A stretch of DNA of 64,000 bases from Tetrapyrgos nigripes. Lineage: Eukaryota > Basidiomycota > Agaricomycetes > Agaricales > Campanellaceae. The stretch lies in contig JAACJM010000007.1 of NCBI GenBank assembly GCA_013368315.1, forward strand, positions 1-64,000, read 5' to 3'. Numbering within the stretch: position 1 is the first letter of the stretch; the number at the start of each line of letters is the position of its first letter. The position numbers were made by a program, and so were the translations under genes. The notes beneath the pieces were generated by a model. That model made no database searches and was not told the origin of the DNA. It worked only from the letters and a program-made list of their open reading frames with translations. Shown one piece after another: positions 1 to 64,000 of this stretch.

Positions 1-1178
1 TAATCTGACGCGTCAACTTCTACTCGGTATGGCTTAGAATGATCAGGCATGAGCAGGACTGGTGAAGTCATAAACGTATCTTTGAGTGCTTGGAAGGCCG
101 TTTGAGCCTCCTCGGACCATTTCCATGGGTGTTCCTTTTTCGTGAGATCGAACAGTGGTCGTGCAATTTTTGAGAAGTCACGTATGAAGCGACGGTAAAA
201 GTTTCCGAAGCTGAGGAACGATTGTACGTCTTTGACATTTCATGGGACTGGCCATTTAGTTACGCCCTCGACTTTGACTGGGTCCATCGCCAATGTGTTA
301 TGTGACACAATGAGGCCGAGGAATTCCACTGAATCAGTTTCGAAAGTACATTTTTCCGGTTTAGCGTATAAGTCGTTATCATGGAGTCGTGCCAATACTT
401 GTTTCACCATGTATCGATGTTCTTCTAGTGATTCCGTGAATATGAGAATATCGTCCATATAGATTATGACTTTTCCAGAGTCGATCAGGTCCTTGAATAG
501 AGTGTTCATCATTGCTTGGAATGTAGCTGGAGAGTTCATAAGACTGAAAAACATCACCGTTGGTTCGAAGAGGCCGCGGTTGGTTTTAAACGCCGCTTTC
601 CATTCATCTCCCTTCTTGATGCGTACGTTGTTATATCCCCATCTAAGGTCGATTTTGGAAAATATTCGTGCCCCTTTGAGTTTGTCTACGAGTTCCGATA
701 TAAGCGGCAAGAGGTATTCGTTTTTGACGGTTCCTTTGTTTAGGGCACGATAGTCCTGTACTGGTCGTAGTTTTCTGTCTTTCTTTTTTACAAAGAAGAA
801 GGGACTTGCCATAGGAGATTTTGATGGTCTTATATATCCTTTCTCTAAATTCTCCTTGATGAATTCATCGAGCTCCTTTTGTTCATTTGGGGATAACAGG
901 TATGTTTTGCAAGGGCGCAGTTCAAAGTCCGGTTTTAACTCGATAGCGTGATCCCACTCGCCACGTTTCGGTAATCGTTCTGAGGTTTGTTTGTCAAAGA
1001 CTCGTAGGAACTGATGATATTGCGAAGGAATCTTATCTTTAAGAGGTACATCGACCTGAACATTCTGGGCTGCCTCTGCGAGTTCTTGTGCTTTTGTGAA
1101 ACCCGCGTGGATGTTCAGGTTTGGTGTCTCTGACGCCTCTTCATCCATTCCTTCCTCTTTCCCCAACAACTCTTCCAT
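1..1178 (-). pseudogene. reverse transcriptase of element A
   Basis: The Ty3/gypsy RT motifs appear in order: a WDHAIEL entry block, [37 protein letters not shown], the thumb-side PATFQAMMN, and the catalytic YMDDILIF at about 490-515. An in-frame TGA at 238-240 breaks WPVP from the following NVKDVQSFL. Translation resumes in the same frame to the window edge with FYRRFI and the RNase H entry (YRVEVDAS). The catalytic YMDD is intact, unlike in elements B and D. The stop context fits CGA to TGA. Confidence 0.9.
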
Positions 1179-1256
1179 TACGTCCTGTTCCCATTGTTCT
1201 GGGATCGTATCTCTTCCGTAGTCATCTTCAGTAAAGATTGCCGTTTCTTCTGAATT

Positions 1257-1988
1257 TCAGTAAAAGGATCGAATAGGAATTCGACGATGTCGCCCTGCGA
1301 TTTTTGGTTGGGCAATTGGTTTGAATCGTCCAGCTGGTTCTAACCATCTGACTTGGTAATCCTTGTGGTGAGTCCTTGGATCGACGACTGTGGGTTTCAA
1401 GGATTTAGTTTTCAAGTGGAGAACGGGAGGTTTTGCTGTGATGCATGTTTCTGGACATCTAGTCATGTCTACCCGTGAGTCCGACCAGTCTATATCTGGA
1501 TTATGTTCTTCCAACCAGTCGGTACCGAGGATTATATCGTGATCCCCGATGTCCGTTACATAGAATTCGGCCTGTTCTTCGTGATACGCCTCGCCGTCTC
1601 GGGAAGAGATATGAAGATTTTGGATAGTGTATTCTCATACCCATCCCATGGTGTTTTCAGAGCCGTCGACGTTTCGAACTGGGAATGGATTCTGGATAGG
1701 GAGGAGGGTAAGTTGATTTCTTTGTGCGAATTGATCATTAATGATTATGCCTTCTGCACCGCTGTCTATTAGAGCGTTTGCGTCGATTTTTCTGCCAGTA
1801 ATTTTGCCGATTAGTTCAGTTTTGAGTGTGATTGATGGTATCTGTCTGTTATGAGTGATTGCTGACATTCTTATTTCTGAAGGAAAGACTCGCTCACTAG
1901 AGGGGTATAACACACTATATCGATTGTTCTTTAACTGTCCGGTGTACTGTTCTACTCCTACTGACGACGTAGCAGAGGAGTGACTTAA
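1257..1988 (-). pseudogene. aspartic protease region of element A pol
   Basis: This frame lies in -1 relative to the gag end, overlapping it at a T5 run just before the gag TAA. The retropepsin motif is ALIDSGAEGIIIND, and a downstream ILGTDWL block is typical of Ty3/gypsy proteases. A TGA at about 1635 and another at about 1257 interrupt the frame where CGA (Arg) is expected. The polyprotein would otherwise continue into the RT at 1178. The protease would mature the Gag-Pol particle proteins. Confidence 0.8.
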
Positions 1989-2389
1989 AAATCCAATTTA
2001 GACATGACGTCTTTTAAATAAACGGTTGCTTGTTCCTTTTCTTCTCCTTCCAATCCTTTAACCCTATTAACCATGTCGGAAATATCCTTGATCGTGTTTC
2101 TGGATGAAGATGCCTGAGCTACTGTTATCGGTGGTGGAGATGCGGTTTCGGCTGTTCAAATAGTACGAGAGGGGAAGGTTCGGGAAGTGTTCTGAGATAA
2201 CGTCCTCGGAAATGTTGGACATTCGTTGCTCATGTGTCCAGTTTGTCTACATGCGAAGCATGCTCCTGCTTTTCGAAGTCGGTCCCTTTCATCAGGTGTC
2301 AGTTTAGGTGGTAAATTGAAAGACGAATTAGCACCTGGTCCCATAAGTGCATTGTCGCTTGCTACCGTTCTTCCTTGAGATGGACCTGG

Positions 2390-2806
2390 CACTGGAGGCA
2401 AATCCCTGTAAATCATCTACCATAGAGAGGTATTACAGTGACCATACAACAAGTCATTCAATAAGTAATCCACCTTGTATTACAGAGGTATTACAGAGAG
2501 AAGAATTTTCCAGAGCAATGCTGTAAGACTGCTGTAAGACAAGTTGTATTACAGGGACATTTCAGAGGCCAAATCCCTGTATATCCAGTGCCCTACATAG
2601 GGATTACAGCAAACTTACACCAAGCCATTCAACAAGTATTCTGCCTTGGATTACAGAAGTATTACAGAGAGAAGAAATTTTGGGAACAATGCTGTAAGAC
2701 TGCTGTAAGACAAGTTGAATTACAGGAACATTTCAGAGTGACATGGTGTCACAGTAATACGTTAGGTAATACAGCCAAGAAATACAGAAGTATTTCAGTG
2801 TGACAA
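2390..2806 (+). repeat. left subterminal inverted repeat of the CACTA-like element
   Basis: This arm pairs with 4159-4584 with only scattered mismatches. Inside the arm two similar units of about 190 bp follow each other, each with TTACAGAGAGAAGAA and GCTGTAAGACTGCTGTAAGAC. The arm is itself a tandem dimer of a transposase-binding-like block. Confidence 0.8.
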
Positions 2807-2810
2807 AAGT

Positions 2811-4145
2811 GTGCAGGTAGCATCCAGAGTGCGTGCAGGTTGCATCCAGAGTGCGCACAGGTTGCATCCAGAGTATGCGCAGGTTGCGTCCAGGGTGCAC
2901 GCAGGTTGCGTCCAGGGTGTGCGCAGGTTGCGTCCAGGGTGCGCGCAGGTTGTGTCCAGAGTGCGCGCAGGTTGCGTCCAGGGTGCGTGCAGGTTGCGTC
3001 CAGGGTGCACGCGCAGGTTGCATCCAGGGTGCGCGCAGGTTGCGCCCAGAGTGCGCGCAGGTTGCGTCCAGAGTGTGCGCAGGTTGCGTCCAGGGTGTGC
3101 GCAGGTTGCGTCCAGAGTGCACGCAGGTTGCGTCCAGAGTGCACGCAGGTTGCGCCCAGAGTGCACGCAGGTTGCGTCCAGAGTGCGCGCAGGTTGCGTC
3201 TGCAGGTTGCGCCCAGGGTGCGCGCATGTTGCGTCCAAGGTGCGCGCAGGTTGCGTCCAGAGTGCATGCAGGTTGCGCCGAGAGTGTGCGCAGGTTGCGC
3301 CCAGGGTGCGCGCAGGTTGCGCCCAGGGTGCGCGCAGGTTGCGTCCAGGGTGCGCGCAGGTTGCGTCCAGAGTGCGCCCAGGTTGCGTCCAGGGTGCGCC
3401 CAGGTTGTGTCCAGGGTGCGCCCAGGTTGCGTCCAGAGTGCGCGCAGGTACAGGTTGCGTCCAGGGTGCGCGCAGGTTGCGTCCAGGGTGCGTGCAGGTT
3501 GCGTCCAGGGTGCGTGCAGGTTGCGTCCAGAGTGCGCGCATGTTGCGTCCAAGGTCCGCGCAGGTTGCATCCAGGGTGCGTGCAGGTTGCACCCAGAGTG
3601 CGCGCAGGTTGCGTCCAGGGTGCACGCAGGTTGCGTCCAGAGTGCGTGCAGGTTGTGTCCAGAGTGCGCGCAGGTTGCGTCCAGGGTGCGCGCAGGTTGT
3701 GGCCAGTGTGCGCGCAGGTTGCATCCAGAGTGCGCGCAGGTTGCGCCCAGAGTGCGCGCAGGTTGCGTCCAGAGTGCGCGCAGGTTGCGCCCAGAGTGCG
3801 TGCAGGTTGCGTCCAGAGTGCGCGCAGGTTGCGTCCAGGGTGCGCGCAGGTTGCATCCAGAGTGCGCGCAGGTTGCGTCCAGAGTGCGCGCAGGTTGCGC
3901 CCAGAGTGCGCGCAGGTTGCGTCCAGAGTGTGCACAGGTTGCGTCCAGAGTGCGCGCAGGTTGCGTCCAGAGTGCGCGCAGGTTGTGTCCAGAGTGCGCA
4001 CAGGTTGCGTCCAGGGTGCGCGCAGGTTACGTCCAGGGTGCGCACAGGTTGCGTCCAGGGTGCGCGCAGGTTGCGTCCAGAGTGCGTGCAGGTTGCGTCC
4101 AGAGTGCCCGCAGGTTGCGTCCAGACTGCCGCAGAGTGCCCGCAC
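2811..4145. repeat. 22-bp minisatellite, about 60 copies
   Basis: The unit is GCGCGCAGGTTGCGTCCAGA plus GT, 22 bp, with mostly C/T and G/A variants (GCGC, GTGC, GCAC; TCCAGAGT, TCCAGGGT). Occasional partial units and indels occur, near 3010, 3197 and 3450. The last unit at about 4128-4155 is inverted (CAGAGTGCCCGCACTCTGG). Because 22 is 1 mod 3 and the unit lacks stops, all six reading frames are open for 270-476 codons. This is a property of the repeat and not evidence for a protein. The array is CpG-rich in an otherwise CpG-depleted setting. Confidence 0.95.
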
Positions 4146-4158
4146 TCTGGACGCCACC

Positions 4159-4584
4159 TGCGCACTTTTGTCACACTGAAATACTTCTGTATTTCTTGGC
4201 TGTATTACCTAATGTATTACTGTGACACCATGTCACTCTGAAATTTTCCTGTAATCCAACTTGTCTTACAGCAGTCTTACAGCATTGCTCCCAAAATTTC
4301 TTCTCTCTGTAATACTTCTGTAATCCAAGGCAGAATACTTGTTGAATGGCTTGGTGTAAGTTTGCTGTAATTCCTATGTAGGGCACCGGATATACAGGGA
4401 TTTGGCCTCTGAAATCTCCCTGTAATACAACTTGTCTTACAGCAGTCTTACAGCATTGATCTGGAAAATTCTTCTCTCTGTAATACCTCTGTAATACAAG
4501 GTGGATTACTTCTTGAATGACTTGTTGTAAGGTCACTGTAATACCTCTGTATGGCAGATGATTTACAGGGATTTGCCTCCAGTG
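4159..4584 (-). repeat. right subterminal inverted repeat of the CACTA-like element
   Basis: This is the mirror of 2390-2806, with the same dimeric structure. It begins just outside the array at TTTTGTCACACTGAAATAC and ends GATTTGCCTCCAGTG. Confidence 0.8.
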
Positions 4585-5713
4585 TGGACTACTCTTCAAT
4601 GTTGAAGTAGTTTTCCAGTGTCCTTGTCTTTCTCGTTCCTTCAGCCACTCTAAATGAAGTTCCACAGCTCTTTCCTTATACTCCTCGAAGTCATCCCATT
4701 TTGGATACGTTCTTCCAACGGCTTCTCGAAGTTTGGGTGGCAACCCGTCCTGATAGAATTCCAACAACGCCGCGTCTCCGAACTCGGATTCTTCTCCGTA
4801 TGTATCGAAGATGCTGTTGTAGCTGCTGATATCCGTCCCCTTCATTCTAGCAAACTTGATCTTCGTTCTCGCCACGTCTTCCGAGGCAAGAGCTTTGAAG
4901 TCCTTTTTGAATCTGTCTCGTATCTGCTTCAAGGTTATCCACCTCCATTCACCTGGTGTATTCGCCAAGTTCTCATTCTCCTCATCCGCGTCTCGTTCTA
5001 TCAATCTTTGTGTTGCCCAGTCTCCTCCCTTTTCTCCCGTGAAGAATGATAGGAATAGTGAAACCTGACTTTCCTCGGTTGGGTACTTTCCTTTATTCAT
5101 GCGTAGGTAGTTATTGAACAGGGCCAACCATCGTTTCGCCTCACTACGTTCTCCGTTGAAGGGGTCTGGTTTCCTTCCTCGCTCGGAGGTTCCGTTCGAC
5201 CCGATAGGAGGTGTATCAGCCATAACTGAGTCGTTCGGGTCCGATGGATCTGGAGAAGGAGGTGTAGGAGGACGACGTGGGGCTACGGATGGTCCTTCGG
5301 TGGATGGAATGGTGGGTGAAGAAGGTGGGGAGGTGGGATTGTCTGGTTCTGGTGGGTTATTGGGAGGGGTTTCTGGTACTGGGTTAGATCCGGAGGGCTG
5401 GATAGAAGGTGTAGAGGTTCCTTGTTCCGATTCTGTTGCAGGTTTAGGTTTTGGGTGTGCCTTTTGAATTGCAAGTTCTTGGAGTTGGGTTATAACGTGT
5501 AGTCCGTTCGGGATTTTTTCGGCAGGAAGTTTTTGAGTGTTATATCTGTTTAGGCACGGTTGTACGGTGCATGGAGTCCAAGGGTCGTCGACGTCTTCGA
5601 CGAAGTAAGCAGCGTCTCGAATTGATGGAGGATGGAATACGTGTGGTCGATTGGCACACTGGAGATTTGGGTCTGCAGATGCAGCTCGTCGATCGGTCAT
5701 ACACAAATGCCTT

Positions 5714-6007
5714 TTAAGAAAGGTAGTTGGGTCCTAAAATAAAGGAAGATGCTAGACCGTATTCTGGGGGGGTTGCTAATGGAGAGTAGTCGACGTGTTC
5801 TTTAAGGAATAGAGGTCCTGTAATCTGAACCACAGTTTCTCCTGTATCGAAGTCCTCTTTTACTGTTATGTAAGAGAACGTTGAGAGGACTACGTCACCT
5901 GAGATAAGTTTCCACACCCAACGTCTTGTGCAAACAAAGTGTCGGTCGAGGCTCCAAGGGTCCGTTCGTAGTTTTCTTCCGTGGGAGACCGCGTATTCGG
6001 AGTACAA
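5714..6007 (-). CDS. leader ORF between LTR and gag of element A
   Basis: This 97-codon ORF ends 8 bp upstream of the gag start. The same frame stays open upstream to about 6130 without an ATG, so the true start is uncertain. I do not recognise a domain. A tryptophan-rich core followed by alternating hydrophobic residues (WVW..GDVVLSTFSYITV) resembles the core of the leader ORF of the other A-family element near 63000 (MWVKGEVTIYEYLRIKV). The shared position and similar core suggest a conserved extra ORF ahead of gag rather than random open frame. It could also be the N-terminal part of a larger gag polyprotein split by mutation. Confidence 0.45.
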   Translation of the reverse strand: MYSEYAVSHGRKLRTDPWSLDRHFVCTRRWVWKLISGDVVLSTFSYITVKEDFDTGETVVQITGPLFLKEHVDYSPLATPPEYGLASSFILGPNYLS

Positions 6008-6363
6008 GAGGTAGCGAGGGAGGGGAAATGGGATCCGTTCGTAGTCACAAGAGGTTTCAGGAGGTTCGATACGAATTCGGGGGCGTGGGGTAGACAGAGT
6101 GAAAAGGATTTTTTGGATTTCAATTACAGAACCGGTCGACCACCTTACTCAGGTTTAGCGAGTCTGGTATTACGTCTCGAGACTGTATAGATGGGGGATG
6201 ACCTCGTGTAACTGCTCCTTGAGTAGTTCACGCCTGCCAACCTGTGAGGCTCCTCACACAGGGTAGAGTTGCTGGGCTTCTGCAGCACCGTAGGGGAAGG
6301 GTAATAGGAAGGTTCAATATGACAGAAGGGTTTGTGAGGTGGGTGTATGGGAGTTCGTTCAAG

Positions 6364-6879
6364 TGTCAAGGTTGTCGTTACACTCGATAACCACCCAAGT
6401 CACACAATACGAGAAAGCCGGTTACAAGAGAATAGATTGATCAAGAGAAATAGAGAGATAAAGAGATAGAGAGAAAGTAAGCTGACTAGGCTCTACACTG
6501 CGTAGTAAAAGTACGGAGCGGAGACGAAGTGAACGAACTAAGGAATAAGTTACAAGGATTGCAGGTATATAAGTAGAATATGAACAGATGGGAAAGAGTA
6601 AGTAATAATAGACAGTATCATGTGGGAACGTCAAGGGTGAGAGAATAGTGAATCAAATATGGATAGATGAAGGTATTGGATCATATGGAGTGATTGACAG
6701 TGAGAATGTCCATGGAGATAGGAATCGGAGGAGATAAGAGTGTGAGTCATAGATCTAAAGAGATGGTAACTATAGACGATGATGAGAAATGGTTGATGTT
6801 TATGGGGTTAGAGCGAGAAGTAAATAGTAAAGGAAAAGAATTGAAAGGAAATGAATAGGCGGGGAAGCGATTCGTGACA
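6364..6879 (-). repeat. 5' LTR of element A (516 bp)
   Basis: Read on the minus strand it starts TGTCACGAATCG and ends CCTTGACA, matching the other A-family LTRs, which share the block around TTCACTTCGTCTCCGCTCCG. A TATA-like stretch and this conserved block lie in the second half, consistent with U3-R promoter organisation. The internal region begins just left of 6364. Confidence 0.9.
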
Positions 6880-8290
6880 CCTAAGGGTGAAGTCTTGATT
6901 GATATAGCATCCCATGGCCCCACAATCAAGAAGAGCATCGGTAACTTGGCCTTTATGTGAATCCAAAGCCTTGATTGTGACTGGGAGCAAGATAGATTCC
7001 CCATTACTCTTCCAAATCCATTTTGCTGGAGTCTGGAGATCCCTGAGTACAGTGTGAGCCACATCAGGTTGCATTGAAGCTAGATCGAACCTTAGTTCAT
7101 CATCTACTTCATGCTCCCTCAATATGTGGACCCATCATCGTAACAAACAAGGTGCTCTAGGTGTTTGAGCAACCAAGTTCCAGTACACCCAATAGGGCCC
7201 TACTTTCTTTTTGGGTTTCAGTGGAGTACAAGAGGGGAGACATGGAAGAATTCGAGTATGGCACTTGCGTTGGAAAGGGTTAGGAGTTTGTTGAGAATCT
7301 TTACAAGAATCCTCCAGGGGATTTTCTGATACGTCTTCAGTTTCAGTCAAGTTGCTTTCATTTGTGAGGACACTAAATTGATTATATGAAGCAAACTTGT
7401 TATAAAACACTGATTGTTCCATAGGCAGCATATCATTCTGCCTATGGGTCCTTAAAAACCCACATCCTCACTAAGCTTCCAGAACTCCTCCTTTGCTTCA
7501 TCTGTCTTCAAGACTTCCTGCATGCTTCATAATATGAGGCTCGAGACTTAGTTCAGGCAATTCCTAGAGATATGTCCTTCTTCTCCACACCCATAACACT
7601 TGTGAACCCCATCCCATGTTCCTTTGTTTGCTTTAGTATGATCAATCTCCATGGGTTTCCCCTGTTCACCAAAGGTAACTCCCATTCCAGTATGAGTTGT
7701 TGGTGCTTCCGATGGAGCCCCAACACTTGTAGTGGCATTTTGGGTAGTGGTTGTTGGGGTTTGGGTAGTGGTAAACTGTGTTTCCACAGAGGTATTTCCA
7801 CTAGCAGGAATCCCTCTGGAATTGTTTTGAAGAGTTTGAACACTCTGATCGCTGTGGCCTTCCAGGCTGCATAGGTAATAGGAACAGGATCCATTTGATA
7901 GATCCTTTGAACAATTCCAAACTGGAGGTTCTGCTTCAATAGCATGATGAGTCCCTCCTCGTTCAGCTTTGCATCTTCCTTCTATTCTTTGAAAGAGAGG
8001 AAAAACTGTGTAGCCAAGGTGGTGCCTTGCTTGATACTTTGTAGCTTTTGCTGTGCGATGTCTGTCTGATCTCCCCCTGCGAATTCACTTCAAATCGCAC
8101 TATGGAGATCTGTATAACTTTCGTCATTTCCTTCTGTCTGAATTTTTCGAATTCAGTTGCTCACCCATTGGGCAGCAGTGCCTTCTGTCATGAAAGCAAG
8201 TGTCTCCAGGACTCAAGAAGCACCATCAGCAAACTTGTGAGGGTTTCTGAGAAACCAGAGATACATTTGCAAAAGAAAAGGGTCAACCGC
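6880..8290 (-). pseudogene. element E gag 3' half, zinc knuckle and protease start
   Basis: From right to left this holds a gag core (AAQWVSN, YTDLHSAI, QSIKQGTTLATQFFLSFKE), a knuckle CYGCGEEGHISRNC at about 7560-7600, a proline/lysine-rich linker, and a protease with LLDCGAMGCYINQDF at about 6910-6950. There the expected serine of DSGA is replaced by cysteine. Several stops and at least two frameshifts (near 7790 and 7440) break it. The protease is cut by the element A LTR at 6879. This is an old gypsy copy, with no CGA preference obvious in all of its stops. Confidence 0.8.
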
Positions 8291-10013
8291 TAATAGGTGT
8301 CCTTTGTGTAAGTGTAGAAGAAACACAAACTTAAAGACTTTTATACAAATTGTAAAGTGCGAGTGTTCTGAGTAGTCAGAATACTCAACAGTTCACTTGT
8401 ACTACAAGGACTTTTGGGGTTTTTGGTAAAGTTTTGCACGAGTGCACACAAGTTAAACACACACAAAGACTATAACAAGTCCACAAAGGTATAAACCAAC
8501 AGTTTCAATTTCATAATTTGTAGGCCCAAATGCCTTATAACCAATTTCACAAGTCTGAGGACACACACAAAAGGTAACACACAAAACCAATAAATTTGAT
8601 TCAACACTATTGATTCCAACACACTATGTTTATACTCGATGTGAGTGAGGTAGATTTTGTAGAAGCATAGTCTGTGTTTCGCAGTCTCTACAGCTAGCAC
8701 TAGCAAGGTGACTGATACTCTACAGTACGTGGCTTGAGTAACTACAAGAAATACCTAGTCCTTTTATACTACTCACAGCTACTACTATACAGTTCTACAT
8801 TTCTTTTTAATGTCTGCTAAAAGGTACCTAAGAAAAACAGAAATATTAGTCTAATTGCCAGTCCATGTTTGTCTGTACTACTAGATTAAGTAGGTACTTT
8901 CTAATTAGGGTATCTATGAAATGTAGAATATTATCTAAAACTAATAGGGCTTTCTATGTTCCCTTCGCTTCATCCTCTTGACTAAGAGTACCTTCCTGAA
9001 ACTGGCGGCTGTAGTCATTCTGACTCACATAGCTCCACCATCCATGCTGGGCTCCACTTTTATGACTCACATTCCTTTACTGCCAATCAATTGTTATAGG
9101 TTTGCATAGTCCTTGCTTATTCCTCCTCTTATGTTTTTCTGGCACTACTATAGGCTTGGTGTTTATAGACCTTGTTGCTAGTATACCGCCAGTTAGTTCT
9201 TATAGATAAGTCCTGCTCTCTATAAGGTCCTACATATCTTTTGTAGTCGCGCTTGTACCAATGAGAATGCCTCAGTCATCAGGCACACATCTTGCTGATC
9301 TTACTGCTGCATTCAGAAATAGCTTTACCCTTTTGGGGGCTCTCTCATTATGACTCCTTCCTTAGTTTGCGTACTGGCGGTAATGAACTACAGGCTTTAT
9401 TCCTTCACCACTAGTTCATCCCTTTAGTGCATTGTGAAAGCTGAGCTTTCTAGGAACTCGTACATATATACTTTGTCCTACTTTTCTATCCTTACTGCCT
9501 TTAAAAAGACTATTCCTTCTATTTTGCTTACAAGCAAGGTATCGCTTGTTATACCACTAGTTCGGACATAGTCGGTTACTAGGGCTTTCCTCTGATTTCT
9601 CCAATTATGGCACCATTTCTAAACCAGTGATCATTTAGTGCTAGAGTCTGGGTCATATAGCCTATGTGTTCCTTGCCCATGAATAGGGGCTTCACTTTCC
9701 CTTGAATTGTACTGGCAGTACTAAGCGTGTTATAGTAGGAATGGTTACAAAGTCCTTATAGAACTTTGTATAGTATATGGTGGATCTGCTACTATAACTG
9801 AAGCACTGTACACATCAACCATAGTACTTAGAATAAGCATATCCTATTCATAAGTACTTAGTTTTATTGTACTGGCGCATACACTTATTCCACTAACACT
9901 TTAACTAGCAGTTCGGGACTCACTCTAGTTCTTTTATATACCAATTGAAGTGGTGAATCAGCTTTCTAACCGCCAATTAGTGTTTCTATATGTGAATTTT
10001 GTACAGCGTATCA
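8291..10013 (-). repeat. 3' LTR of element B (1723 bp)
   Basis: On the minus strand it runs from TGATACGCTG to ACACCTATTA. It aligns along its whole length with the solo LTR at 32938-34607, and its last 161 bp (+ strand order) with 30344-30504. The termini are TGATA and TATTA rather than the canonical TG..CA. The LTR is unusually long and contains many copies of the ACYRCYAGT word. Confidence 0.9.
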
Positions 10014-10051
10014 TCTCCCCCCAACTAAAGATCTTGACTGTCCTCAGTCAA
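10014..10051 (-). promoter_or_regulatory. polypurine tract next to 3' LTR, with hairpin
   Basis: On the minus strand GGGGGGAGA directly precedes the 3' LTR start, the expected site for plus-strand priming of reverse transcription. Just inside lies a perfect hairpin, TTGACTG / CAGTCAA, with a 4-nt loop (10034-10051). The same arrangement is repeated at 13860. Confidence 0.75.
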
Positions 10052-10587
10052 TAGCTTTTATTGGTAATCCTGCCAAATGTGTATGTCTTTGACACTTCTT
10101 ATTTAGGCAGGTTCCCACAGCCCGGATAACTCTGACCATTCTTATGTTGTTGTAGCTTCCAAATCTGGGAGTGCCAGAGTCTGGCATGATGTCTGATTTC
10201 CACCGACTTCTTTCATCAACCCTTTTTAAGGCATACCCATTCTTCTTCACTTGATATTCTGGAAAAGAAGTGCTCTCCAGGAGAACCTGTTTGAGTCACC
10301 GCTATTCTTGACAGGGTCTAATGTCGTAAACTGCCAAACTTGTCCATCTTCTTCCCATGTTTTCGCTTCTAGCGCCCATATAACTTTAAGTGCCAGTCGC
10401 ACGCCATCCTAATATGGTCTTCAGGGTCAGTGCCAGTTAGATCTGGGGTGAGCCACTCCGTCCTGCAAGATTTCTTGGAATGGAGAGAACGACATAAAGA
10501 TGACCACCAAAAACGTCTAAGTCCATATTTCCTGTCATTTTTCCCCCACTTTGCTCACTGTGCCTTCTACTGAGCTCACTGTCGCCA
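10052..10587. other. non-coding stretch upstream of antisense gene 1
   Basis: There is no convincing ORF. The sequence has repeated GTGCCAGT-type words and is AT-moderate. It is the 5' flank of the + strand gene beginning at 10588 and may hold its promoter, though I see no clear TATA box. Confidence 0.5.
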
Positions 10588-13022
10588 ATGCCTTCCAAAT
10601 CCAACAACAACAAGCCCTTGTTGTCGAAGAAGACCTGCACGCCCTGCCAGAAGTTGTTGACAGACACTTCTCACAGTGGTCGCATGCTCAATCCTCTCAG
10701 TCAGGAATTCTACATGCGACTCGAAGTCCTTCGTGTGTTGTATGAGCGAGCATACCACGTTCTTTGCACTCTCAAAAAGGGTGATCCCAAGGGTGAGCAC
10801 GCTGCTGCCACTGACGAGCAACTCTCTTTCATTGTGAGTTCTCTGTCTTTCTTTTCCCTCTTTACTTAGGCGGCATTGTTCATCTACTTGCGATGATCAG
10901 CGTGACCTTGATTACTCCATCCTCCACAATGTGTCAGCTTTTCCTGATTGGGTTCACCGTGTATGGGACATGGCGCTAGACTTGCTCATCATGGTCTTTC
11001 CCACTTGACGTTCCACCAAAGCCAGAGCCGCCAATATGGTTCGTGACCTGTCTTGGCTGACCGTGTCCAGTTGCAAAGCTGTGGCTGAGTTGGGCAATCC
11101 TTGGGATCCCAAGAAAGCCTTGCCAGTTCAGACCAACCTTGTGAGTCTTCTTAATCCTTCTTGTTACTATCCTTTTTGCACATTTTTACACCTTTTATTT
11201 AGATGGATATGCCTATGTACACTAGTGAGGAGGCTCCTGCTAGTACACCCGCCAGTCCGAGTACTTCAAGTGCTCAACCGCCAGTTGCTTCCGTAGCCAC
11301 CAGTTCCAGTGCACCTGCTGTAGTACTGCCAGTGGCTGACACTCCAGTACCAGTAAGTCCATCCATTTCTTTCTTCACTAATTCTTGCACTTACCGTCTG
11401 CTAGCATCGCAAAAAGGTCGTCAAGCAAGTTGAAGTGGTGCTCGCCAAACGTCCTTCCCACAAAAACAAGACTGTCTTGGTAAGTTCTTTTGTTCTGCCT
11501 TCTTGTTTCTTATCTTGTTGTCCGCTAATTGTCCCTTTGGGATTTATAGGACACCATCCCTTCAACTCCTGCTCGTCCACAAAAATGAGTTCGTTTTACT
11601 AGTCCATCTACACTGCCTGTGTCACCAGTATGTCCAGAACTGGCTTCGCCTGAAGTTATTCGGGCAAGATGAGAGATGTTTCCTCCTGTACAACCCGTAC
11701 AAGTGCTGGATCATCTTTTTATTACTAGCAACGATGATCAATTGTCCTGGGTGGGTGATCGTTCTCCTTCTAGAGGGTCTCATACTGAGGGGAGGGGACT
11801 TCCGCTCCCTTGGTTACTTGGGAAGACTTGGATGGTCTCCTTGCAAGTCTTCCTTTTTATCATTTCTTCTTTGTTCTTTTCACTTATTCTTTCTTTTTAC
11901 AGGTCATGTCTTCACGTTCTGCTAGTCCAGTAGGGAATAGTGACTTCATGGCTTCACCGCCAGTCCCTATTATAGCTAGGTGTCATACTTCTCCCACCAG
12001 GGCTGAAGTTTTGCACAATGTGGAGATTGTTCTGGCTGCTGGTGATACTGTAAGCCTCATTTTTGTTTCCTCTCTCTTTGTTCTTTTCAAATGCTTACTT
12101 GTGAGGGATCTTGCCTACTTTTCATAGGTTTCTCAACATGTCTTGGATTGGTTGGAGGAGCACCCTGAGGAATCTAACTCTTCAGATGAGTCTAGCTCTG
12201 GGTCTTCAACACCAGTTCCGCCGTCTCCTCCTGCCAGTGTGGCTCCTAGAGGCCGAGACCCCACTCCTTGAGTAAGTTTTTCTTACTTCTACTTTTTGTC
12301 TACTGGCGGTTTTCTAACCACCTGTTTCTTTCATTTTTCAGCCACTCTTGGGACATCATTCAGACTTTAATTCCTTCATCTGTCATGCCACTAGTGCTCC
12401 TGATGAGGACTTGGAGCCAATTGAGAGGCGTAGCACTTCACTGCCAATGACTCTCCCAATCTGTCATCATCGTCTTCGTAGGCTTCCTAGGCACCAATCT
12501 CCAACTCCAGAACCTGAAGCTTCACCACATCCAGGACCTTCCATTTGTGCCAGCCAATATCATCGTTGGGATCCGTCTTCTCCACGTTGTCTTTGTATTC
12601 CTTGTGCTAGTCCTGATGAACTGGTTGGCAATTTCCCTTTATGCCACCAGAACATCACCCTAAGACTGTTACCACTGGATTTCGAATACAACTGTACAGA
12701 GTCTTTTCTGGACTTGGAAGCCATTGACGACAACGAAGATCCTGACCTAGTGGCACCAGGAGACATGGATATGGATGCATTCTATGGTTTGGAGGCTCCT
12801 GAGGTGGACTGGGACTCTCTTGTAGAGGCCATGGCAAATTGGGACACTTGTCTCAATGGGGATGATTCTGTGCCTACTGCCAGAGTTGAAGCTCATGAAC
12901 TACCAGTTGCAGGTCCTGCTTCAGCTTCCTCCGAGGTGGTTGAAACTGCAGCACCAGTCAATCCTGCTCCACGTACTCGTCTATCACCAGAGGAGGTCTA
13001 TCGTAGGGAGATGGAGCACTAA
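10588..13022 (+). pseudogene. antisense gene 1 of element B, about 8 exons, unknown function
   Basis: The gene starts with MPSKSNNNKPLL. Introns that can be read with GT..AG ends are 10834-10869, 11141-11202, 11353-11404, 11480-11549, about 11856-11912, 12050-12127 and about 12272-12341. All are phase 0. The first 200 residues are helical and charged (LSQEFYMRLEVLRVLYERAY, then LDYSILHNVSAFPDW). The middle is serine/proline/threonine-rich, and the C-terminal 225 residues are acidic and proline-rich, ending REMEH. No known domain is recognised. One apparent 1-base deletion near 10898 and four TGA codons in CGA-like contexts (about 11008, 11586, 11668, 12269) break it. It lies antisense to the retroelement, between pol and the 3' LTR. 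Confidence 0.7.
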
Positions 13023-13859
13023 CACCTTCATCCTGTAACTATCCACATTGACTCTCCTCCTGAAGACTTTAGCTACTTGGATGTCCCCTACGAATCCTTT
13101 GTCTTGGTCAGGAGATAGCCTTCCATTTTTCCTCAATACGTTTGTCCACCCTCTTCGACCTTCAACAAACTGCCGACTAACAGTTCTCTTTCTTATACCA
13201 GTATTACAACTAGGGCTTTATTCAAGAGATATGGTCTTGGTCCAGCACCTCCAATCTGTCGTTGCCAGTATCCTGTGCAACTTGCAGATGACAGCCAGGA
13301 TACTTGGGATGATAAGAGAGGTACCCGCAGGCCAACCCATCCTTCTGATCCCACTGGCTACAGTAGATGTAGATATCTTGGACCCTTTCCTTTCTCTTTT
13401 GCTCCTTCTTTATTTAAAGCTACTCATAGATCCATACAACGTGCATTTGATAGCAAACGTAGCCGTTGTAGTCATAAAAAGTAGACTTGTACATATGTAC
13501 TTTTCCTCCCACTAGTTCTTATAGCGGTAGAATACTCATGTCTTTGAATATACCCTACTTTCTTGGTACGCGTTCTGGCACTAGATTCTTAAGAAGACTT
13601 GAAAGACTTTGTACAACACCTTTGAAAGCCATGTCTGTTTGTCAACTGCTAGAAGCCATTGGTACATACTTTTGCTCCACTGAGTGTCTATCTTTCAACT
13701 GCCAATTTGAAGTTTAGCTTCAAATTCAGAGCTACATGGTTTCTGCTTTCTGATTTGAGACCACTAGTTTCTTCTACTTGTTTATGACATATTGAAGTTC
13801 CTCCACATATTTGAAATTCCTAGTTTCTAGAGGTTTCGTAGGGCATAGGGTACGCACCT
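13023..13859. other. spacer between antisense genes 1 and 2
   Basis: Short open frames are present, but none can be joined to either neighbour or shows a domain. The spacer contains several GCCAGT/ACTAGT words and ends at the second polypurine-like block. Confidence 0.4.
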
Positions 13860-13896
13860 TCTCCCCCCAACTAAAAATTTCATCATCCTGATGAAA
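13860..13896 (-). promoter_or_regulatory. second polypurine-tract/hairpin block in element B
   Basis: TCTCCCCCCAACTAAAAAT repeats, almost letter for letter, the sequence at 10014-10030. It is again followed by a perfect hairpin, here TTTCATCA / TGATGAAA with a 3-nt loop. The stem sequences of the two copies differ while the fold is kept. It could act as a central polypurine tract, or as a 5' element of the antisense genes. Both copies lie upstream of a + strand gene. Confidence 0.55.
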
Positions 13897-13941
13897 CTGT
13901 ATCATCAGGTACCTTCACAGTAGGACTGCCAGAATTTCAAG

Positions 13942-13949
13942 TATAAAAG
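13942..13949 (+). promoter_or_regulatory. TATA box of antisense gene 2
   Basis: TATAAAAG lies 71 bp upstream of the ATG at 14020. The spacing is suitable for a transcript start in the pyrimidine-rich stretch between them. Confidence 0.55.
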
Positions 13950-14019
13950 ACCTAAGGATTTCACTGTTCTTAAACCAGAACAAAACCTTTCATTTGGTCT
14001 TTTCACTATCTCTTACTCT

Positions 14020-15367
14020 ATGTCTGCCGCCACTCCTACATCTACCTTCGATGCTGACACCTGGATGGCTAAAGTATCTGAGGCTCATGACAACACTGCT
14101 GCTGTAGGTGGCATGAAGAACCCAGGGGCCTTAATGGTCACTGCTCTTCAGTCCTATGGCGACACTTTGGTTCATACTGGCACTCTTAGTCTAAGTGAAT
14201 TTCACTAACTAGTGGTTTCTCCTAGTCCAACCATTTCGACATCAAGGAGTTCTGCAAGAACAATTCCTGTGTTAGCGCCTACTTGCATCATGCTGAAAGC
14301 ATCAAAACATATGTCGACCAGTACCAGATTGACAAGAACAAGCTGCACTGCCTTGACAAGATTACCAACTTTGCCGATGCCCTTCTAAAGGCGTGTCAAG
14401 GCAGTCGTCCTCCTGTTGAACCAGGTATGATTCGTATTGGCAAGGGCAAGTGTAAGGTTCGTCGATTGACCGCTAGTACTTCTCATTATGTTTACTCATT
14501 CGACCTTCTTAGCGCATCATTTCTGCTCCCATTGTTGAAGACAGTGAGTCAGAGGTCGAGATTGTCACTGAGCCCACGGACGATGTTGTGGTATGTTTTC
14601 CTGCTAGCTTTAACCTTCTGAGTTTTTACCTACTAATGCTTACTTTACCGCCAGATGAAAGAAGCTGGGCTTGCTGCTTCAGCTCACGCTCCAAGCCAGA
14701 CTCCTAAGAGCTTGAAAGATTTCCCCAAAATCGCCAATTCGTGTCAGAAGACTCCTGCCAGTGTTACTGGTTGTTCTCGTGGCGTCATCACTTGTGCCAC
14801 CACTGTATGTCTTCATTATTCCTTGGTCGAGGGCATAGATACCTCATCTAGAGAGTACCTCAAAGCTGACTACTATCTTCATAAGACAGAGGCTAACCGC
14901 CAGGAAGAAGTTGCTCATAGCAAGAAGATGCGAACCTTTACTGGTTCAGTGAACAACTTCAACCCACCTACTGAGGGTAAGTTCACATTCCTTCCATTTT
15001 CCTTCTAACTTTTTACTGACTTTATTACACAGAACCCATCGAGACACCAGAGGATCTGTTGCACAAGACCAACATTGGGACCTTCCTGGAATACCAGAAA
15101 CTTCCTGAAGAGTCTCTCAACATGCTTCAGAACTTCCTTTGCAATGAGCTGCTTTCTGTGGGTCACCAGATGCATTTCGTTGCTAGCCACTATCGTGGTG
15201 CCTACAACAATCTCGTGTCCGTGATCAATGCCAAATTGGCACATACTGAACTCGAGGAGAAAGATGCTACTGCCAAAGAGGCCCTTAATGGCTTGTCTCC
15301 TAATGGTAAAAACAGATCCGGCTCTGTTATTCCAGTCAAGACCTTAGCATCCTCTTCTGCTAATTAG
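14020..15367 (+). pseudogene. antisense gene 2 of element B, about 5-6 exons, unknown function
   Basis: The start is MSAATPTSTFDADTWMAKV. Readable introns include a short one ending at about 14226, about 14453-14513, about 14591-14654 (GTATGT..CCAG) and 14985-15033 (GTAAGT..CACAG). The protein has a helical N-terminal half (FDIKEFCKNNSCVSAYLHHA), an acidic patch (EDSESEVEIVTEP), a cysteine-bearing middle, and a helical end (LPEESLNMLQNFLCNELL) finishing ASSSAN. The last exons read cleanly with no stop. The first intron junction is off by one base, so it may be slightly damaged. No domain is recognised. A TATA box is present. It lies antisense to the host retroelement. Confidence 0.65.
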
Positions 15368-15524
15368 TACTAAATTTGTATGTTGATTGTACGTAGACAG
15401 TTGAACTGTTCTTGTAGACTTGTCTACATTCCTTAGTACTTATGCAATTTTAAAAGTCATCATTTGTGTTCATACCATCTTTCGTCTACCAGCCCATTTG
15501 TTTCTTAGTGGTGCGGAGTTAACT

Positions 15525-16031
15525 GCCAAAACACAGGTCTGACTTTATTAGATCTGAGATCTCATGCTTTACTTCTGAAGGCTTTAAAAGATTTGGGTTT
15601 TTGTAGCTCTTATTACTCTTTTCATTCTGTCAAAGGTGTTATGGCCTGCTGCGTGTACTGCACCCTTGACCATTGGTCTCATTTTCTCCTTTGTCCTTCT
15701 TACCGTAAAGAGGTCAAGATTAAGGGATGGTCTCATAATCTGGCGTTGAAATGAACTCTCAGTGATACTGTCTTATATGTTGAGCATCACCCTTGGTTCA
15801 AATACGACATTCGATTGGCAGCTAGGACAACTCATAGTCGCAAAGTGATGAAGTCTATGAGCCACTTGTAAGTTTATTCGTTTTCTTTCTGGCGTCGTAC
15901 ACTGCTTCACCCTTTTTGGCTTATGCAGTCCTCGCACCAAAAACTTCACTTCCAGAGAGTCCGAGTACTTGTTCTTTTTGGATACGCCCTGGACTCCAAA
16001 CCTGCTGCCTGGATATTCAGTTAGCCAGTAA
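15525..16031 (+). pseudogene. antisense gene 3 of element B, partial
   Basis: The open frame LDLRSHALLLKALKDLGF continues through a cysteine cluster (MACCVYCTLDHWSHFLLC) to MKSMSH. A GTAAGT..GCAG intron follows (about 15869-15928). The second exon starts FPRTKNFTSRESEYLFF and ends SVSQ with TAA at 16029. One internal TGA lies near 15752. No initiating ATG can be assigned. The Cys/His spacing could bind zinc, but that is inference. The coherent reading across a spliced intron argues for a real ancestral gene, the third on this strand. Confidence 0.45.
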
Positions 16032-16346
16032 GCACTTGGTTATTTTCCATCACTCATACATTGCTAAGTTTTGCCGCTAGAGGCACTCGTCATACCTAAA
16101 TCCTACTCTCTTGTCGACACATAAGTTTTTATGCTAGTTCATTACGACCTTGTACTGACCACTAGCCTTCTCTAGTAGTAGTACCTTTGTTAACTAGATA
16201 TGAAATGAAGAGTAACCGCTAGTTTGTTAACCATATGTGTTTACTGCATTAAGCTTATCTGCTCCACTGATTTGATCTGTTGTCATGTTCTAGTTTTGGC
16301 GGTAAGCTGCCAGTATATGGGTACGGATCTATGTTGTAGAACATAG

Positions 16347-16434
16347 GCAAGTTTGGTGTAGTGGTAACACTGTGGAGATAATTGGATTTAATCCTTTACC
16401 CCCGCTGTCCTTGGTTCAAATCCTCAAACTTGTG
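16347..16434 (+). ncRNA. tRNA-like sequence with boxes A and B
   Basis: GCAAGTT pairs fully with AACTTGT (one G-T) as a 7-bp acceptor stem. GTGT/ACAC forms the D stem around AGTGGTA. Box A TGGTGTAGTGG and box B GGTTCAAATCC fit Pol III internal promoters. At 88 nt it would need an intron of about 15-17 nt. The T stem pairs only partly, and no anticodon loop with U33 can be assigned. It is therefore a decayed or intron-bearing tRNA, or a tRNA-derived SINE head, and not a confident functional tRNA. Confidence 0.5.
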
Positions 16435-16528
16435 TCCTCCTCCTTTTCATGGTGTCGGTAACGTTTCGTATGTATACAAGTCAATTGCTTGTGTTCAACA
16501 AACACTACCCACTGTGGAAAGGGGGAGA

Positions 16529-16539
16529 TTTTTTTTTTT
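16529..16539 (+). terminator. T11 run, possible Pol III terminator
   Basis: Eleven consecutive T residues lie 95 bp downstream of the tRNA-like sequence, a standard Pol III termination signal. This gives a potential transcript of about 190 nt. It ends about 20 bp from the 3' end of B integrase on the opposite strand. Confidence 0.4.
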
Positions 16540-16559
16540 CTTCTCACTTTCTCTTTACT

Positions 16560-17117
16560 TTAGATCTGGTGCAAGGACTGCCAGTCTCCCAGATCTCCTT
16601 CGTCTTCTGTACCACTGATCTCAACTAACTCATTGTTAGAATCGTATTGCAGAGTTCTCAAGTTAGGCATGAAATCAAAGATGTAGTCCTTGCTGGGTGT
16701 CCATGACTCTTCTGGCACTTCTTCATTGTCCATCATTTTTCGGAGCTGTTCAGCATCCAAATCAATAAGTTCATGAATGTTAGGGGGTAGTTCAATGGGT
16801 TCATATCTCGCCTGATGAGGTAGGACTCTGAACACTGCCACTTTTTCTCGTAGCACCGTTCCATCCATTTCCACCATTATGTAGGCTCCACCTCTGGTAC
16901 ATCTAATAACAATCATAGGCCCTAAGTACCTAGGGTACATCTTTTTGTCTAGACTTTTCTCTATATGAGTGTTACAGACTTGAACTAGCGTTCCTGGTTT
17001 AAAGTCCCAATTCTTGATCACACTTCTATACTTCTTTTTGAAGCGTTTCAGCTCCGCTCTTTTCTGTTCATTTACTCTTCTAATCATGTCTTCTACATGA
17101 ATATGGTGTTTTGCCAA
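16560..17117 (-). pseudogene. integrase C-terminal region of element B
   Basis: The region carries a basic helical segment (RRVNEQKRAELKRFKKK), then an SH3-like GPMIVIRCTRGGAYIMVEMDG core typical of gypsy integrase C-termini. An acidic tail of about 90 residues ends SLHQI. It is separated from the catalytic integrase ORF by a short gap with a frame change near 17120-17170. No chromodomain is seen, unlike element C. It probably contributes to DNA binding and target choice. Confidence 0.75.
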
Positions 17118-17174
17118 CGCTTGGGCTCTAACCCACCAATTCTTCTGTAGTGAGAATCCTGTCCAGTAGTTTAA

Positions 17175-18392
17175 CTAACCAAGTAGACTTGACAATGTCG
17201 ACCCTAATGCTATGAAATACGGCGAACAGCCTAAGCCCTTTCTGGGTGTAACTCTATCAGCCAATAGAACTGGTTTCAAGAACCAAAACCATTTAGATAG
17301 GTCACTGCCAGTTGCTTTAACTAGCGCTTGCCTTATGTCAAGGTGAGCCTGTTCGATTATGCCATTAGCTTGAGAATTGTATGCAGAGATAGTAATACCT
17401 CTAATGCCATACTTATCTTCTAGCCATTGAAGTATTGCCTTCATCTGAGGAGTGTTGTCTGTAACAACTTCTTCAGGGACTCCCCATCTGCATATAATAT
17501 CTTCAAAGAACCATTCAGCTATGGCTCTGGCAGTATCATGCTTTAGCGCACGTCCTTCTGACCATCTTGATAAGGCACAATGACAACCATTGCTGGCTGG
17601 AGATACTTTAAAGACGTCTACATGTACTTTCTGGAATAAGAATGGCATATGCGTTAAAGTTGGCAGTATCTTTGGTAGTCTCAACTGGTGGGCTTGACAT
17701 TCCACACAAGTCAACATGAACCATTGAACATCCCTTTCCATGTCTGGCCACCAAAAACACTTAGCTATTATAGCTTCAGTCGCATAGACCCCTTTATGGC
17801 CTAGGTGATCATGTGCTAAATGCATCATGAACATCCTCCTTTCCTTTGGTACATACAGAAGGTGTTGACTGTGCATTTCTGCATTTTTACGATACAACCT
17901 GCCTTCTCCATCTATAAAGAACTGCTTAGCCTTCTTTATAATTTTCCTCTTTCTTTTAGCGGTCAGCTTTCTCAGACTTGCTTCTGGCGGTTCATTCAAG
18001 TATTCTTTTACTAGCAGTATCATAGAATCCAAATCTTTAGCTTCTATAGATCTATGATTCTCACAATAAGGATGACTTTCTGTCCACTCAGCACTATCTG
18101 GCAGTGCTACAAAGACTTGTGAAATTTGACTATAAACCATTTTGGCGGTCTCACTTTCAATCATCATAACTCCTACAGATTCTGCCAGTCTTTGTCTAAC
18201 TTTTGTTAACACTCTTTCTTTGTCTAGAACTTCTTGTATATCATCTTGGAGATCTTCTATCCCTATGGCCACACTATTCAAGTAGCCACCCCTATGGTCA
18301 ATAAGGTGTTTGAAATCCTCAAAGTCTAGCGGCACTTCTGTCTTGTCTGGACCCATTCTAAAACGCAAAGGTACTCCATTGTCCTCATCCAT
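17175..18392 (-). CDS. integrase of element B (zinc-binding and catalytic domains)
   Basis: This 405-codon open frame has an HHCC zinc domain (HDHLGHKG...CVEC) near residues 190-235. The catalytic core has aspartates in HVDVFKVSP and VTDNTPQ and glutamate in GIIEQAH, the DDE triad. The usual NGP after TDN is TPQ here. The upstream 150 residues form a linker after RNase H. It would insert the cDNA, apparently making 4-bp duplications. A start codon is probably not used, since it should be part of the Pol polyprotein. Confidence 0.85.
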   Translation of the reverse strand: MDEDNGVPLRFRMGPDKTEVPLDFEDFKHLIDHRGGYLNSVAIGIEDLQDDIQEVLDKERVLTKVRQRLAESVGVMMIESETAKMVYSQISQVFVALPDSAEWTESHPYCENHRSIEAKDLDSMILLVKEYLNEPPEASLRKLTAKRKRKIIKKAKQFFIDGEGRLYRKNAEMHSQHLLYVPKERRMFMMHLAHDHLGHKGVYATEAIIAKCFWWPDMERDVQWFMLTCVECQAHQLRLPKILPTLTHMPFLFQKVHVDVFKVSPASNGCHCALSRWSEGRALKHDTARAIAEWFFEDIICRWGVPEEVVTDNTPQMKAILQWLEDKYGIRGITISAYNSQANGIIEQAHLDIRQALVKATGSDLSKWFWFLKPVLLADRVTPRKGLGCSPYFIALGSTLSSLLG

Positions 18393-18419
18393 TTCATCTT
18401 CTTTGACTTTTGGTTGGGC

Positions 18420-19723
18420 TCAGTGTATTTCTGAACATTCTGAAGAAGGTCTCCTTGACAAACCATCCGCTAGTATATGAGTTTTCCCTTTCACATGTAC
18501 AAGTTCAAACTGGTATTTTCTTATATCTTTGATCCAGCAATTGATAGTCGCATTTGGACCTAAACTTGGATTATCCAGCATCCCTTTTATGTAACTGGTG
18601 TCCGTGAAGACAGTAAGATCCCTACAACCATAAGTATAATAGAAAGAGTCTTCTAGCACTAGTTTAAGGCTGTATAGCTCTCTCTTTGGTTGTGAGAATC
18701 GTGCTTCCCAATCATTTAGACACACAGATCCAAAGTAGAGATAATTCTTCTTCTTAGGATCCAGCTCATCTTCTTGAAAGAGATAGGATGTATCTACCGA
18801 TAGGCAAATTCCTTTTGCATGATCATACTTAACAGCTTTTAGTGGTGCTATTGTAATTGCCACTTTGACTTTGTCAAATGCAGTCTGTTCTACATTAGTC
18901 CACTGCCAAGGCACGTTTTTAGTAAGATTGTACAAAGGTCCAGCAATCTCCGCATAATCCTTCACATATACTCTCAAGATCCCAGCTGTGCCCAGGAAAC
19001 TTCTAAGTTCAGATAGATCCTTAGGTTCTGGCCACTGCCTAATCAATTCTACTGTTTTCTCGTCAGGTTCTCGACCTTCATAAGTACACTTTTGGCCCAC
19101 TATTGTCACTTCAGGGTTGCAAATAAATGTTTTCTTTCCTGAGAAAGTGCCGCTAGCATACTTCATTCTCTGAACTATTCTGTTCACATTTTGAAGGTGT
19201 TCCCAAACAAAAACGCATATGCCTGGATTTTCAGGAATAGTCTCATAACCACCATCAGCCGTTTCATATCGTGATGCAGGTCCTTTTAGCAGTACATTAT
19301 CTATGTATGGAATAGTGACTTGTGGCATTTCTTCCTTCAAAATATAAGTGACATCATCATGAAAAATGGGCACTGAGTTAGTCCAACCCATAGGTAGTTT
19401 TACTAACCTATGTAGACCAAAAGGTGTTTGGAAGACTCGTCTATGTATCCATGGTTGTACCCAACAAAGATATCTAGCGTCCCCAGGCAAGCTTTACCCA
19501 TAAATTCTCTGGCAATGTCAGCAGTTGCTGGCGGTACTCCAGAATGTTGAATTGTCACTTTATTTAGAGGTTCAAGACTATGCACAATCCTGACTCTGCC
19601 ATCTTTCTTGAGTACACAAAACCATTTGCCTCTATAGCTTCCATTACACGGCTCGTAAGTGCCTACTGCTATCTTTTCTTTTATAAGCTCACAGATTTCC
19701 TCATACTTCCCTTTTCCACCCAA
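18420..19723 (-). pseudogene. reverse transcriptase-RNase H of element B
   Basis: Two overlapping frames (19403-19723 and 18420-19490) together give the RT fingers (YRGKWFCVLKKDGRVRIVHS), palm, FQTPFGLHRLVKLPMGW, and the active site YIDN near 19300 where gypsy RTs have YIDD. The connection and RNase H follow (SVDTSYL, VFTDTSYIKG, HILADGLSRRP). The frame break at about 19450 and the D to N change at the second catalytic aspartate would abolish polymerase activity of this copy. Confidence 0.85.
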
Positions 19724-20310
19724 GGAATGTGTGGGGTCACCACTAGTTTAATCAGTGGGAAGAATTCAACTTTGAAGTTCCCAGCCTCTTCTGTTTTCCA
19801 CGCGAAACCAGGTTCTTGCAACTTCATTAGCATGTGCAACAGTTTCCTTTCTTTTGGCAAAAGAAAACCTTCAGGATGGTTTTGATCAATTATTTCCTTC
19901 CTTTCTTGAGTGTAGCGTTCGCCAGGAGTGAATTCTGGCAGGTTAGTAGGTAACTCAGGCATGTCCTTTAACAGATCACCAGTTATGATCCTAGTAATCC
20001 TGAATTCTGGCAGTAACTCTGTTTTAACTGGTTTTACTTTATTTGCTACTGACTTGTATTTACCAAACACACTTTCTGTTTCTTCACCCTGATCACCACT
20101 AGTTTGTGCTCCCTCTGGATCGCAGTTCAGAGACGATGCTTGAGCTGTGAACATATTGGTGTTAACCACTGTAGGGTTTTTAGAATGTTTTTGAGCTTTA
20201 TACTGTTGTAGTAATTGGCTCGCCTTCTTATCTTTCTCTTTAATCCCATTGTAAGAAGCAAACACATATGCTTCACTAATTTCATCTTTAGTGAAACCTC
20301 TGTCTCTCAC
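19681..20310 (-). pseudogene. element B pol segment between protease and RT
   Basis: The 209-codon frame contains AYVFASYNGIKEKDKKASQLL and LPEFTPGERYTQERKEIID, the entry block seen just before RT fingers in this gypsy lineage. It overlaps the RT frame by 43 bp in another frame, a probable decay frameshift. No catalytic residues lie here. Confidence 0.6.
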
Positions 20311-20609
20311 TACAGTGAATCCGCTAATTACGATTTCGTCCTTATCGTTTATTTCAAAGGAAAGGGCTACCTCTCCCTGTAATTCTAACAGTTCATCAAG
20401 GACCCTTGAAAATTTGTAGCTTCAGGGTTCGCTTCCTTGTTTTCTTCTCCATGTTTTTCATCCTTTACACCTTCATCTTCTTCAGCAGATATGGGGACTT
20501 CATTACTCATGTCCTTATCTACAAACCGCTTTGCTGGAGGAGGCAAAACACCTGGTCTCTGTCCTCTAGCATATGTTGGAATTGTACATCTCTGGCCTGA
20601 GTTAGGATC

Positions 20610-21073
20610 TCAGAGTGTAATGAACTGATTCCCATTTTTGGTATTGTTCACTGCCGTTTCACACAATACATTGAATGGTCTTCCTATGAGCACTTGATAC
20701 AGACACTCGTCCATGATATGTACTTGTAAATAGACCTTTATGTCACCAAACTTGAAAGGCACATTCCTAGCTAATCCTCTAGTAGGGGTGATAGTGCCAT
20801 TCACACTTTCCATATGAACAACTAAGTCTGGATCCCAGGCTAGTTGTAAACCAGCTGCTATGCTAGTATTCATCAACACTATCTGTGATCCGTTAGCTGA
20901 CCAGATCCATTGATAACAGGATAAGTGACTCTGAGTTCATCTGATGGTCTAGCTGCTATAACAATCTTCTTGTCTCTTTCCTCTGGTCTGTGTTTCAAGA
21001 ATTGTTCCACTGAGTCTCTATGTACAATCAAATTTGGCAGTAATCTGCCTCTACCTTGAACAAAGATGTCCAT
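20610..21073 (-). pseudogene. element B protease-like region
   Basis: Two adjoining frames (20879-21073 and 20610-20879) hold NTSIAAGLQLAWDPDL, FKFGDIKVYLQVHIMDECLYQVLIGRPFNVL. The VLIGRPF block is the C-terminal ILG-like motif of retroviral-type proteases. The catalytic D-S/T-G motif should fall near the break at about 20880 (LMNTSIAAG) and looks degraded. The frame change by a stop near 20880 indicates decay. Confidence 0.55.
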
Positions 21074-21182
21074 TGCAGGCTGCTCTAGATCTTCTAAGGT
21101 GAAATATACTTCCTCCTCTTCAGACTCTAAATTTCCTCCTACAACCGCTTGTTTATGGGTTTGAACAGGCCTTCACTGTACT

Positions 21183-21659
21183 CTAGGTTTCACATTCAAG
21201 ATGTTCATCCTTCTTTTCAACAGTCTTTTCACTGCTGGGGCAATCACCACTACTTCCATTGTTTGTAAGGAAATTTCTCCTCGCATAATCTTGTCCACCA
21301 CTCTCTTCAACACCAGTTAACAACATTGGTTCCCTAGAGTCCACTACACCTTCTAAGAAAGGGTGCATCTTTTGTTTCTCCTTGGGAGGTACTCTGGCAG
21401 TTGTAGACTTTTCGACAGGTTTTGGCATTTCAGATATGTTGGGACCAGCCAACTTTTCTTGATTAACGGGTATATTCCTGTCAAATGGTCTACTGCCAGT
21501 TGTACTTTTATTGGCGATACTTTCTTCCATGCTCGAACTCTTTTCTGGTGGTAAATCTGCTGTTTCTGAGCCTTCATCATTTCTTTTCTGAGGAGGGACA
21601 TAAGTTCCATTCTTTCCTCCTTGTTTCAGAATTGTAGGTACTGTAGATACCTCTACCAC
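21183..21659 (-). pseudogene. element B gag-pol linker ORF
   Basis: This is 158 codons rich in Pro, Lys, Glu and Thr (NGTYVPPQKRNDEGSETADLPPEKSS) with no domain. It lies between gag and protease in the expected order. It may be a spacer of the polyprotein. Breaks on both sides are consistent with frame decay. Confidence 0.5.
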
Positions 21660-21888
21660 TGGCTTTAATCAAGTAGCTTGCTCCTCAAGGGCCTTTTCTT
21701 TTCAGGTTACAAACTATGATGTTGTATCATCCTGCCTGGACCCTATCCTCAGAGCTCTTAGTTTCCCAACACTAGTTGTTCCAATGATTTTCTAATGAGA
21801 CTCATCTCATCTTTTCTCTGCGACTCCACCATTTCCTGCTTTTCTTCTAGATCATGATGACGTTGATCTAGTGAAGACATCATGGTGT

Positions 21889-23183
21889 TTATTTTACCCA
21901 TGAAGGTACTGAAATTGCATCTTTCATTTCTTCTATGGAAGCAAACATTACTTTCTTCTTATCCCAACCCTTCTCTTTAGTGATCTTTTCAATCTTCTGA
22001 GCCTTTGATTCAGTGTCTCCTTCAAAGCTCTGAGGGATAAAGCTGCCATCTCTAAGGCGTACTTTTCCTTGTTCATTTCTGATGAGCCACTTCTTATCAA
22101 AGTACTCTTGTTGAATGTCACAATCTGGCGCCATATGATCTGGGCTATTGCAGAAGAAACACTTCCTTCTGCTAGTTGCCTGATTCGAGTTCAACCCTAA
22201 ATGCGGTGGATTTGAGTATCCTGTGTTAGAGGAATACCCTCGATTGTTATTGAAACTCCCACTGTTAGAGTTAGGCCTAGATCTGCCAGTTTGTTGATTC
22301 ATCATTAACTTGGCTAAGCTAGCTAAGATCGTAGTATTCTGTTCGATCTTCTTGGCCAAGTCTTTCACCCTCCATTATTGACATCGCTAGAGGCTGCCAT
22401 TTTCATCATCCATTCGTCTGGGGAATTTTCTTCTTTAACTGGCAGTGATCGAGATTCGATCATCCTCTCTCTTACTGGTTTACCAGTAGAGGTTTTGCCA
22501 GTGTTCAGACTGACCCCAAGACTCATCAATGCTGCTACATGATTGTTACAAGCGCTTTTGGCAGCTTGCATCATAACTTCTAGTGGGAACGGATCCTCTA
22601 CATTGTCTACTTCATCGTCTATTTCGGGTAAGAAAGAGATCATAGCTCTCCACAATTCTACGTCCAGCACACTCATGAAGTATTCTACAGCTTGTTGATT
22701 TGAAATTGTAACCCGCTCCTTCTGCATGAGCTTCTTTGCTTCAAGCTTAAATTCCCTTATATATGCCAGAAGACGTTTGCGCTGTAGGCTTGTAATCCCT
22801 TCATTTCTGGCGGCTATGGCTTTTAGCTTGTTAACACTTCTGTTAACACCACCAACTGATTCTGGGTAACACTTCTTCAGCTTTTTCTTGAAAGCATCCC
22901 AACTTGGACCAGCTTCGATAGCATCCTCCTCATGACATCTGCAGGTCTTATACTCCATATACTTCATCGCCAGAAGGATCTTGGACTGCTCTAAATCTAT
23001 AGACAAGTCTTGACAGAGTCCCTCTATCTCATCAAAGTATCTCTCTAAGTTCTCCGGCTCTTCTTTGTCAAAGCAAGGTGCCATCTTTTTGGCTTTTGGT
23101 AGCTTATCATTTTGCGTAGCTCTCAAAGCTTCTGGGCTTACTTCAAGCCCAGGAATGCTTGTTTTAACTCGTTCATCTGCCAT
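21889..23183 (-). pseudogene. gag: gag of element B
   Basis: MADERVKTSIPGLEVSPEA opens a 272-codon frame. It carries a gag capsid-like core (APCFDKEEPENLERYFDEIE, then FKKKLKKCYPE) and a long helical half. An overlapping second frame (21889-22368) carries the zinc knuckle CFFCNSPDHMAPDC and ends VPSWVK. The 4-bp overlap between the two frames could be a decay frameshift. Upstream of the ATG the region to 23440 is serine/threonine-rich and partly open. It ends abruptly at the C insertion. Confidence 0.8.
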
Positions 23184-23440
23184 TGTTTCTGTTCTAGGTG
23201 TACTAGATGTTTGTTGTGATTCAAAAAGATTCTCGAAAGGTATATCAAGTTCTTCATCTAAAGGTGAGAGTAAAGATGACTCAATCGATGGAGCTCTATT
23301 GGCGCCAGTTGAAGTAGATGGTTCCTCTATTTCTTCTGTGGTTTCAGAAGTCTGAGAAGTTTTCTTCTTCTTAGGTTTACTGCTAGTTCTCTTTTTAGCA
23401 ACTGTTCTCTTTTGTTCTCTCTCCCAGGGTTTGAGAGGGC

Positions 23441-23886
23441 TGTCATGACATCTATATTTGGTACTATTTATTTCTTCTTATCTCTGTATCCTCAGATCTT
23501 TACACCATTTGACTCTCGTTCCACATGCTACACACCGGACCTTTCATTTCTCTGATACAGCTTCGATACAGCTTCTTGACAGCTTCCTTTACAGCTTCCT
23601 TTACAGCTTTCTTTACAGCTTTACTTTTACATATATAAACCCTGCCCTGACACCTGGTTCCCCATCTTGACCTCTTCATCGTTGGGACCAGGTGTGTGTT
23701 CCCCTTTTCATTACTTCTTTCACCTTTACTGATGGGCACTGTAGTTCCAGTACTTACTGCTGTCTGTTAGGTATTTAATACATTCTTTGTCATTGGGACC
23801 AGTTCCAGTACTTACTGCTGTCTGTTAGTCAATTCGAGCCTGTAGCTCCTCGTTATCGCTATCTAAGTGCTTGCCTCTTTGTGACA
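23441..23886 (+). repeat. 5' LTR of element C (446 bp)
   Basis: Starts TGTCATGACATC and ends TTTGTGACA. It contains four to five tandem TTTACAGCTTCC-like 11-12-bp units (23560-23625), a TATATAAACC box at about 23630, and a downstream duplication of CCAGTACTTACTGCTGTC (about 23750 and 23808). Confidence 0.95.
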
Positions 23887-23963
23887 TTAGGTCAAGATCC
23901 CTTACTGCACTGGTGGCCTCTGTATAGGTCGCCCTTGCAGGTGATACTGTCACCACATCTGGA

Positions 23964-25631
23964 TGATACGCCGCACCATCCTCAGTCTCTGATTCATCTG
24001 TCTCTGCATCTCCCCCACTGTCTCCGACACCACTGCTCTGTGTAGATTGGCTACACAGTCTTGACTTAACAGATCAGAAGCACGTCAGCTTTGAAAACAG
24101 AGAAGAACTCTACAACAACTGCCAGCAACAGCCTTGCCCCCACGCTCATCACTCCATCCCCCAGGTCCGCTACTACTTCTGGGAAGGAGAAAACAGTATA
24201 ATCCTACCCAGCAATCCAGCCCTACTCCACTCCCACTTCCTACGCCTAGCCTTCAGCCACCTGCCATTCTCCGGTCCTGAATCTAGTACTTCCACTGTTC
24301 CATCGCCAGACATCACTCACACCCCACTACCGCTATCTGCTCCACCTTCTGCCATACCAACAGCCCGTTCCAGTCCTACACTTGTACCCAATCCATCCCC
24401 TCTTCCTGTGTCACCAGCCCCACTCAGTCCCATTGCTTCCCCAATCACTGACATTGACATGTCCTCTGCCGCCCTTGAAAATCTCCTCCAGGCTCTGGTC
24501 AACAACCAGAACCAGCTGCAGCAGGCAATCACCAATTTGGTCAATAGACCTATGCACGAATCCTCAGACAAAACTGCCAAACCGGCCCCATTCAAAGGCA
24601 AATCAGCCAAACTCAACTCGTTCTTATCTCTCTTCATTCTCTGGGCTGGAGAACAAAAGTGGCTCAAACTCGACAGTGGGAAACTCAATCCACGGAAGTG
24701 CATTGCAGAAGCACTCCTTATGATGGAAGGACCTGCTGCAGAATGGGCCGCAGAGTATGCTCGTCATATCAGCAGAGTCTGAGCAGACGAAGCCGGAGCA
24801 GTCTTCCCCTGGGAAGGGAACTGGGACAACTTCACCCACACACTAAAGGTTTGGTTCGGGGTAGCAAACGAGCAGCAGCTGGCCAAGAACAAGCTCGAGG
24901 TGTTGAAGCAGGGAGATAAAACAGTTGCGGAGTTCTCTCAGATTTTCAAAATGTGGGCAGAGAAGACTGGGTTCTCGGATCAGGACCTCCAGTACAAGTT
25001 CCGAAAGCGCCTTCATAAGGACCTATTGTTCCCATTAGCAAATGTGGAGCTAGGACAGAAGGAGGCCCCTAAAAACTTAGACGAGCTGATCAGCCGAGCA
25101 CTTCATGTGGAACAGACCCTAGCAGAGTTCGTAGGAAAACCAGTCACTGGCCCTGCCCCATCCCTCTCCAGATTCTCCTCTGCACGAGACCCTAACGCCA
25201 TGGACGTTGACACCTCCCATACCAAGCGTCCCCAGGGTAACAGACGCACCTTTGTGGACTACCAGAAGGCGATGCAGGGGCACTGCTATGGCTGCGGTTC
25301 CAAGGATCACATGAAACGAGATGGGAACCATGGACATGACAAGTGTGACTACTGTGAGAGGATGGGTCATCGCTCTTCCGTCTGTCAGGACTGATACATG
25401 GGTTGACCCAGAGGAGGGGGCCGAAGTAGACAATGCGTGGCTGCCACTGTTAGTGACACCTTTAGTCTCTTCCCCAATGATCCACCCTCTCCTACCCCTG
25501 CCTCTGCCCCCACTGCTACTGTTGCTGCTTCCTCATCCACTGAATCGCTGTCTATGCTCTCTGCCTTGCAACGATCTATCACTGATCAAACTGCCTTACT
25601 CCATAACATCGCTAACCAACAGGGTTTTTGA
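23964..25631 (+). pseudogene. gag: gag of element C
   Basis: The open frame after a TGA at 23964 runs through a proline/serine-rich N-terminus and a glutamine-rich helix (ALENLLQALVNNQNQLQQAI). The capsid core follows (APFKGKSAKLNSFLSLF, then NKLEVLKQGDKTVAEFSQIF). A double-cysteine knuckle (CYGCGSKDHMKRDGN, CDYCERMGHRSSVC) lies at about 25280-25390. TGA codons at 23964, 24780, 25392 and 25404 all stand where CGA is expected. The initiating codon is not evident. The frame ends at TGA 25629 in GGTTTTTGA, and protease continues in +1. Confidence 0.88.
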
Positions 25632-25633
25632 AA

Positions 25634-26455
25634 CGGGTGTCCGTTCCTGCCACGGCACGAACACCCCTGAATACCCATATGCTCTCTTGTTCCTCATACG
25701 ATTCTATTCCCTCATGTACCATATCCAGTATCCTGAAATAGAATCTTGTGCTTCTCACTTCCATATACGTGTGAAACTCCGAGGAAGACGTAATGAGGCA
25801 GTGGTAGTGGCGATGGTTGACAGCGGAGCTACAGGACTGTTCCTGGGACAGTCATTTGTAAACCAGCACCAAATCCAAACCTATCCCCTCTGTAAACCCC
25901 TAGATGTCTACAACATTGATGGGACCCTTAACTGAGCAGTGTCACAAACTGCTACAATTCTTTGTCCTCCTTCTTCTTCTACTTCATTATCAAACCCATT
26001 TTCCAATCACTCATCTATTGCATTTCCTCGATAAACCCTTTTAAACTTTATAAACCTTGTGTTACTGACCTTGAACTTTATAAAACCTGTCAAACCTTAT
26101 AATAACCATCAATCAATCTTCCATCCAATCAATCTTATCTTTCTCCTATCTTTTCCCTACATTTCTCCATTATCTCCTATGTTTCTCCTATCTTGTTCCT
26201 ATCACTTATTCATTGTTTTTCTATATAAACCACTTGACACTCTAGTTAGTTCTTTAGTTTGTTCACTTCATCTCCGCTCCGTACTACTACTACAGAGTGT
26301 AGAGCCTAGTCAGCTTACTCTTTTCCTCTACTTATATCTCTCTTGTTCAATCTATTGTCTTGTATCTGCTTTCTGATTGTGTGACTTGGGTGGTTACTTA
26401 AGTGTATCAGCAACCTTGACAAGCAGGGTGTATAGATTGGTTCTGTCAGCTAGCT
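25634..26455 (+). pseudogene. protease of element C, split by a solo LTR
   Basis: In +1 relative to gag, the frame gives ESCASHFHIRVKLRG, the catalytic VDSGATGLFLGQSF at about 25815-25855, and YNIDGTLN, then TGA 25933. The solo LTR 25940-26421 follows. After it, and in the same frame once one AGCAG copy is removed, the protein continues GCIDWFCQLAMTADGQEAWLD with ILGLPWL at about 26525. Both termini of the inserted LTR are exact. Confidence 0.85.
25940..26421 (+). mobile_element. solo LTR of A family inside element C
   Basis: It starts TGTCACAAACTG and ends CCTTGACA, 482 bp, flanked by a perfect 5-bp duplication AGCAG (25935-25939 and 26422-26426). It shares the TCACTTCATCTCCGCTCCGT block and the tail GTGTGACTTGGGTGGTTA with the other copies. 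A solo LTR implies insertion of a full element followed by LTR-LTR recombination. Confidence 0.95.
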
Positions 26456-28310
26456 ATGACAGCAGATGGACAGGAGGCATGGCTAGATTTTCTGGTTACG
26501 GACTTAGGTGGAGAAGATGTCATCCTGGGTCTTCCCTGGCTGTGTAAGATGAACCCACAGATCGACTGGACAGGCGGCCGGCTGCAAATCCCTGTAGCAC
26601 TGCCCCAATCAGTGGAAGAGGTCCCTGATCAGGATCAGTTCGTTGCTACCAATTTTGGACCAACCCCAAGGGGAAATGTCATCCTGGAAGGCACAGAGTC
26701 TGAACCAACCCAGTCAATTCCTCAGGGAACACATGCACCCATAGACCAACCCCCGGATCTGGCAACAGAAGAGGAGGAGGAGGAACCCCAAGTATATCGC
26801 ATTCGCACTAATCGGGCTACAAGGCGCTCCTGGAAAAAAGCAGGGATCCTTGCTGACACTGGAGAAGAAGTCTGGTGTGCTGCATGGTTCACTTACTCAC
26901 AGCAGCTGGCTGAAGAGGCAAACCAGATGAAACCGAAACAGTCATTTGAGGAGATAGTCCCTCCTCAATATTGGGATTATTCTCAGGTCTTCTCCGAAGC
27001 TGAGTCGGAACGCCTCCCTGCACACAAATCCTGGGATCATGCTATTGAACTGGTACCTGGAGCACCCGCTACCCTACGAACCAAGATCTACCCGATGTCC
27101 ATCAATGAACAGCAGGAACTCGATCAATTCCTTGACGAAAATGTCCACAAGGGATATATCCGACCCTCCAAATCCCCTCTGTCCTCTCCAGTCTTCTTTG
27201 TGAAGAAGAAAGACGGGAAACTTCAGTTTGTTCAGGATTACCAATGCCTAAATGAGTACACTATTAAGAACCGCTACCCTCTTCCCCTCGTTGCCGACAT
27301 AGTCAGCCGCCTTCAAGATGCCAAGTACTTCACCAAGTTTGACATACGTTGGGGTTACAACAATGTCCAGATCAAACAGGGGGATGAGTGGAAGGCAGCA
27401 TTTGCAACCAACCGAGGACTTTTCGAACCTACCATCATGTTCTTCGGATTGACAAACTCGCCAGCTACTTTCCAAGGCCTCATAAACTCCATCTTCTCAG
27501 ACTTGATCGCAGCAGGCAAGGTAGCAGTTTATCTGGACGACATCCTGATCTTCAGTGGGACTCTGGAAGAACACCGAGGAGTGGTTTGGGAAGTGCTAGC
27601 CAGGTTGAAAAGGAATGATCTGTATCTGAGGCCAGAGAAATGCGAGTTTGAACGAGAGGAGATAGAATATCTGGGGCTGATTATCCGGGAGGGGCAAGTT
27701 CGCATGGACCTGGTGAAGGTGGCAGCAGTACAGCACTGGCCAGTTCCCTGCAATGTCTGCAATGTTCAGGTGTTCTTAGGTTTAGCAAATTTCTACCGAC
27801 GATTCATAGAGAACTTTGCTAAAACTGCTCGGCCTCTGAATGACCTCACTCGTAAAGACATCTTGTTTAATTGGGGAACTCACCAACAGGAAGCCTTTGA
27901 CTCCCTTCGAACAGCCTTCACATCTGCGCCCATTCTTACACACTCTGGTCACCAGATCGTCCTACCCAAGTCGAAGTAGACACTTCGGGCTTCGCAACAG
28001 GGGGAGCTCTAATGCAGATGTTGGAAGACAGTCTTTGGCACCCAGTAGCATTCCATTCAGCATCCATGCAGTCAGCCAAACGCAATTACGAAATATATGA
28101 CCGAGAGATGCTGGCTATTATTGAGGCACTGAAAGATTGGCGAAGTTATCTGGAAGGACTACCACAGCCCTTTGAAATTATCACAGATCACTCCAATCTA
28201 GAGTTCTGGTGAACAGCACAGGATCTTAGTCGACGACAAGCAAGATGGGCCCTGTGGCTATCACGCTTTGACTTTCAACTAATCCATCACCCAGGCAAAG
28301 CCTCTCCCGC
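26456..28310 (+). pseudogene. reverse transcriptase-RNase H of element C
   Basis: RT motifs include [44 protein letters not shown] and the intact catalytic YLDDILIF at about 27530. The 507-codon frame closes at 27979 after a 1-base frameshift near 27960. RNase H then continues in another frame (VDTSGFATGGALMQML, NYEIYDREMLAIIEAL, EIITDHSNLEF), with TGA at about 28210 where Arg is expected, then [15 protein letters not shown]. Confidence 0.9.
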
Positions 28311-28379
28311 CTCTCCTCCCACCAAGTAACAGACCGGGAAGACAATCTGGAAACCACATACTCAAACCAGAACACTTTG

Positions 28380-29560
28380 TAAGGCTCACTGCTACTATGC
28401 TGGCCAACCCCCTAGAGGAACAAATTCGTCAGGCACTGGGAAGAGAAGTGGAGGTGTTAAAAGGACTAGAGCAGTTGAAGAAGGAAGGATTGCAACGACT
28501 GGCCAATGGTTTACCTGAATGGGAAGAGGATAATGGATTGGTATACCACAAGGGGTGAGTCTACGTCCCTCCAAATGAAGAGCTGCGGAAGGCAATAGTA
28601 GAACAGTGCCATGATGAATCATCAGCAGGACATCCAGGGCTACATGGAACACTCGATTTGGTAACCTCGCACCTCTGGTGGCCCACCATTTGCTCTTTTG
28701 TAGAGAAGTATGTGGAGGGATGTGATAAATGCACCAGGAAGAAGCTGCAATGTCATCCACAAGCAGTAATCCAACCTTTGGATGTACCCTTAGGACTCTG
28801 GGAAGAAGTTGGAGTTGACCTCATTACACAGCTACCATCCTTGCAAGGCTATGACACAATCCTGGTCTGCACTGACCTCTACAGAAAACAAGTCCATACC
28901 CTTCCCTGCACCTCTAATATCACTGCTACTGAAGTCGCTGACCTATACTACTGAGAAATCTTCTGCCTTCACGGCCTCCCACTTCGCTTTGTATCAGATC
29001 GTGGTCCACAGTTTGCAGTGCAAACCATGCATTCTCTGTTAGACCGACTCGGGATCAAGTCAAGCCTTTCCTCAGACTACCGACCCCAGATGAATGGACA
29101 GACAGAATGAGTCAACCAGGAAGTGGAGAAATATCTGCACCTCTACACCAACTACAGACAGGATGATTGGGTGGAGCACCTTCCTATGGCCAAGTTTGTT
29201 CTGAACTCCCACACACACTCTGCACATGGCATGGCACCTTTTGAGGTGACTTATGGCTACCTTCCTCTATTCAACATACTGGTAGGCTGGCACACAGGCA
29301 TCCCAAATGTAGAAGACCATCTCGAAATCCTAAGACAGGTTCGAAGAGATGCAGGATCAGCACTGCACCTGGCTAAGCGCCAGGAAGGATATGAAAGAGG
29401 GAAACAGAAAGGACATCAATTCAAGGTCGGGGATCATGTCTGGCTGAGTGCAGAAGACATCGACTTGAAACTTTCAAGTGACAAGTTGGGAGATCGGCAA
29501 CTGGGACCATACGAGATTTGGACTATCGGTTAGACCTCCCTGAAACTCTTAATCGCCTGC
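28380..29560 (+). pseudogene. integrase of element C
   Basis: The HHCC zinc domain (ESSAGHPGLHGT...CDKCTRKK) spans about 28615-28745. The catalytic segment has VDLITQLP, CTDLYRKQ, RFVSDRGPQF and MNGQTE. It is broken by TGA at about 28557, 28951 and 29107, each fitting CGA to TGA. The HFKVGDHVWL-like block (QFKVGDHVWLSAEDI) and GPYEI mark the C-terminal GPY/F module. Confidence 0.88.
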
Positions 29561-29845
29561 ACCCAGTATTCCATGTCAACAAGCTCTACCCCTACAAGGG
29601 TAATCTAGTGAACGGACTCTTACCTGAGGAACCAGAGCCAGTATACCTTGAGGGGGAGGATGAGCCTGAGTACGAAGTGGACACCCTTCTGGATAGCAGG
29701 ATACAATGGAGGTGACTGGAATACCTTGTCAAGTGGAAAGGATATGATGACAGTCACAACTCATGGGAGCCAGTCACAAATCTCAAAAATGCGAAGTGTA
29801 AGATCACAGCATTCCACAAGAAACACCCAGAGGCAACAAAGACTT
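29561..29845 (+). pseudogene. chromodomain at the C-terminus of element C integrase
   Basis: After HPVFHVNKLYPYKG and an acidic linker, the sequence EYEVDTLLDSRIQW, a TGA at about 29713, and [19 protein letters not shown] match the chromodomain core of chromoviruses. Chromodomains of this type bind histone marks and steer insertion to heterochromatin. The stop removes it from the polyprotein in this copy. Confidence 0.88.
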
Positions 29846-29871
29846 AAGATTCATCAAGGACAATGAAGTAT

Positions 29872-29881
29872 AGGAGGGGGG
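29872..29881 (+). promoter_or_regulatory. polypurine tract of element C
   Basis: AGGAGGGGGG followed by TAA sits immediately before the 3' LTR, the expected site of plus-strand DNA priming. Confidence 0.8.
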
Positions 29882-29884
29882 TAA

Positions 29885-30343
29885 TGTCATGATGTCTATA
29901 TTTGGTACTATTTATTTCTTCTTATCTCCGTATCCTCAGATCTTTACACCATTTGACTCTCGTTCCACATGCTACGCACCGGACCTTTCATTTCTCCAAT
30001 ACAGCTTCAATACAGCTTCTTGACAGCTTCCTTTACAGCTTCCTTTACAGCTTTCTTTACAGCTTTCTTTTACAGCTTTACTTTTACATATATAAACCCT
30101 GCCCTGACACCTGGTTCCCCATCTTGACCTCTTCGTCGTTGGGACCAGGTGTGTATTCCCCTTTTCATTACTTCTTTCACCTTTACTGATGGGCACTGTA
30201 GTTCCAGTACTTACTGCTGTCTGTTAGGTATTTAATACATTCTTTGTCGTTGGGACCAGTTCCAGTACTTACTGCTGTCTGTTAGTCGAGTCGAGCCAGT
30301 AGCTCCTCGTTATCGCTATCTAAGCACTCACCTCTTTGTGACA
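29885..30343 (+). repeat. 3' LTR of element C (459 bp)
   Basis: It is nearly identical to 23441-23886, with one extra TTTACAGCT unit accounting for the 13-bp length difference. The two LTRs differ at scattered C/T and G/A positions, such as TGACATC versus TGATGTC at the start. Confidence 0.95.
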
Positions 30344-30504
30344 AGTACTTAGTTTTATTGTACTGGCGCATACACTTATTCCACTAATGCTTTAACTAGC
30401 AGTTCGGAACTCACTCTAGTTCTTTTATATACCAATTGAAGTGGTGAATCAGCTTTCTAACCGCCAATTAGTGTTTCTATATGCGAATTTTGTACAGCAT
30501 ATCA
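30344..30504 (-). repeat. truncated 5' LTR of element B (161 bp)
   Basis: AAGTACTTAG to CATATCA matches the last 161 bp (+ strand order) of the B LTR at 8291-10013. The remaining 1.56 kb is missing, replaced by the 3' LTR of element C. Confidence 0.85.
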
Positions 30505-30888
30505 CCACATTGGAAGTCCTGTTGAAAGGTTTTGGTTTAGCACCAGAGTGGCTGCTACCATCCCTTTCATCGGTCCTAGCCTGTTGGGTGCCCATAGTTT
30601 GTCACATATTCCAAAGTTCATGCAAAAGTTCCATCTAATTATTCTGGAGTCCAGTGATGGTCTGGAGGAGTAGCTGATTGTAGTCTTCTCCAGGAACATA
30701 GTTGGCCTGGGTGTAATACCCTTGAGGGTTATCATAGGTTTGGCAAGAGGGAGGTGGATTAGCATAGATTCTCTGACTCCATCAAAGGGGTTTTGAGTAG
30801 GAATCCCTCTGAAGGCCATAGGATTTGGAGTAGTACCCATAGAATAGTCCGAGGGGCCACCAGAGGTAGGCACATTTGGAGTAGTCAT
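30505..30888 (-). pseudogene. element E gag 5' half
   Basis: The ATG at 30888 begins MTTPNVPTSGGPSDYSMG, a glycine/proline-rich N-terminus. After a frameshift the sequence continues through an acidic/glutamine segment to AKPKPFNRTSNV at the B insertion. Joined to 8286 leftwards it reads VDPFLLQMYLWFLRNP, a standard gypsy gag motif. Two stop codons occur in the short stretch. The leader between this ATG and the LTR is only about 50 bp. Confidence 0.7.
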
Positions 30889-30938
30889 CTAGGGGGTTCT
30901 TCAAGCATCTGAGAATAGTGAGAAGAAGAACGTGTGGT

Positions 30939-31324
30939 TGACATCAGGTTGCCTCTAGGGGTACTCTAGTCTAATGTCAGAACTGAGCTGAGAGTATTTA
31001 GGTGAGGTGACAATGACACTAGGAAATGAGCAGAATAAGGCAAGGTCCACATGATAAGACCAGACTAGAGTAGAGATACAGGATGAGTATCCTACTCTAT
31101 ATATACTACTTTAGAAATAATGCCTGTGTTTCAAGAGGAATTAATCGAAAAGATAAATTAAAGTCCTATGACGATATGCTTGCAATCTAAGGGGATCTGC
31201 AGACAACTATGGAGCGATAAATGACCTAGCTTGGAAGAAGTCAATCTCATTAGGGGAAAGTGGGTAGCAGCAACTGGAGAGATAAAGAAGGATTGAGAAT
31301 CCTTCTAATGAGAGGTTCATGACA
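30939..31324 (-). repeat. probable 5' LTR of element E (386 bp)
   Basis: On the minus strand it starts TGTCATGAACC and ends CCTGATGTCA, and contains a TATATATAGAGTAGG promoter-like block. It lies directly upstream of the E gag and next to foreign + strand integrase sequence. No second copy is in the window, so the ends are inferred from TG..CA termini and the abrupt change of content. Confidence 0.6.
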
Positions 31325-32810
31325 TCATGGATGGTAAATTGGTTCCTATGGAGATACATGATTACTCTAGTTACTCATCTGTCTCCCATCATTCTTTTGC
31401 TGGGCATTCATTCAAAGTCAAGAATGAAGAAACTGTGCACCAATGGGGTGATATCAAGGGCTTCTTACTGACTGGTGTAGTGCTGTCTGGTTACCCCCTG
31501 GAAAAGGACAAGTTGTGCTTTTACAAGATGGCTAGAAGATTTTTCTTCTGAGAAAGCTGATTATGGCGCTTGCTCAAAAAGAACTCTGACAGAGTTCTGA
31601 GGTTGTTAGTAGAGTTGAGGGCCAAGTGTTTGGAACTGATGGCAGAAGCTCACAATGAGACTGGCCATCAGGGTCGAGATGTTACTTACAAGCATTTGTC
31701 TGACAGGTTCTACTGGCCGAATATGTTTGATGACATCTCCTTCTTTGTCCAATCCTGTATCAAATGCCAGAAGCTCATCAAGCCACTCCCAATTGTGCCT
31801 TACAACATCTCATGGCAATCACCTATGCTTAGGCACTTCAACCTCAACTGTATCCATATGCCTCCAGGAATTGGTGACTTTCACTACATCATGCAGGCTG
31901 TGGAACCCAACATACTGTGGCCAGAGGCTCGGGCTCTTAAGGCTCTCAACACTGTGCCAGTGGCTAGGTTTATATATGAAGAACTAATCTGCTGTTTTAG
32001 TTGTGTCCCTGTTCTATCTATGGATGCCAGACTGGAATTCCAGAAGGAAGTACGAGAACTACTCAAGACTCAATACAACTGCACCATAGTGGTATCGACT
32101 CCTTATCACCCTCAAGGTAATGGTGTAGTGGAGAGAGCCCATGTTCCCCTCGTAGAAGCTATAGTCAAGGCTTGTGGAGACACGATTGGTAAATGGCCAC
32201 AACTTCTAGCCCCTGGTCTTTCACTATGAGGATCACAGTTTCAAGATCTTCCAAGTATGCTCCTTATTTTCTTCTATATGGGGTACATCCTGTTCTTTCT
32301 TTTGATTTCTCAGAATCAGCGTGGCAGATGTTGGACTGGGACAAAGTCTCCTCTACTACTGAACTTCTCACACTCAGGATTCTCCAGCTTGAACACCGTG
32401 ATCCAAAACTCTGATTAGCCTACCAGAAGGTCCAAGAATCAAGACAGAGGGCTATCAATGACATGGCAAAGAAGCACAGAAACAAGTATGACTTTCATGA
32501 TTTTGAAGAGGGTATGTATGTGTGGCTTCAAGAGTCACAGCTCAAGATGGTACATGGGAACAAAGGAGATTGGACATATTCCGGCCCATACATTATTCAC
32601 AAGAGAAGGGATAATGGTTTATACATTCTTAGGGAACTTGATGGTACAGTATTGAAAGGGCATGTGAATACTCAACATCTTTGTCTCTTCTATTTCAGGC
32701 CAGACTATCAGACTCTTAGATCCAAGATTCCAATGAAATCCAAGACACATCAGAGCTTTTCTTATCTTCTTTGTTTGAGTATGGATCAGAGCTAATATCA
32801 TCTTCTAATT
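31325..32810 (+). pseudogene. integrase of gypsy fragment F
   Basis: The region carries an HHCC zinc domain (HNETGHQGRDVTYKHL...CIKCQKL) at about 31650-31790. A catalytic-core-like stretch has VLSMDAR, where TDNG-like sequence is expected, then PYHPQGNGVVERAH with the likely glutamate. A frameshifted YFLLYG block lies at about 32265, and the C-terminal VWLQES...YIIHKRRDNGLYIL module is near 32520-32640. Stops at 31551 and 32229 and several frame changes show decay. The upstream part of F is absent, cut by the E LTR at 31324. Confidence 0.8.
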
Positions 32811-32937
32811 CTAGGTACAATGCCTTCACTATCTGAGCAGGGAAGTCCAATGCCAGTAGCCTTTATGAGGTCATACCTTTTTCTCAATGACTAGATGAGT
32901 GCCTCACATATCTATGCTGTTTCTTCTCCCAGTTCAT

Positions 32938-34607
32938 TAATAGGTGTCTTTTGCGTAAGTATAGAACAAACACAAAATTGTAAAGTGCGAACATTCTGAG
33001 TAGTCAGAATACTCAACAGTTCACTTGTACTACAAGGACTTGGGGGTTTTGGTAGGTTTTTGCACAAATGCACACAAGTTCAACACACACAGACTATAAC
33101 AAGTCCACAAAGGTATAACCAACAGTTTCAATTGACAATTTGTAGGCCCAAATGCCTTATAACCAGTTTCACAAGTCTGAGGACACACACAAAAAGGTAA
33201 CACACAAAACCAACAAATTTGATTCGACACTATTGATCCACACACTATGTTTATACTTGATGCAAGTGAGGTAAATTTGATAGAAGCATAGTCCATGTTT
33301 CACAGTCTCTACAGCTTGCACTAGTGAGATGACCGATACTCTACAGTACATGGCTTGAGTAACTACGAGAAATACCTAGTCCTTTTATACTACTTGCAGC
33401 TACTACTATACAGTTCTACATTTCTTTTTAATGTCCACTAAAAGGTACATAAGAAAACAGAAATATCCTGCTAACCGCCAGTCCATGCTCATCAGTACTA
33501 CTAGATTAAGTAGGTACCTTCTAATTAGGGTATCTAGGAGATGTAGAATATTATCTAAAACTCATAGGGCTTTCTATGTTCCTCTTCACTTCATCCTCTT
33601 GACTAAGGGTACCTTTCTGGAACTGGCAGCTGTAGTCATTATGACTCACATAGCTCCACCATCCATGCTGGGCTCCACTTGTCTGACTCACATTCCTTTA
33701 CCGCCAATCAGTCGCTATAGGTTTGTGTAGCCTTTGTTATTCCTCTCATAGACTTAGTTTCTAGTATACTGCCAGTTAGTGGCATAGTTCTCTTATAGAT
33801 GAGTCCTGCTCTCTATAAGGTCCTACATATCTTTTGTAGTTGCACTTGTACCAATGAGAATGCCTCAGTCATCAAGCACACATCTTGCCAATCTTACTGC
33901 TGCATTCAGAAATATCTTTACCCTTTTTGGGGCTTTCTCATTATAACTCATTCCTTAGCTTGTGTACTGGTGGTAATGAACTATGGGTTTCATTCCTTCA
34001 CTGCTAGTCCATCCCTTTAGTATCATATGAAAGCTGAGCTTTCTAGGAATTAGTACATATATACTTTGTCCTACTTGTCTATCCTTGCTGTCTTTCAAAA
34101 GACTATTCCTTCTGCTTTGCTTATAAGCAAGGTATTGATTACTATACTGCTAGTTCAGACATAGTCAGTTACTAGGGTTTTCCTCCAATTTCTCTGATTA
34201 TGGCGCAATTCTCAACCAGTGATCATTTAGCACTAGAGTCTGGGTTGTATAGCTGACACATTCCTTGCCTGTGAATAGGGGCTTCACTTTCCCTTGAGCT
34301 GCACTGGCAGTACTAAGCACGTTATAGTAGGAATTTGTTACAAAGTCTTTATAGATCTCTGTATAGTATATGGGGTGGATCTGCTACTATAACTGAAGCA
34401 CTGTATACATCAACCATAGGACTTAGAATAAGCATATCCTATCCATAAGTACTTAGCTTTATTGTACTGGCACGTACACTTAGTCCACTAGCACTTTAAC
34501 TAGCAGTTTGGGACTCACTCTAGTCCTTTATATTCCAATTGAAGTGGTGAACCAGCTTTCTAACTGCCAATTAATGTTTCTATACATGAATTTTGTACGG
34601 CATATCA
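32938..34607 (-). mobile_element. solo LTR of element B family (1670 bp)
   Basis: It is full-length relative to 8291-10013, with the same termini (TAATAGG left, CATATCA right in + order). Both flanks show TCAT (32934-32937 and 34608-34611), a 4-bp duplication like that of B. It carries more C-to-T and G-to-A changes in its ACYRCYAGT words than the B LTR. Confidence 0.88.
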
Positions 34608-34619
34608 TCATCTTTACCC

Positions 34620-35460
34620 ACTATCCCCTTTTTCTCTCAATTTTCTCTACTCTGCTTGACAAGGTGTCCACTCCTCAAGGGTATTTGGATGATGAGTATG
34701 TCCATATCATATGTTCCTTAACAATACTTTTGCATATTCTTGCACTTTGCGCCTACCTGCCTTTCAGTCCATGGCACTCAATGATTCAGAATTTACTTTT
34801 CATTCTTTGCATTTGCCTTACCCATATTCTTCACTTCCTTATTTTCCTATTCCATCTGCCACATTAGTTGCTATGTCCTCTATAGATTCCATGCCTTGTT
34901 CTTTTGAGACTGTGTCACATGTGCCTTGGGTTTATCTTCCTATGGGTTTTCCAGAGTTGACGAGAACAAGGATGGTGTCAGTTGATGACCCTATCTTGAC
35001 CTGGAAGGACCCTATCTGTGAAAAGTGCAGAAAAGAACACAATGGAGTCTATTTGCCACAAGGCCAGTCTCATCACAGATGGGATACCAGGACGAGAATG
35101 GAATAGGACAGTTTCAATGTTCCTCATTTGTATATTCCACTGCATCAACTTACTCATTTCTGTGTCTGTGGTTTCCATCCTAATGCTCAAATGACTTGGC
35201 ATTTTGGAGGAGAAGAGTGGGACCGCTTTGATTCTTTTATGCTTAATGACCTCAAGTTGGGCTCAGCGATTGACCCCATTCCATTTACCAAAGATTTTCG
35301 TTTCCCATTTTCTATGCTATAAGAGTACAATTCCAAAATTTCTTGTGTTCTGGGAGACAAAGAACAAGTCTTCCCTTTCACTGTTCGTAAATAGTCAAGA
35401 GACAATTGCTTGACCATTGACAATGATACAGCATGTAAACACCTGGCCATGCACCCTAAT
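34620..35460 (+). pseudogene. unrecognised interrupted ORF region
   Basis: A frame opening near MALNDSEFTFHSLHLPYPYSS (34783) reads VPWVYLPMGFPELTRTRM, then CEKCRKEHNGVYLPQGQ. It crosses a TAG at 35104 and continues TPLHQLTHF-like and FHPNAQMTWHFGGEEWDRF to FPFSML. A possible short intron (GTTCCT..TTTCAG) lies about 34728-34780. The composition looks protein-coding and the frame is maintained across stops, but no domain is recognised. It could be an extra ORF downstream of F integrase or an unrelated dead gene. Confidence 0.4.
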
Positions 35461-36013
35461 TGAAGTAGTGTGAGCTCACTATATATGCAATCGAACCTAT
35501 GAATCATCTAGCTCGTCCACTAGAATGACTCACAAATGGGTATCTTTTAGGACAAAAGCTTTCATTTAGTTTAATCTCAAGAGTTCTACCATAAACGCAG
35601 TTGGTGACATGCTGATCAAAGCACACTTGGACATTAATGTCCTTCATTTGGGTGCAGTTGCTAGACAAAACAGTTCATTTACCAGATTTCTGACTTCGTT
35701 TTACTACTCTGATGAGAGATATCTCGTCTGGACTGCAATTGATGATGTGTTCAACATGTAATTACAATCTCTGACTCCTACTAACACTCAATGATTACCT
35801 ACAAACTGCATATGGACTCAGAGGCTTGATGGACCCTAGTAAACTACTATACAGTTGTGGTAAAGAGCACACACTTGGCTCTAAACAGTAGGCGTAGACA
35901 GAACAACAGTAGACAGATAATGATGAGAGACTAGTCCTAGTCCCAAGATGAAGTTAATATTGAATGAAGACAAGGAATACATGAGATGCTCACCTAGTCC
36001 CAAGATGAAGAGG
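35461..36013. other. no gene recognised
   Basis: The stretch is AT-rich with short broken frames. A 19-bp word CCTAGTCCCAAGATGAAG occurs twice (about 35937 and 35996), the second copy directly before the solo LTR duplication. Confidence 0.4.
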
Positions 36014-36529
36014 TGTCAAGGTTGTCGTTTCACTCGATAACCACCCAAGTCACACAATATGGAAAAGTCGATTACAAGATAATAGATTGATCAAGAGAGA
36101 TAAAGAGGTAGAGAGATAGAGAGAAGGTAAGCTGACTAGGCTCTACACTGCGTAGTAAAAGTACGGAGCGGAGACGAAGTGAACGAACTAAGGAATAGGT
36201 TACAAGGATCACAGGTATATAAGTAAAATATGAACAGATGGGAAAGAGTAAGTAATAATAGACGGTATCATGTGGAAATGTCAAGGGCGGGAGAGTAATA
36301 GGTCAAATATGGATAGATGAAGGTATTGGATTATACGGAGTGATTGACAGTGAGAATGTCCATGGAGATAGGAATCGGAGGAGATAAGGATGTGAGTCAT
36401 AGATCTAAAGAGATGGTAACTATAGACGATGATGAGAAATGGTTGATGTTTATGGGGTTAGAGTGGGAAGTAGATAGTAAAGGGAAAAGAATAGAAAGGA
36501 AATGAATAGGCGGGGAGCAATTCATGACA
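36014..36529 (-). mobile_element. solo LTR of A family (516 bp)
   Basis: The minus-strand copy runs from TGTCATGAATTG to AACCTTGACA, flanked by a perfect 5-bp duplication AGAGG (36009-36013 and 36530-36534). It is very close to the element A LTR at 6364-6879, so the insertion is relatively recent. Confidence 0.95.
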
Positions 36530-39500
36530 AGAGGTCAAGATGGGGACTAGGGAGCTACTACTCTAAGCTTATATACACAGAACAGAAAGAAAGATAAAAA
36601 CTGAGCAAAGCGAAGAAAGGAATCAGAGAACTGTCCAGAACAATCAAAGTACAGCCTATTGTCCCTGTAAGAGATATATCATGAAAAGATGAACAAAAGA
36701 TGAACAAGCTGTGCGTAGTGTCTCTGTAAGAGATGTATCATAAAAAGATGAACAAATGATGAAACAGGGGATGATAGCTGTGCATAGATGATCAAGGAAA
36801 GATGAACAAAAGATAAGGCAAAGGATGAACAAAACAATGATCAAAAGGCAGTGACTGATGAAGAAAAGAAACAGAAAATAAACGAAAATACCCTGAAAAT
36901 AATACTGTCACGACAACAGTACTTAGCTAATTGTGTGGCTGACCATAAAAGCGCACTTCAATTACCTTATCATACAACAACTGCTTGTAACCACCTTCAT
37001 ACAGATACAGTGCAATGGCAATATGAGGCAGTGGTCTGCAGTTCATCTTCAGTGGAAGGCGTCATACCCCTTGAGCTGTTTAACTTCATCTTCTCAGTGC
37101 TCAGTCTTTACCTACCAAACATTCCACTTGTTGTATTGTGCAGTCCTTGCAGAGGTATACTAAGTCTTCTTCAATTCTGAGCCAGTTTTGTTTTCACCTT
37201 TGTCCTGCACTTAGTTTGTCTTTCAAGGTAGCTGCACCTATTCAAGCAGTGTATTACCATCCACTTCTGCCCATCCCCAGTTTCGTTCTGTGTATTTGTT
37301 GGTGTATGACCACAGGGCACCCATATATCCTCTCTCCATTGTCTATAATCTTCCTACCCGCATTCTACCTATCTCCTACCACATACCAATCCTCCACATC
37401 ACCCACCTTTACATCCTTTTACCCTTTATCCCCCATCCAAACTAGTCTTCACCCAGTTGAAGTGCTACTATATCTTGTCTTGACTTTGATTATACTTCTT
37501 TTGCTTCTTCCTTGAAGATTTGGTTTCTCTAGATCTACTGTGAGAGCTTTAGCATCTCCCTACCCCTGAACTATACATCTCATCTTGAGTGGAAGGTAGT
37601 TGTTGGTTGAGTCATTTGCCTTTGACCCCACAATCAGCGTCTCAATGAGTTGTTATTTTTCTTTCTATTGCATGATTCCTAGCTGCTACAGAGGTTTTGG
37701 TAACAGCCCTTTTTCAATCAACACCTTCAAACATTTCACATCTAGATTTGATTTTTCACATTGGGCCTGAGAACAGATTATTACTGAGTGCAGTACCAAG
37801 AAACAAGTTGCCTGGAACTGGTTCATCTTTGAAGTCATCAAGTGTTGGTGGGTGGTAGAAGACGATCTGAAGACAAGATATCTGGTATCTTTCTCAAGAA
37901 AAGTTCAGTGCCCTCATTAAATCTTTTCCTTCCTCTCTGGACTATTGGGTTTTCAATGCAGAGAACTGGATTGACTGGCTCTACAACATGCAATTTCCTT
38001 ACCCTTTTCGACATTCTATTTTGTGACCTTTTTCTGACCATTCTGATTTCTTTCATTCTGAACCTCACTTTCTGCACTTTGTTTTGATTACTCTTCTCAT
38101 AATCCTTTTGGTGCTCCATTGATAGAGTACGTCGAGTTTCACAATGATGAACAGGGTTTGATTGACTGGAGTCCTTCTCACTCCATTCCTTCTCTTCCTC
38201 ATATCATTTATTGTGTTTAAAATGTTCATTTCTGACTTTCTTTATCTGTTGAGTCTGAGGTCAGTCTCAGTGGTTGTTGTCACTGTGGATGTACCACCTG
38301 CTGTGCAGGTGGAACAACCCTACCTCTAGGTTTCCCTGCAAGTCTGTTAATTCAAGAAAAGCCCACGAAGATCCCATTTCTCCTCTAATATCAAATTCTC
38401 TACTGTCTATAGACAGTAGCATGCTGTGGCCACTCTTAATCTTGTCTACTGATGGATGGAGGGGTTTGAGGGTTTAAGGGCTTGGTGGTTTACAGACATG
38501 ATTTCTTTCTTCTTTTCTGGCAAGCGTATGTTGATCTGAACTCTGTAAAGTGTGAGGTCGATGGAGAGCCAAAAGTCCGATGAGCTCAGCCCACTGAAGC
38601 CTCTCTGGAGACATTGGGGGTCCATCATCTGTCGATCTTGGTGGATTCATCTGAGGACTGGATGTGATCCTGACACGTCATCCATATTTAGTATTTTTGC
38701 GGTCACATGTAACTTTTAGTAACACGTCTCTGCAGATGTGGGAATTTTATCTTCCTCTTCTCATTTTTCCATCATCTTACTGTCTATAGTTGTCGACATA
38801 CAACTTTTATTTTCACTCTCTATGCTCAGGACAACATTCTTGAATAGGCGAGTATTTACTTTCTATTTTTTTGTCTATTACTTTGCTGTTTCTGCAGAAC
38901 AGTTAAGTTTATTACTTTACATATGGCAATCCATCTGTAGTACCAACTGCTTCCCTAAGCTCCTCCTGTAGCTTCTACCCTTCTTCTGCACCAGCACCCT
39001 GTACTCCTAGTGCAGGAGTCATCAATGTGTGTCCATTGACATGGACAGAGATAGCAAGGACACTGAGTGCAAAAGTAGAGAGAGTTTTGGAGAACATGAC
39101 TGCATTTGGGTTCCTGACTGGCAGATGAGAGAGATTCTAAAAGTTATGAAACAGAAGGACAGTGAAAGGATAAGGTGCAAAGGGGAAGAAACAGCAAGCA
39201 AGAAAGAGAGAAAGGATGTAGTAAAAACTAGTCCTGACTGGGCAGTAGCAGTAGAAAGGGAAGATGAAACTGGTGGGGGTTGGAGAATCCAAGCTCCATA
39301 CTGGAGGCATTTTATAGGTCCTCCATCAGTTAAGTGTACAGGACCATCTGGAATGGACACAATAGAGATATGGTGATCAGAAAAGGTGTACTCACTCACT
39401 CAGATAATGTATACAACAACTTGTTTCTTGACTTTCAAAATCAAAGAGCTTAACCAAAAGAAGAACACTTAACTTGCTTTTGGTGAAAAGCATTCATGGT

Positions 39501-41179
39501 GACATTCAAGTTGTTCTTCATCAGGAAATGGGTTTCAAAGAACAATAGTACTTACTGGGTGTAATATCATGGCACCAATGAGTTGACAGCTACAATTTCA
39601 CACAATATCATTATGGATAGGTTAATGATGATGGAATGATTCTAACGACTCACTGAGATGTATGAAATGCAAGCAACTGTACTAGATACAGCTTTACCCA
39701 GCATTGAAATTGTTACTGATAGGAGGCATTTTTGCTGCCTTGCAACCAGGCTAGCAATTTGCAGTCAGTTTATTATTGTTGGAAAATCAAACCAGGTGTG
39801 GCTTGGCTGATGATTAACACTCAATTTGCTTATATGAATCATGATTTACTAATATTGTGCACTCTTGAGAAGATCCTAGCTTCTAGGAGATTATTTCCAC
39901 TAGCTCGACTCCATGAAAATGATGACTCAGAGGTGATGCAGAGTCCAGACATAAGTAGTCAAGTCGTGGAGCATGATTGAACCAGTTTTTGCAAAGTGTT
40001 CCTGGGCCTGTCAATGGTTGTACCACCTACTAACAGTAACATGTTATATATGGTATATCTCCCTCTTCATACTGTACCGTAAACTTTTCTTCAAGAACTC
40101 CTGATGGTACAGCACCTGTTACTGTATGAACCATTGGCAATACACTCTTCCAGTCACAGTTTGAACCTGAACCTGAACCTGGGCATATGCAAGCCAATAA
40201 GTACACCATCTGGAAGGCAACTGGAAGGTAACAGATTACAGAGGCATGCTGAGCCCATGTCAAAGCCAGAGCCAGAGCAAGCATCTGGCCAACTTGAAAC
40301 AACTCAAATCTCGAACTCCATATTTCCTGGAAAGAGAAGAAAACCACACAAATTGATCAAATGCAGAGATTAAGTATGCTACCTCCTGGGTTGACATGAG
40401 CATTGTACCAGTGGACAATATTGACACTGACAATGCAGAAGAGTCTCACTTGGAATTGGACCTGGACCTGGACCCTGATGTTGATGTTGAGTGATGCTGT
40501 TACAATATGAACAAGTTCCATGGCTACACACAGGCCTGGGGCAGTGCACAGGCAGTACTTGCATAGAACTATATAATTATTTATTCATCTTCATAGCAGT
40601 GTGCAGGATCGCACAGTAATGCACAGCATAGCACAGGTATATACAGTCAGTAGATAGGTATATAAGACTTAGATACACACTCATGTACCTTAGCTCAATA
40701 TTTTGGAAACAAGGATCTTCTGACTAGTTCAGTCTTACCAATGGTACCCACAGTTTGATCTACAACACTACAAGTATACCACAACTTTAGTTCTCAACAA
40801 CCTACAATAATACTTGCCACAGCCTCTGCCTACTACCAGCCCCTTGCAAAGGTCCTGGCATCACACGAGTCCAAGCTAACTAGCCCAAACTTGTCTGGTA
40901 CGTAACAGATGCTCATCATTCCACTTCCACACTGACATCAAAATCCCTAGGCTGAATATGTAACTACTATAGTAGCATCCCTCCTGTCAAGAATATTGCC
41001 TATGGCCCTATATAGGGTCTCAAGGCTGATAGCATGGGGAGCATATTAAGTATGGTAGGAGATTTTGAGTTATCTCTCACAGTAACACTTGTTCTGACTC
41101 AGAAGAGAACTGGAATGATGCAGCTGCAGTAGGAGATGGTACTGTGCTTGTTGACAGCACAACACAACTGTCACACAAT
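36530..41179. other. 4.6 kb without recognisable genes
   Basis: Open frames are short and none shows a domain. I note a 60-bp near-tandem duplication (GTAAGAGATATATCATGAAAAG, about 36666 and 36727) and AT-rich stretches. There are hexamer runs GAACCT (about 40164-40184) and GGACCT (about 40467-40484). The 39029-39376 frame (115 codons, charged) is the longest on the + strand but matches nothing I know. Confidence 0.4.
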
Positions 41180-41345
41180 GGAGTAGGGATTGGCATCCCT
41201 CCTCCTCCAGGTTCAGGCTTAGGGTTAGGGTTAGGTGGAGTCTAGAGCAGAGTTCCTATGTAATGTTGTTAGTATTCAGTCTTATTCCAGCATGTTCCCT
41301 TAGGCATCCTACTCAGGAGCGGCCTTGGCCATCTCCAATCTGGTG
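41180..41345 (+). repeat. direct repeat copy 1 with telomere-like motif
   Basis: It contains CTCCTCCAGGTTCAGG, then TTAGGGTTAGGGTTAGG, then a block ending CATGTTCCCTTAGGCATCCT. It is about 85% alike to 41870-42035. Confidence 0.7.
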
Positions 41346-41869
41346 ATAAGAGTGTGCTTCAACCCATGCATACCTTTCAGACCAGCAACTTTATTTTCAT
41401 GGCCTTTCTCTGCTCTCTAGTCATTCTCAGCATCATCCAAAATACACTGTGCATCCATCTGTCTTTTTTCTGGTGTCTACAGTCCATCATCATTTTCTAT
41501 GCTACCCAACAATTGTGTATCTCATTCTGTCATTACAGTGCTCCCCTAATCCACCCTGTGTCAAAAACCCTTATCTCATTGCTTCTCACCCATGACTGCA
41601 AAATTTTACCGCATGCCCATCCACTTTGACTCCCATCAGTCTGAGTTGAGTTGGTCCTGTAGTTGTGTTCCCAGTTCCAGTCAGTTTGAAGTTATTTTTC
41701 CTGGCAGCATATCCAAGACATGTGTTAGGTAAAGGAGAGGATTGGAGGGGTCCGTTGGTGGTAGATTTGGAGAAGGAAGGTCTGTTTTGAGTTGTTGAGG
41801 ATGGGTTGTTGTGTTAGGGATCTGTTTGACAAGCAACAAGGACATTGCTTTGTTCAAAAGGGGCACATA

Positions 41870-42035
41870 GAGTAGAGATTGGCATCTCCTCCTCCAGGTT
41901 CAGGCTTAGGGTTAGGGTTAGGCAGAGTCTAGAGTGGAGTTCCTACATAGTATACATATAGTTTCAGTCTTATGCCAGCATGTTCCCTTAGGCATCCTAC
42001 TCAGGAGCAGCCTTGGCTGTCTCCAGCAACTGACA
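41870..42035 (+). repeat. direct repeat copy 2 with telomere-like motif
   Basis: Same order as copy 1, including the TTAGGG units at about 41905-41922. The copies are about 690 bp apart and enclose no clear gene. Confidence 0.7.
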
Positions 42036-42165
42036 TTAAATGAAAAATTTTCACTTTGGAATCTACAATCTGTTGTGATTTGCATACGATGGGCTCAAGA
42101 ACTTGGAAAAGACTACAAATGCCTGTACACTAAAACTTATAAATTGTTCTCTATTTCTACACCTC

Positions 42166-43430
42166 TTATTCATTGTCACTTTTGTCCTCATCTTCTTCCT
42201 CCTCATCCTCACTTTCCATCTCCTCAGTATATCTTCTGTACACAGTAACCTTGAGCCCAGCCTTTTCCAAATACAAAAGTTGTTCTTCCACATCTTCCTT
42301 CAGCACCCTGTCCAAAACACCAATCTTGACTGACTTCATAGAGCTGACCCCAGTGGACAATGTGTAGTCCTTATCAGATATCCACCTCAAAATGAATATC
42401 TCCAAAAACATGTCATCATTGAATAAATCCCATCAATGAGACACTCAAGTTTGGGAACAAGAGGAGACAACATGCTGTGGTCATATGCATGAAGAGCAGT
42501 GATGAATGATGAGGTTACAGTGTCTTTGAACCTAAAGACAGTCCCATCAAAGTGGCAGAGGCTTGTTGAATGGATGTTACAGCTTATTTCTTCAATGTGG
42601 AGCTCAACCAAGGATGGAGTATGCCTGAGGAGTGCAATGACATCCTAGTCAGACACTGAGAGGCAGATTAGGTGAAGTGTTTGGAGCTGACATCCATGGT
42701 GTGAAGGGGATATGTATGAGGCATTGTTTCATGGGTCATTTCCAAATAGACAAGTGTTTGTATGTTTCCAACTAGAAAACACTTTCATTCCAGCTAGTGA
42801 TGTGCAGGCTCAGGCCTGAGGGCCTGGGCTTGAGATTTGGCAAGCCTGAAGCCCAGGCCTTGGCAGGCATTTCCATTTTAGGAAATAGCACACTTGATAT
42901 CAAATTTGCACTTCTTTATTTTCTTTCACTCTATCATTTTTACATTCAAACATGAGTTCTAAATGAGCATTTCACAGCGGGATTATACCTGTAGATAATC
43001 ATGTAATGCAGTAATAGACTGATATACTCTGCTTTGACCAATCCCTAGCCTCTCTTTCAGCCATCCTGAAGCTTGAAAACATCTTTCTGAGACTGAAGAT
43101 AGGTAAGGAGATCCATTTTTGGCTTGACTCAACTCAAAATTATGTCTAGATGTAGTGCTAAAACATACAAAAATTTTCAGTAAAAAGCCCTGGGCTAGCA
43201 TTTTACAAGGCCTGAGCCCTACAAAGCCTGGGGCTTCAGGCCCAGCCCAGGCCTGCACATCACTAATTCCAGCAGATGAGGTCAAGAGTAGTGATGTGGG
43301 TATGAGGAATGAAATTGGCCACAACATGGTGGGATAATGTACTGATTTTGAGAGTATGAAGTCTGGGAGCATTATTGAAAAAGAGAAGGTGGGGATCAAG
43401 GGGGGTGGCAGAATGAATGTCCTATACATC
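42166..43430 (-). pseudogene. F-box/LRR-like gene remnant, interrupted by a MITE
   Basis: Reading right to left: FNNAPRLHTLKISTLSHH (about 43380) and HTHITTLDLICW, the MITE at 42795-43265, then ALLRHTPSLVELHIEE, LSPLVPKLECL, and a C-terminal VSSMKSVKIGVL...LEKAGLKVTVY with an acidic tail DEEEEDEDKSDNE ending at 42166. Repeated short leucine-rich units ending in an acidic tail are typical of the abundant agaricomycete F-box proteins, though no F-box is left. Frame breaks occur near 42400 and 42640. Confidence 0.5.
42795..43265. mobile_element. hAT-type MITE (471 bp)
   Basis: The terminal inverted repeats are TAGTGATGTGCAGGC and GCCTGCACATCACTA. The flanks are a perfect 8-bp duplication ATTCCAGC (42787-42794 and 43266-43273), the hAT signature. 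The termini contain repeated GGCCTGGGC/GCCCAGGCC subterminal words. On the minus strand an internal frame (SVSERCFQASGWLKERLGI...ALHDYL) resembles the hAT C-terminal dimerisation region. The element therefore looks like an internal deletion derivative of an autonomous hAT. Confidence 0.9.
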
Positions 43431-43667
43431 CTGTCAGAAAAAAATTTAGCAATTGGTCAGGACCCCCCCCACCTTCCAAAAAAGGCAAATCTATTAGATA
43501 AGATAATGTGATAAGATATGATAAGAGGCTTTGGCCTCTAGTCAACTACATTCTACATTGTTTCTAGCTATTATCCTGGCATGAATTGCATTTCTAATTG
43601 AATCCACGCTCTGGTGGTACATTTCTATTTCCCACATGACACCTTGGAACAGGCTATTGAGTGATTA

Positions 43668-43817
43668 AAGGGGGTGCTGGCTGAGTAGCTTCCTGTGTGC
43701 TTCAAGGTTGGTTTCTCTGCTGGTTCTGACCAGTACATCAGTATTGCAGTCAGGACATTTTAGCATGCTTTGGTTGGTGAAATGGGGGTTCTTTCCACTC
43801 TTTTTCTTGCCCATGAC
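43668..43817 (-). CDS. short ORF with possible zinc-binding pair
   Basis: MGKKKSGKNPHFTNQSMLK leads to CPDC and, 18 residues on, a histidine. It is about 49 codons and could be the first exon of a lost zinc-finger gene. It is too short to judge and may be spurious. Confidence 0.2.
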
Positions 43818-43889
43818 TCTTGGAAGGGGGGATAAAGTGTGGTGAACAGTAAAAATTTTCTTCAACTCAGCTTCAACTCTTCTCATTCA

Positions 43890-44346
43890 TTGATTTTTGA
43901 GTTTGTACATACACAGTAACTACAAATTCATCCTAGAATCTAATAGAATCCTTCAAAAAGTCTATTTGGCACCTTCTGTCATAGATCCCCACCTCTCTAG
44001 GTACTGAATAGGGGCTGACCTGAGGGTGCTCCAAAAAAAAAATTAGCAGGTTCCCCTCCACCCTCCCCCCCCAGGTGATGTGCCAGATATCCAGTCCACC
44101 ACCCCTTGGTGGGGATCACTACCAAGGAGTGAGAATCCCTTGGCACTAGATAAATTGGCAAAATTATTCAGGGAGACTTGGTGACGTGCTCAATGAGCAA
44201 GTCAGTCAGCAGATGATGACCAGGCATGACTGGATCCAGGAAAAATTTGATATACAACGTCAGTGGTTGACATTTGGAATGTGCCAGACAAAACCTGACT
44301 AGTGCTTCAAAACAGGAAAAATCAGTCATGGCCAAGGGGGAGGCAG
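43890..44346. other. no gene recognised upstream of element D
   Basis: Simple-sequence patches only: an A9-type run followed by a C-rich run (about 44032-44072) that resembles a similar A/C patch at about 43438-43476. Confidence 0.4.
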
Positions 44347-44729
44347 TGTAAGGGGACAGTTTCCTTTTTCCTTCCCTTCTCCTTTAGGACTTGTTTGTTC
44401 TTGTTTTATCTGGACTCCGTCGACTTGTTTATTCCTGTTTCATTGTTTCATCATCCATCATTCATCGTTCATCATTTGATCTCTCATCATTCTACCTTTC
44501 TATTACTTCGTTTCAACTGTACAGTTTTGTAGATCTTTTCCCAGGCCTTCATATGAGTATATATACCCCCTCCCTGCAGGCGAGTATCCTTGAGTTTTTC
44601 CCTTTGGATCTCCTCCTGCAGGTGTATAGTATGTTAGTCTTGTATTGTCTAGTGCTGATTTATATATACTTTGGATCTCCTCCTGCAGTTGTTGAGTGAT
44701 TGCCTCACGTGTCAGGAGTCGCCCTTACA
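44347..44729 (+). repeat. 5' LTR of element D (383 bp)
   Basis: Starts TGTAAGGGGACAG and ends GCCCTTACA, so the ends form an inverted TGTAAGGG/CCCTTACA. It has a TATATATAC box at about 44557. GGATCTCCTCCTGCAG occurs twice (about 44606 and 44672). The 3' LTR lies outside the window. Confidence 0.75.
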
Positions 44730-44764
44730 GTAGAAAAACTCCTCATCAAGTGGACTAGTCGTCT

Positions 44765-46096
44765 TTGGCAACCATTTCCTTCCAAGCTCCAGATACCAGT
44801 GAGAGTGACTCTGATAGCACTCACACTGCTCTTGCTTCTCCTCCTACAGTTCCCCAAGACTCCTCCTCCACTCCTCAGTTCTCTCCACCCTCTGTTCCTT
44901 CTGCCTCATTACCTGGGTCCCCCACGATGTCTGAAGCTTTTGACACTCGTCTGGCCCATCTAGAGCAGGCTTCTCAGAGTCAGAGCGAACAACTTGCCAA
45001 GGCCGAAATCGCCCTCCACAACACCCCACTCGACCTCGATCCTCCGCTTCATCTTCTACTCCTCCCTCTCATCACTCTTCTGGAGCTTCACATGCTAAGG
45101 CATCCCCACCTGGCATCTTTGATGGTCAACAAGCTAATGGCCAAGTCTGGTGGACCAGTGCAATCATTTATGCTAGCACTGTTCGTTTTGAAGACGATGG
45201 CGCCAAGATCATGTGGGCATTGTCCTATTTCCAGACAGGTCATGCTGCCACCTACCACCAAAGCCTCATTGACCATGGACACCTCTATGGCTCCTCTCAC
45301 TTCGATACCTGGCGAGAATTTGAGTTTATGCCAAAAGATGAACACACTCAGGCTAGTCTTACCCTAGAGGGTGTCTCCTACTTTCAGGGCACAGCTTCTG
45401 TTGACGAGTACATCGACAACTTCTGTGCTCTTATCACCATGGCTGGCCTTAACGTCGAACCTGTCCTCTACTCCACAAACCCTACTGAACCTACCATCAA
45501 GGCCCGACTTGAGGACGCAAAACATGTTGGTCAGACAGTGGTCCTCAAGTTCTGACATGGACTGCAGCCTGCTTTAGAGAAGAAGGTTGCAGAGGCAGAA
45601 GCTCATTCACAGGAATGGGACATCATGGCTTGGTATTCCCTGGCCAAGAGGTTCAATAAGCATGAACAGGAAGATGCAATCTTCTGTGGTGCTCAGAGAA
45701 GTGTGCACCCTGGTCCACCCAAGCCTACCTTCCCCTCTCATGCTCAACCTCAGGGTCGTTCCCTTTTCCCAATCCAGTTCCCTACCCCCCGCTGCTGCCC
45801 CTGTTCCTGCCCCTCGTGCACCAGCCCCTGCCCAAGCTCCCCTTCCCCAAGGCATTCCCATGGAAGTCGATGCTTCGAGGCAGAGGTTCCTAGCCCATCA
45901 CACCTGCTACACATGTGGCAAAACTGGTCACTTCTCTGCAGCATGTCCAGACCGCCAACGTGAACATTTTCGCATTGTGGATATGTCTGTTGATGACTGG
46001 CAGGAGATCGCAGAAGCATATGCAGCTTTCCAGGATTTCCAAGCTGCTCCAGCAAACGAGCCTGCTCAGGAGGATTTTGCCAAGGACCAGGAGTGA
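44765..46096 (+). pseudogene. gag: gag of element D
   Basis: The ATG at 44765 opens a serine/proline-rich N-terminus and a helix (AHLEQASQSQSEQLAKAEIAL). After a frameshift near 45040 the capsid core reads PGIFDGQQANGQVWWTSAII, then ALSYFQTGHAATYHQ and VSYFQGTASVDEYIDNF. TGA at 45553-45555 replaces an expected Arg (LKF, stop, HGLQPALEKKV). A second frameshift near 45700 leads to a proline/alanine linker and the knuckle CYTCGKTGHFSAAC (about 45905-45950). Gag ends TGA 46094, overlapping the protease frame. Confidence 0.85.
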
Positions 46097-46843
46097 TGGA
46101 CACGCCCTCATGGTCAAAAAATAATTACTTCACATGTTTATCTACAGACTCTACCAATGATAACGATTGTATCTCTGTCCCTGAGTCCATGTGTGAAGTA
46201 ATTGCCTCGGTCATGTCTCCCCATTCCATTCCTTCCATTCATTGTCCAGTTCCTTGGCACCATCTAAAGTGTTGGGAACGCCGTCTACCTCACAAATTAG
46301 TAATCTCCTCTGACAGAAGCCGCTGCCTAACAGTCTCAATAGAGCTAGAGTCAACATCTAATGCCTCTCTGATCTCTGGCAATGCGCTCATTGATAGTGG
46401 AGCCACTAGTATGGGTTATGCCAACACTGAGTTTGTCACCAAGAACTCTATTCCTACCCGGAAACTCCAGAAGCCTATCTCCGTCTTCAACGTGGACGGT
46501 ACTCCTAATGAGGCTGGAGCCATAACCGAGATCTTGGACACTATCCTGCGTTTCAAAGATCACTCTGAACACATCCAGCTCACAGTCACTCAGCTCGGCA
46601 GCCAGAACATCATTCTGGGCTATGGATGGTTACAAGCCCATAACCCTGAGGTGGATTGGGACAATGACAACATCAAGCTCATCTGATGCCCCCAGCAGTG
46701 CTCTACATGTCATGAAGAGGTACAACAGGAACGTCAACTATCCCTATCTGCTGCTCGTCGTCAACACCAAGCTCTGGAACATTGTCAGGAAGGTCCATCT
46801 CCCCACGTTATTGAATTGGACCCTGGTGAAGATGAGATGAACA
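46093..46843 (+). pseudogene. protease of element D
   Basis: The catalytic NALIDSGATSMGYAN lies at about 46380-46425, with VFNVDGTPNEAG and IILGYGWLQAHNPEVDW downstream. TGA at 46684 replaces an expected Arg (IKLI, stop, CPQQCSTC). The same frame then runs through an acidic linker (VIELDPGEDEMN) to the KDZ insertion. It would continue directly into RT. Confidence 0.85.
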
Positions 46844-46885
46844 CAGCTGTAGTTGTGAGATTAACGCATAGTATACAGAGAATAG
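46844..46885 (+). repeat. left terminal inverted repeat of KDZ
   Basis: CAGCTGTAGTTGTGAG at the end and AGAGAATAG at the inner edge pair with 59744-59784. The middle is diverged. Confidence 0.8.
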
Positions 46886-47600
46886 TCTATGTACTGTAAT
46901 GCATTGTATGAGGGGTGAAGTCCAGGAAGCTCAAAAGCACTAGGTATATAATGCATTGTATGCCTGTATTACTTTGTTTGCACCTTAACAATGCGTAACA
47001 TGGCCTGTCCTGAAGGTGAGTGTGCCATTCCTATGCCGAAATTACACGGAATTCACCAAAATGGATATAGAATAGTGTAATGCATTGTATGAGGGGTGAA
47101 GTCCAGATAGCTCAAAAGCATTGGGTAGGGGCTATATAATGCATTGTATGCCTGTATTATTTTTTTTGCACCTAACAATGCATAATCCTGAAGGGGAATG
47201 TGCCATTCGTATGCCGAGATTACACAGAATTCACCGAAATGGATATTACAATGACCATGCGTTAAAACACTGCAAGCGTTAGGTGGGCACTACATAATGC
47301 ATTGCATGCCTGTATCATTTTGTCTGTACATACCCTCACAATGCATAACATGGCCTGTCCTGAATGCCGAAATTACAATGAATTCACTGAAACAGATATA
47401 ATGGTGATGAATAGATCAATGATAGCGTGTTCGCCATTGGAAACGGATATAATGGTGATAGCCCTCTCAAATTACTCGGATTTTACTGAAACAGATATTA
47501 CAATGATAGTACATTCACTATTGGAAACGGATGTAACAGTGATAGCCCTCTCAAATTACTCGAAATTCACCAAAACAGATACCGTTTATGAACTATCAAT
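46886..47600. repeat. left subterminal repeats of KDZ
   Basis: Two units of about 185 bp (about 46895-47075 and 47080-47250) share TAATGCATTGTATG, GTGAAGTCCAG, TATAATGCATTG and CCTGTATTA, and a third partial copy starts near 47290. A second family of about 85-bp units (GAAACGGATATAATGGTGATAG, GCCCTCTCAAATTACTCG) fills 47380-47590. They probably serve as transposase recognition blocks (inference). Confidence 0.75.
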
Positions 47601-48510
47601 GAATTAAAAATTTGGCAAATCTTTACCATTGTCTGAAAGAATTTGCACACCTCAAGTCTATGATATAAACGTTCAGTTTATCAAACTTGTAGGGGTTTTT
47701 CGTGGGATGTGGATACAATGCCGACGAAGGACGCTTTGTGGCAGCATATTGGCGGGGGAAGTGAAAAATGCCACTGTATGTGACACTTACTGTGAACGCT
47801 TGGTGCCAAGCAGTGCTTGAAACATATATATTCTTCTCACATCTTGCTGATCTCTTCCAACCTAGGGCCCTGCTCACTCAAAAATCTGTCTGATGGCCTC
47901 TATTAGCTCAAAACACTTTATGACAGCTCTTAATGACATCTGTGACTACTTACAATGCATTGTATCGACTTGGGTATTGATTTGTTTCACTTGGCCTCTG
48001 CCGACTCACAATGCGCTGTATAATCCCTTGTTAGTGTGTCACTGTCATCTCATCACTCACTCGCTGGCCTCATCATGTTCCTCTGTTTTGAAACCCATGT
48101 CCTTTCTCCACCCCAGTAATCTAACAGATCCACCCATTCTCGAAACCTGTAAGCGATGATGAGTACTTTATCTTGTTTATCCGTAAGTTTACACGTCCTT
48201 ACTGTCCTCTTGCAGTTTTGAGGGCTGAGGTGGAAAGAAGATTCTCTGGATTCTAGTGAAGAAAGACTTGGTGTTTCTTGAGGAAAATATTGTGTGAGTA
48301 CTTGCTCATTCTGTTGAAAATCCTCTCTAAGTTTCAGACAATGAGACAGGACATTGACATATTGAATCCACGCAACCACATCCAATAAGCCCAACAATGA
48401 ACGAAGATCGCATTAACAGTGACTCTGTATATTCCAGAGTTGAAGCAATATGGTTATTTTGAAACTAAATTGTCTGATTCTGAGTTACACTACACTACAT
48501 GTGTGCAAGT
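47601..48510. other. no gene recognised, 3' of KDZ transposase
   Basis: Short frames without domains. The 48053-48397 minus-strand frame has no start support or motif. Probably untranslated and subterminal sequence. Confidence 0.4.
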
Positions 48511-51500
48511 TTAATAATATGCATCGTCGTCATCGTCAACGTATACTGTATAGTCACTGTCATCATCATCTATCTCCTCAGCTTCATCATCAGACTCGTC
48601 TTCCACTTGATACTGCATCTGCATCACAGTCAAAAGGTCTTTACCAGCCAAGAGCGCATCCTCCTTTTTATCAACCCCAGCCCATAGCTTCTTGAACTGG
48701 TATGTCAGCCCTCTGTAGAGGGCAGCCTGAGATGCAGCATATGCTTCCACACCCTCTGTGTGTGCTGCATCCTGCTCAGTACCTGCTGATAATGGACCAA
48801 TGTAACTCTGTAGCTGCCCCCATTCTGGTTTCCAAGACTCTGCACCCTTCACAAGAGGTCCCACATACTCTTGGTGGCCATCCCACTCGCATGCCGTCGC
48901 CTCCAGACTAACTATACATCTCCACATCTCCTCCTTAACCAAGATAACGTCTTCGCTCCACCGGTGTGCACGTGCATACGCCTTGCACCATTCTACCCGG
49001 ATTACTACAAAGGTATCAGCTTAGTAGCTTGCAAATAATCAAGAATCACCTACTTTCTTCTAAAGTCTCATCATCAGCCTCCTTCCCTGTCCCTCCTTCT
49101 TGCCAAATCCATGAGACATGCACGTAACCTTCCCCAGCAGATGCTCGAATGTGGTCTAGCCTCTTCTGCTGTTGGTGGGCAGCTGACATGATCAGATCTT
49201 CCCCTTCTGATTCATTGTCCTCGCTATCTGTCTCAGCTTGACTCAGCTTCCCCTTCCGACCCTTCTGTTTCCGTGCAATACCTGCAGCACAATCAGCATT
49301 CATCATCCTGACATCCTCATCTAATAGCTCCCTCCATTCCAGTCTATCCTCACCCACCAGCTTCTTCAATGCATGCCATGCTTGCTGATACTTCCTTTTC
49401 ATACCTTCAATCTGCCGCTCATTCCAAAGAAAAACCCCTTTTGCCCTAGTTACCATTGCCTGATGTACCACGTTGGTTGTACGATAAGTCAGTAGCCGAG
49501 CTTTCATATGGAGATGGTTTCTAAGTTGACTGAGAGAATTCTGAAGCTGGCCTTGACATAGTTTCGTCTCCAGCTCCGCCAAACCTGGACGGCAGCCTTG
49601 GCGATGGGATAGGGGTAGCGATGATGGAAGATATAGCAGAATGTCTTCAGGAAGCTCTTGCGCAGTAGATACTGTAGTTGAGGTATTGGTCTGGTCCCTC
49701 TCCTGGGAAAGCAGCTGCAATGTGCTTGGCATGTAAGTCGACTGCAAAGATCGGAATTTACTGATGGCTCGAAGGAGCTTAGTGTGTTGCTGTAATAACG
49801 CTGACTTTTGCGTAGCCGTCTCAAGCTTTTTCCCCTTGACATCGAGCTTCAGATTCCGCCTATGGACATCATTGAATTATTTACATAAACACATTAGATT
49901 TCAAAACCAATAGATAGAATCCTAGTACAACTTACTGCTGATTTTCGAGTTCTAATCCTTGTGCGATGAATGCTGTTGGGCTTACACTTGAGATTGACGG
50001 AATTCCCCTCTTCTCTTACTCAGCTTCAGCATTCAATAGCTCCAAACGAATTTCACTCTCAGTAAGACCTAGATTTTTCAATTATCGCATCAAATGATAG
50101 ACAAAGTCCTGACTTACCTCCCCTCGGCATCTCATATGGATTTGGTTTTTGCCACTGCTGAACCGGAAGGTGAAGCTCTGCCTCCCACTCTTTGATCATC
50201 TGTTCCCAGACCTTTGTGATACCTTGCTGCTGCTTCTCCAGACCCTCTGTGAATTCGTCCAGGGCACGTTTCTGAATGATACGCTCGGAGATGGAATTAA
50301 GGAGTCTCCGAAGCAACAATCTGCCTACAGTACCAGAAATATATTGATAATTCATCCTATACATAATCATATATGACAACTCACCTAATCCGACAAGCTT
50401 AATCCAATTCCAATGTCCCCAGTGGTCATCCAAGGTGTCATGACGAGACCCTGGGCCCATGTCCCTGGTACTTGTTGCCACAGGGCCCATATGTGCCCAC
50501 AGTCGCTCGATTCCTTCCCTGTCGGTCCTGCCGGCACCCCAGAGCCAGTTCAATGAGAAGAGTAGCCCACATAAGAGCTGGTGTCCGTAAATATGAAGTT
50601 TTGGAATGACATAATAGATGACATGTAGGACTAGATTGAGACGAATCAATGGAGGTAGCTTTTTAAGCCGCTCTACAATATGCCTACATCACTGGCATGC
50701 AATGTCGTAAGATTGGACCTTAGTTAAACAGTGATCATGGTGCCAAAGTAGTGACACAAAGCTGTAGTCCATATTTGCATAACTAGCAAATGTTATCAGG
50801 TATAGAACAGGCTGAAACTAAACTGGAATGCACTCACCGTTCTCCGTGTTGCAAGTCTACTACCCCATTTCTCTGCACAAATTCATGTCGGGCGCAAACA
50901 CCTAGACCACAGCCAGTGCATGCATAACCTTTGGAAAACTTGGTATTGGCCATTTCGAGCGCTGACAATGAGCTGCATGTAGACATCTGTATTAATCATT
51001 AAATACAGACCAAGTGAATATAAAACTTACCTCACGTTGATCACCAATCGTTTTGATATACTGCTGGTAGAGATCTTCTTCAACATAGTATGCCCATCCA
51101 CAACCTAGGGCTGGATCCTTTGCTTCCAATGACACAAGACGTCGTCTAAGTCTAAAGCAAGCATCAATGGTGAGAAAAAGCCAATACTTGTACCTATAGG
51201 CAGTCAGAACTGCATGCATAATTATAATCATCTCTTGACATACCTGAGCTCTGGGTCCACTTCCTGCCAATCCTCCGGAAGATTGATCTCTGGGCGAGGG
51301 CATGCAGGACAAGGTATTCCCAGCTCCCCACTCCGAGTTGCCTCCACAGGTCTCAAAGCGTCATTTCCCCGTCCAGCCCGTTTAAGCCTTTTTAGATGAC
51401 ACCACTGGCTTTGTAACGATCCTATTGCATCGTGCTGTTAGATATATGTATACTTCAGGCCAACACTAATACTTACCTTGACTCTCCGGATACCTGCATT

Positions 51501-52511
51501 ATTTCGTAGATTTTCAAGCCCATTGTAGTAGTCGTAAGTGTTGACTTTGCCTTGTAACATCATTGTATGAAAATGGTTAAGGACCTCGAACGTTGCAGCT
51601 GAACAAGGGTCGATGTGAGTTGCTGGATATAAGCGCGGTATTCGCCAGCGGTGCTCCTTTGGACACAGGAACAGAACTGAGCGACGATGTCATGGACGCC
51701 GTTCGTATGGAGGATAATGAAACTATTGATAGTGTGTGGATTAAGACATTGTTCATGTGGTTTGTGACCAAAGTGCAGAACCAGACCGAGTGACTTGAGA
51801 GTGACTTCCTCAAAATAAATGCCATTCCACATCTGTACTCAAAAAATTAACCAATGGCTAGTTGAAAACAAGCAAAGACTCACCTCGATAATATCCAATG
51901 GCCTGTCTTCATGTTTTTGTACACAACATGTCTTACACATCAGTTCCGGATACCCACAATCCAAACAACGATATCGAGGCTCTGCGTCATCACGTTGGCA
52001 GTGAGGGCACCTAAATGTCTCAACGTCCCCTCTACCTTCATTCTGAATGAGTTCATACAGGTACTCATCGCGATATGGCGTCCATTCCTTCATTGGTTGG
52101 TCCTGTATATTTAAGTGTTCAATATGTTGTATAGACAGAAAGTAAAGCACCAACCGAGCTCTGGTAACGCCTACGAGACTTTCGAGCCTCTGCCTGAATG
52201 ACCTTTGGGACTGATTGATTAACTGCAGCGTCCAAATCATCGTCTGAAATGTTCTCGAGAGCGGCTTCATAGGCATCACCAAACGTCCAATCCATCAATT
52301 GAACGGAGCCATTGTTACTATTCGGTTCTTGACGAGCTCTTTTGGGTACAGGAGTAGTAACAGGAAGGACAGTTTCCAGAACACGACGTCCATCCTGGGA
52401 CAGAGAGACAGAGTGGGCAACTGTTGCAGCAGACGAACTGGGAAGTACTCGAGAGATATCGATGTTTGAGCGTTTCTTCTGAGACGCCTGCGTCTTCAGT
52501 TTGTGGAACAT
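48511..52511 (-). pseudogene. KDZ transposase with CxC2 cysteine cluster, about 11 exons
   Basis: The start is MFHKLKTQASQKKRSN at 52511. Exon 2 carries the CxC2 zinc cluster (CPHCQRDD...YRCLDCGYPELMCKTCC, then H) near 51900-52015. The following exons give LGLVLHFGHKPHEQC, RLYPATHIDPCSAATF and WCHLKRLKRAGRG. The RNase H-fold core has TIDACFRLRRR (about 51150), ARHEFV, NMDYSF, YDIACQ, PKLHIYGH, and TDREGIERLWAHMGP where GEG-type is usual. The C-terminal helices and VEWCKAYARAHRW follow, ending in an acidic tail DDDDDAYY. Introns are GT..AG. A frameshift near 51660, a TGA in place of the Trp after YDIACQ (about 50690) and a TAA near 50020 inactivate it. Confidence 0.92.
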
Positions 52512-52563
52512 TGTCACAATCCCAATCAAATGTCTGCTCTTTTTAAGTGCCTCAAGTCTTCCG

Positions 52564-52888
52564 GTTCGGCCTGGCCTGTGAGCAGAATGTGGTCCGAGAC
52601 CTGCATTGTGGTAGAATGAAAAATGAAAAGTGGTAGGGATGACGAGAGCTGCCTGCTGGCATGTGCACAGTGACACTCATTCTCAGAATTCGTTCTGTTG
52701 AGCCCCTATTCTGAATCTTACCATGTACTATCTGAATCTCGCCATGTATTAATGAGCCCAGCTATACTGCTATCTAGAATAGTGGAATATTAGCTGTAAA
52801 CGCATCGCAAATTATCTACTGATACCTAAAACCATATAGAAGTGGTTTAGAGGACAATGAGAATGGGATGTAGATATGACCATCTTTC
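52564..52888 (+). repeat. left arm of 325-bp inverted repeat between divergent KDZ genes
   Basis: It mirrors 52936-53260 with a 47-bp spacer and covers the 5' flanks of both divergent genes. On the minus strand it includes an ATG at 52614 followed by QVSDHILLTGQAE, parallel to the start of the + strand gene. Confidence 0.9.
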
Positions 52889-52935
52889 GAGCACATTGGA
52901 AGATGAAATCACTATACAATCATTCATGAAATTAG

Positions 52936-53260
52936 GAAAGATGGTCATATCTACATCCCATTCTCGTTGTCCTCTAAACCACTTCTATACGGCATTAAGT
53001 ATCAGTAGATAATTGGCAATGCGTTTACAGCCACAATTCCACTGTTCTAGATAGCAGTATAGCTGGGCTCATTAATAAATGGCGAGATTCAGATAGGACA
53101 TGGCAAGATTCAGAATAGGGGCTCAATGGAATGAGTTCCCAGATTGAGTGTCACTATGCATGTGCCAGCAAGCAGCTCTCATCATCCCTACCACTTTTTA
53201 TTTTTCATTCTACCACAATGCGAGTCCTGGACCACGTTCTGCTCACCGGCCAGGCTGAAC
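52936..53260 (-). repeat. right arm of 325-bp inverted repeat
   Basis: It is complementary to 52564-52888 at roughly 90%. Mismatches are mostly C/T and G/A. The arm includes the first 14 codons of the + strand gene starting at 53218. Confidence 0.9.
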
Positions 53261-53522
53261 TGGAATACCTTTGGTCTTTGGATCTTCCAATTGAGGAACA
53301 TATGGCCCAGTTGGAGCTTAGACAGAAGTTATGTGCTCAGAAAAAAAAATCCATGTTAAATGCAGCCAACTATGCTCGGTACACTCTACTCCTTTTTTTC
53401 GTGCTATCTTATGTGCTTATAGGCTTGAACTCAAGCAGAAACCGAGAAGTGTTTTTGGAGCGTGCTAGCAAGTGTTGTCAAACCTTTGCCAGTCTATCGG
53501 AAAAGCAGAAGGAAGTATTACG

Positions 53523-54035
53523 TGTCACGAATCGCTCCCCGCCTATTCATTCCCTTTCTATTCTTTTCCCTTTACTATCTATTTCCCACTTTAACCCCAT
53601 AAACATCAACCATTTCTCATCATCGTCTATAGTTACCATCTCTACAGATCTATGACTCACACTCTTATCTCCTCCGATTCCTATCTCCATGGACATTCTC
53701 ACTGTCAATCATTCCTTATGATCTAGTACCTTCATCTATCCATATTTAACTCATTACTCTCTCGCCTTTGACATTTCCACATGATACGTCTATTACTACT
53801 TACTCTTTCCCATCTGTTCATATTTCACTTATATACCTGTGATCTTTGTAACCTATTCCTTAGTTCGTTCACTTCGTCTCCGCTCCGTACTTTTACTACG
53901 CAGTGTAGAGCCTAGTCAGCTTACTTTTCCTATCTCTCTATCTCTCTACCTCTTTTGACCAATCTATTCTCTTGTAAACGGCTTTCTCGTATTGTGTGAC
54001 TTGGGTGGTTATTGAGTGTACCGACAACCTTGACA
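53523..54035 (+). mobile_element. solo LTR of A family inside KDZ gene exon
   Basis: 513 bp, TGTCACGAATCG to CCTTGACA. The flanks TTACG (53518-53522) and TTATG (54036-54040) are a 5-bp duplication differing by one CpG transition. Joining the flanks restores the reading frame KEVLRERN. Confidence 0.93.
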
Positions 54036-54319
54036 TTATGAGAGCGTAATTGTTCTTATCAGGAAACTTATCGGTTCTACAATAAACGCAGACTCGCAGA
54101 GAAGGAACGTGAACGAAGGCGATGTAGAAAGGAAGGGTAAGTCTCATGTTCTATTACTCTTTCACTACAAACATTGAAATGCCCCCAAAGCCAGGCATCC
54201 TAGAAAACTAATTACAGTAACATGGTTCACTTCCCCTAGGAATGCCATATTCTCGTTTACTCACACAACTTGAGTCTTGACCCCAAAACATGACCTTTCC
54301 ATGTAAATTGCGACGTGTT

Positions 54320-54535
54320 CAGCAGGCTCAATCGAGTACCGCAACAACTGTCTTTGTTGTATGCCATTAATTTGGTGAATTGACATTGAAGGAGAGCATG
54401 GATAGTGTGACCCAAAAAATCGAGCTCGATCGAGTACAACAACAACCTTTTTTCTTGACAGCAAGTATCTTTGTTGTACGCCGTTAATCTCGTGTAAAAA
54501 TTGAGCTCAATCAAGTACCACGACAGCTTTTCTCA
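54320..54535. repeat. short dispersed repeats in an intron of KDZ cargo gene 1
   Basis: Three copies of a word like GCTCAATCGAGTACCRCAAC begin near 54332, 54422 and 54506. TCTTTGTTGTAYGCCRTTAAT occurs twice (about 54351 and 54467). This could be a small insertion. No flanking duplication was found. Confidence 0.5.
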
Positions 54536-55432
54536 GCACAGTGTCAGATCTGAAATGCTATATATTCAGGGGTGCTTGACATCCTTCCCTACCCAATGTT
54601 ACGGTGACGAGGAGTTGTGGGACGACCTTGAAGATTTAGATCCAATGATGTCGGCAGTCTCAACATCTTGTCCTACTTGTCAGCCTGCGGTATATGATGC
54701 CAAATTGTCTGGCAAGGATTTCCAACCCAAGAAAATCTACAACTTGTATACTGGTAATGCCCCGGGAATCTACACAACTTGGTATTTTGGCTCTTTTTTC
54801 TTCTCCCTGACAAGAGAACATTAATTCATTCTATTTTAAAGGGACGATGTGGCAGGACGTGTTATAGGAGTGTCGGAGTCAAGATACAAGAGTTACAAAT
54901 CATACGACGAGGCTTTGCATGGCTGGAAACAGCATTGCTTGAGCCATCACCGTCATGGCCCTGATTTTGTTGATGGGACAACGTTCACACCACCACTGAC
55001 AACACGCAATAATATCCAGCCTGTTACTCTGCCACCATATCTCAATACTATTCCTTTGCCCCATCTGGACCTGCCCTCGCCTTCACAACCTTTAGTTCGA
55101 CAGTCTCCCTCCAAGCGTCGTTCGGCTCAAGCTTTTTTTGGACCCGGATCACCAGCTCGCCGCAGAACTAATCAAGTCCCTGAGCGTGGGTTATCTTGGG
55201 CTGTCACAACAGGGGGAAAAACAGCCATTGTTGATTTGTGAGTGCCCTGAAGTGCTTTCTATGGAGTTTTGTTCATGTTCCCAGTGAAACTGCAGATGAA
55301 ATTGTCCGAGAGGCACATCTGTGAGGATTGGAAACTCAGGTCATGCAAGTTGACAGTGTCAAGGAGGCTGAGGAACTCCTGGCTCGGATGGACCTTGAGA
55401 CTGAGAGAACAAAGAGTGATGATAAAGATTAA

Positions 55433-55680
55433 TTGGTACACGTAGCAATTGATACAAAAAACCCTGAAGAATGGAGATTAGTTAGTACGTGTAGCAAATT
55501 TTTCATCGCAAAAACCCCTGAAGAGTATGGATTAGTTGGTAAACATAGCAATTGTTTCGTTGATACAAAAAACCCTGAAGAATGACAATTAGTTATTACA
55601 CGTAGCAATTGCTTCATTGAAAAAAATCCCCGAAGAGTGACAATGAACATAGGTAGTACACGTAGCAGTTGTTTCATTGA
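55433..55680 (+). repeat. tandem repeat of about 60 bp, four copies
   Basis: Units share ACACGTAGCAATTGNTTCATTG and AAAAACCCTGAAGAATGACAA-like words. They lie between the end of KDZ cargo gene 1 and the TATA box of cargo gene 2. Confidence 0.8.
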
Positions 55681-55725
55681 ATTTTTTTTAAAAAAATAAA
55701 CACAATGTAAGGAATTTTAGTGTGG

Positions 55726-55732
55726 TATAAAG
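55726..55732 (+). promoter_or_regulatory. TATA box of KDZ cargo gene 2
   Basis: TATAAAG lies 45 bp upstream of the ATG at 55778 and is followed by a pyrimidine-rich stretch. Confidence 0.55.
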
Positions 55733-55777
55733 AGTCTCTCACTTTGCGTTACTTTCTTTGTATCACATCTTAGCAGA

Positions 55778-58256
55778 ATGTCCGACATCTCTGGTACAGT
55801 TCTCACTACTCCTTCCTCTGGCGCTCCCAAGACTTCTCCTGCTCTCATTCCTTCGACGGCTTCTGCCACTGCCGAGTCCATGGAAACAAAGAAAAAACGC
55901 GGGAATCGTGGGAATTTCCAAGGACAGTTTCTCCATTACTTGGAGGAAGAAAAACAAGGATATCTCAATGCACCCACAAAGCAGGCGAAGACAATATGGC
56001 TCACAGATTTCATGAAACACTGGTTTGCCCAGTATCCCTGGCACATCACAGAGATTCCCGAGGAGTTCTTGATCATTGAACCTATTCTGAAGCCGACAAC
56101 ATCAAACCCCTATGCCACTGAGGTGGTACCTCTCGAAGCCACAGGTCTTGCGCCACAGGCCTTTGCAGATCTTTGCAAGCGCTGTGATGAATATCAGGCT
56201 ATAGTTCAAGAGAATGGTAGGAAGGTAAGTCAGCTAATGTTTCTGAGGAAAACTCGAGTCTAAAATGAACACATAGCAACTTATCAATTGGTTCCATCGT
56301 CAAACTGGCAGGTCGGGTGGGATAACTTCTGCATTGATGACACTGGTCCGGAACATTTGTGATGTCGGTAGACCTCCTCGTCGAGTGGAGGCATACAAAT
56401 TTTACATGCGCCAGTCTCCATATAAGGAATAAATTGCCAATGCCTTCCAGCAGCACTGGCCTACAGCAGATCTCGAAGCTAAGTATTGTTTGTGGTACCT
56501 CATGACTATTGTGAAGGAAATTTTTGATGTGGAGGATGAAGAAACAAAGGAACGAGTAAAAAAAGAGGCTGAGGAAGCTTACGAGGAGGAGCTGACAGCT
56601 TACAAGGAGTTGACCAGTGCTGATAAGATAGCTGTGAATCAGCTTGAGACGTTTGGTGATATGGCAAAGCACATGTAAGGATTTGTTCTATATAATAGAA
56701 TACTACTTACAAAGCTGACATCTTCTATAGTGCGCACCAGAACATCGTCAAATTTATGACGCCACAGCTGCAGATGTTAAGCAAGCTTACTGGGATGTCA
56801 TTCACCCTACTCGGGGGATGCCCTCCTGCTGCTGGTGAAGAACCTGATGAGTTCACTTGTATGATGTAAGTGTTATTTCAATATATACGGGCAGTGTCCA
56901 GAAAGCTAAAGGAGTCCAGAATCAGCTCAGGCACAACTATAGGCCCAAATCCCTTGAAATGGGAGTTGTGGAAACAAAAACAATTTGCAGATAACGTACT
57001 GGGGCATTTCCTGGATTTTCTGGTTCATACATCTGAAAGTGAGTTGCTTTTTCAATTATTGGAGTGTGATATTGATATTACATCATTGAAGATGTCCATC
57101 TGGAAGCCGCATCCAAGATCAAGAACATTGCCAGTGGCCAAGCTGCCAACGCTGTCGCTGAGGTTCCTATTGACCTCGACGGACTGTTGGAGATAGATGA
57201 CAAGTCAGAACCTCAAAACAAGAAAGCAGCATTGAAAAAGAAAACCAAGAATGGAATTCCAGACCGTATTGATGCTACCTTGACATCAGATAAGGGTGCC
57301 GAGATAGGAAAGGCCCAGACCAAGGAGGCGTTACAGCGAGAGACAGAGGAAGAGCAAAACGAAGAGAATGAAGGGGAAGGAAGGAGATTGTTTGCAGAAC
57401 TCAGTGACGACAGAGTTCTGCATGAAGAGACTCAGACATCCTTGGAATCTCTGCCAGAAGAAGAGCGCCAGAATACACTGTACTGGCTGTCACAGGGAAG
57501 TTTGTACGACTTCGAGCGACAAAACAACATCATACGTAACAAGGTCCAACTTGATGCCATTGTCATGAAGCAGATCAATCCCAATGCGAAGAGAGGGGAC
57601 TCAACCATTTCGGATTATCTCTGAGGCCACACCAAGACTGCATTGAACAATTCATCAACTTCCGAAGCCACCTCCCTAACTAACTGCTCTTCAATGACGC
57701 CTCCTACCCTCCCAACCAAAACGGCTACACCATCTGGATGCGAGGTTTCTGAGCCCATCAGTGCTGCTATGGAGGATTACCACAGATGTGAAAGCACGCT
57801 ATCCAGGACCAGTGAAGCCGAGGACAACGTAGCCAGCATGACTGACACTTCCCACAAGGAATGGAAAGGAAGATGATAGACTTGGAGATAGGGGGTGTTG
57901 AGCGTGATGGATGGCCGGCATGGTTGACAGACGCTTTTGACACGTTTGCCGGTGATGATGGTCTTAGAAAGCTGATGATTTGGAGGGACTTACTGAAGGA
58001 ATGGACAATGTTAGAGCGGGTATATGGGTTTACGAATCCTAATGGAAAGCAGGCTTTTTTACCATGTGTAACACGCCCTCAGCTCCTTCAATGGTGGAGC
58101 AAAAACTGGAAGGTCATTCCTGCTGCAGTGCTGGAGGAAATGCCTGAGGCCAAGGAGTTCTCCAAGGTTTGGTGGGAATGGTGGTCAGCAGTCAATCCTG
58201 AATGGCGCAAACGAGATGAGGTCAGACGGATCATAGGAGAACAGGTTGAGGAGTAG
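55778..58256 (+). pseudogene. KDZ cargo gene 2, multi-exon, unknown function
   Basis: It starts MSDISGTVLTTPSSGAPKT. Exon 1 is basic/aromatic (GNRGNFQGQFLHYLEEEKQG, KHWFAQYPW). Introns fall at about 56225-56277, 56677-56730, 56867-56894 and 57040-57090. The second exon has QLINWFHRQTGRSGG and VEAYKFYMRQSPYKE, then a TAA at about 56430. An acidic coiled-coil-like segment follows (EEETKERVKKEAEEAYEEE). The later part is Lys/Glu-rich, with TGA at about 57622 in a CGA context and a frame change near 57870. The C-terminal module is tryptophan-rich (GWPAWLTDAF, WRDLLKEW, VWWEWWSAVNPEWR). I do not assign a domain. The gene is collinear with cargo gene 1. Confidence 0.65.
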
Positions 58257-58785
58257 ATGGGACAATATGAAACGCCCCGGTCAGTGTGGATTCTTGACGG
58301 TGATTTTCTGCTTGTTTTATTGGGGGTTGAAGGCCAACACAGAGGTGGAGAAGTGTGACTGGGTAAAAGGAACAGAGGATGTCCTGTGGGTCATGCAGGC
58401 GATGACAAAGCTGTTCAGGTGAGTAAAGCTGTGCATTTCAGACAGTGAAAACTGATTGTAAAAAACAGAAAACGTGGCTCCAAATGAAAGACGTCAAACT
58501 CACTGGATGAGAGTATCCAGCAAGGATGAAGTCTGCGTCCCCGCATCTAGCATACCATATCCTATGACGATGACGAGGTGTTTATTTAGATATTATATTT
58601 TTTACTGCCGTTAAAGTCTGGGGTATGACATATTCATTGAATCGGATGACATTCGGATCCAGATCCATCCACCCGGATGAGCCACTTCTGAATCTATGAA
58701 TACTCAAACATCATTGTTATCATTGTGTGGCGTTTGGAGAATATTTATTCAATGTTTGACACCATCTGTAAGTATCAGGAGCAGT
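58257..58785. other. non-coding, 3' of cargo gene 2
   Basis: No gene seen. The stretch contains GGATGACATTCGGATCCAG and the related word CATCCACCCGGATGAGC, and otherwise AT-rich DNA. Confidence 0.4.
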
Positions 58786-59510
58786 AGTAGCAACACATTC
58801 ATCAACGCACTTCCTCATGCCTTGCCTGAGAGACAGTGCTCTCAAATAAGCGCCAAGTGCTTTTGAGAGCCTTACAAGAGTATCAAACAAATATTTTTAA
58901 GCTACAACTATATGATACCTTCGGAAAGGCTGGGAATTGACTGAAAATGGGAACCGCCGGATGGCGCTCACAAAAAGCCTCATTCCCCAAAGCCACTGCA
59001 ACACACAAGACTTTCTCAGGCCTTGTCCGAGAGTGCTCTCAAATAAGTGTCAAGGGCTTCAAACAAATATCTTTTTGAGGTGGTACGCAACTATATAAGT
59101 ACCTAGAGAGCTGACTCAAAATGGTAACTTACTAAGTACGGACCCTGACGGTGATCCAAGGGTGGCACACCCATTAAGCATTAAGTATGAACAAACCTTT
59201 TTAAGGCAGTACGCAACTGTATAGTACCTTGGGAAAGCCCAAGAACTGACTCAAAATGGTAAGTACGGACCCCGATGATGATCTACAGGCAGTTAGATGG
59301 TTAACCGATGGTTGACGTGCCCAATAAGCATTAAGTATCAAGCAATTCTTTTTGAGGCAGTACACAACCATACAATACCTCAGGAATGCGTGAGAACTGG
59401 CTCAAAATGGTAAGTACAGACCCTGATGGTGATCTACAGGCAGTCAGATGGTTAACCAATGGTTGGGGCACCCAATAAGCGTTAAGCGTTGAAATAAACA
59501 AATCTCCGAC
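58786..59510. repeat. right subterminal repeats of KDZ
   Basis: Four to five diverged tandem units of about 120-140 bp share GTACGCAACTATATAGTACCT, GACTCAAAATGG, TAAGTACGGACCCTGA and CCCAATAAGCATTAAG. They differ from the left-end repeats, so the ends are asymmetric. Confidence 0.75.
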
Positions 59511-59743
59511 CCGCAAGGAGCCCTATGTTTGTATGTATTTAGCTCTAATGATAGCAATTATATTACTCTCAAATGTTGGCAGGATGGCAGAGATGCTGTT
59601 TGTGGCACAATTCATGCCACTGACACTGCAACGCATTGTAGTATGCATTCTGATTCTCTTTAAAATGCATAGTATAAGGTCCCATTGCTCATGAATGGTC
59701 CTGCTGGAGTATGGTCCATATACAATGCAATGTACCTGTAGGG

Positions 59744-59784
59744 CTATTCTCTAATGTAATGTGTAAAATGCACAACCACTGGTG
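59744..59784 (-). repeat. right terminal inverted repeat of KDZ
   Basis: Starts CTATTCTCT and ends CACAACCACTGGTG. It pairs with 46844-46885. Confidence 0.8.
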
Positions 59785-62128
59785 ATGAACAACCTTGGGA
59801 CCTTTGGCTGTGATGACTTCCCTGATGACGTTTCTATTGAGGAAGGTGACCGCATATTTGTTACCTCAGTTCCTCTGGAGTCAGAGTTCATCAAGGTGAC
59901 GAGCACCACTTCTCAATGTCTAGCAGAAGCACATGCCAAGGCTTCGAGGAACCCTCATGATGGCCTCCCTGATCACTTCTATGAGTATGTAGATGTCTTC
60001 TCCAAGGACTCTTTCAATGTGCTGCCAGATCGCAAACCATGGGACCATGCAGTAGAGTTAGTCCCTGACTCTAAACCTGCCAACTGCAAGGTCTACCCAC
60101 TCACCCCTAATGAACAAAAGGCCCTTGATGAGTTCCTCACGGAGAATCTGTCTACCGGTCACATTTGTCCCTCCAAATCCCCTATGGCATCTCCAGTCTT
60201 CTTTGTAAAGAAGAAGGATGGAAACCTCCGACTTGTCCAAGACTATCATGTGCTAAACGAGATGACGATTAAGAACCGTTATCCATTGCCCTTGATTAAC
60301 GAACTTGTTAATAACCTCAAAGGCACACAATACTTCACTAAATTGGATGTATGCTGGGGTTTCAACAACATCTGGATTTGTGAAGGCAACAAATGGAAGG
60401 CAGCTTTTCGCACCAACCGTGGTCTCTTCGAACCCCTTGTCATGTTCTTCGGTCTCACCAAAAGCCCTGCGACCTTCCAGACAATGATGAATGACATTCT
60501 CCATGACCTCATCATGGAGGGTGTTGTATCTGTCTACCTCGACAACATCTTGATCTACACCAAGACTGTTGAGGAGCATCATCGTGTGACTCGCCTAGTC
60601 CTAGACCAGTTGCAGCAACACAAGCTGTACCTTAGAGCGGACAAGTGTGAGTTTGAGAAGACCCGTATTGAGTACCTTGGCGTCATCATCTCCCATAATC
60701 ATGTCGAAATGGACCCTATCAAGGTGTCTGGCATTGCAGAGTGGCCTGTATCCAAAAACAAGAAAGAGGTCTCCTCCTTCCTTGGATTCACCAACTTCTA
60801 CCATCGGTTTATCCAGGACTTCTCTCATCATGCATGACCGCTGTTCGAACTGACCTGAAAAGACATCAAGTTTGACTGGTCTAAGGATGCTCAGGATGCC
60901 TTCAACATCATGAAGTCCCTAATCACCTCCTCCCCTGTCCTCAGCATGCCTGACGGCTCTCAACCATATTGCTTGGAGTCAGATAGCTCTGACTACGCTA
61001 CGGGAGCAGTTTTATCCCAGCAGTCTCCAGATGATGACAAGTGGCACCCCATTGCCTTCTACTCCAAGAGTCTTAATGCTGTTGAATGCAACTACGAGAT
61101 CCACGATAAGGAAATGCTAGCCATCATCTGAGCCCTCGAGGAATGGAGACACTTCCTCGAAGGAGGATGTTTTCCTGTGGAGATCTGGACAGACCATAAG
61201 AACTTGGAGTACTTCCGAACTGCAAAAAAGCTCAATCGACGTCAAGCTCGTTGGTCCCTGTACCTCTCTCGTTTTGACTTCCAGTTACACCATTGCCCTG
61301 GCCACACTATGGGCAAGCCTGATGCATTGTCCCACTGACCTGATCATGGTACTGGTGCTGATGACAATTCAGACATTGTGCTACTCAAGCCAGAGATGTT
61401 CTCAATTGCTGCTATCACTACTGCAATTGATTTAACTGGTGAAGAAGTCGAGATCATGAGAGACATCTGCTTTGCTGTTCATGAAAATGAGCTAGAGGAA
61501 CAAGTCATGCGTGCTGTGCAAGCCTTGCGCAAGTCCCACACTCGCTCTATTCATAGTGCAGAATGGGATGAACATGAAGGGCTGCTGTATTTCCAGGACA
61601 AGATCTATGTTCCTCCTTCCCATGACCTCTGCTGTTGCATAGTCTCCCAACACCATGACCTCCACTGTCGCATAGTCTCCCAACACCATGACACCAAGGT
61701 CACTGGTCACCCTGGACAGTTCAAGACCCTTGAACTTGTCTCACAGAACTACTGGTGGCCCCAGATGTCTCAGTACATTGGGCTGTATACCAAGACTTGT
61801 GACCTGTGTATGCAGACCAAGACTCGTTGTCACCTCCCCATTGGAGAGCTCATCCCTTCTGAGACTCCCACTGAGCCATGGCAATCAGTGTCAGTCGACT
61901 TCATTGTTGAACTACCAGAAGCTCATGGGTACAACGCAGTCATGGTGGTCATAGACATGTTGGGCAAGAGAGGTCACTTCCTTCAGACTCATACAACAGT
62001 TACTGCTGAAGGAGCTGCACGTATCTACTTCAGGGAAGTATAGAAGCACCATGGAATGCCCAGATCAGCACGCTCTGACTGTGGCCCACAGTTTGTCGTG
62101 GACTTCATGAAGGAACTCTGCAGGATGG
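59785..62128 (+). pseudogene. RT-RNase H-integrase of element D
   Basis: RT motifs: SPVFFVKKKDGNLRLVQDY, FTKLDVCWGFNN, the active site YLDNILIY (second Asp to Asn, GAC to AAC in a CpG), and FLGFTNFYHRFI. TGA codons at about 60836, 60856, 61130 and 61336 replace Arg, and a TAG at about 62041 replaces the expected Trp of REVWKHHG. RNase H shows SDSSDYATGAVL, EIHDKEMLAII and [10 protein letters not shown]. Integrase HHCC spans 61685-61830, preceded by a 33-bp tandem duplication. Catalytic VDFIVELP and SDCGPQF are present, then the A-family LTR interrupts. Confidence 0.9.
61621..61686 (+). repeat. 33-bp tandem duplication in element D integrase
   Basis: CATGACCTCTGCTGTTGCAT and 13 further bases are repeated immediately with three substitutions. 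The frame is kept and 11 residues (HDLxCxIVSQH) are added just before the HHCC zinc domain. Confidence 0.9.
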
Positions 62129-62549
62129 TGTCACGAATTGCCGCTCTATTTACCTCCCTATTTATTTCTTAACTCCATGGACTACTATTCACTTCTATCA
62201 CTTCCCATCATCATTCATCTCCCTTGTCTATGGTTACCATCACTTGACCTGACATATACATCATTTATCTCCTCCGATTCCTATCTCCATGGACATTCTC
62301 ACCTATTCACTTATTCTCAATTTATTTCTTTTACATATATACCAAGGGGCTTGTAACTAGTTCTTTAGTCTGTTCACTTCGTCTCCACTCCACTCTCAGT
62401 ACAGTGCAGTGTCGAGCATAGTCAGCTACTCGTCCTTTCTTGTCTCTACTACTCTCCATATCTCTCTCTCTTGTCTTATTGTAATCATCAATCTATCTGT
62501 TCATTGTGTGACTTGGGTGGTTATTTGCTAAGTGACAACGTTCTTGACA
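62129..62549 (+). repeat. 5' LTR of the right-hand A-family element (421 bp)
   Basis: TGTCACGAATTG to TTCTTGACA. It contains ACATATATACC at about 62332 and the CACTTCGTCTCC block. It is about 95 bp shorter than the other A LTRs, through deletions in U3. Confidence 0.9.
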
Positions 62550-62805
62550 CTTGAACAGACTCTCTTACACCCACCTCACAAACAGACCTCACACCTCACT
62601 ATGAATCCTTCCGTCTTACCGGACTTTCCTATTCCCCATCTTCCCCATCATCTCTACCCTGTGTGAGGAGTCTCACAGGTTGGCTGGCGTGAACAAACTC
62701 AAGGAGTTGTTACACAAAGTCATCCCCTGTCTACACAGTTTTGAGACATAAAACCAGACTTGCCAATTCGAGTAGGGTGGTCAACCGACTCTGTAATTGA
62801 AATCC

Positions 62806-63316
62806 TAAATCATATACACTGGCCTTCAACATTGAACTATTCCTGACCAATCTACGAATTCGACCCCCACCTGAATATCGTTACAGAATTGAACACTCAG
62901 ATCCAGACAGTTTCAAGGATTATTCACAACACGTTAAAAACACAATACAGAAATACCCCGCCGCATTTGACAACCACTGGGTTAAACTGAACAAGAGAAT
63001 GTGGGTCAAAGGTGAAGTAACCATCTACGAATATCTTCGAATAAAAGTGTCTCCTGAAAACATGTCCCCACGTTACGTGGCAGCTGTAAACACTCGTTAT
63101 TTCATCAAACTTGGGAACACTTCCATTCCCTGTTGGTTCAGTCACAACAACTACGAAGACTGTGACATCGTGGAAGACTGTGTCGAAGAACATGAAGAAT
63201 ACCTCCAAACTTGAATCCCCAGAATAAACTATTACACCCGACTAGACAACTACTGGGAAGACGTTCCCGAAGATCTGTGGGACCACCTGTTCACTGAACC
63301 AGAAAACACCAACTAG
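62806..63316 (+). pseudogene. leader ORF of the right-hand A-family element
   Basis: This is a frame of about 170 codons ending TAG at 63314, just before the gag ATG at 63320. It contains HWVKLNKRMWVKGEVTIYEY, an acidic EDCDIVEDCVEEHEEYL segment and WEDVPEDLWDHLF. One TGA at about 63211 fits an Arg codon. No start ATG is obvious. Its position and tryptophan core parallel 5714-6007. Confidence 0.5.
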
Positions 63317-63319
63317 TGT

Positions 63320-64000
63320 ATGTCCGGGAGCAGAAACCCTAGAACTCGATCACGATCACACGCCGCATCCCGAATCCCCAGTCATACTTCCTCACCTCTC
63401 ACCATCACTTGTATCTGTCAACCCCACGCATACCACCCTCAATGACAGGAAGACTATCACATTTCGGTTAACAACCAGTGGGACAGCTGTCCAAACAATC
63501 CGTGCCCAAACCGACTCTCTGTACACAATCGAGCCCTCACTCAAACAGAACTAGGATACGGTCTAGAACCCACGTTGCACCAGAACCTACCACAGAGACC
63601 CAACTCCCAATAAACGAACCTACTCCCGAACCAGAACTTCCACTTTCCCCTATCGAACCACAAACTCCCCTTAGAAGATCTCCATCTGATAGTACACCCA
63701 GTGCGATCCAAGAACCCATATCTGTTCCCCCCCAACAAATAATCGATCTCCAGAACCTCCTCTCTAACCTCGAAATGTCTGAACACAACGAACCCGCCTC
63801 AGCTACTGCCGCTGCAGGGGGAACAAACAGACCCCCCACCGATACTCCCTCTGACGATGATCAATTCCCAAATTGAACGACAAAAGAAAGAGGAGCAAAA
63901 CCAGAGAAGTTTACAGGAGAACGGAACTTGGCGAAGGATTGGTTGGCTGAGTTTACCAACTATCTTCGACTCAACGAAGGAGTATACCCCACAGAAAACG
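63320..64000 (+). pseudogene. gag: gag N-terminal part of the right-hand A-family element
   Basis: MSGSRNPRTRSRSHAASRI is basic and serine-rich. A frame change near 63460 leads to a proline-rich stretch (EPTPEPELPLSPIEPQTPL) and a threonine/alanine linker. TGA 63874 stands where Arg is expected (FPN, stop, TTKERGAKPEKF), then the capsid core starts and runs off the window. Confidence 0.75.

What the first reader, a model, noticed from the sequence alone, without database searches (positions are those of the whole stretch)
8291..30504. About 17-kb Ty3/gypsy-like element (B) with multi-intron genes antisense to it between pol and the 3' LTR
Seen directly: LTR, polypurine tract and gag-pol all read on the minus strand. 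Yet 10588-13022, 14020-15367 and 15525-16031 read as spliced + strand genes, with GT..AG introns joining coherent frames. Introns survive retrotransposition only if they are antisense to the genomic RNA, which is what is found. Antisense extra ORFs are known in some plant LTR elements. I do not know of a fungal gypsy carrying three. This could be a distinct lineage with cargo or regulatory genes.
Basis: partly seen in the sequence, partly recalled or inferred. Interest (0 to 1): 0.88.

Follow-up and report, generated by a model that had tools for sequence, protein, structure and literature searches.

The report
Fungal retrotransposon with antisense gene block
A group of fungal jumping elements carries, on the strand opposite to its normal genes, a conserved set of intron-containing genes plus a tRNA-like gene, which makes it look like a two-way retrotransposon and not a chance insertion.

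Summary
Element B (8291-30504, minus strand) is a Ty3-order LTR element, dead in the window and broken by a nested ~6.9-kb element. Its antisense, intron-containing genes are an inherited part of the lineage. Gene 2 occurs at 41 loci; 32 have this lineage's integrase downstream on the opposite strand, 8 have none within 13 kb, 1 does not fit. Gene 2 introns recur in four subfamilies as little as ~39% alike in protein. Between subfamilies dN/dS is mostly 0.1-0.3 where it can be estimated, up to ~0.5 for the most distant, and changes favour third codon positions of the antisense frame. All database relatives returned for genes 1 and 2 are from Dendrothele bispora.

Antisense genes are known in plant Retand/Grande elements and in Botrytis Boty, so this is a new variant. 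What the proteins and the tRNA-like gene do is inferred; no RNA data were available.

The parts
8291..10013 (-). 3' LTR of element B (1723 bp); sense end begins TGATACGC at 10013
10014..10029 (-). polypurine tract next to the 3' LTR; on the + strand it reads TCTCCCCCCAACTAAA
10588..13486 (+). antisense gene 1: about eight exons read by eye; relatives predicted mostly disordered with a helical N-terminal part (low confidence); stops in this copy
13860..13875 (-). second, exact copy of the polypurine-tract motif, 145 bp upstream of gene 2
13942..13949 (+). TATA-like box of gene 2, also in the three other copies aligned in the right orientation
14020..15367 (+). antisense gene 2: exons 14020-14169, 14226-14456, 14513-14590, 14655-14976, 15033-15367; 371 codons
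15641..16031 (+). antisense gene 3: exons 15641-15867 and 15929-16031; zinc-knuckle-like C-x2-C..GH..C motif in most copies; one stop in this copy
16347..16434 (+). antisense tRNA-like gene between gene 3 and the 3' end of pol
16560..18419 (-). end of pol and integrase (zinc-binding domain above, core domain below the Pfam cut-off)
18420..19493 (-). end of the reverse transcriptase (motifs read by eye) and RNase H
19681..21668 (-). broken part of pol, no Pfam match in the frames tried; assigned by position
21889..23477 (-). gag: CCHC knuckle in 21889-22374, the rest by position
23441..30343 (+). nested element with ~450-bp LTRs and a + strand reverse transcriptase (not part of B)
30343..30504 (-). 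remnant of the 5' LTR of element B

Best explanation
Element B belongs to a Ty3/gypsy lineage of an agaricomycete-like fungus that is 'ambisense'. The 5' LTR drives the genomic RNA with gag and pol. From inside the 3' part of the element, on the other strand, separate Pol II promoters make spliced mRNAs for two to three accessory proteins. SHOWN by sequence: the block is inherited with pol in four subfamilies, it is protein-coding under purifying selection, gene 2 keeps introns at corresponding places, and a tRNA-like gene lies on the antisense strand at the point where the two directions meet. INFERRED: the introns and the tRNA-like fold persist because the sense (genomic) RNA reads them as reverse complements. 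INFERRED: the tRNA-like gene ends or cleaves antisense transcripts (RNase P/Z) or acts as a TFIIIC-type boundary, so that antisense RNA does not cover gag-pol and feed RNA silencing. INFERRED: the repeated polypurine-tract copies serve as extra plus-strand primers, or as a shared promoter motif. INFERRED: the proteins are nuclear or nucleic-acid-binding accessory factors of the life cycle, like plant aORF-3R products and retroviral accessory proteins.
For: Linkage: 41 gene-2 loci (from 95 matches), 32 with this lineage's integrase 0.8-8.6 kb downstream (median 1.9 kb) on the opposite strand, 1 with the nearest upstream on the same strand, 8 with none within 13 kb (from all rows). Coding: gene 2 against five copies of subfamilies 2 and 3, dN 0.22-0.33, dS 1.25-2.19, third-position excess p 1e-11 to 1e-13; close copies give ratios mostly 0.2-0.8, two above 1; integrase, a control, 0.05-0.18 between subfamilies where dS is not saturated. 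Introns: a guide protein from another species recovers the four introns read by eye plus one extra 51-nt skip; the last intron is in 20 of 27 copy models, six others do not reach it and C31 is interrupted. Other species: 6 gene-2-type and 35 gene-1-type proteins returned, all Dendrothele bispora; tags 802206 (gene 1) and 802207 (gene 2) are consecutive, both listed with contig length 116,150. tRNA-like gene: 29 loci at E<=0.00043, 29 of 29 on the gene-2 strand, 13 of them in subfamily 3, not used for the model; covariation score 0.437 against 0.206 shuffled (0 of 500) and 0.06-0.15 slid. Motif: 66 exact genome matches, reversed control 0; 56 of 66 within 16 kb of gene 2, all 56 on its strand.
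Against: No RNA evidence of any kind. Against the most distant subfamily (C4 type) gene 2 gives dN/dS 0.24-0.49 by exon and a weak position signal, p 0.01. The first intron of gene 2 was not recovered in C4, and some copy models place introns in another phase. In gene 3, subfamily 3 has high dN (0.33-0.72) with dS mostly saturated. Gene 3 was not seen in C4, where only about 240 nt separate gene 2 from the tRNA-like gene. No Pfam match in the gene 1-3 pieces tried; PDB tried for a gene-2 relative only, one chance-level hit (E 0.31); AlphaFold models poor (mean pLDDT 44 and 34). 18 of 24 tRNA-like copies have no T-run of four within 90 nt downstream, 2 have one at 80 nt, and the 4 with one within 10 nt are all window-type, so Pol III termination is not evident. 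The tRNA-like gene was not found in fetched pieces of C55, C72, C87, C163, C180, C19:711-715k and C19:766-770k, some of which may not reach the place. The four subfamilies are from one genome, and two of the three database searches scored only a capped candidate list.
Confidence: 0.83

Rival explanations
1. One-off capture: host genes inserted into one copy, or host genes that happened to receive a gypsy insertion, later duplicated with it.
For: Eight of 41 gene-2 loci have no integrase match within 13 kb and one has it only upstream on the same strand.
Against: The same layout at 32 loci in four subfamilies as little as about 39% alike in protein; each of the eight shows another part of the element; multicopy relatives in Dendrothele.
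Confidence: 0.03
2. Antisense non-coding RNA: the antisense strand is transcribed to regulate the sense RNA and the open frames are by-products.
For: Antisense non-coding transcripts are known in some LTR elements (passages of PMC7264820).
Against: dN/dS mostly 0.1-0.3 in gene 2 and third-position excess in the antisense frame; introns at corresponding places; annotated proteins in another species.
Confidence: 0.06
3. The block with its tRNA-like gene is a separate mobile element that entered an ancestor and still moves by itself.
For: Genes and tRNA-like gene form a compact unit; a second gypsy is in fact nested between genes 1 and 2 in five young copies.
Against: Copies sit in one place relative to pol. 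A transposase or terminal repeats of its own were not searched for specifically; no Pfam match was seen in the pieces tried.
Confidence: 0.06
4. The tRNA-like gene is the element's own primer for reverse transcription.
For: Full acceptor, D and T arms are kept in most copies.
Against: The primer-binding site of copy C22 (TGGAGCCCACCGCGAGG after the LTR) does not match the 3' end of its tRNA-like gene. Other subfamilies were not tested.
Confidence: 0.03

Closest known systems
Plant Retand/Tat-type elements with antisense aORF-3R (Retand TRP28, Grande gene23, RIRE2)
   Same: Ty3/gypsy; long pol-to-3'LTR region; conserved antisense genes there; in Grande an own promoter (passages read in PMC7264820 and PMC11963269).
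   Different: Host is a fungus; no Pfam TRP28 match in the pieces tried; three genes with many introns; antisense tRNA-like gene; repeated polypurine-tract motif. The word 'intron' is not in the main text of either paper.
Botrytis Boty/BcGypsy1 with antisense gene brtn
   Same: Fungal gypsy element with an added antisense gene (title of Zhao 2011 seen in reference lists; passages of PMC8365987).
   Different: One gene, an ascomycete; introns, a tRNA-like gene and multi-family conservation are not mentioned in what I saw. The brtn sequence was not compared.
Helenus (TRIMp3) elements
   Same: LTR elements carrying a tRNA-like sequence that is not the primer; fungi including Agaricomycetes (passages of PMC10886601).
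   Different: There the tRNA-like part is in the LTR of short non-autonomous elements; here it is internal, antisense and in a long coding element.
MALAT1/mascRNA-type tRNA-like RNA 3' end formation (recalled, from no call)
   Same: A tRNA-like fold downstream of a Pol II gene could be cut by RNase P/Z.
   Different: Only an analogy; no processing shown.

Membership tests
Ty3/gypsy LTR retrotransposon | Domain order protease, RT, RNase H, integrase in one direction | tested here: met
   Copy C22: gag-asp protease 25.4 bits and RVT_1 17.4 bits (both below Pfam cut-offs), RNase H 45.1 and integrase H2C2 63.7 bits (above), in that order
Ty3/gypsy LTR retrotransposon | Two LTRs, PBS and PPT | tested here: met
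   C22 5' LTR with PBS-like TGGAGCCC and C4 3' LTR with PPT, two copies of one young family; in the window only a 162-bp 5' LTR remnant. Host primer tRNA not identified: 34 genome matches of CTCGCGGTGGGCT, some in the elements themselves, not examined further
[quoted passage not shown]
   32 of 41 gene-2 loci; 29 tRNA-like loci
Antisense aORF-3R element (plant Retand/Grande type) | TRP28 (PF04195) domain | tested here: not met
   No Pfam match in the gene 1-3 pieces, P0001, P0007 or P0010
Boty/brtn | Homologous antisense protein | not tested
   brtn sequence not at hand
Helenus / TRIMp3 | tRNA-like sequence in the LTR of a short non-coding element | tested here: not met
   tRNA-like gene is internal at 16347-16434, LTR at 8291-10013
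tRNA gene | Cloverleaf scored by the Rfam covariance model | tested here: met
   38.3-39.2 bits in six C4-family copies (cut-off 29), 27.8 in the window, just below; the other eight sources gave no Rfam match at E<=0.5
tRNA gene | Usable anticodon arm | tested here: inconclusive
   Anticodon region differs between subfamilies; in subfamily 3 it is a long hairpin
Active retrotransposon lineage | Recent copies | tested here: met
   C4-family segments over the end of pol 96.7-99.9% alike, 6 copies compared; expression not tested

The most novel reading that the evidence does not exclude
An ambisense LTR retrotransposon lineage: a second, spliced transcription programme runs opposite to gag-pol, and an orientation-selective tRNA-like element at the convergence point trims or blocks antisense transcripts (it folds only in the antisense RNA), shielding gag-pol from RNA silencing, while extra polypurine tracts upstream of antisense genes prime plus-strand DNA. 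Introns and the tRNA fold are tolerated only because the genomic RNA reads them backwards.
Probability: 0.3. Interest if true: 0.88.

Novelty: new variant of a known kind. Interest (0 to 1): 0.77.

Why it matters
Conserved antisense genes in plant LTR elements still have no agreed function (passages of PMC7264820 and PMC11963269). Here is an independent fungal case with several genes, purifying selection, introns at corresponding places across subfamilies, a young family of near-identical copies, and relatives in another sequenced fungus. It makes two questions testable: what antisense genes do for a retrotransposon, and how an element with converging transcripts avoids making double-stranded RNA against itself. 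An antisense tRNA-like gene inside a coding LTR element is a concrete candidate for the second. My literature searches listed nothing that describes it (open-licence PMC papers only, judged from listings and the passages named).

Tried and rejected
Host-capture and non-coding antisense readings: rejected by the linkage and codon tests. tRNA-like gene as own primer: not supported for copy C22, the only one tested. Simple Pol III gene: doubtful. Function by fold: AlphaFold models too poor to search, so no fold search was made. NCBIfam gave one hit for P0001 at 16.7 bits against a cut-off of 85, taken as chance. Naming the species: not attempted beyond the Dendrothele relatives; agaricomycete-like is inferred. 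ARAGORN found no tRNA in the window and odd or missing anticodons in some copies; the Rfam model and the purpose-built model were used instead. The first gene-2 splice model was out of frame and was corrected with other copies. A target-site duplication for the window element was looked for and not found exactly.

Rows dropped before counts: dN/dS tables omit pairs under 20 codons (60 for integrase), and codons with a stop in either sequence. One search had used 66 of 95 gene-2 rows and 41 of 56 integrase rows; one search repeats it with all rows and gives the same 32/8/1. The tRNA alignment A3 used 9 copies; C31, C19_85000 and four more C4-family copies seen were left out. The second R1 search was given 25 of the 58 sources, chosen because they had matched. 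The motif table added C22 and C58 gene-2 places by hand. For one search I picked six copies. Spliced models scoring under 80 were not listed.

Full report
WHAT IS THERE. Element B lies on the minus strand: 3' LTR 8291-10013, polypurine tract at 10014, pol from 16560 up, gag up to 23477. Of its 5' LTR 162 bp were found, at 30343-30504; between them and gag sits a nested + strand element (23441-30343) with its own LTRs and a reverse transcriptase. The copy is dead: pol, gene 1 and gene 3 carry in-frame stops.

THE ANTISENSE GENES. Gene 2 (14020-15367) splices into 371 codons without a stop; its introns are 56, 56, 64 and 56 nt, GT-AG. A Dendrothele bispora protein (P0001, 47% identical over 95%), used as guide, gave the same four introns plus a 51-nt in-frame skip; that stretch is missing from P0001 but is conserved in the copies here, so I keep it as coding. 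Gene 1 (10588-~13486) has about eight exons by eye, its inner boundaries provisional; gene 3 (15641-16031) has two and a zinc-knuckle-like motif seen in three subfamilies. A TATA-like box stands 78 bp before the gene-2 start, also in the three other copies aligned in the right orientation.

CONSERVED, NOT A ONE-OFF. Searching the genome with P0001 gave 95 exon-sized matches, which group into 41 loci. In 32 the lineage's integrase lies downstream on the opposite strand (0.8-8.6 kb, median 1.9), in 8 none was found within 13 kb, and in 1 (C19:758k) the nearest is upstream on the same strand. The integrase search listed 56 DNA matches, a lower bound. Each of the eight shows some other part of the element nearby. 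I group the copies by eye into four subfamilies: window type; C365 type; C10/C441 type; and a young C4 type whose segments over the end of pol are 96.7-99.9% alike (6 copies compared). Spliced alignment of gene 2 to the fetched copies gave 27 models. The last intron is in 20; six of the others do not reach it and C31 is interrupted. The second and third introns are found at corresponding places in all four subfamilies, with another phase in some models; the first is not recovered in C4; and a further intron seen in other subfamilies is absent from the window copy. The C4 reading has no stop or frameshift and four introns.

SELECTION. For gene 2 against five representatives of subfamilies 2 and 3, dN is 0.22-0.33 and dS 1.25-2.19, with changes concentrated on third positions of the antisense frame (p 1e-11 to 1e-13); against C4 the signal is weak (dN 0.61, dS 1.47, p 0.01). 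By exon and pair the between-subfamily ratios are mostly 0.1-0.3; dS is saturated in several pairs, and C4-type pairs reach 0.49. Close copies give mostly 0.2-0.8, two above 1, as expected for dead copies. Gene 1 exon 8 gives 0.26-0.38 for the more distant copies and 0.75-0.80 for close ones. Gene 3 exon 1 gives dN 0.22-0.37 against dS 0.98-1.75 for five C365-type copies, C187 (0.68 against 1.30) being an exception; in subfamily 3 dN is 0.33-0.72 with dS mostly saturated. Integrase, the control, gives 0.05-0.18 where dS is not saturated.

OTHER SPECIES. With a gene-2 alignment the protein database gave 6 proteins, all Dendrothele bispora; with the gene-1 part of P0005, 35, also all Dendrothele. 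Both searches scored a capped candidate list. Tags 802206 (gene 1) and 802207 (gene 2) are consecutive and both listed with contig length 116,150; P0005 and P0017 are gene models that fuse gene 1 and gene 2; and P0004, with an RNase H domain joined to gene 2, is listed with the same 15,737-base contig length as P0001 and P0003. That equal contig length means one contig is an inference, and P0004 reads both parts in one direction, so it is a rearranged copy or a faulty gene model.

TRNA-LIKE GENE. Between gene 3 and the end of pol, on the antisense strand, the window has a tRNA-like sequence (16347-16434; Rfam tRNA 27.8 bits, cut-off 29). Six of 14 sources searched, all of the C4 family, score 38-39 bits; the other eight gave no Rfam match at E<=0.5. 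On nine aligned copies of three subfamilies 94.2% of cells pair; the covariation score is 0.437, against 0.206 for shuffles (0 of 500) and 0.06-0.15 when slid; shuffles do not allow for relatedness. A model from these nine, run on 58 fetched sources, finds 29 loci at E<=0.00043 (C81 at 0.076 not counted), all on the gene-2 strand, 13 of them in the subfamily not used for building. There the anticodon arm is replaced by a long hairpin, while acceptor, D and T arms are kept in most copies; C158 lacks the T arm. So the tRNA fold is maintained, but decoding is unlikely. It does not match the primer-binding site of C22. On the minus strand the window stretch scores 12.4 bits against 88 on the plus strand: the fold belongs to antisense RNA.

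REPEATED POLYPURINE MOTIF. The 15-mer CTCCCCCCAACTAAA, the polypurine-tract region read on the antisense strand, occurs 66 times exactly in the genome (reversed control 0); 56 of 66 lie within 16 kb of a gene-2 locus, and all 56 are on its strand. It stands at the 3' LTR, upstream of gene 2 (145 bp in the window, exact copy at 13860-13875), and in three C365-type pieces also just before gene 3, in most places followed by a short dyad (by eye). Extra plus-strand primers or a shared promoter motif are both possible.

HOW IT PROBABLY WORKS. See best explanation; the steps shown and inferred are marked there. The geometry is telling: everything that could be damaged by, or could damage, the genomic RNA (introns, a tRNA fold) sits on the antisense strand.

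RELATION TO KNOWN SYSTEMS. [quoted passage not shown] passages read), and one in Botrytis Boty (seen through citations). tRNA-like sequences are known in LTRs of non-autonomous Helenus elements (PMC10886601; passages read). The combination here - several intron-bearing antisense genes, an internal antisense tRNA-like gene and repeated polypurine motifs in a fungal Ty3 lineage - was not found in the literature searches. I rate it a new variant of a known kind.

LIMITS. One genome plus protein records of one other species; no RNA data; no reverse-transcriptase tree; subfamilies grouped by eye; functions inferred.

Noticed in passing
L070 (C22:298699-301699) and C3, C58, C168, C172: Five young copies share a 100% (rounded) identical 3-kb junction with a second gypsy nested antisense between genes 2 and 1 (motif spacing ~11.5 kb instead of ~3.8 kb), although the four compared differ by 1.4-3.3% over the end of pol: a composite of roughly 23 kb (estimate) seems to have been co-amplified or spread by recombination.
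   Followed up: partly
window 32975-34609: Another LTR of the same family, apparently solo, with a possible 4-bp target-site duplication TCAT.
   Followed up: no
window 2390-4584: GC-rich (68% in 3001-4000) tandem repeat of 22-bp spacing between arms of a 448-bp, 96% inverted repeat.
   Followed up: no
window 52556-53268: 333-bp inverted repeat with 89% complementary arms and a 47-bp spacer.
   Followed up: no
gene 1 copies aligned: Copies differ largely by C/T and G/A changes, many at CG, consistent with methylation decay or RIP-like mutation of dead copies; judged by eye.
   Followed up: no
ends of contigs C58, C168, C172: These contigs end about 2.0 kb past the polypurine motif, close to the outer LTR edge, probably assembly breaks at repeats.
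   Followed up: no
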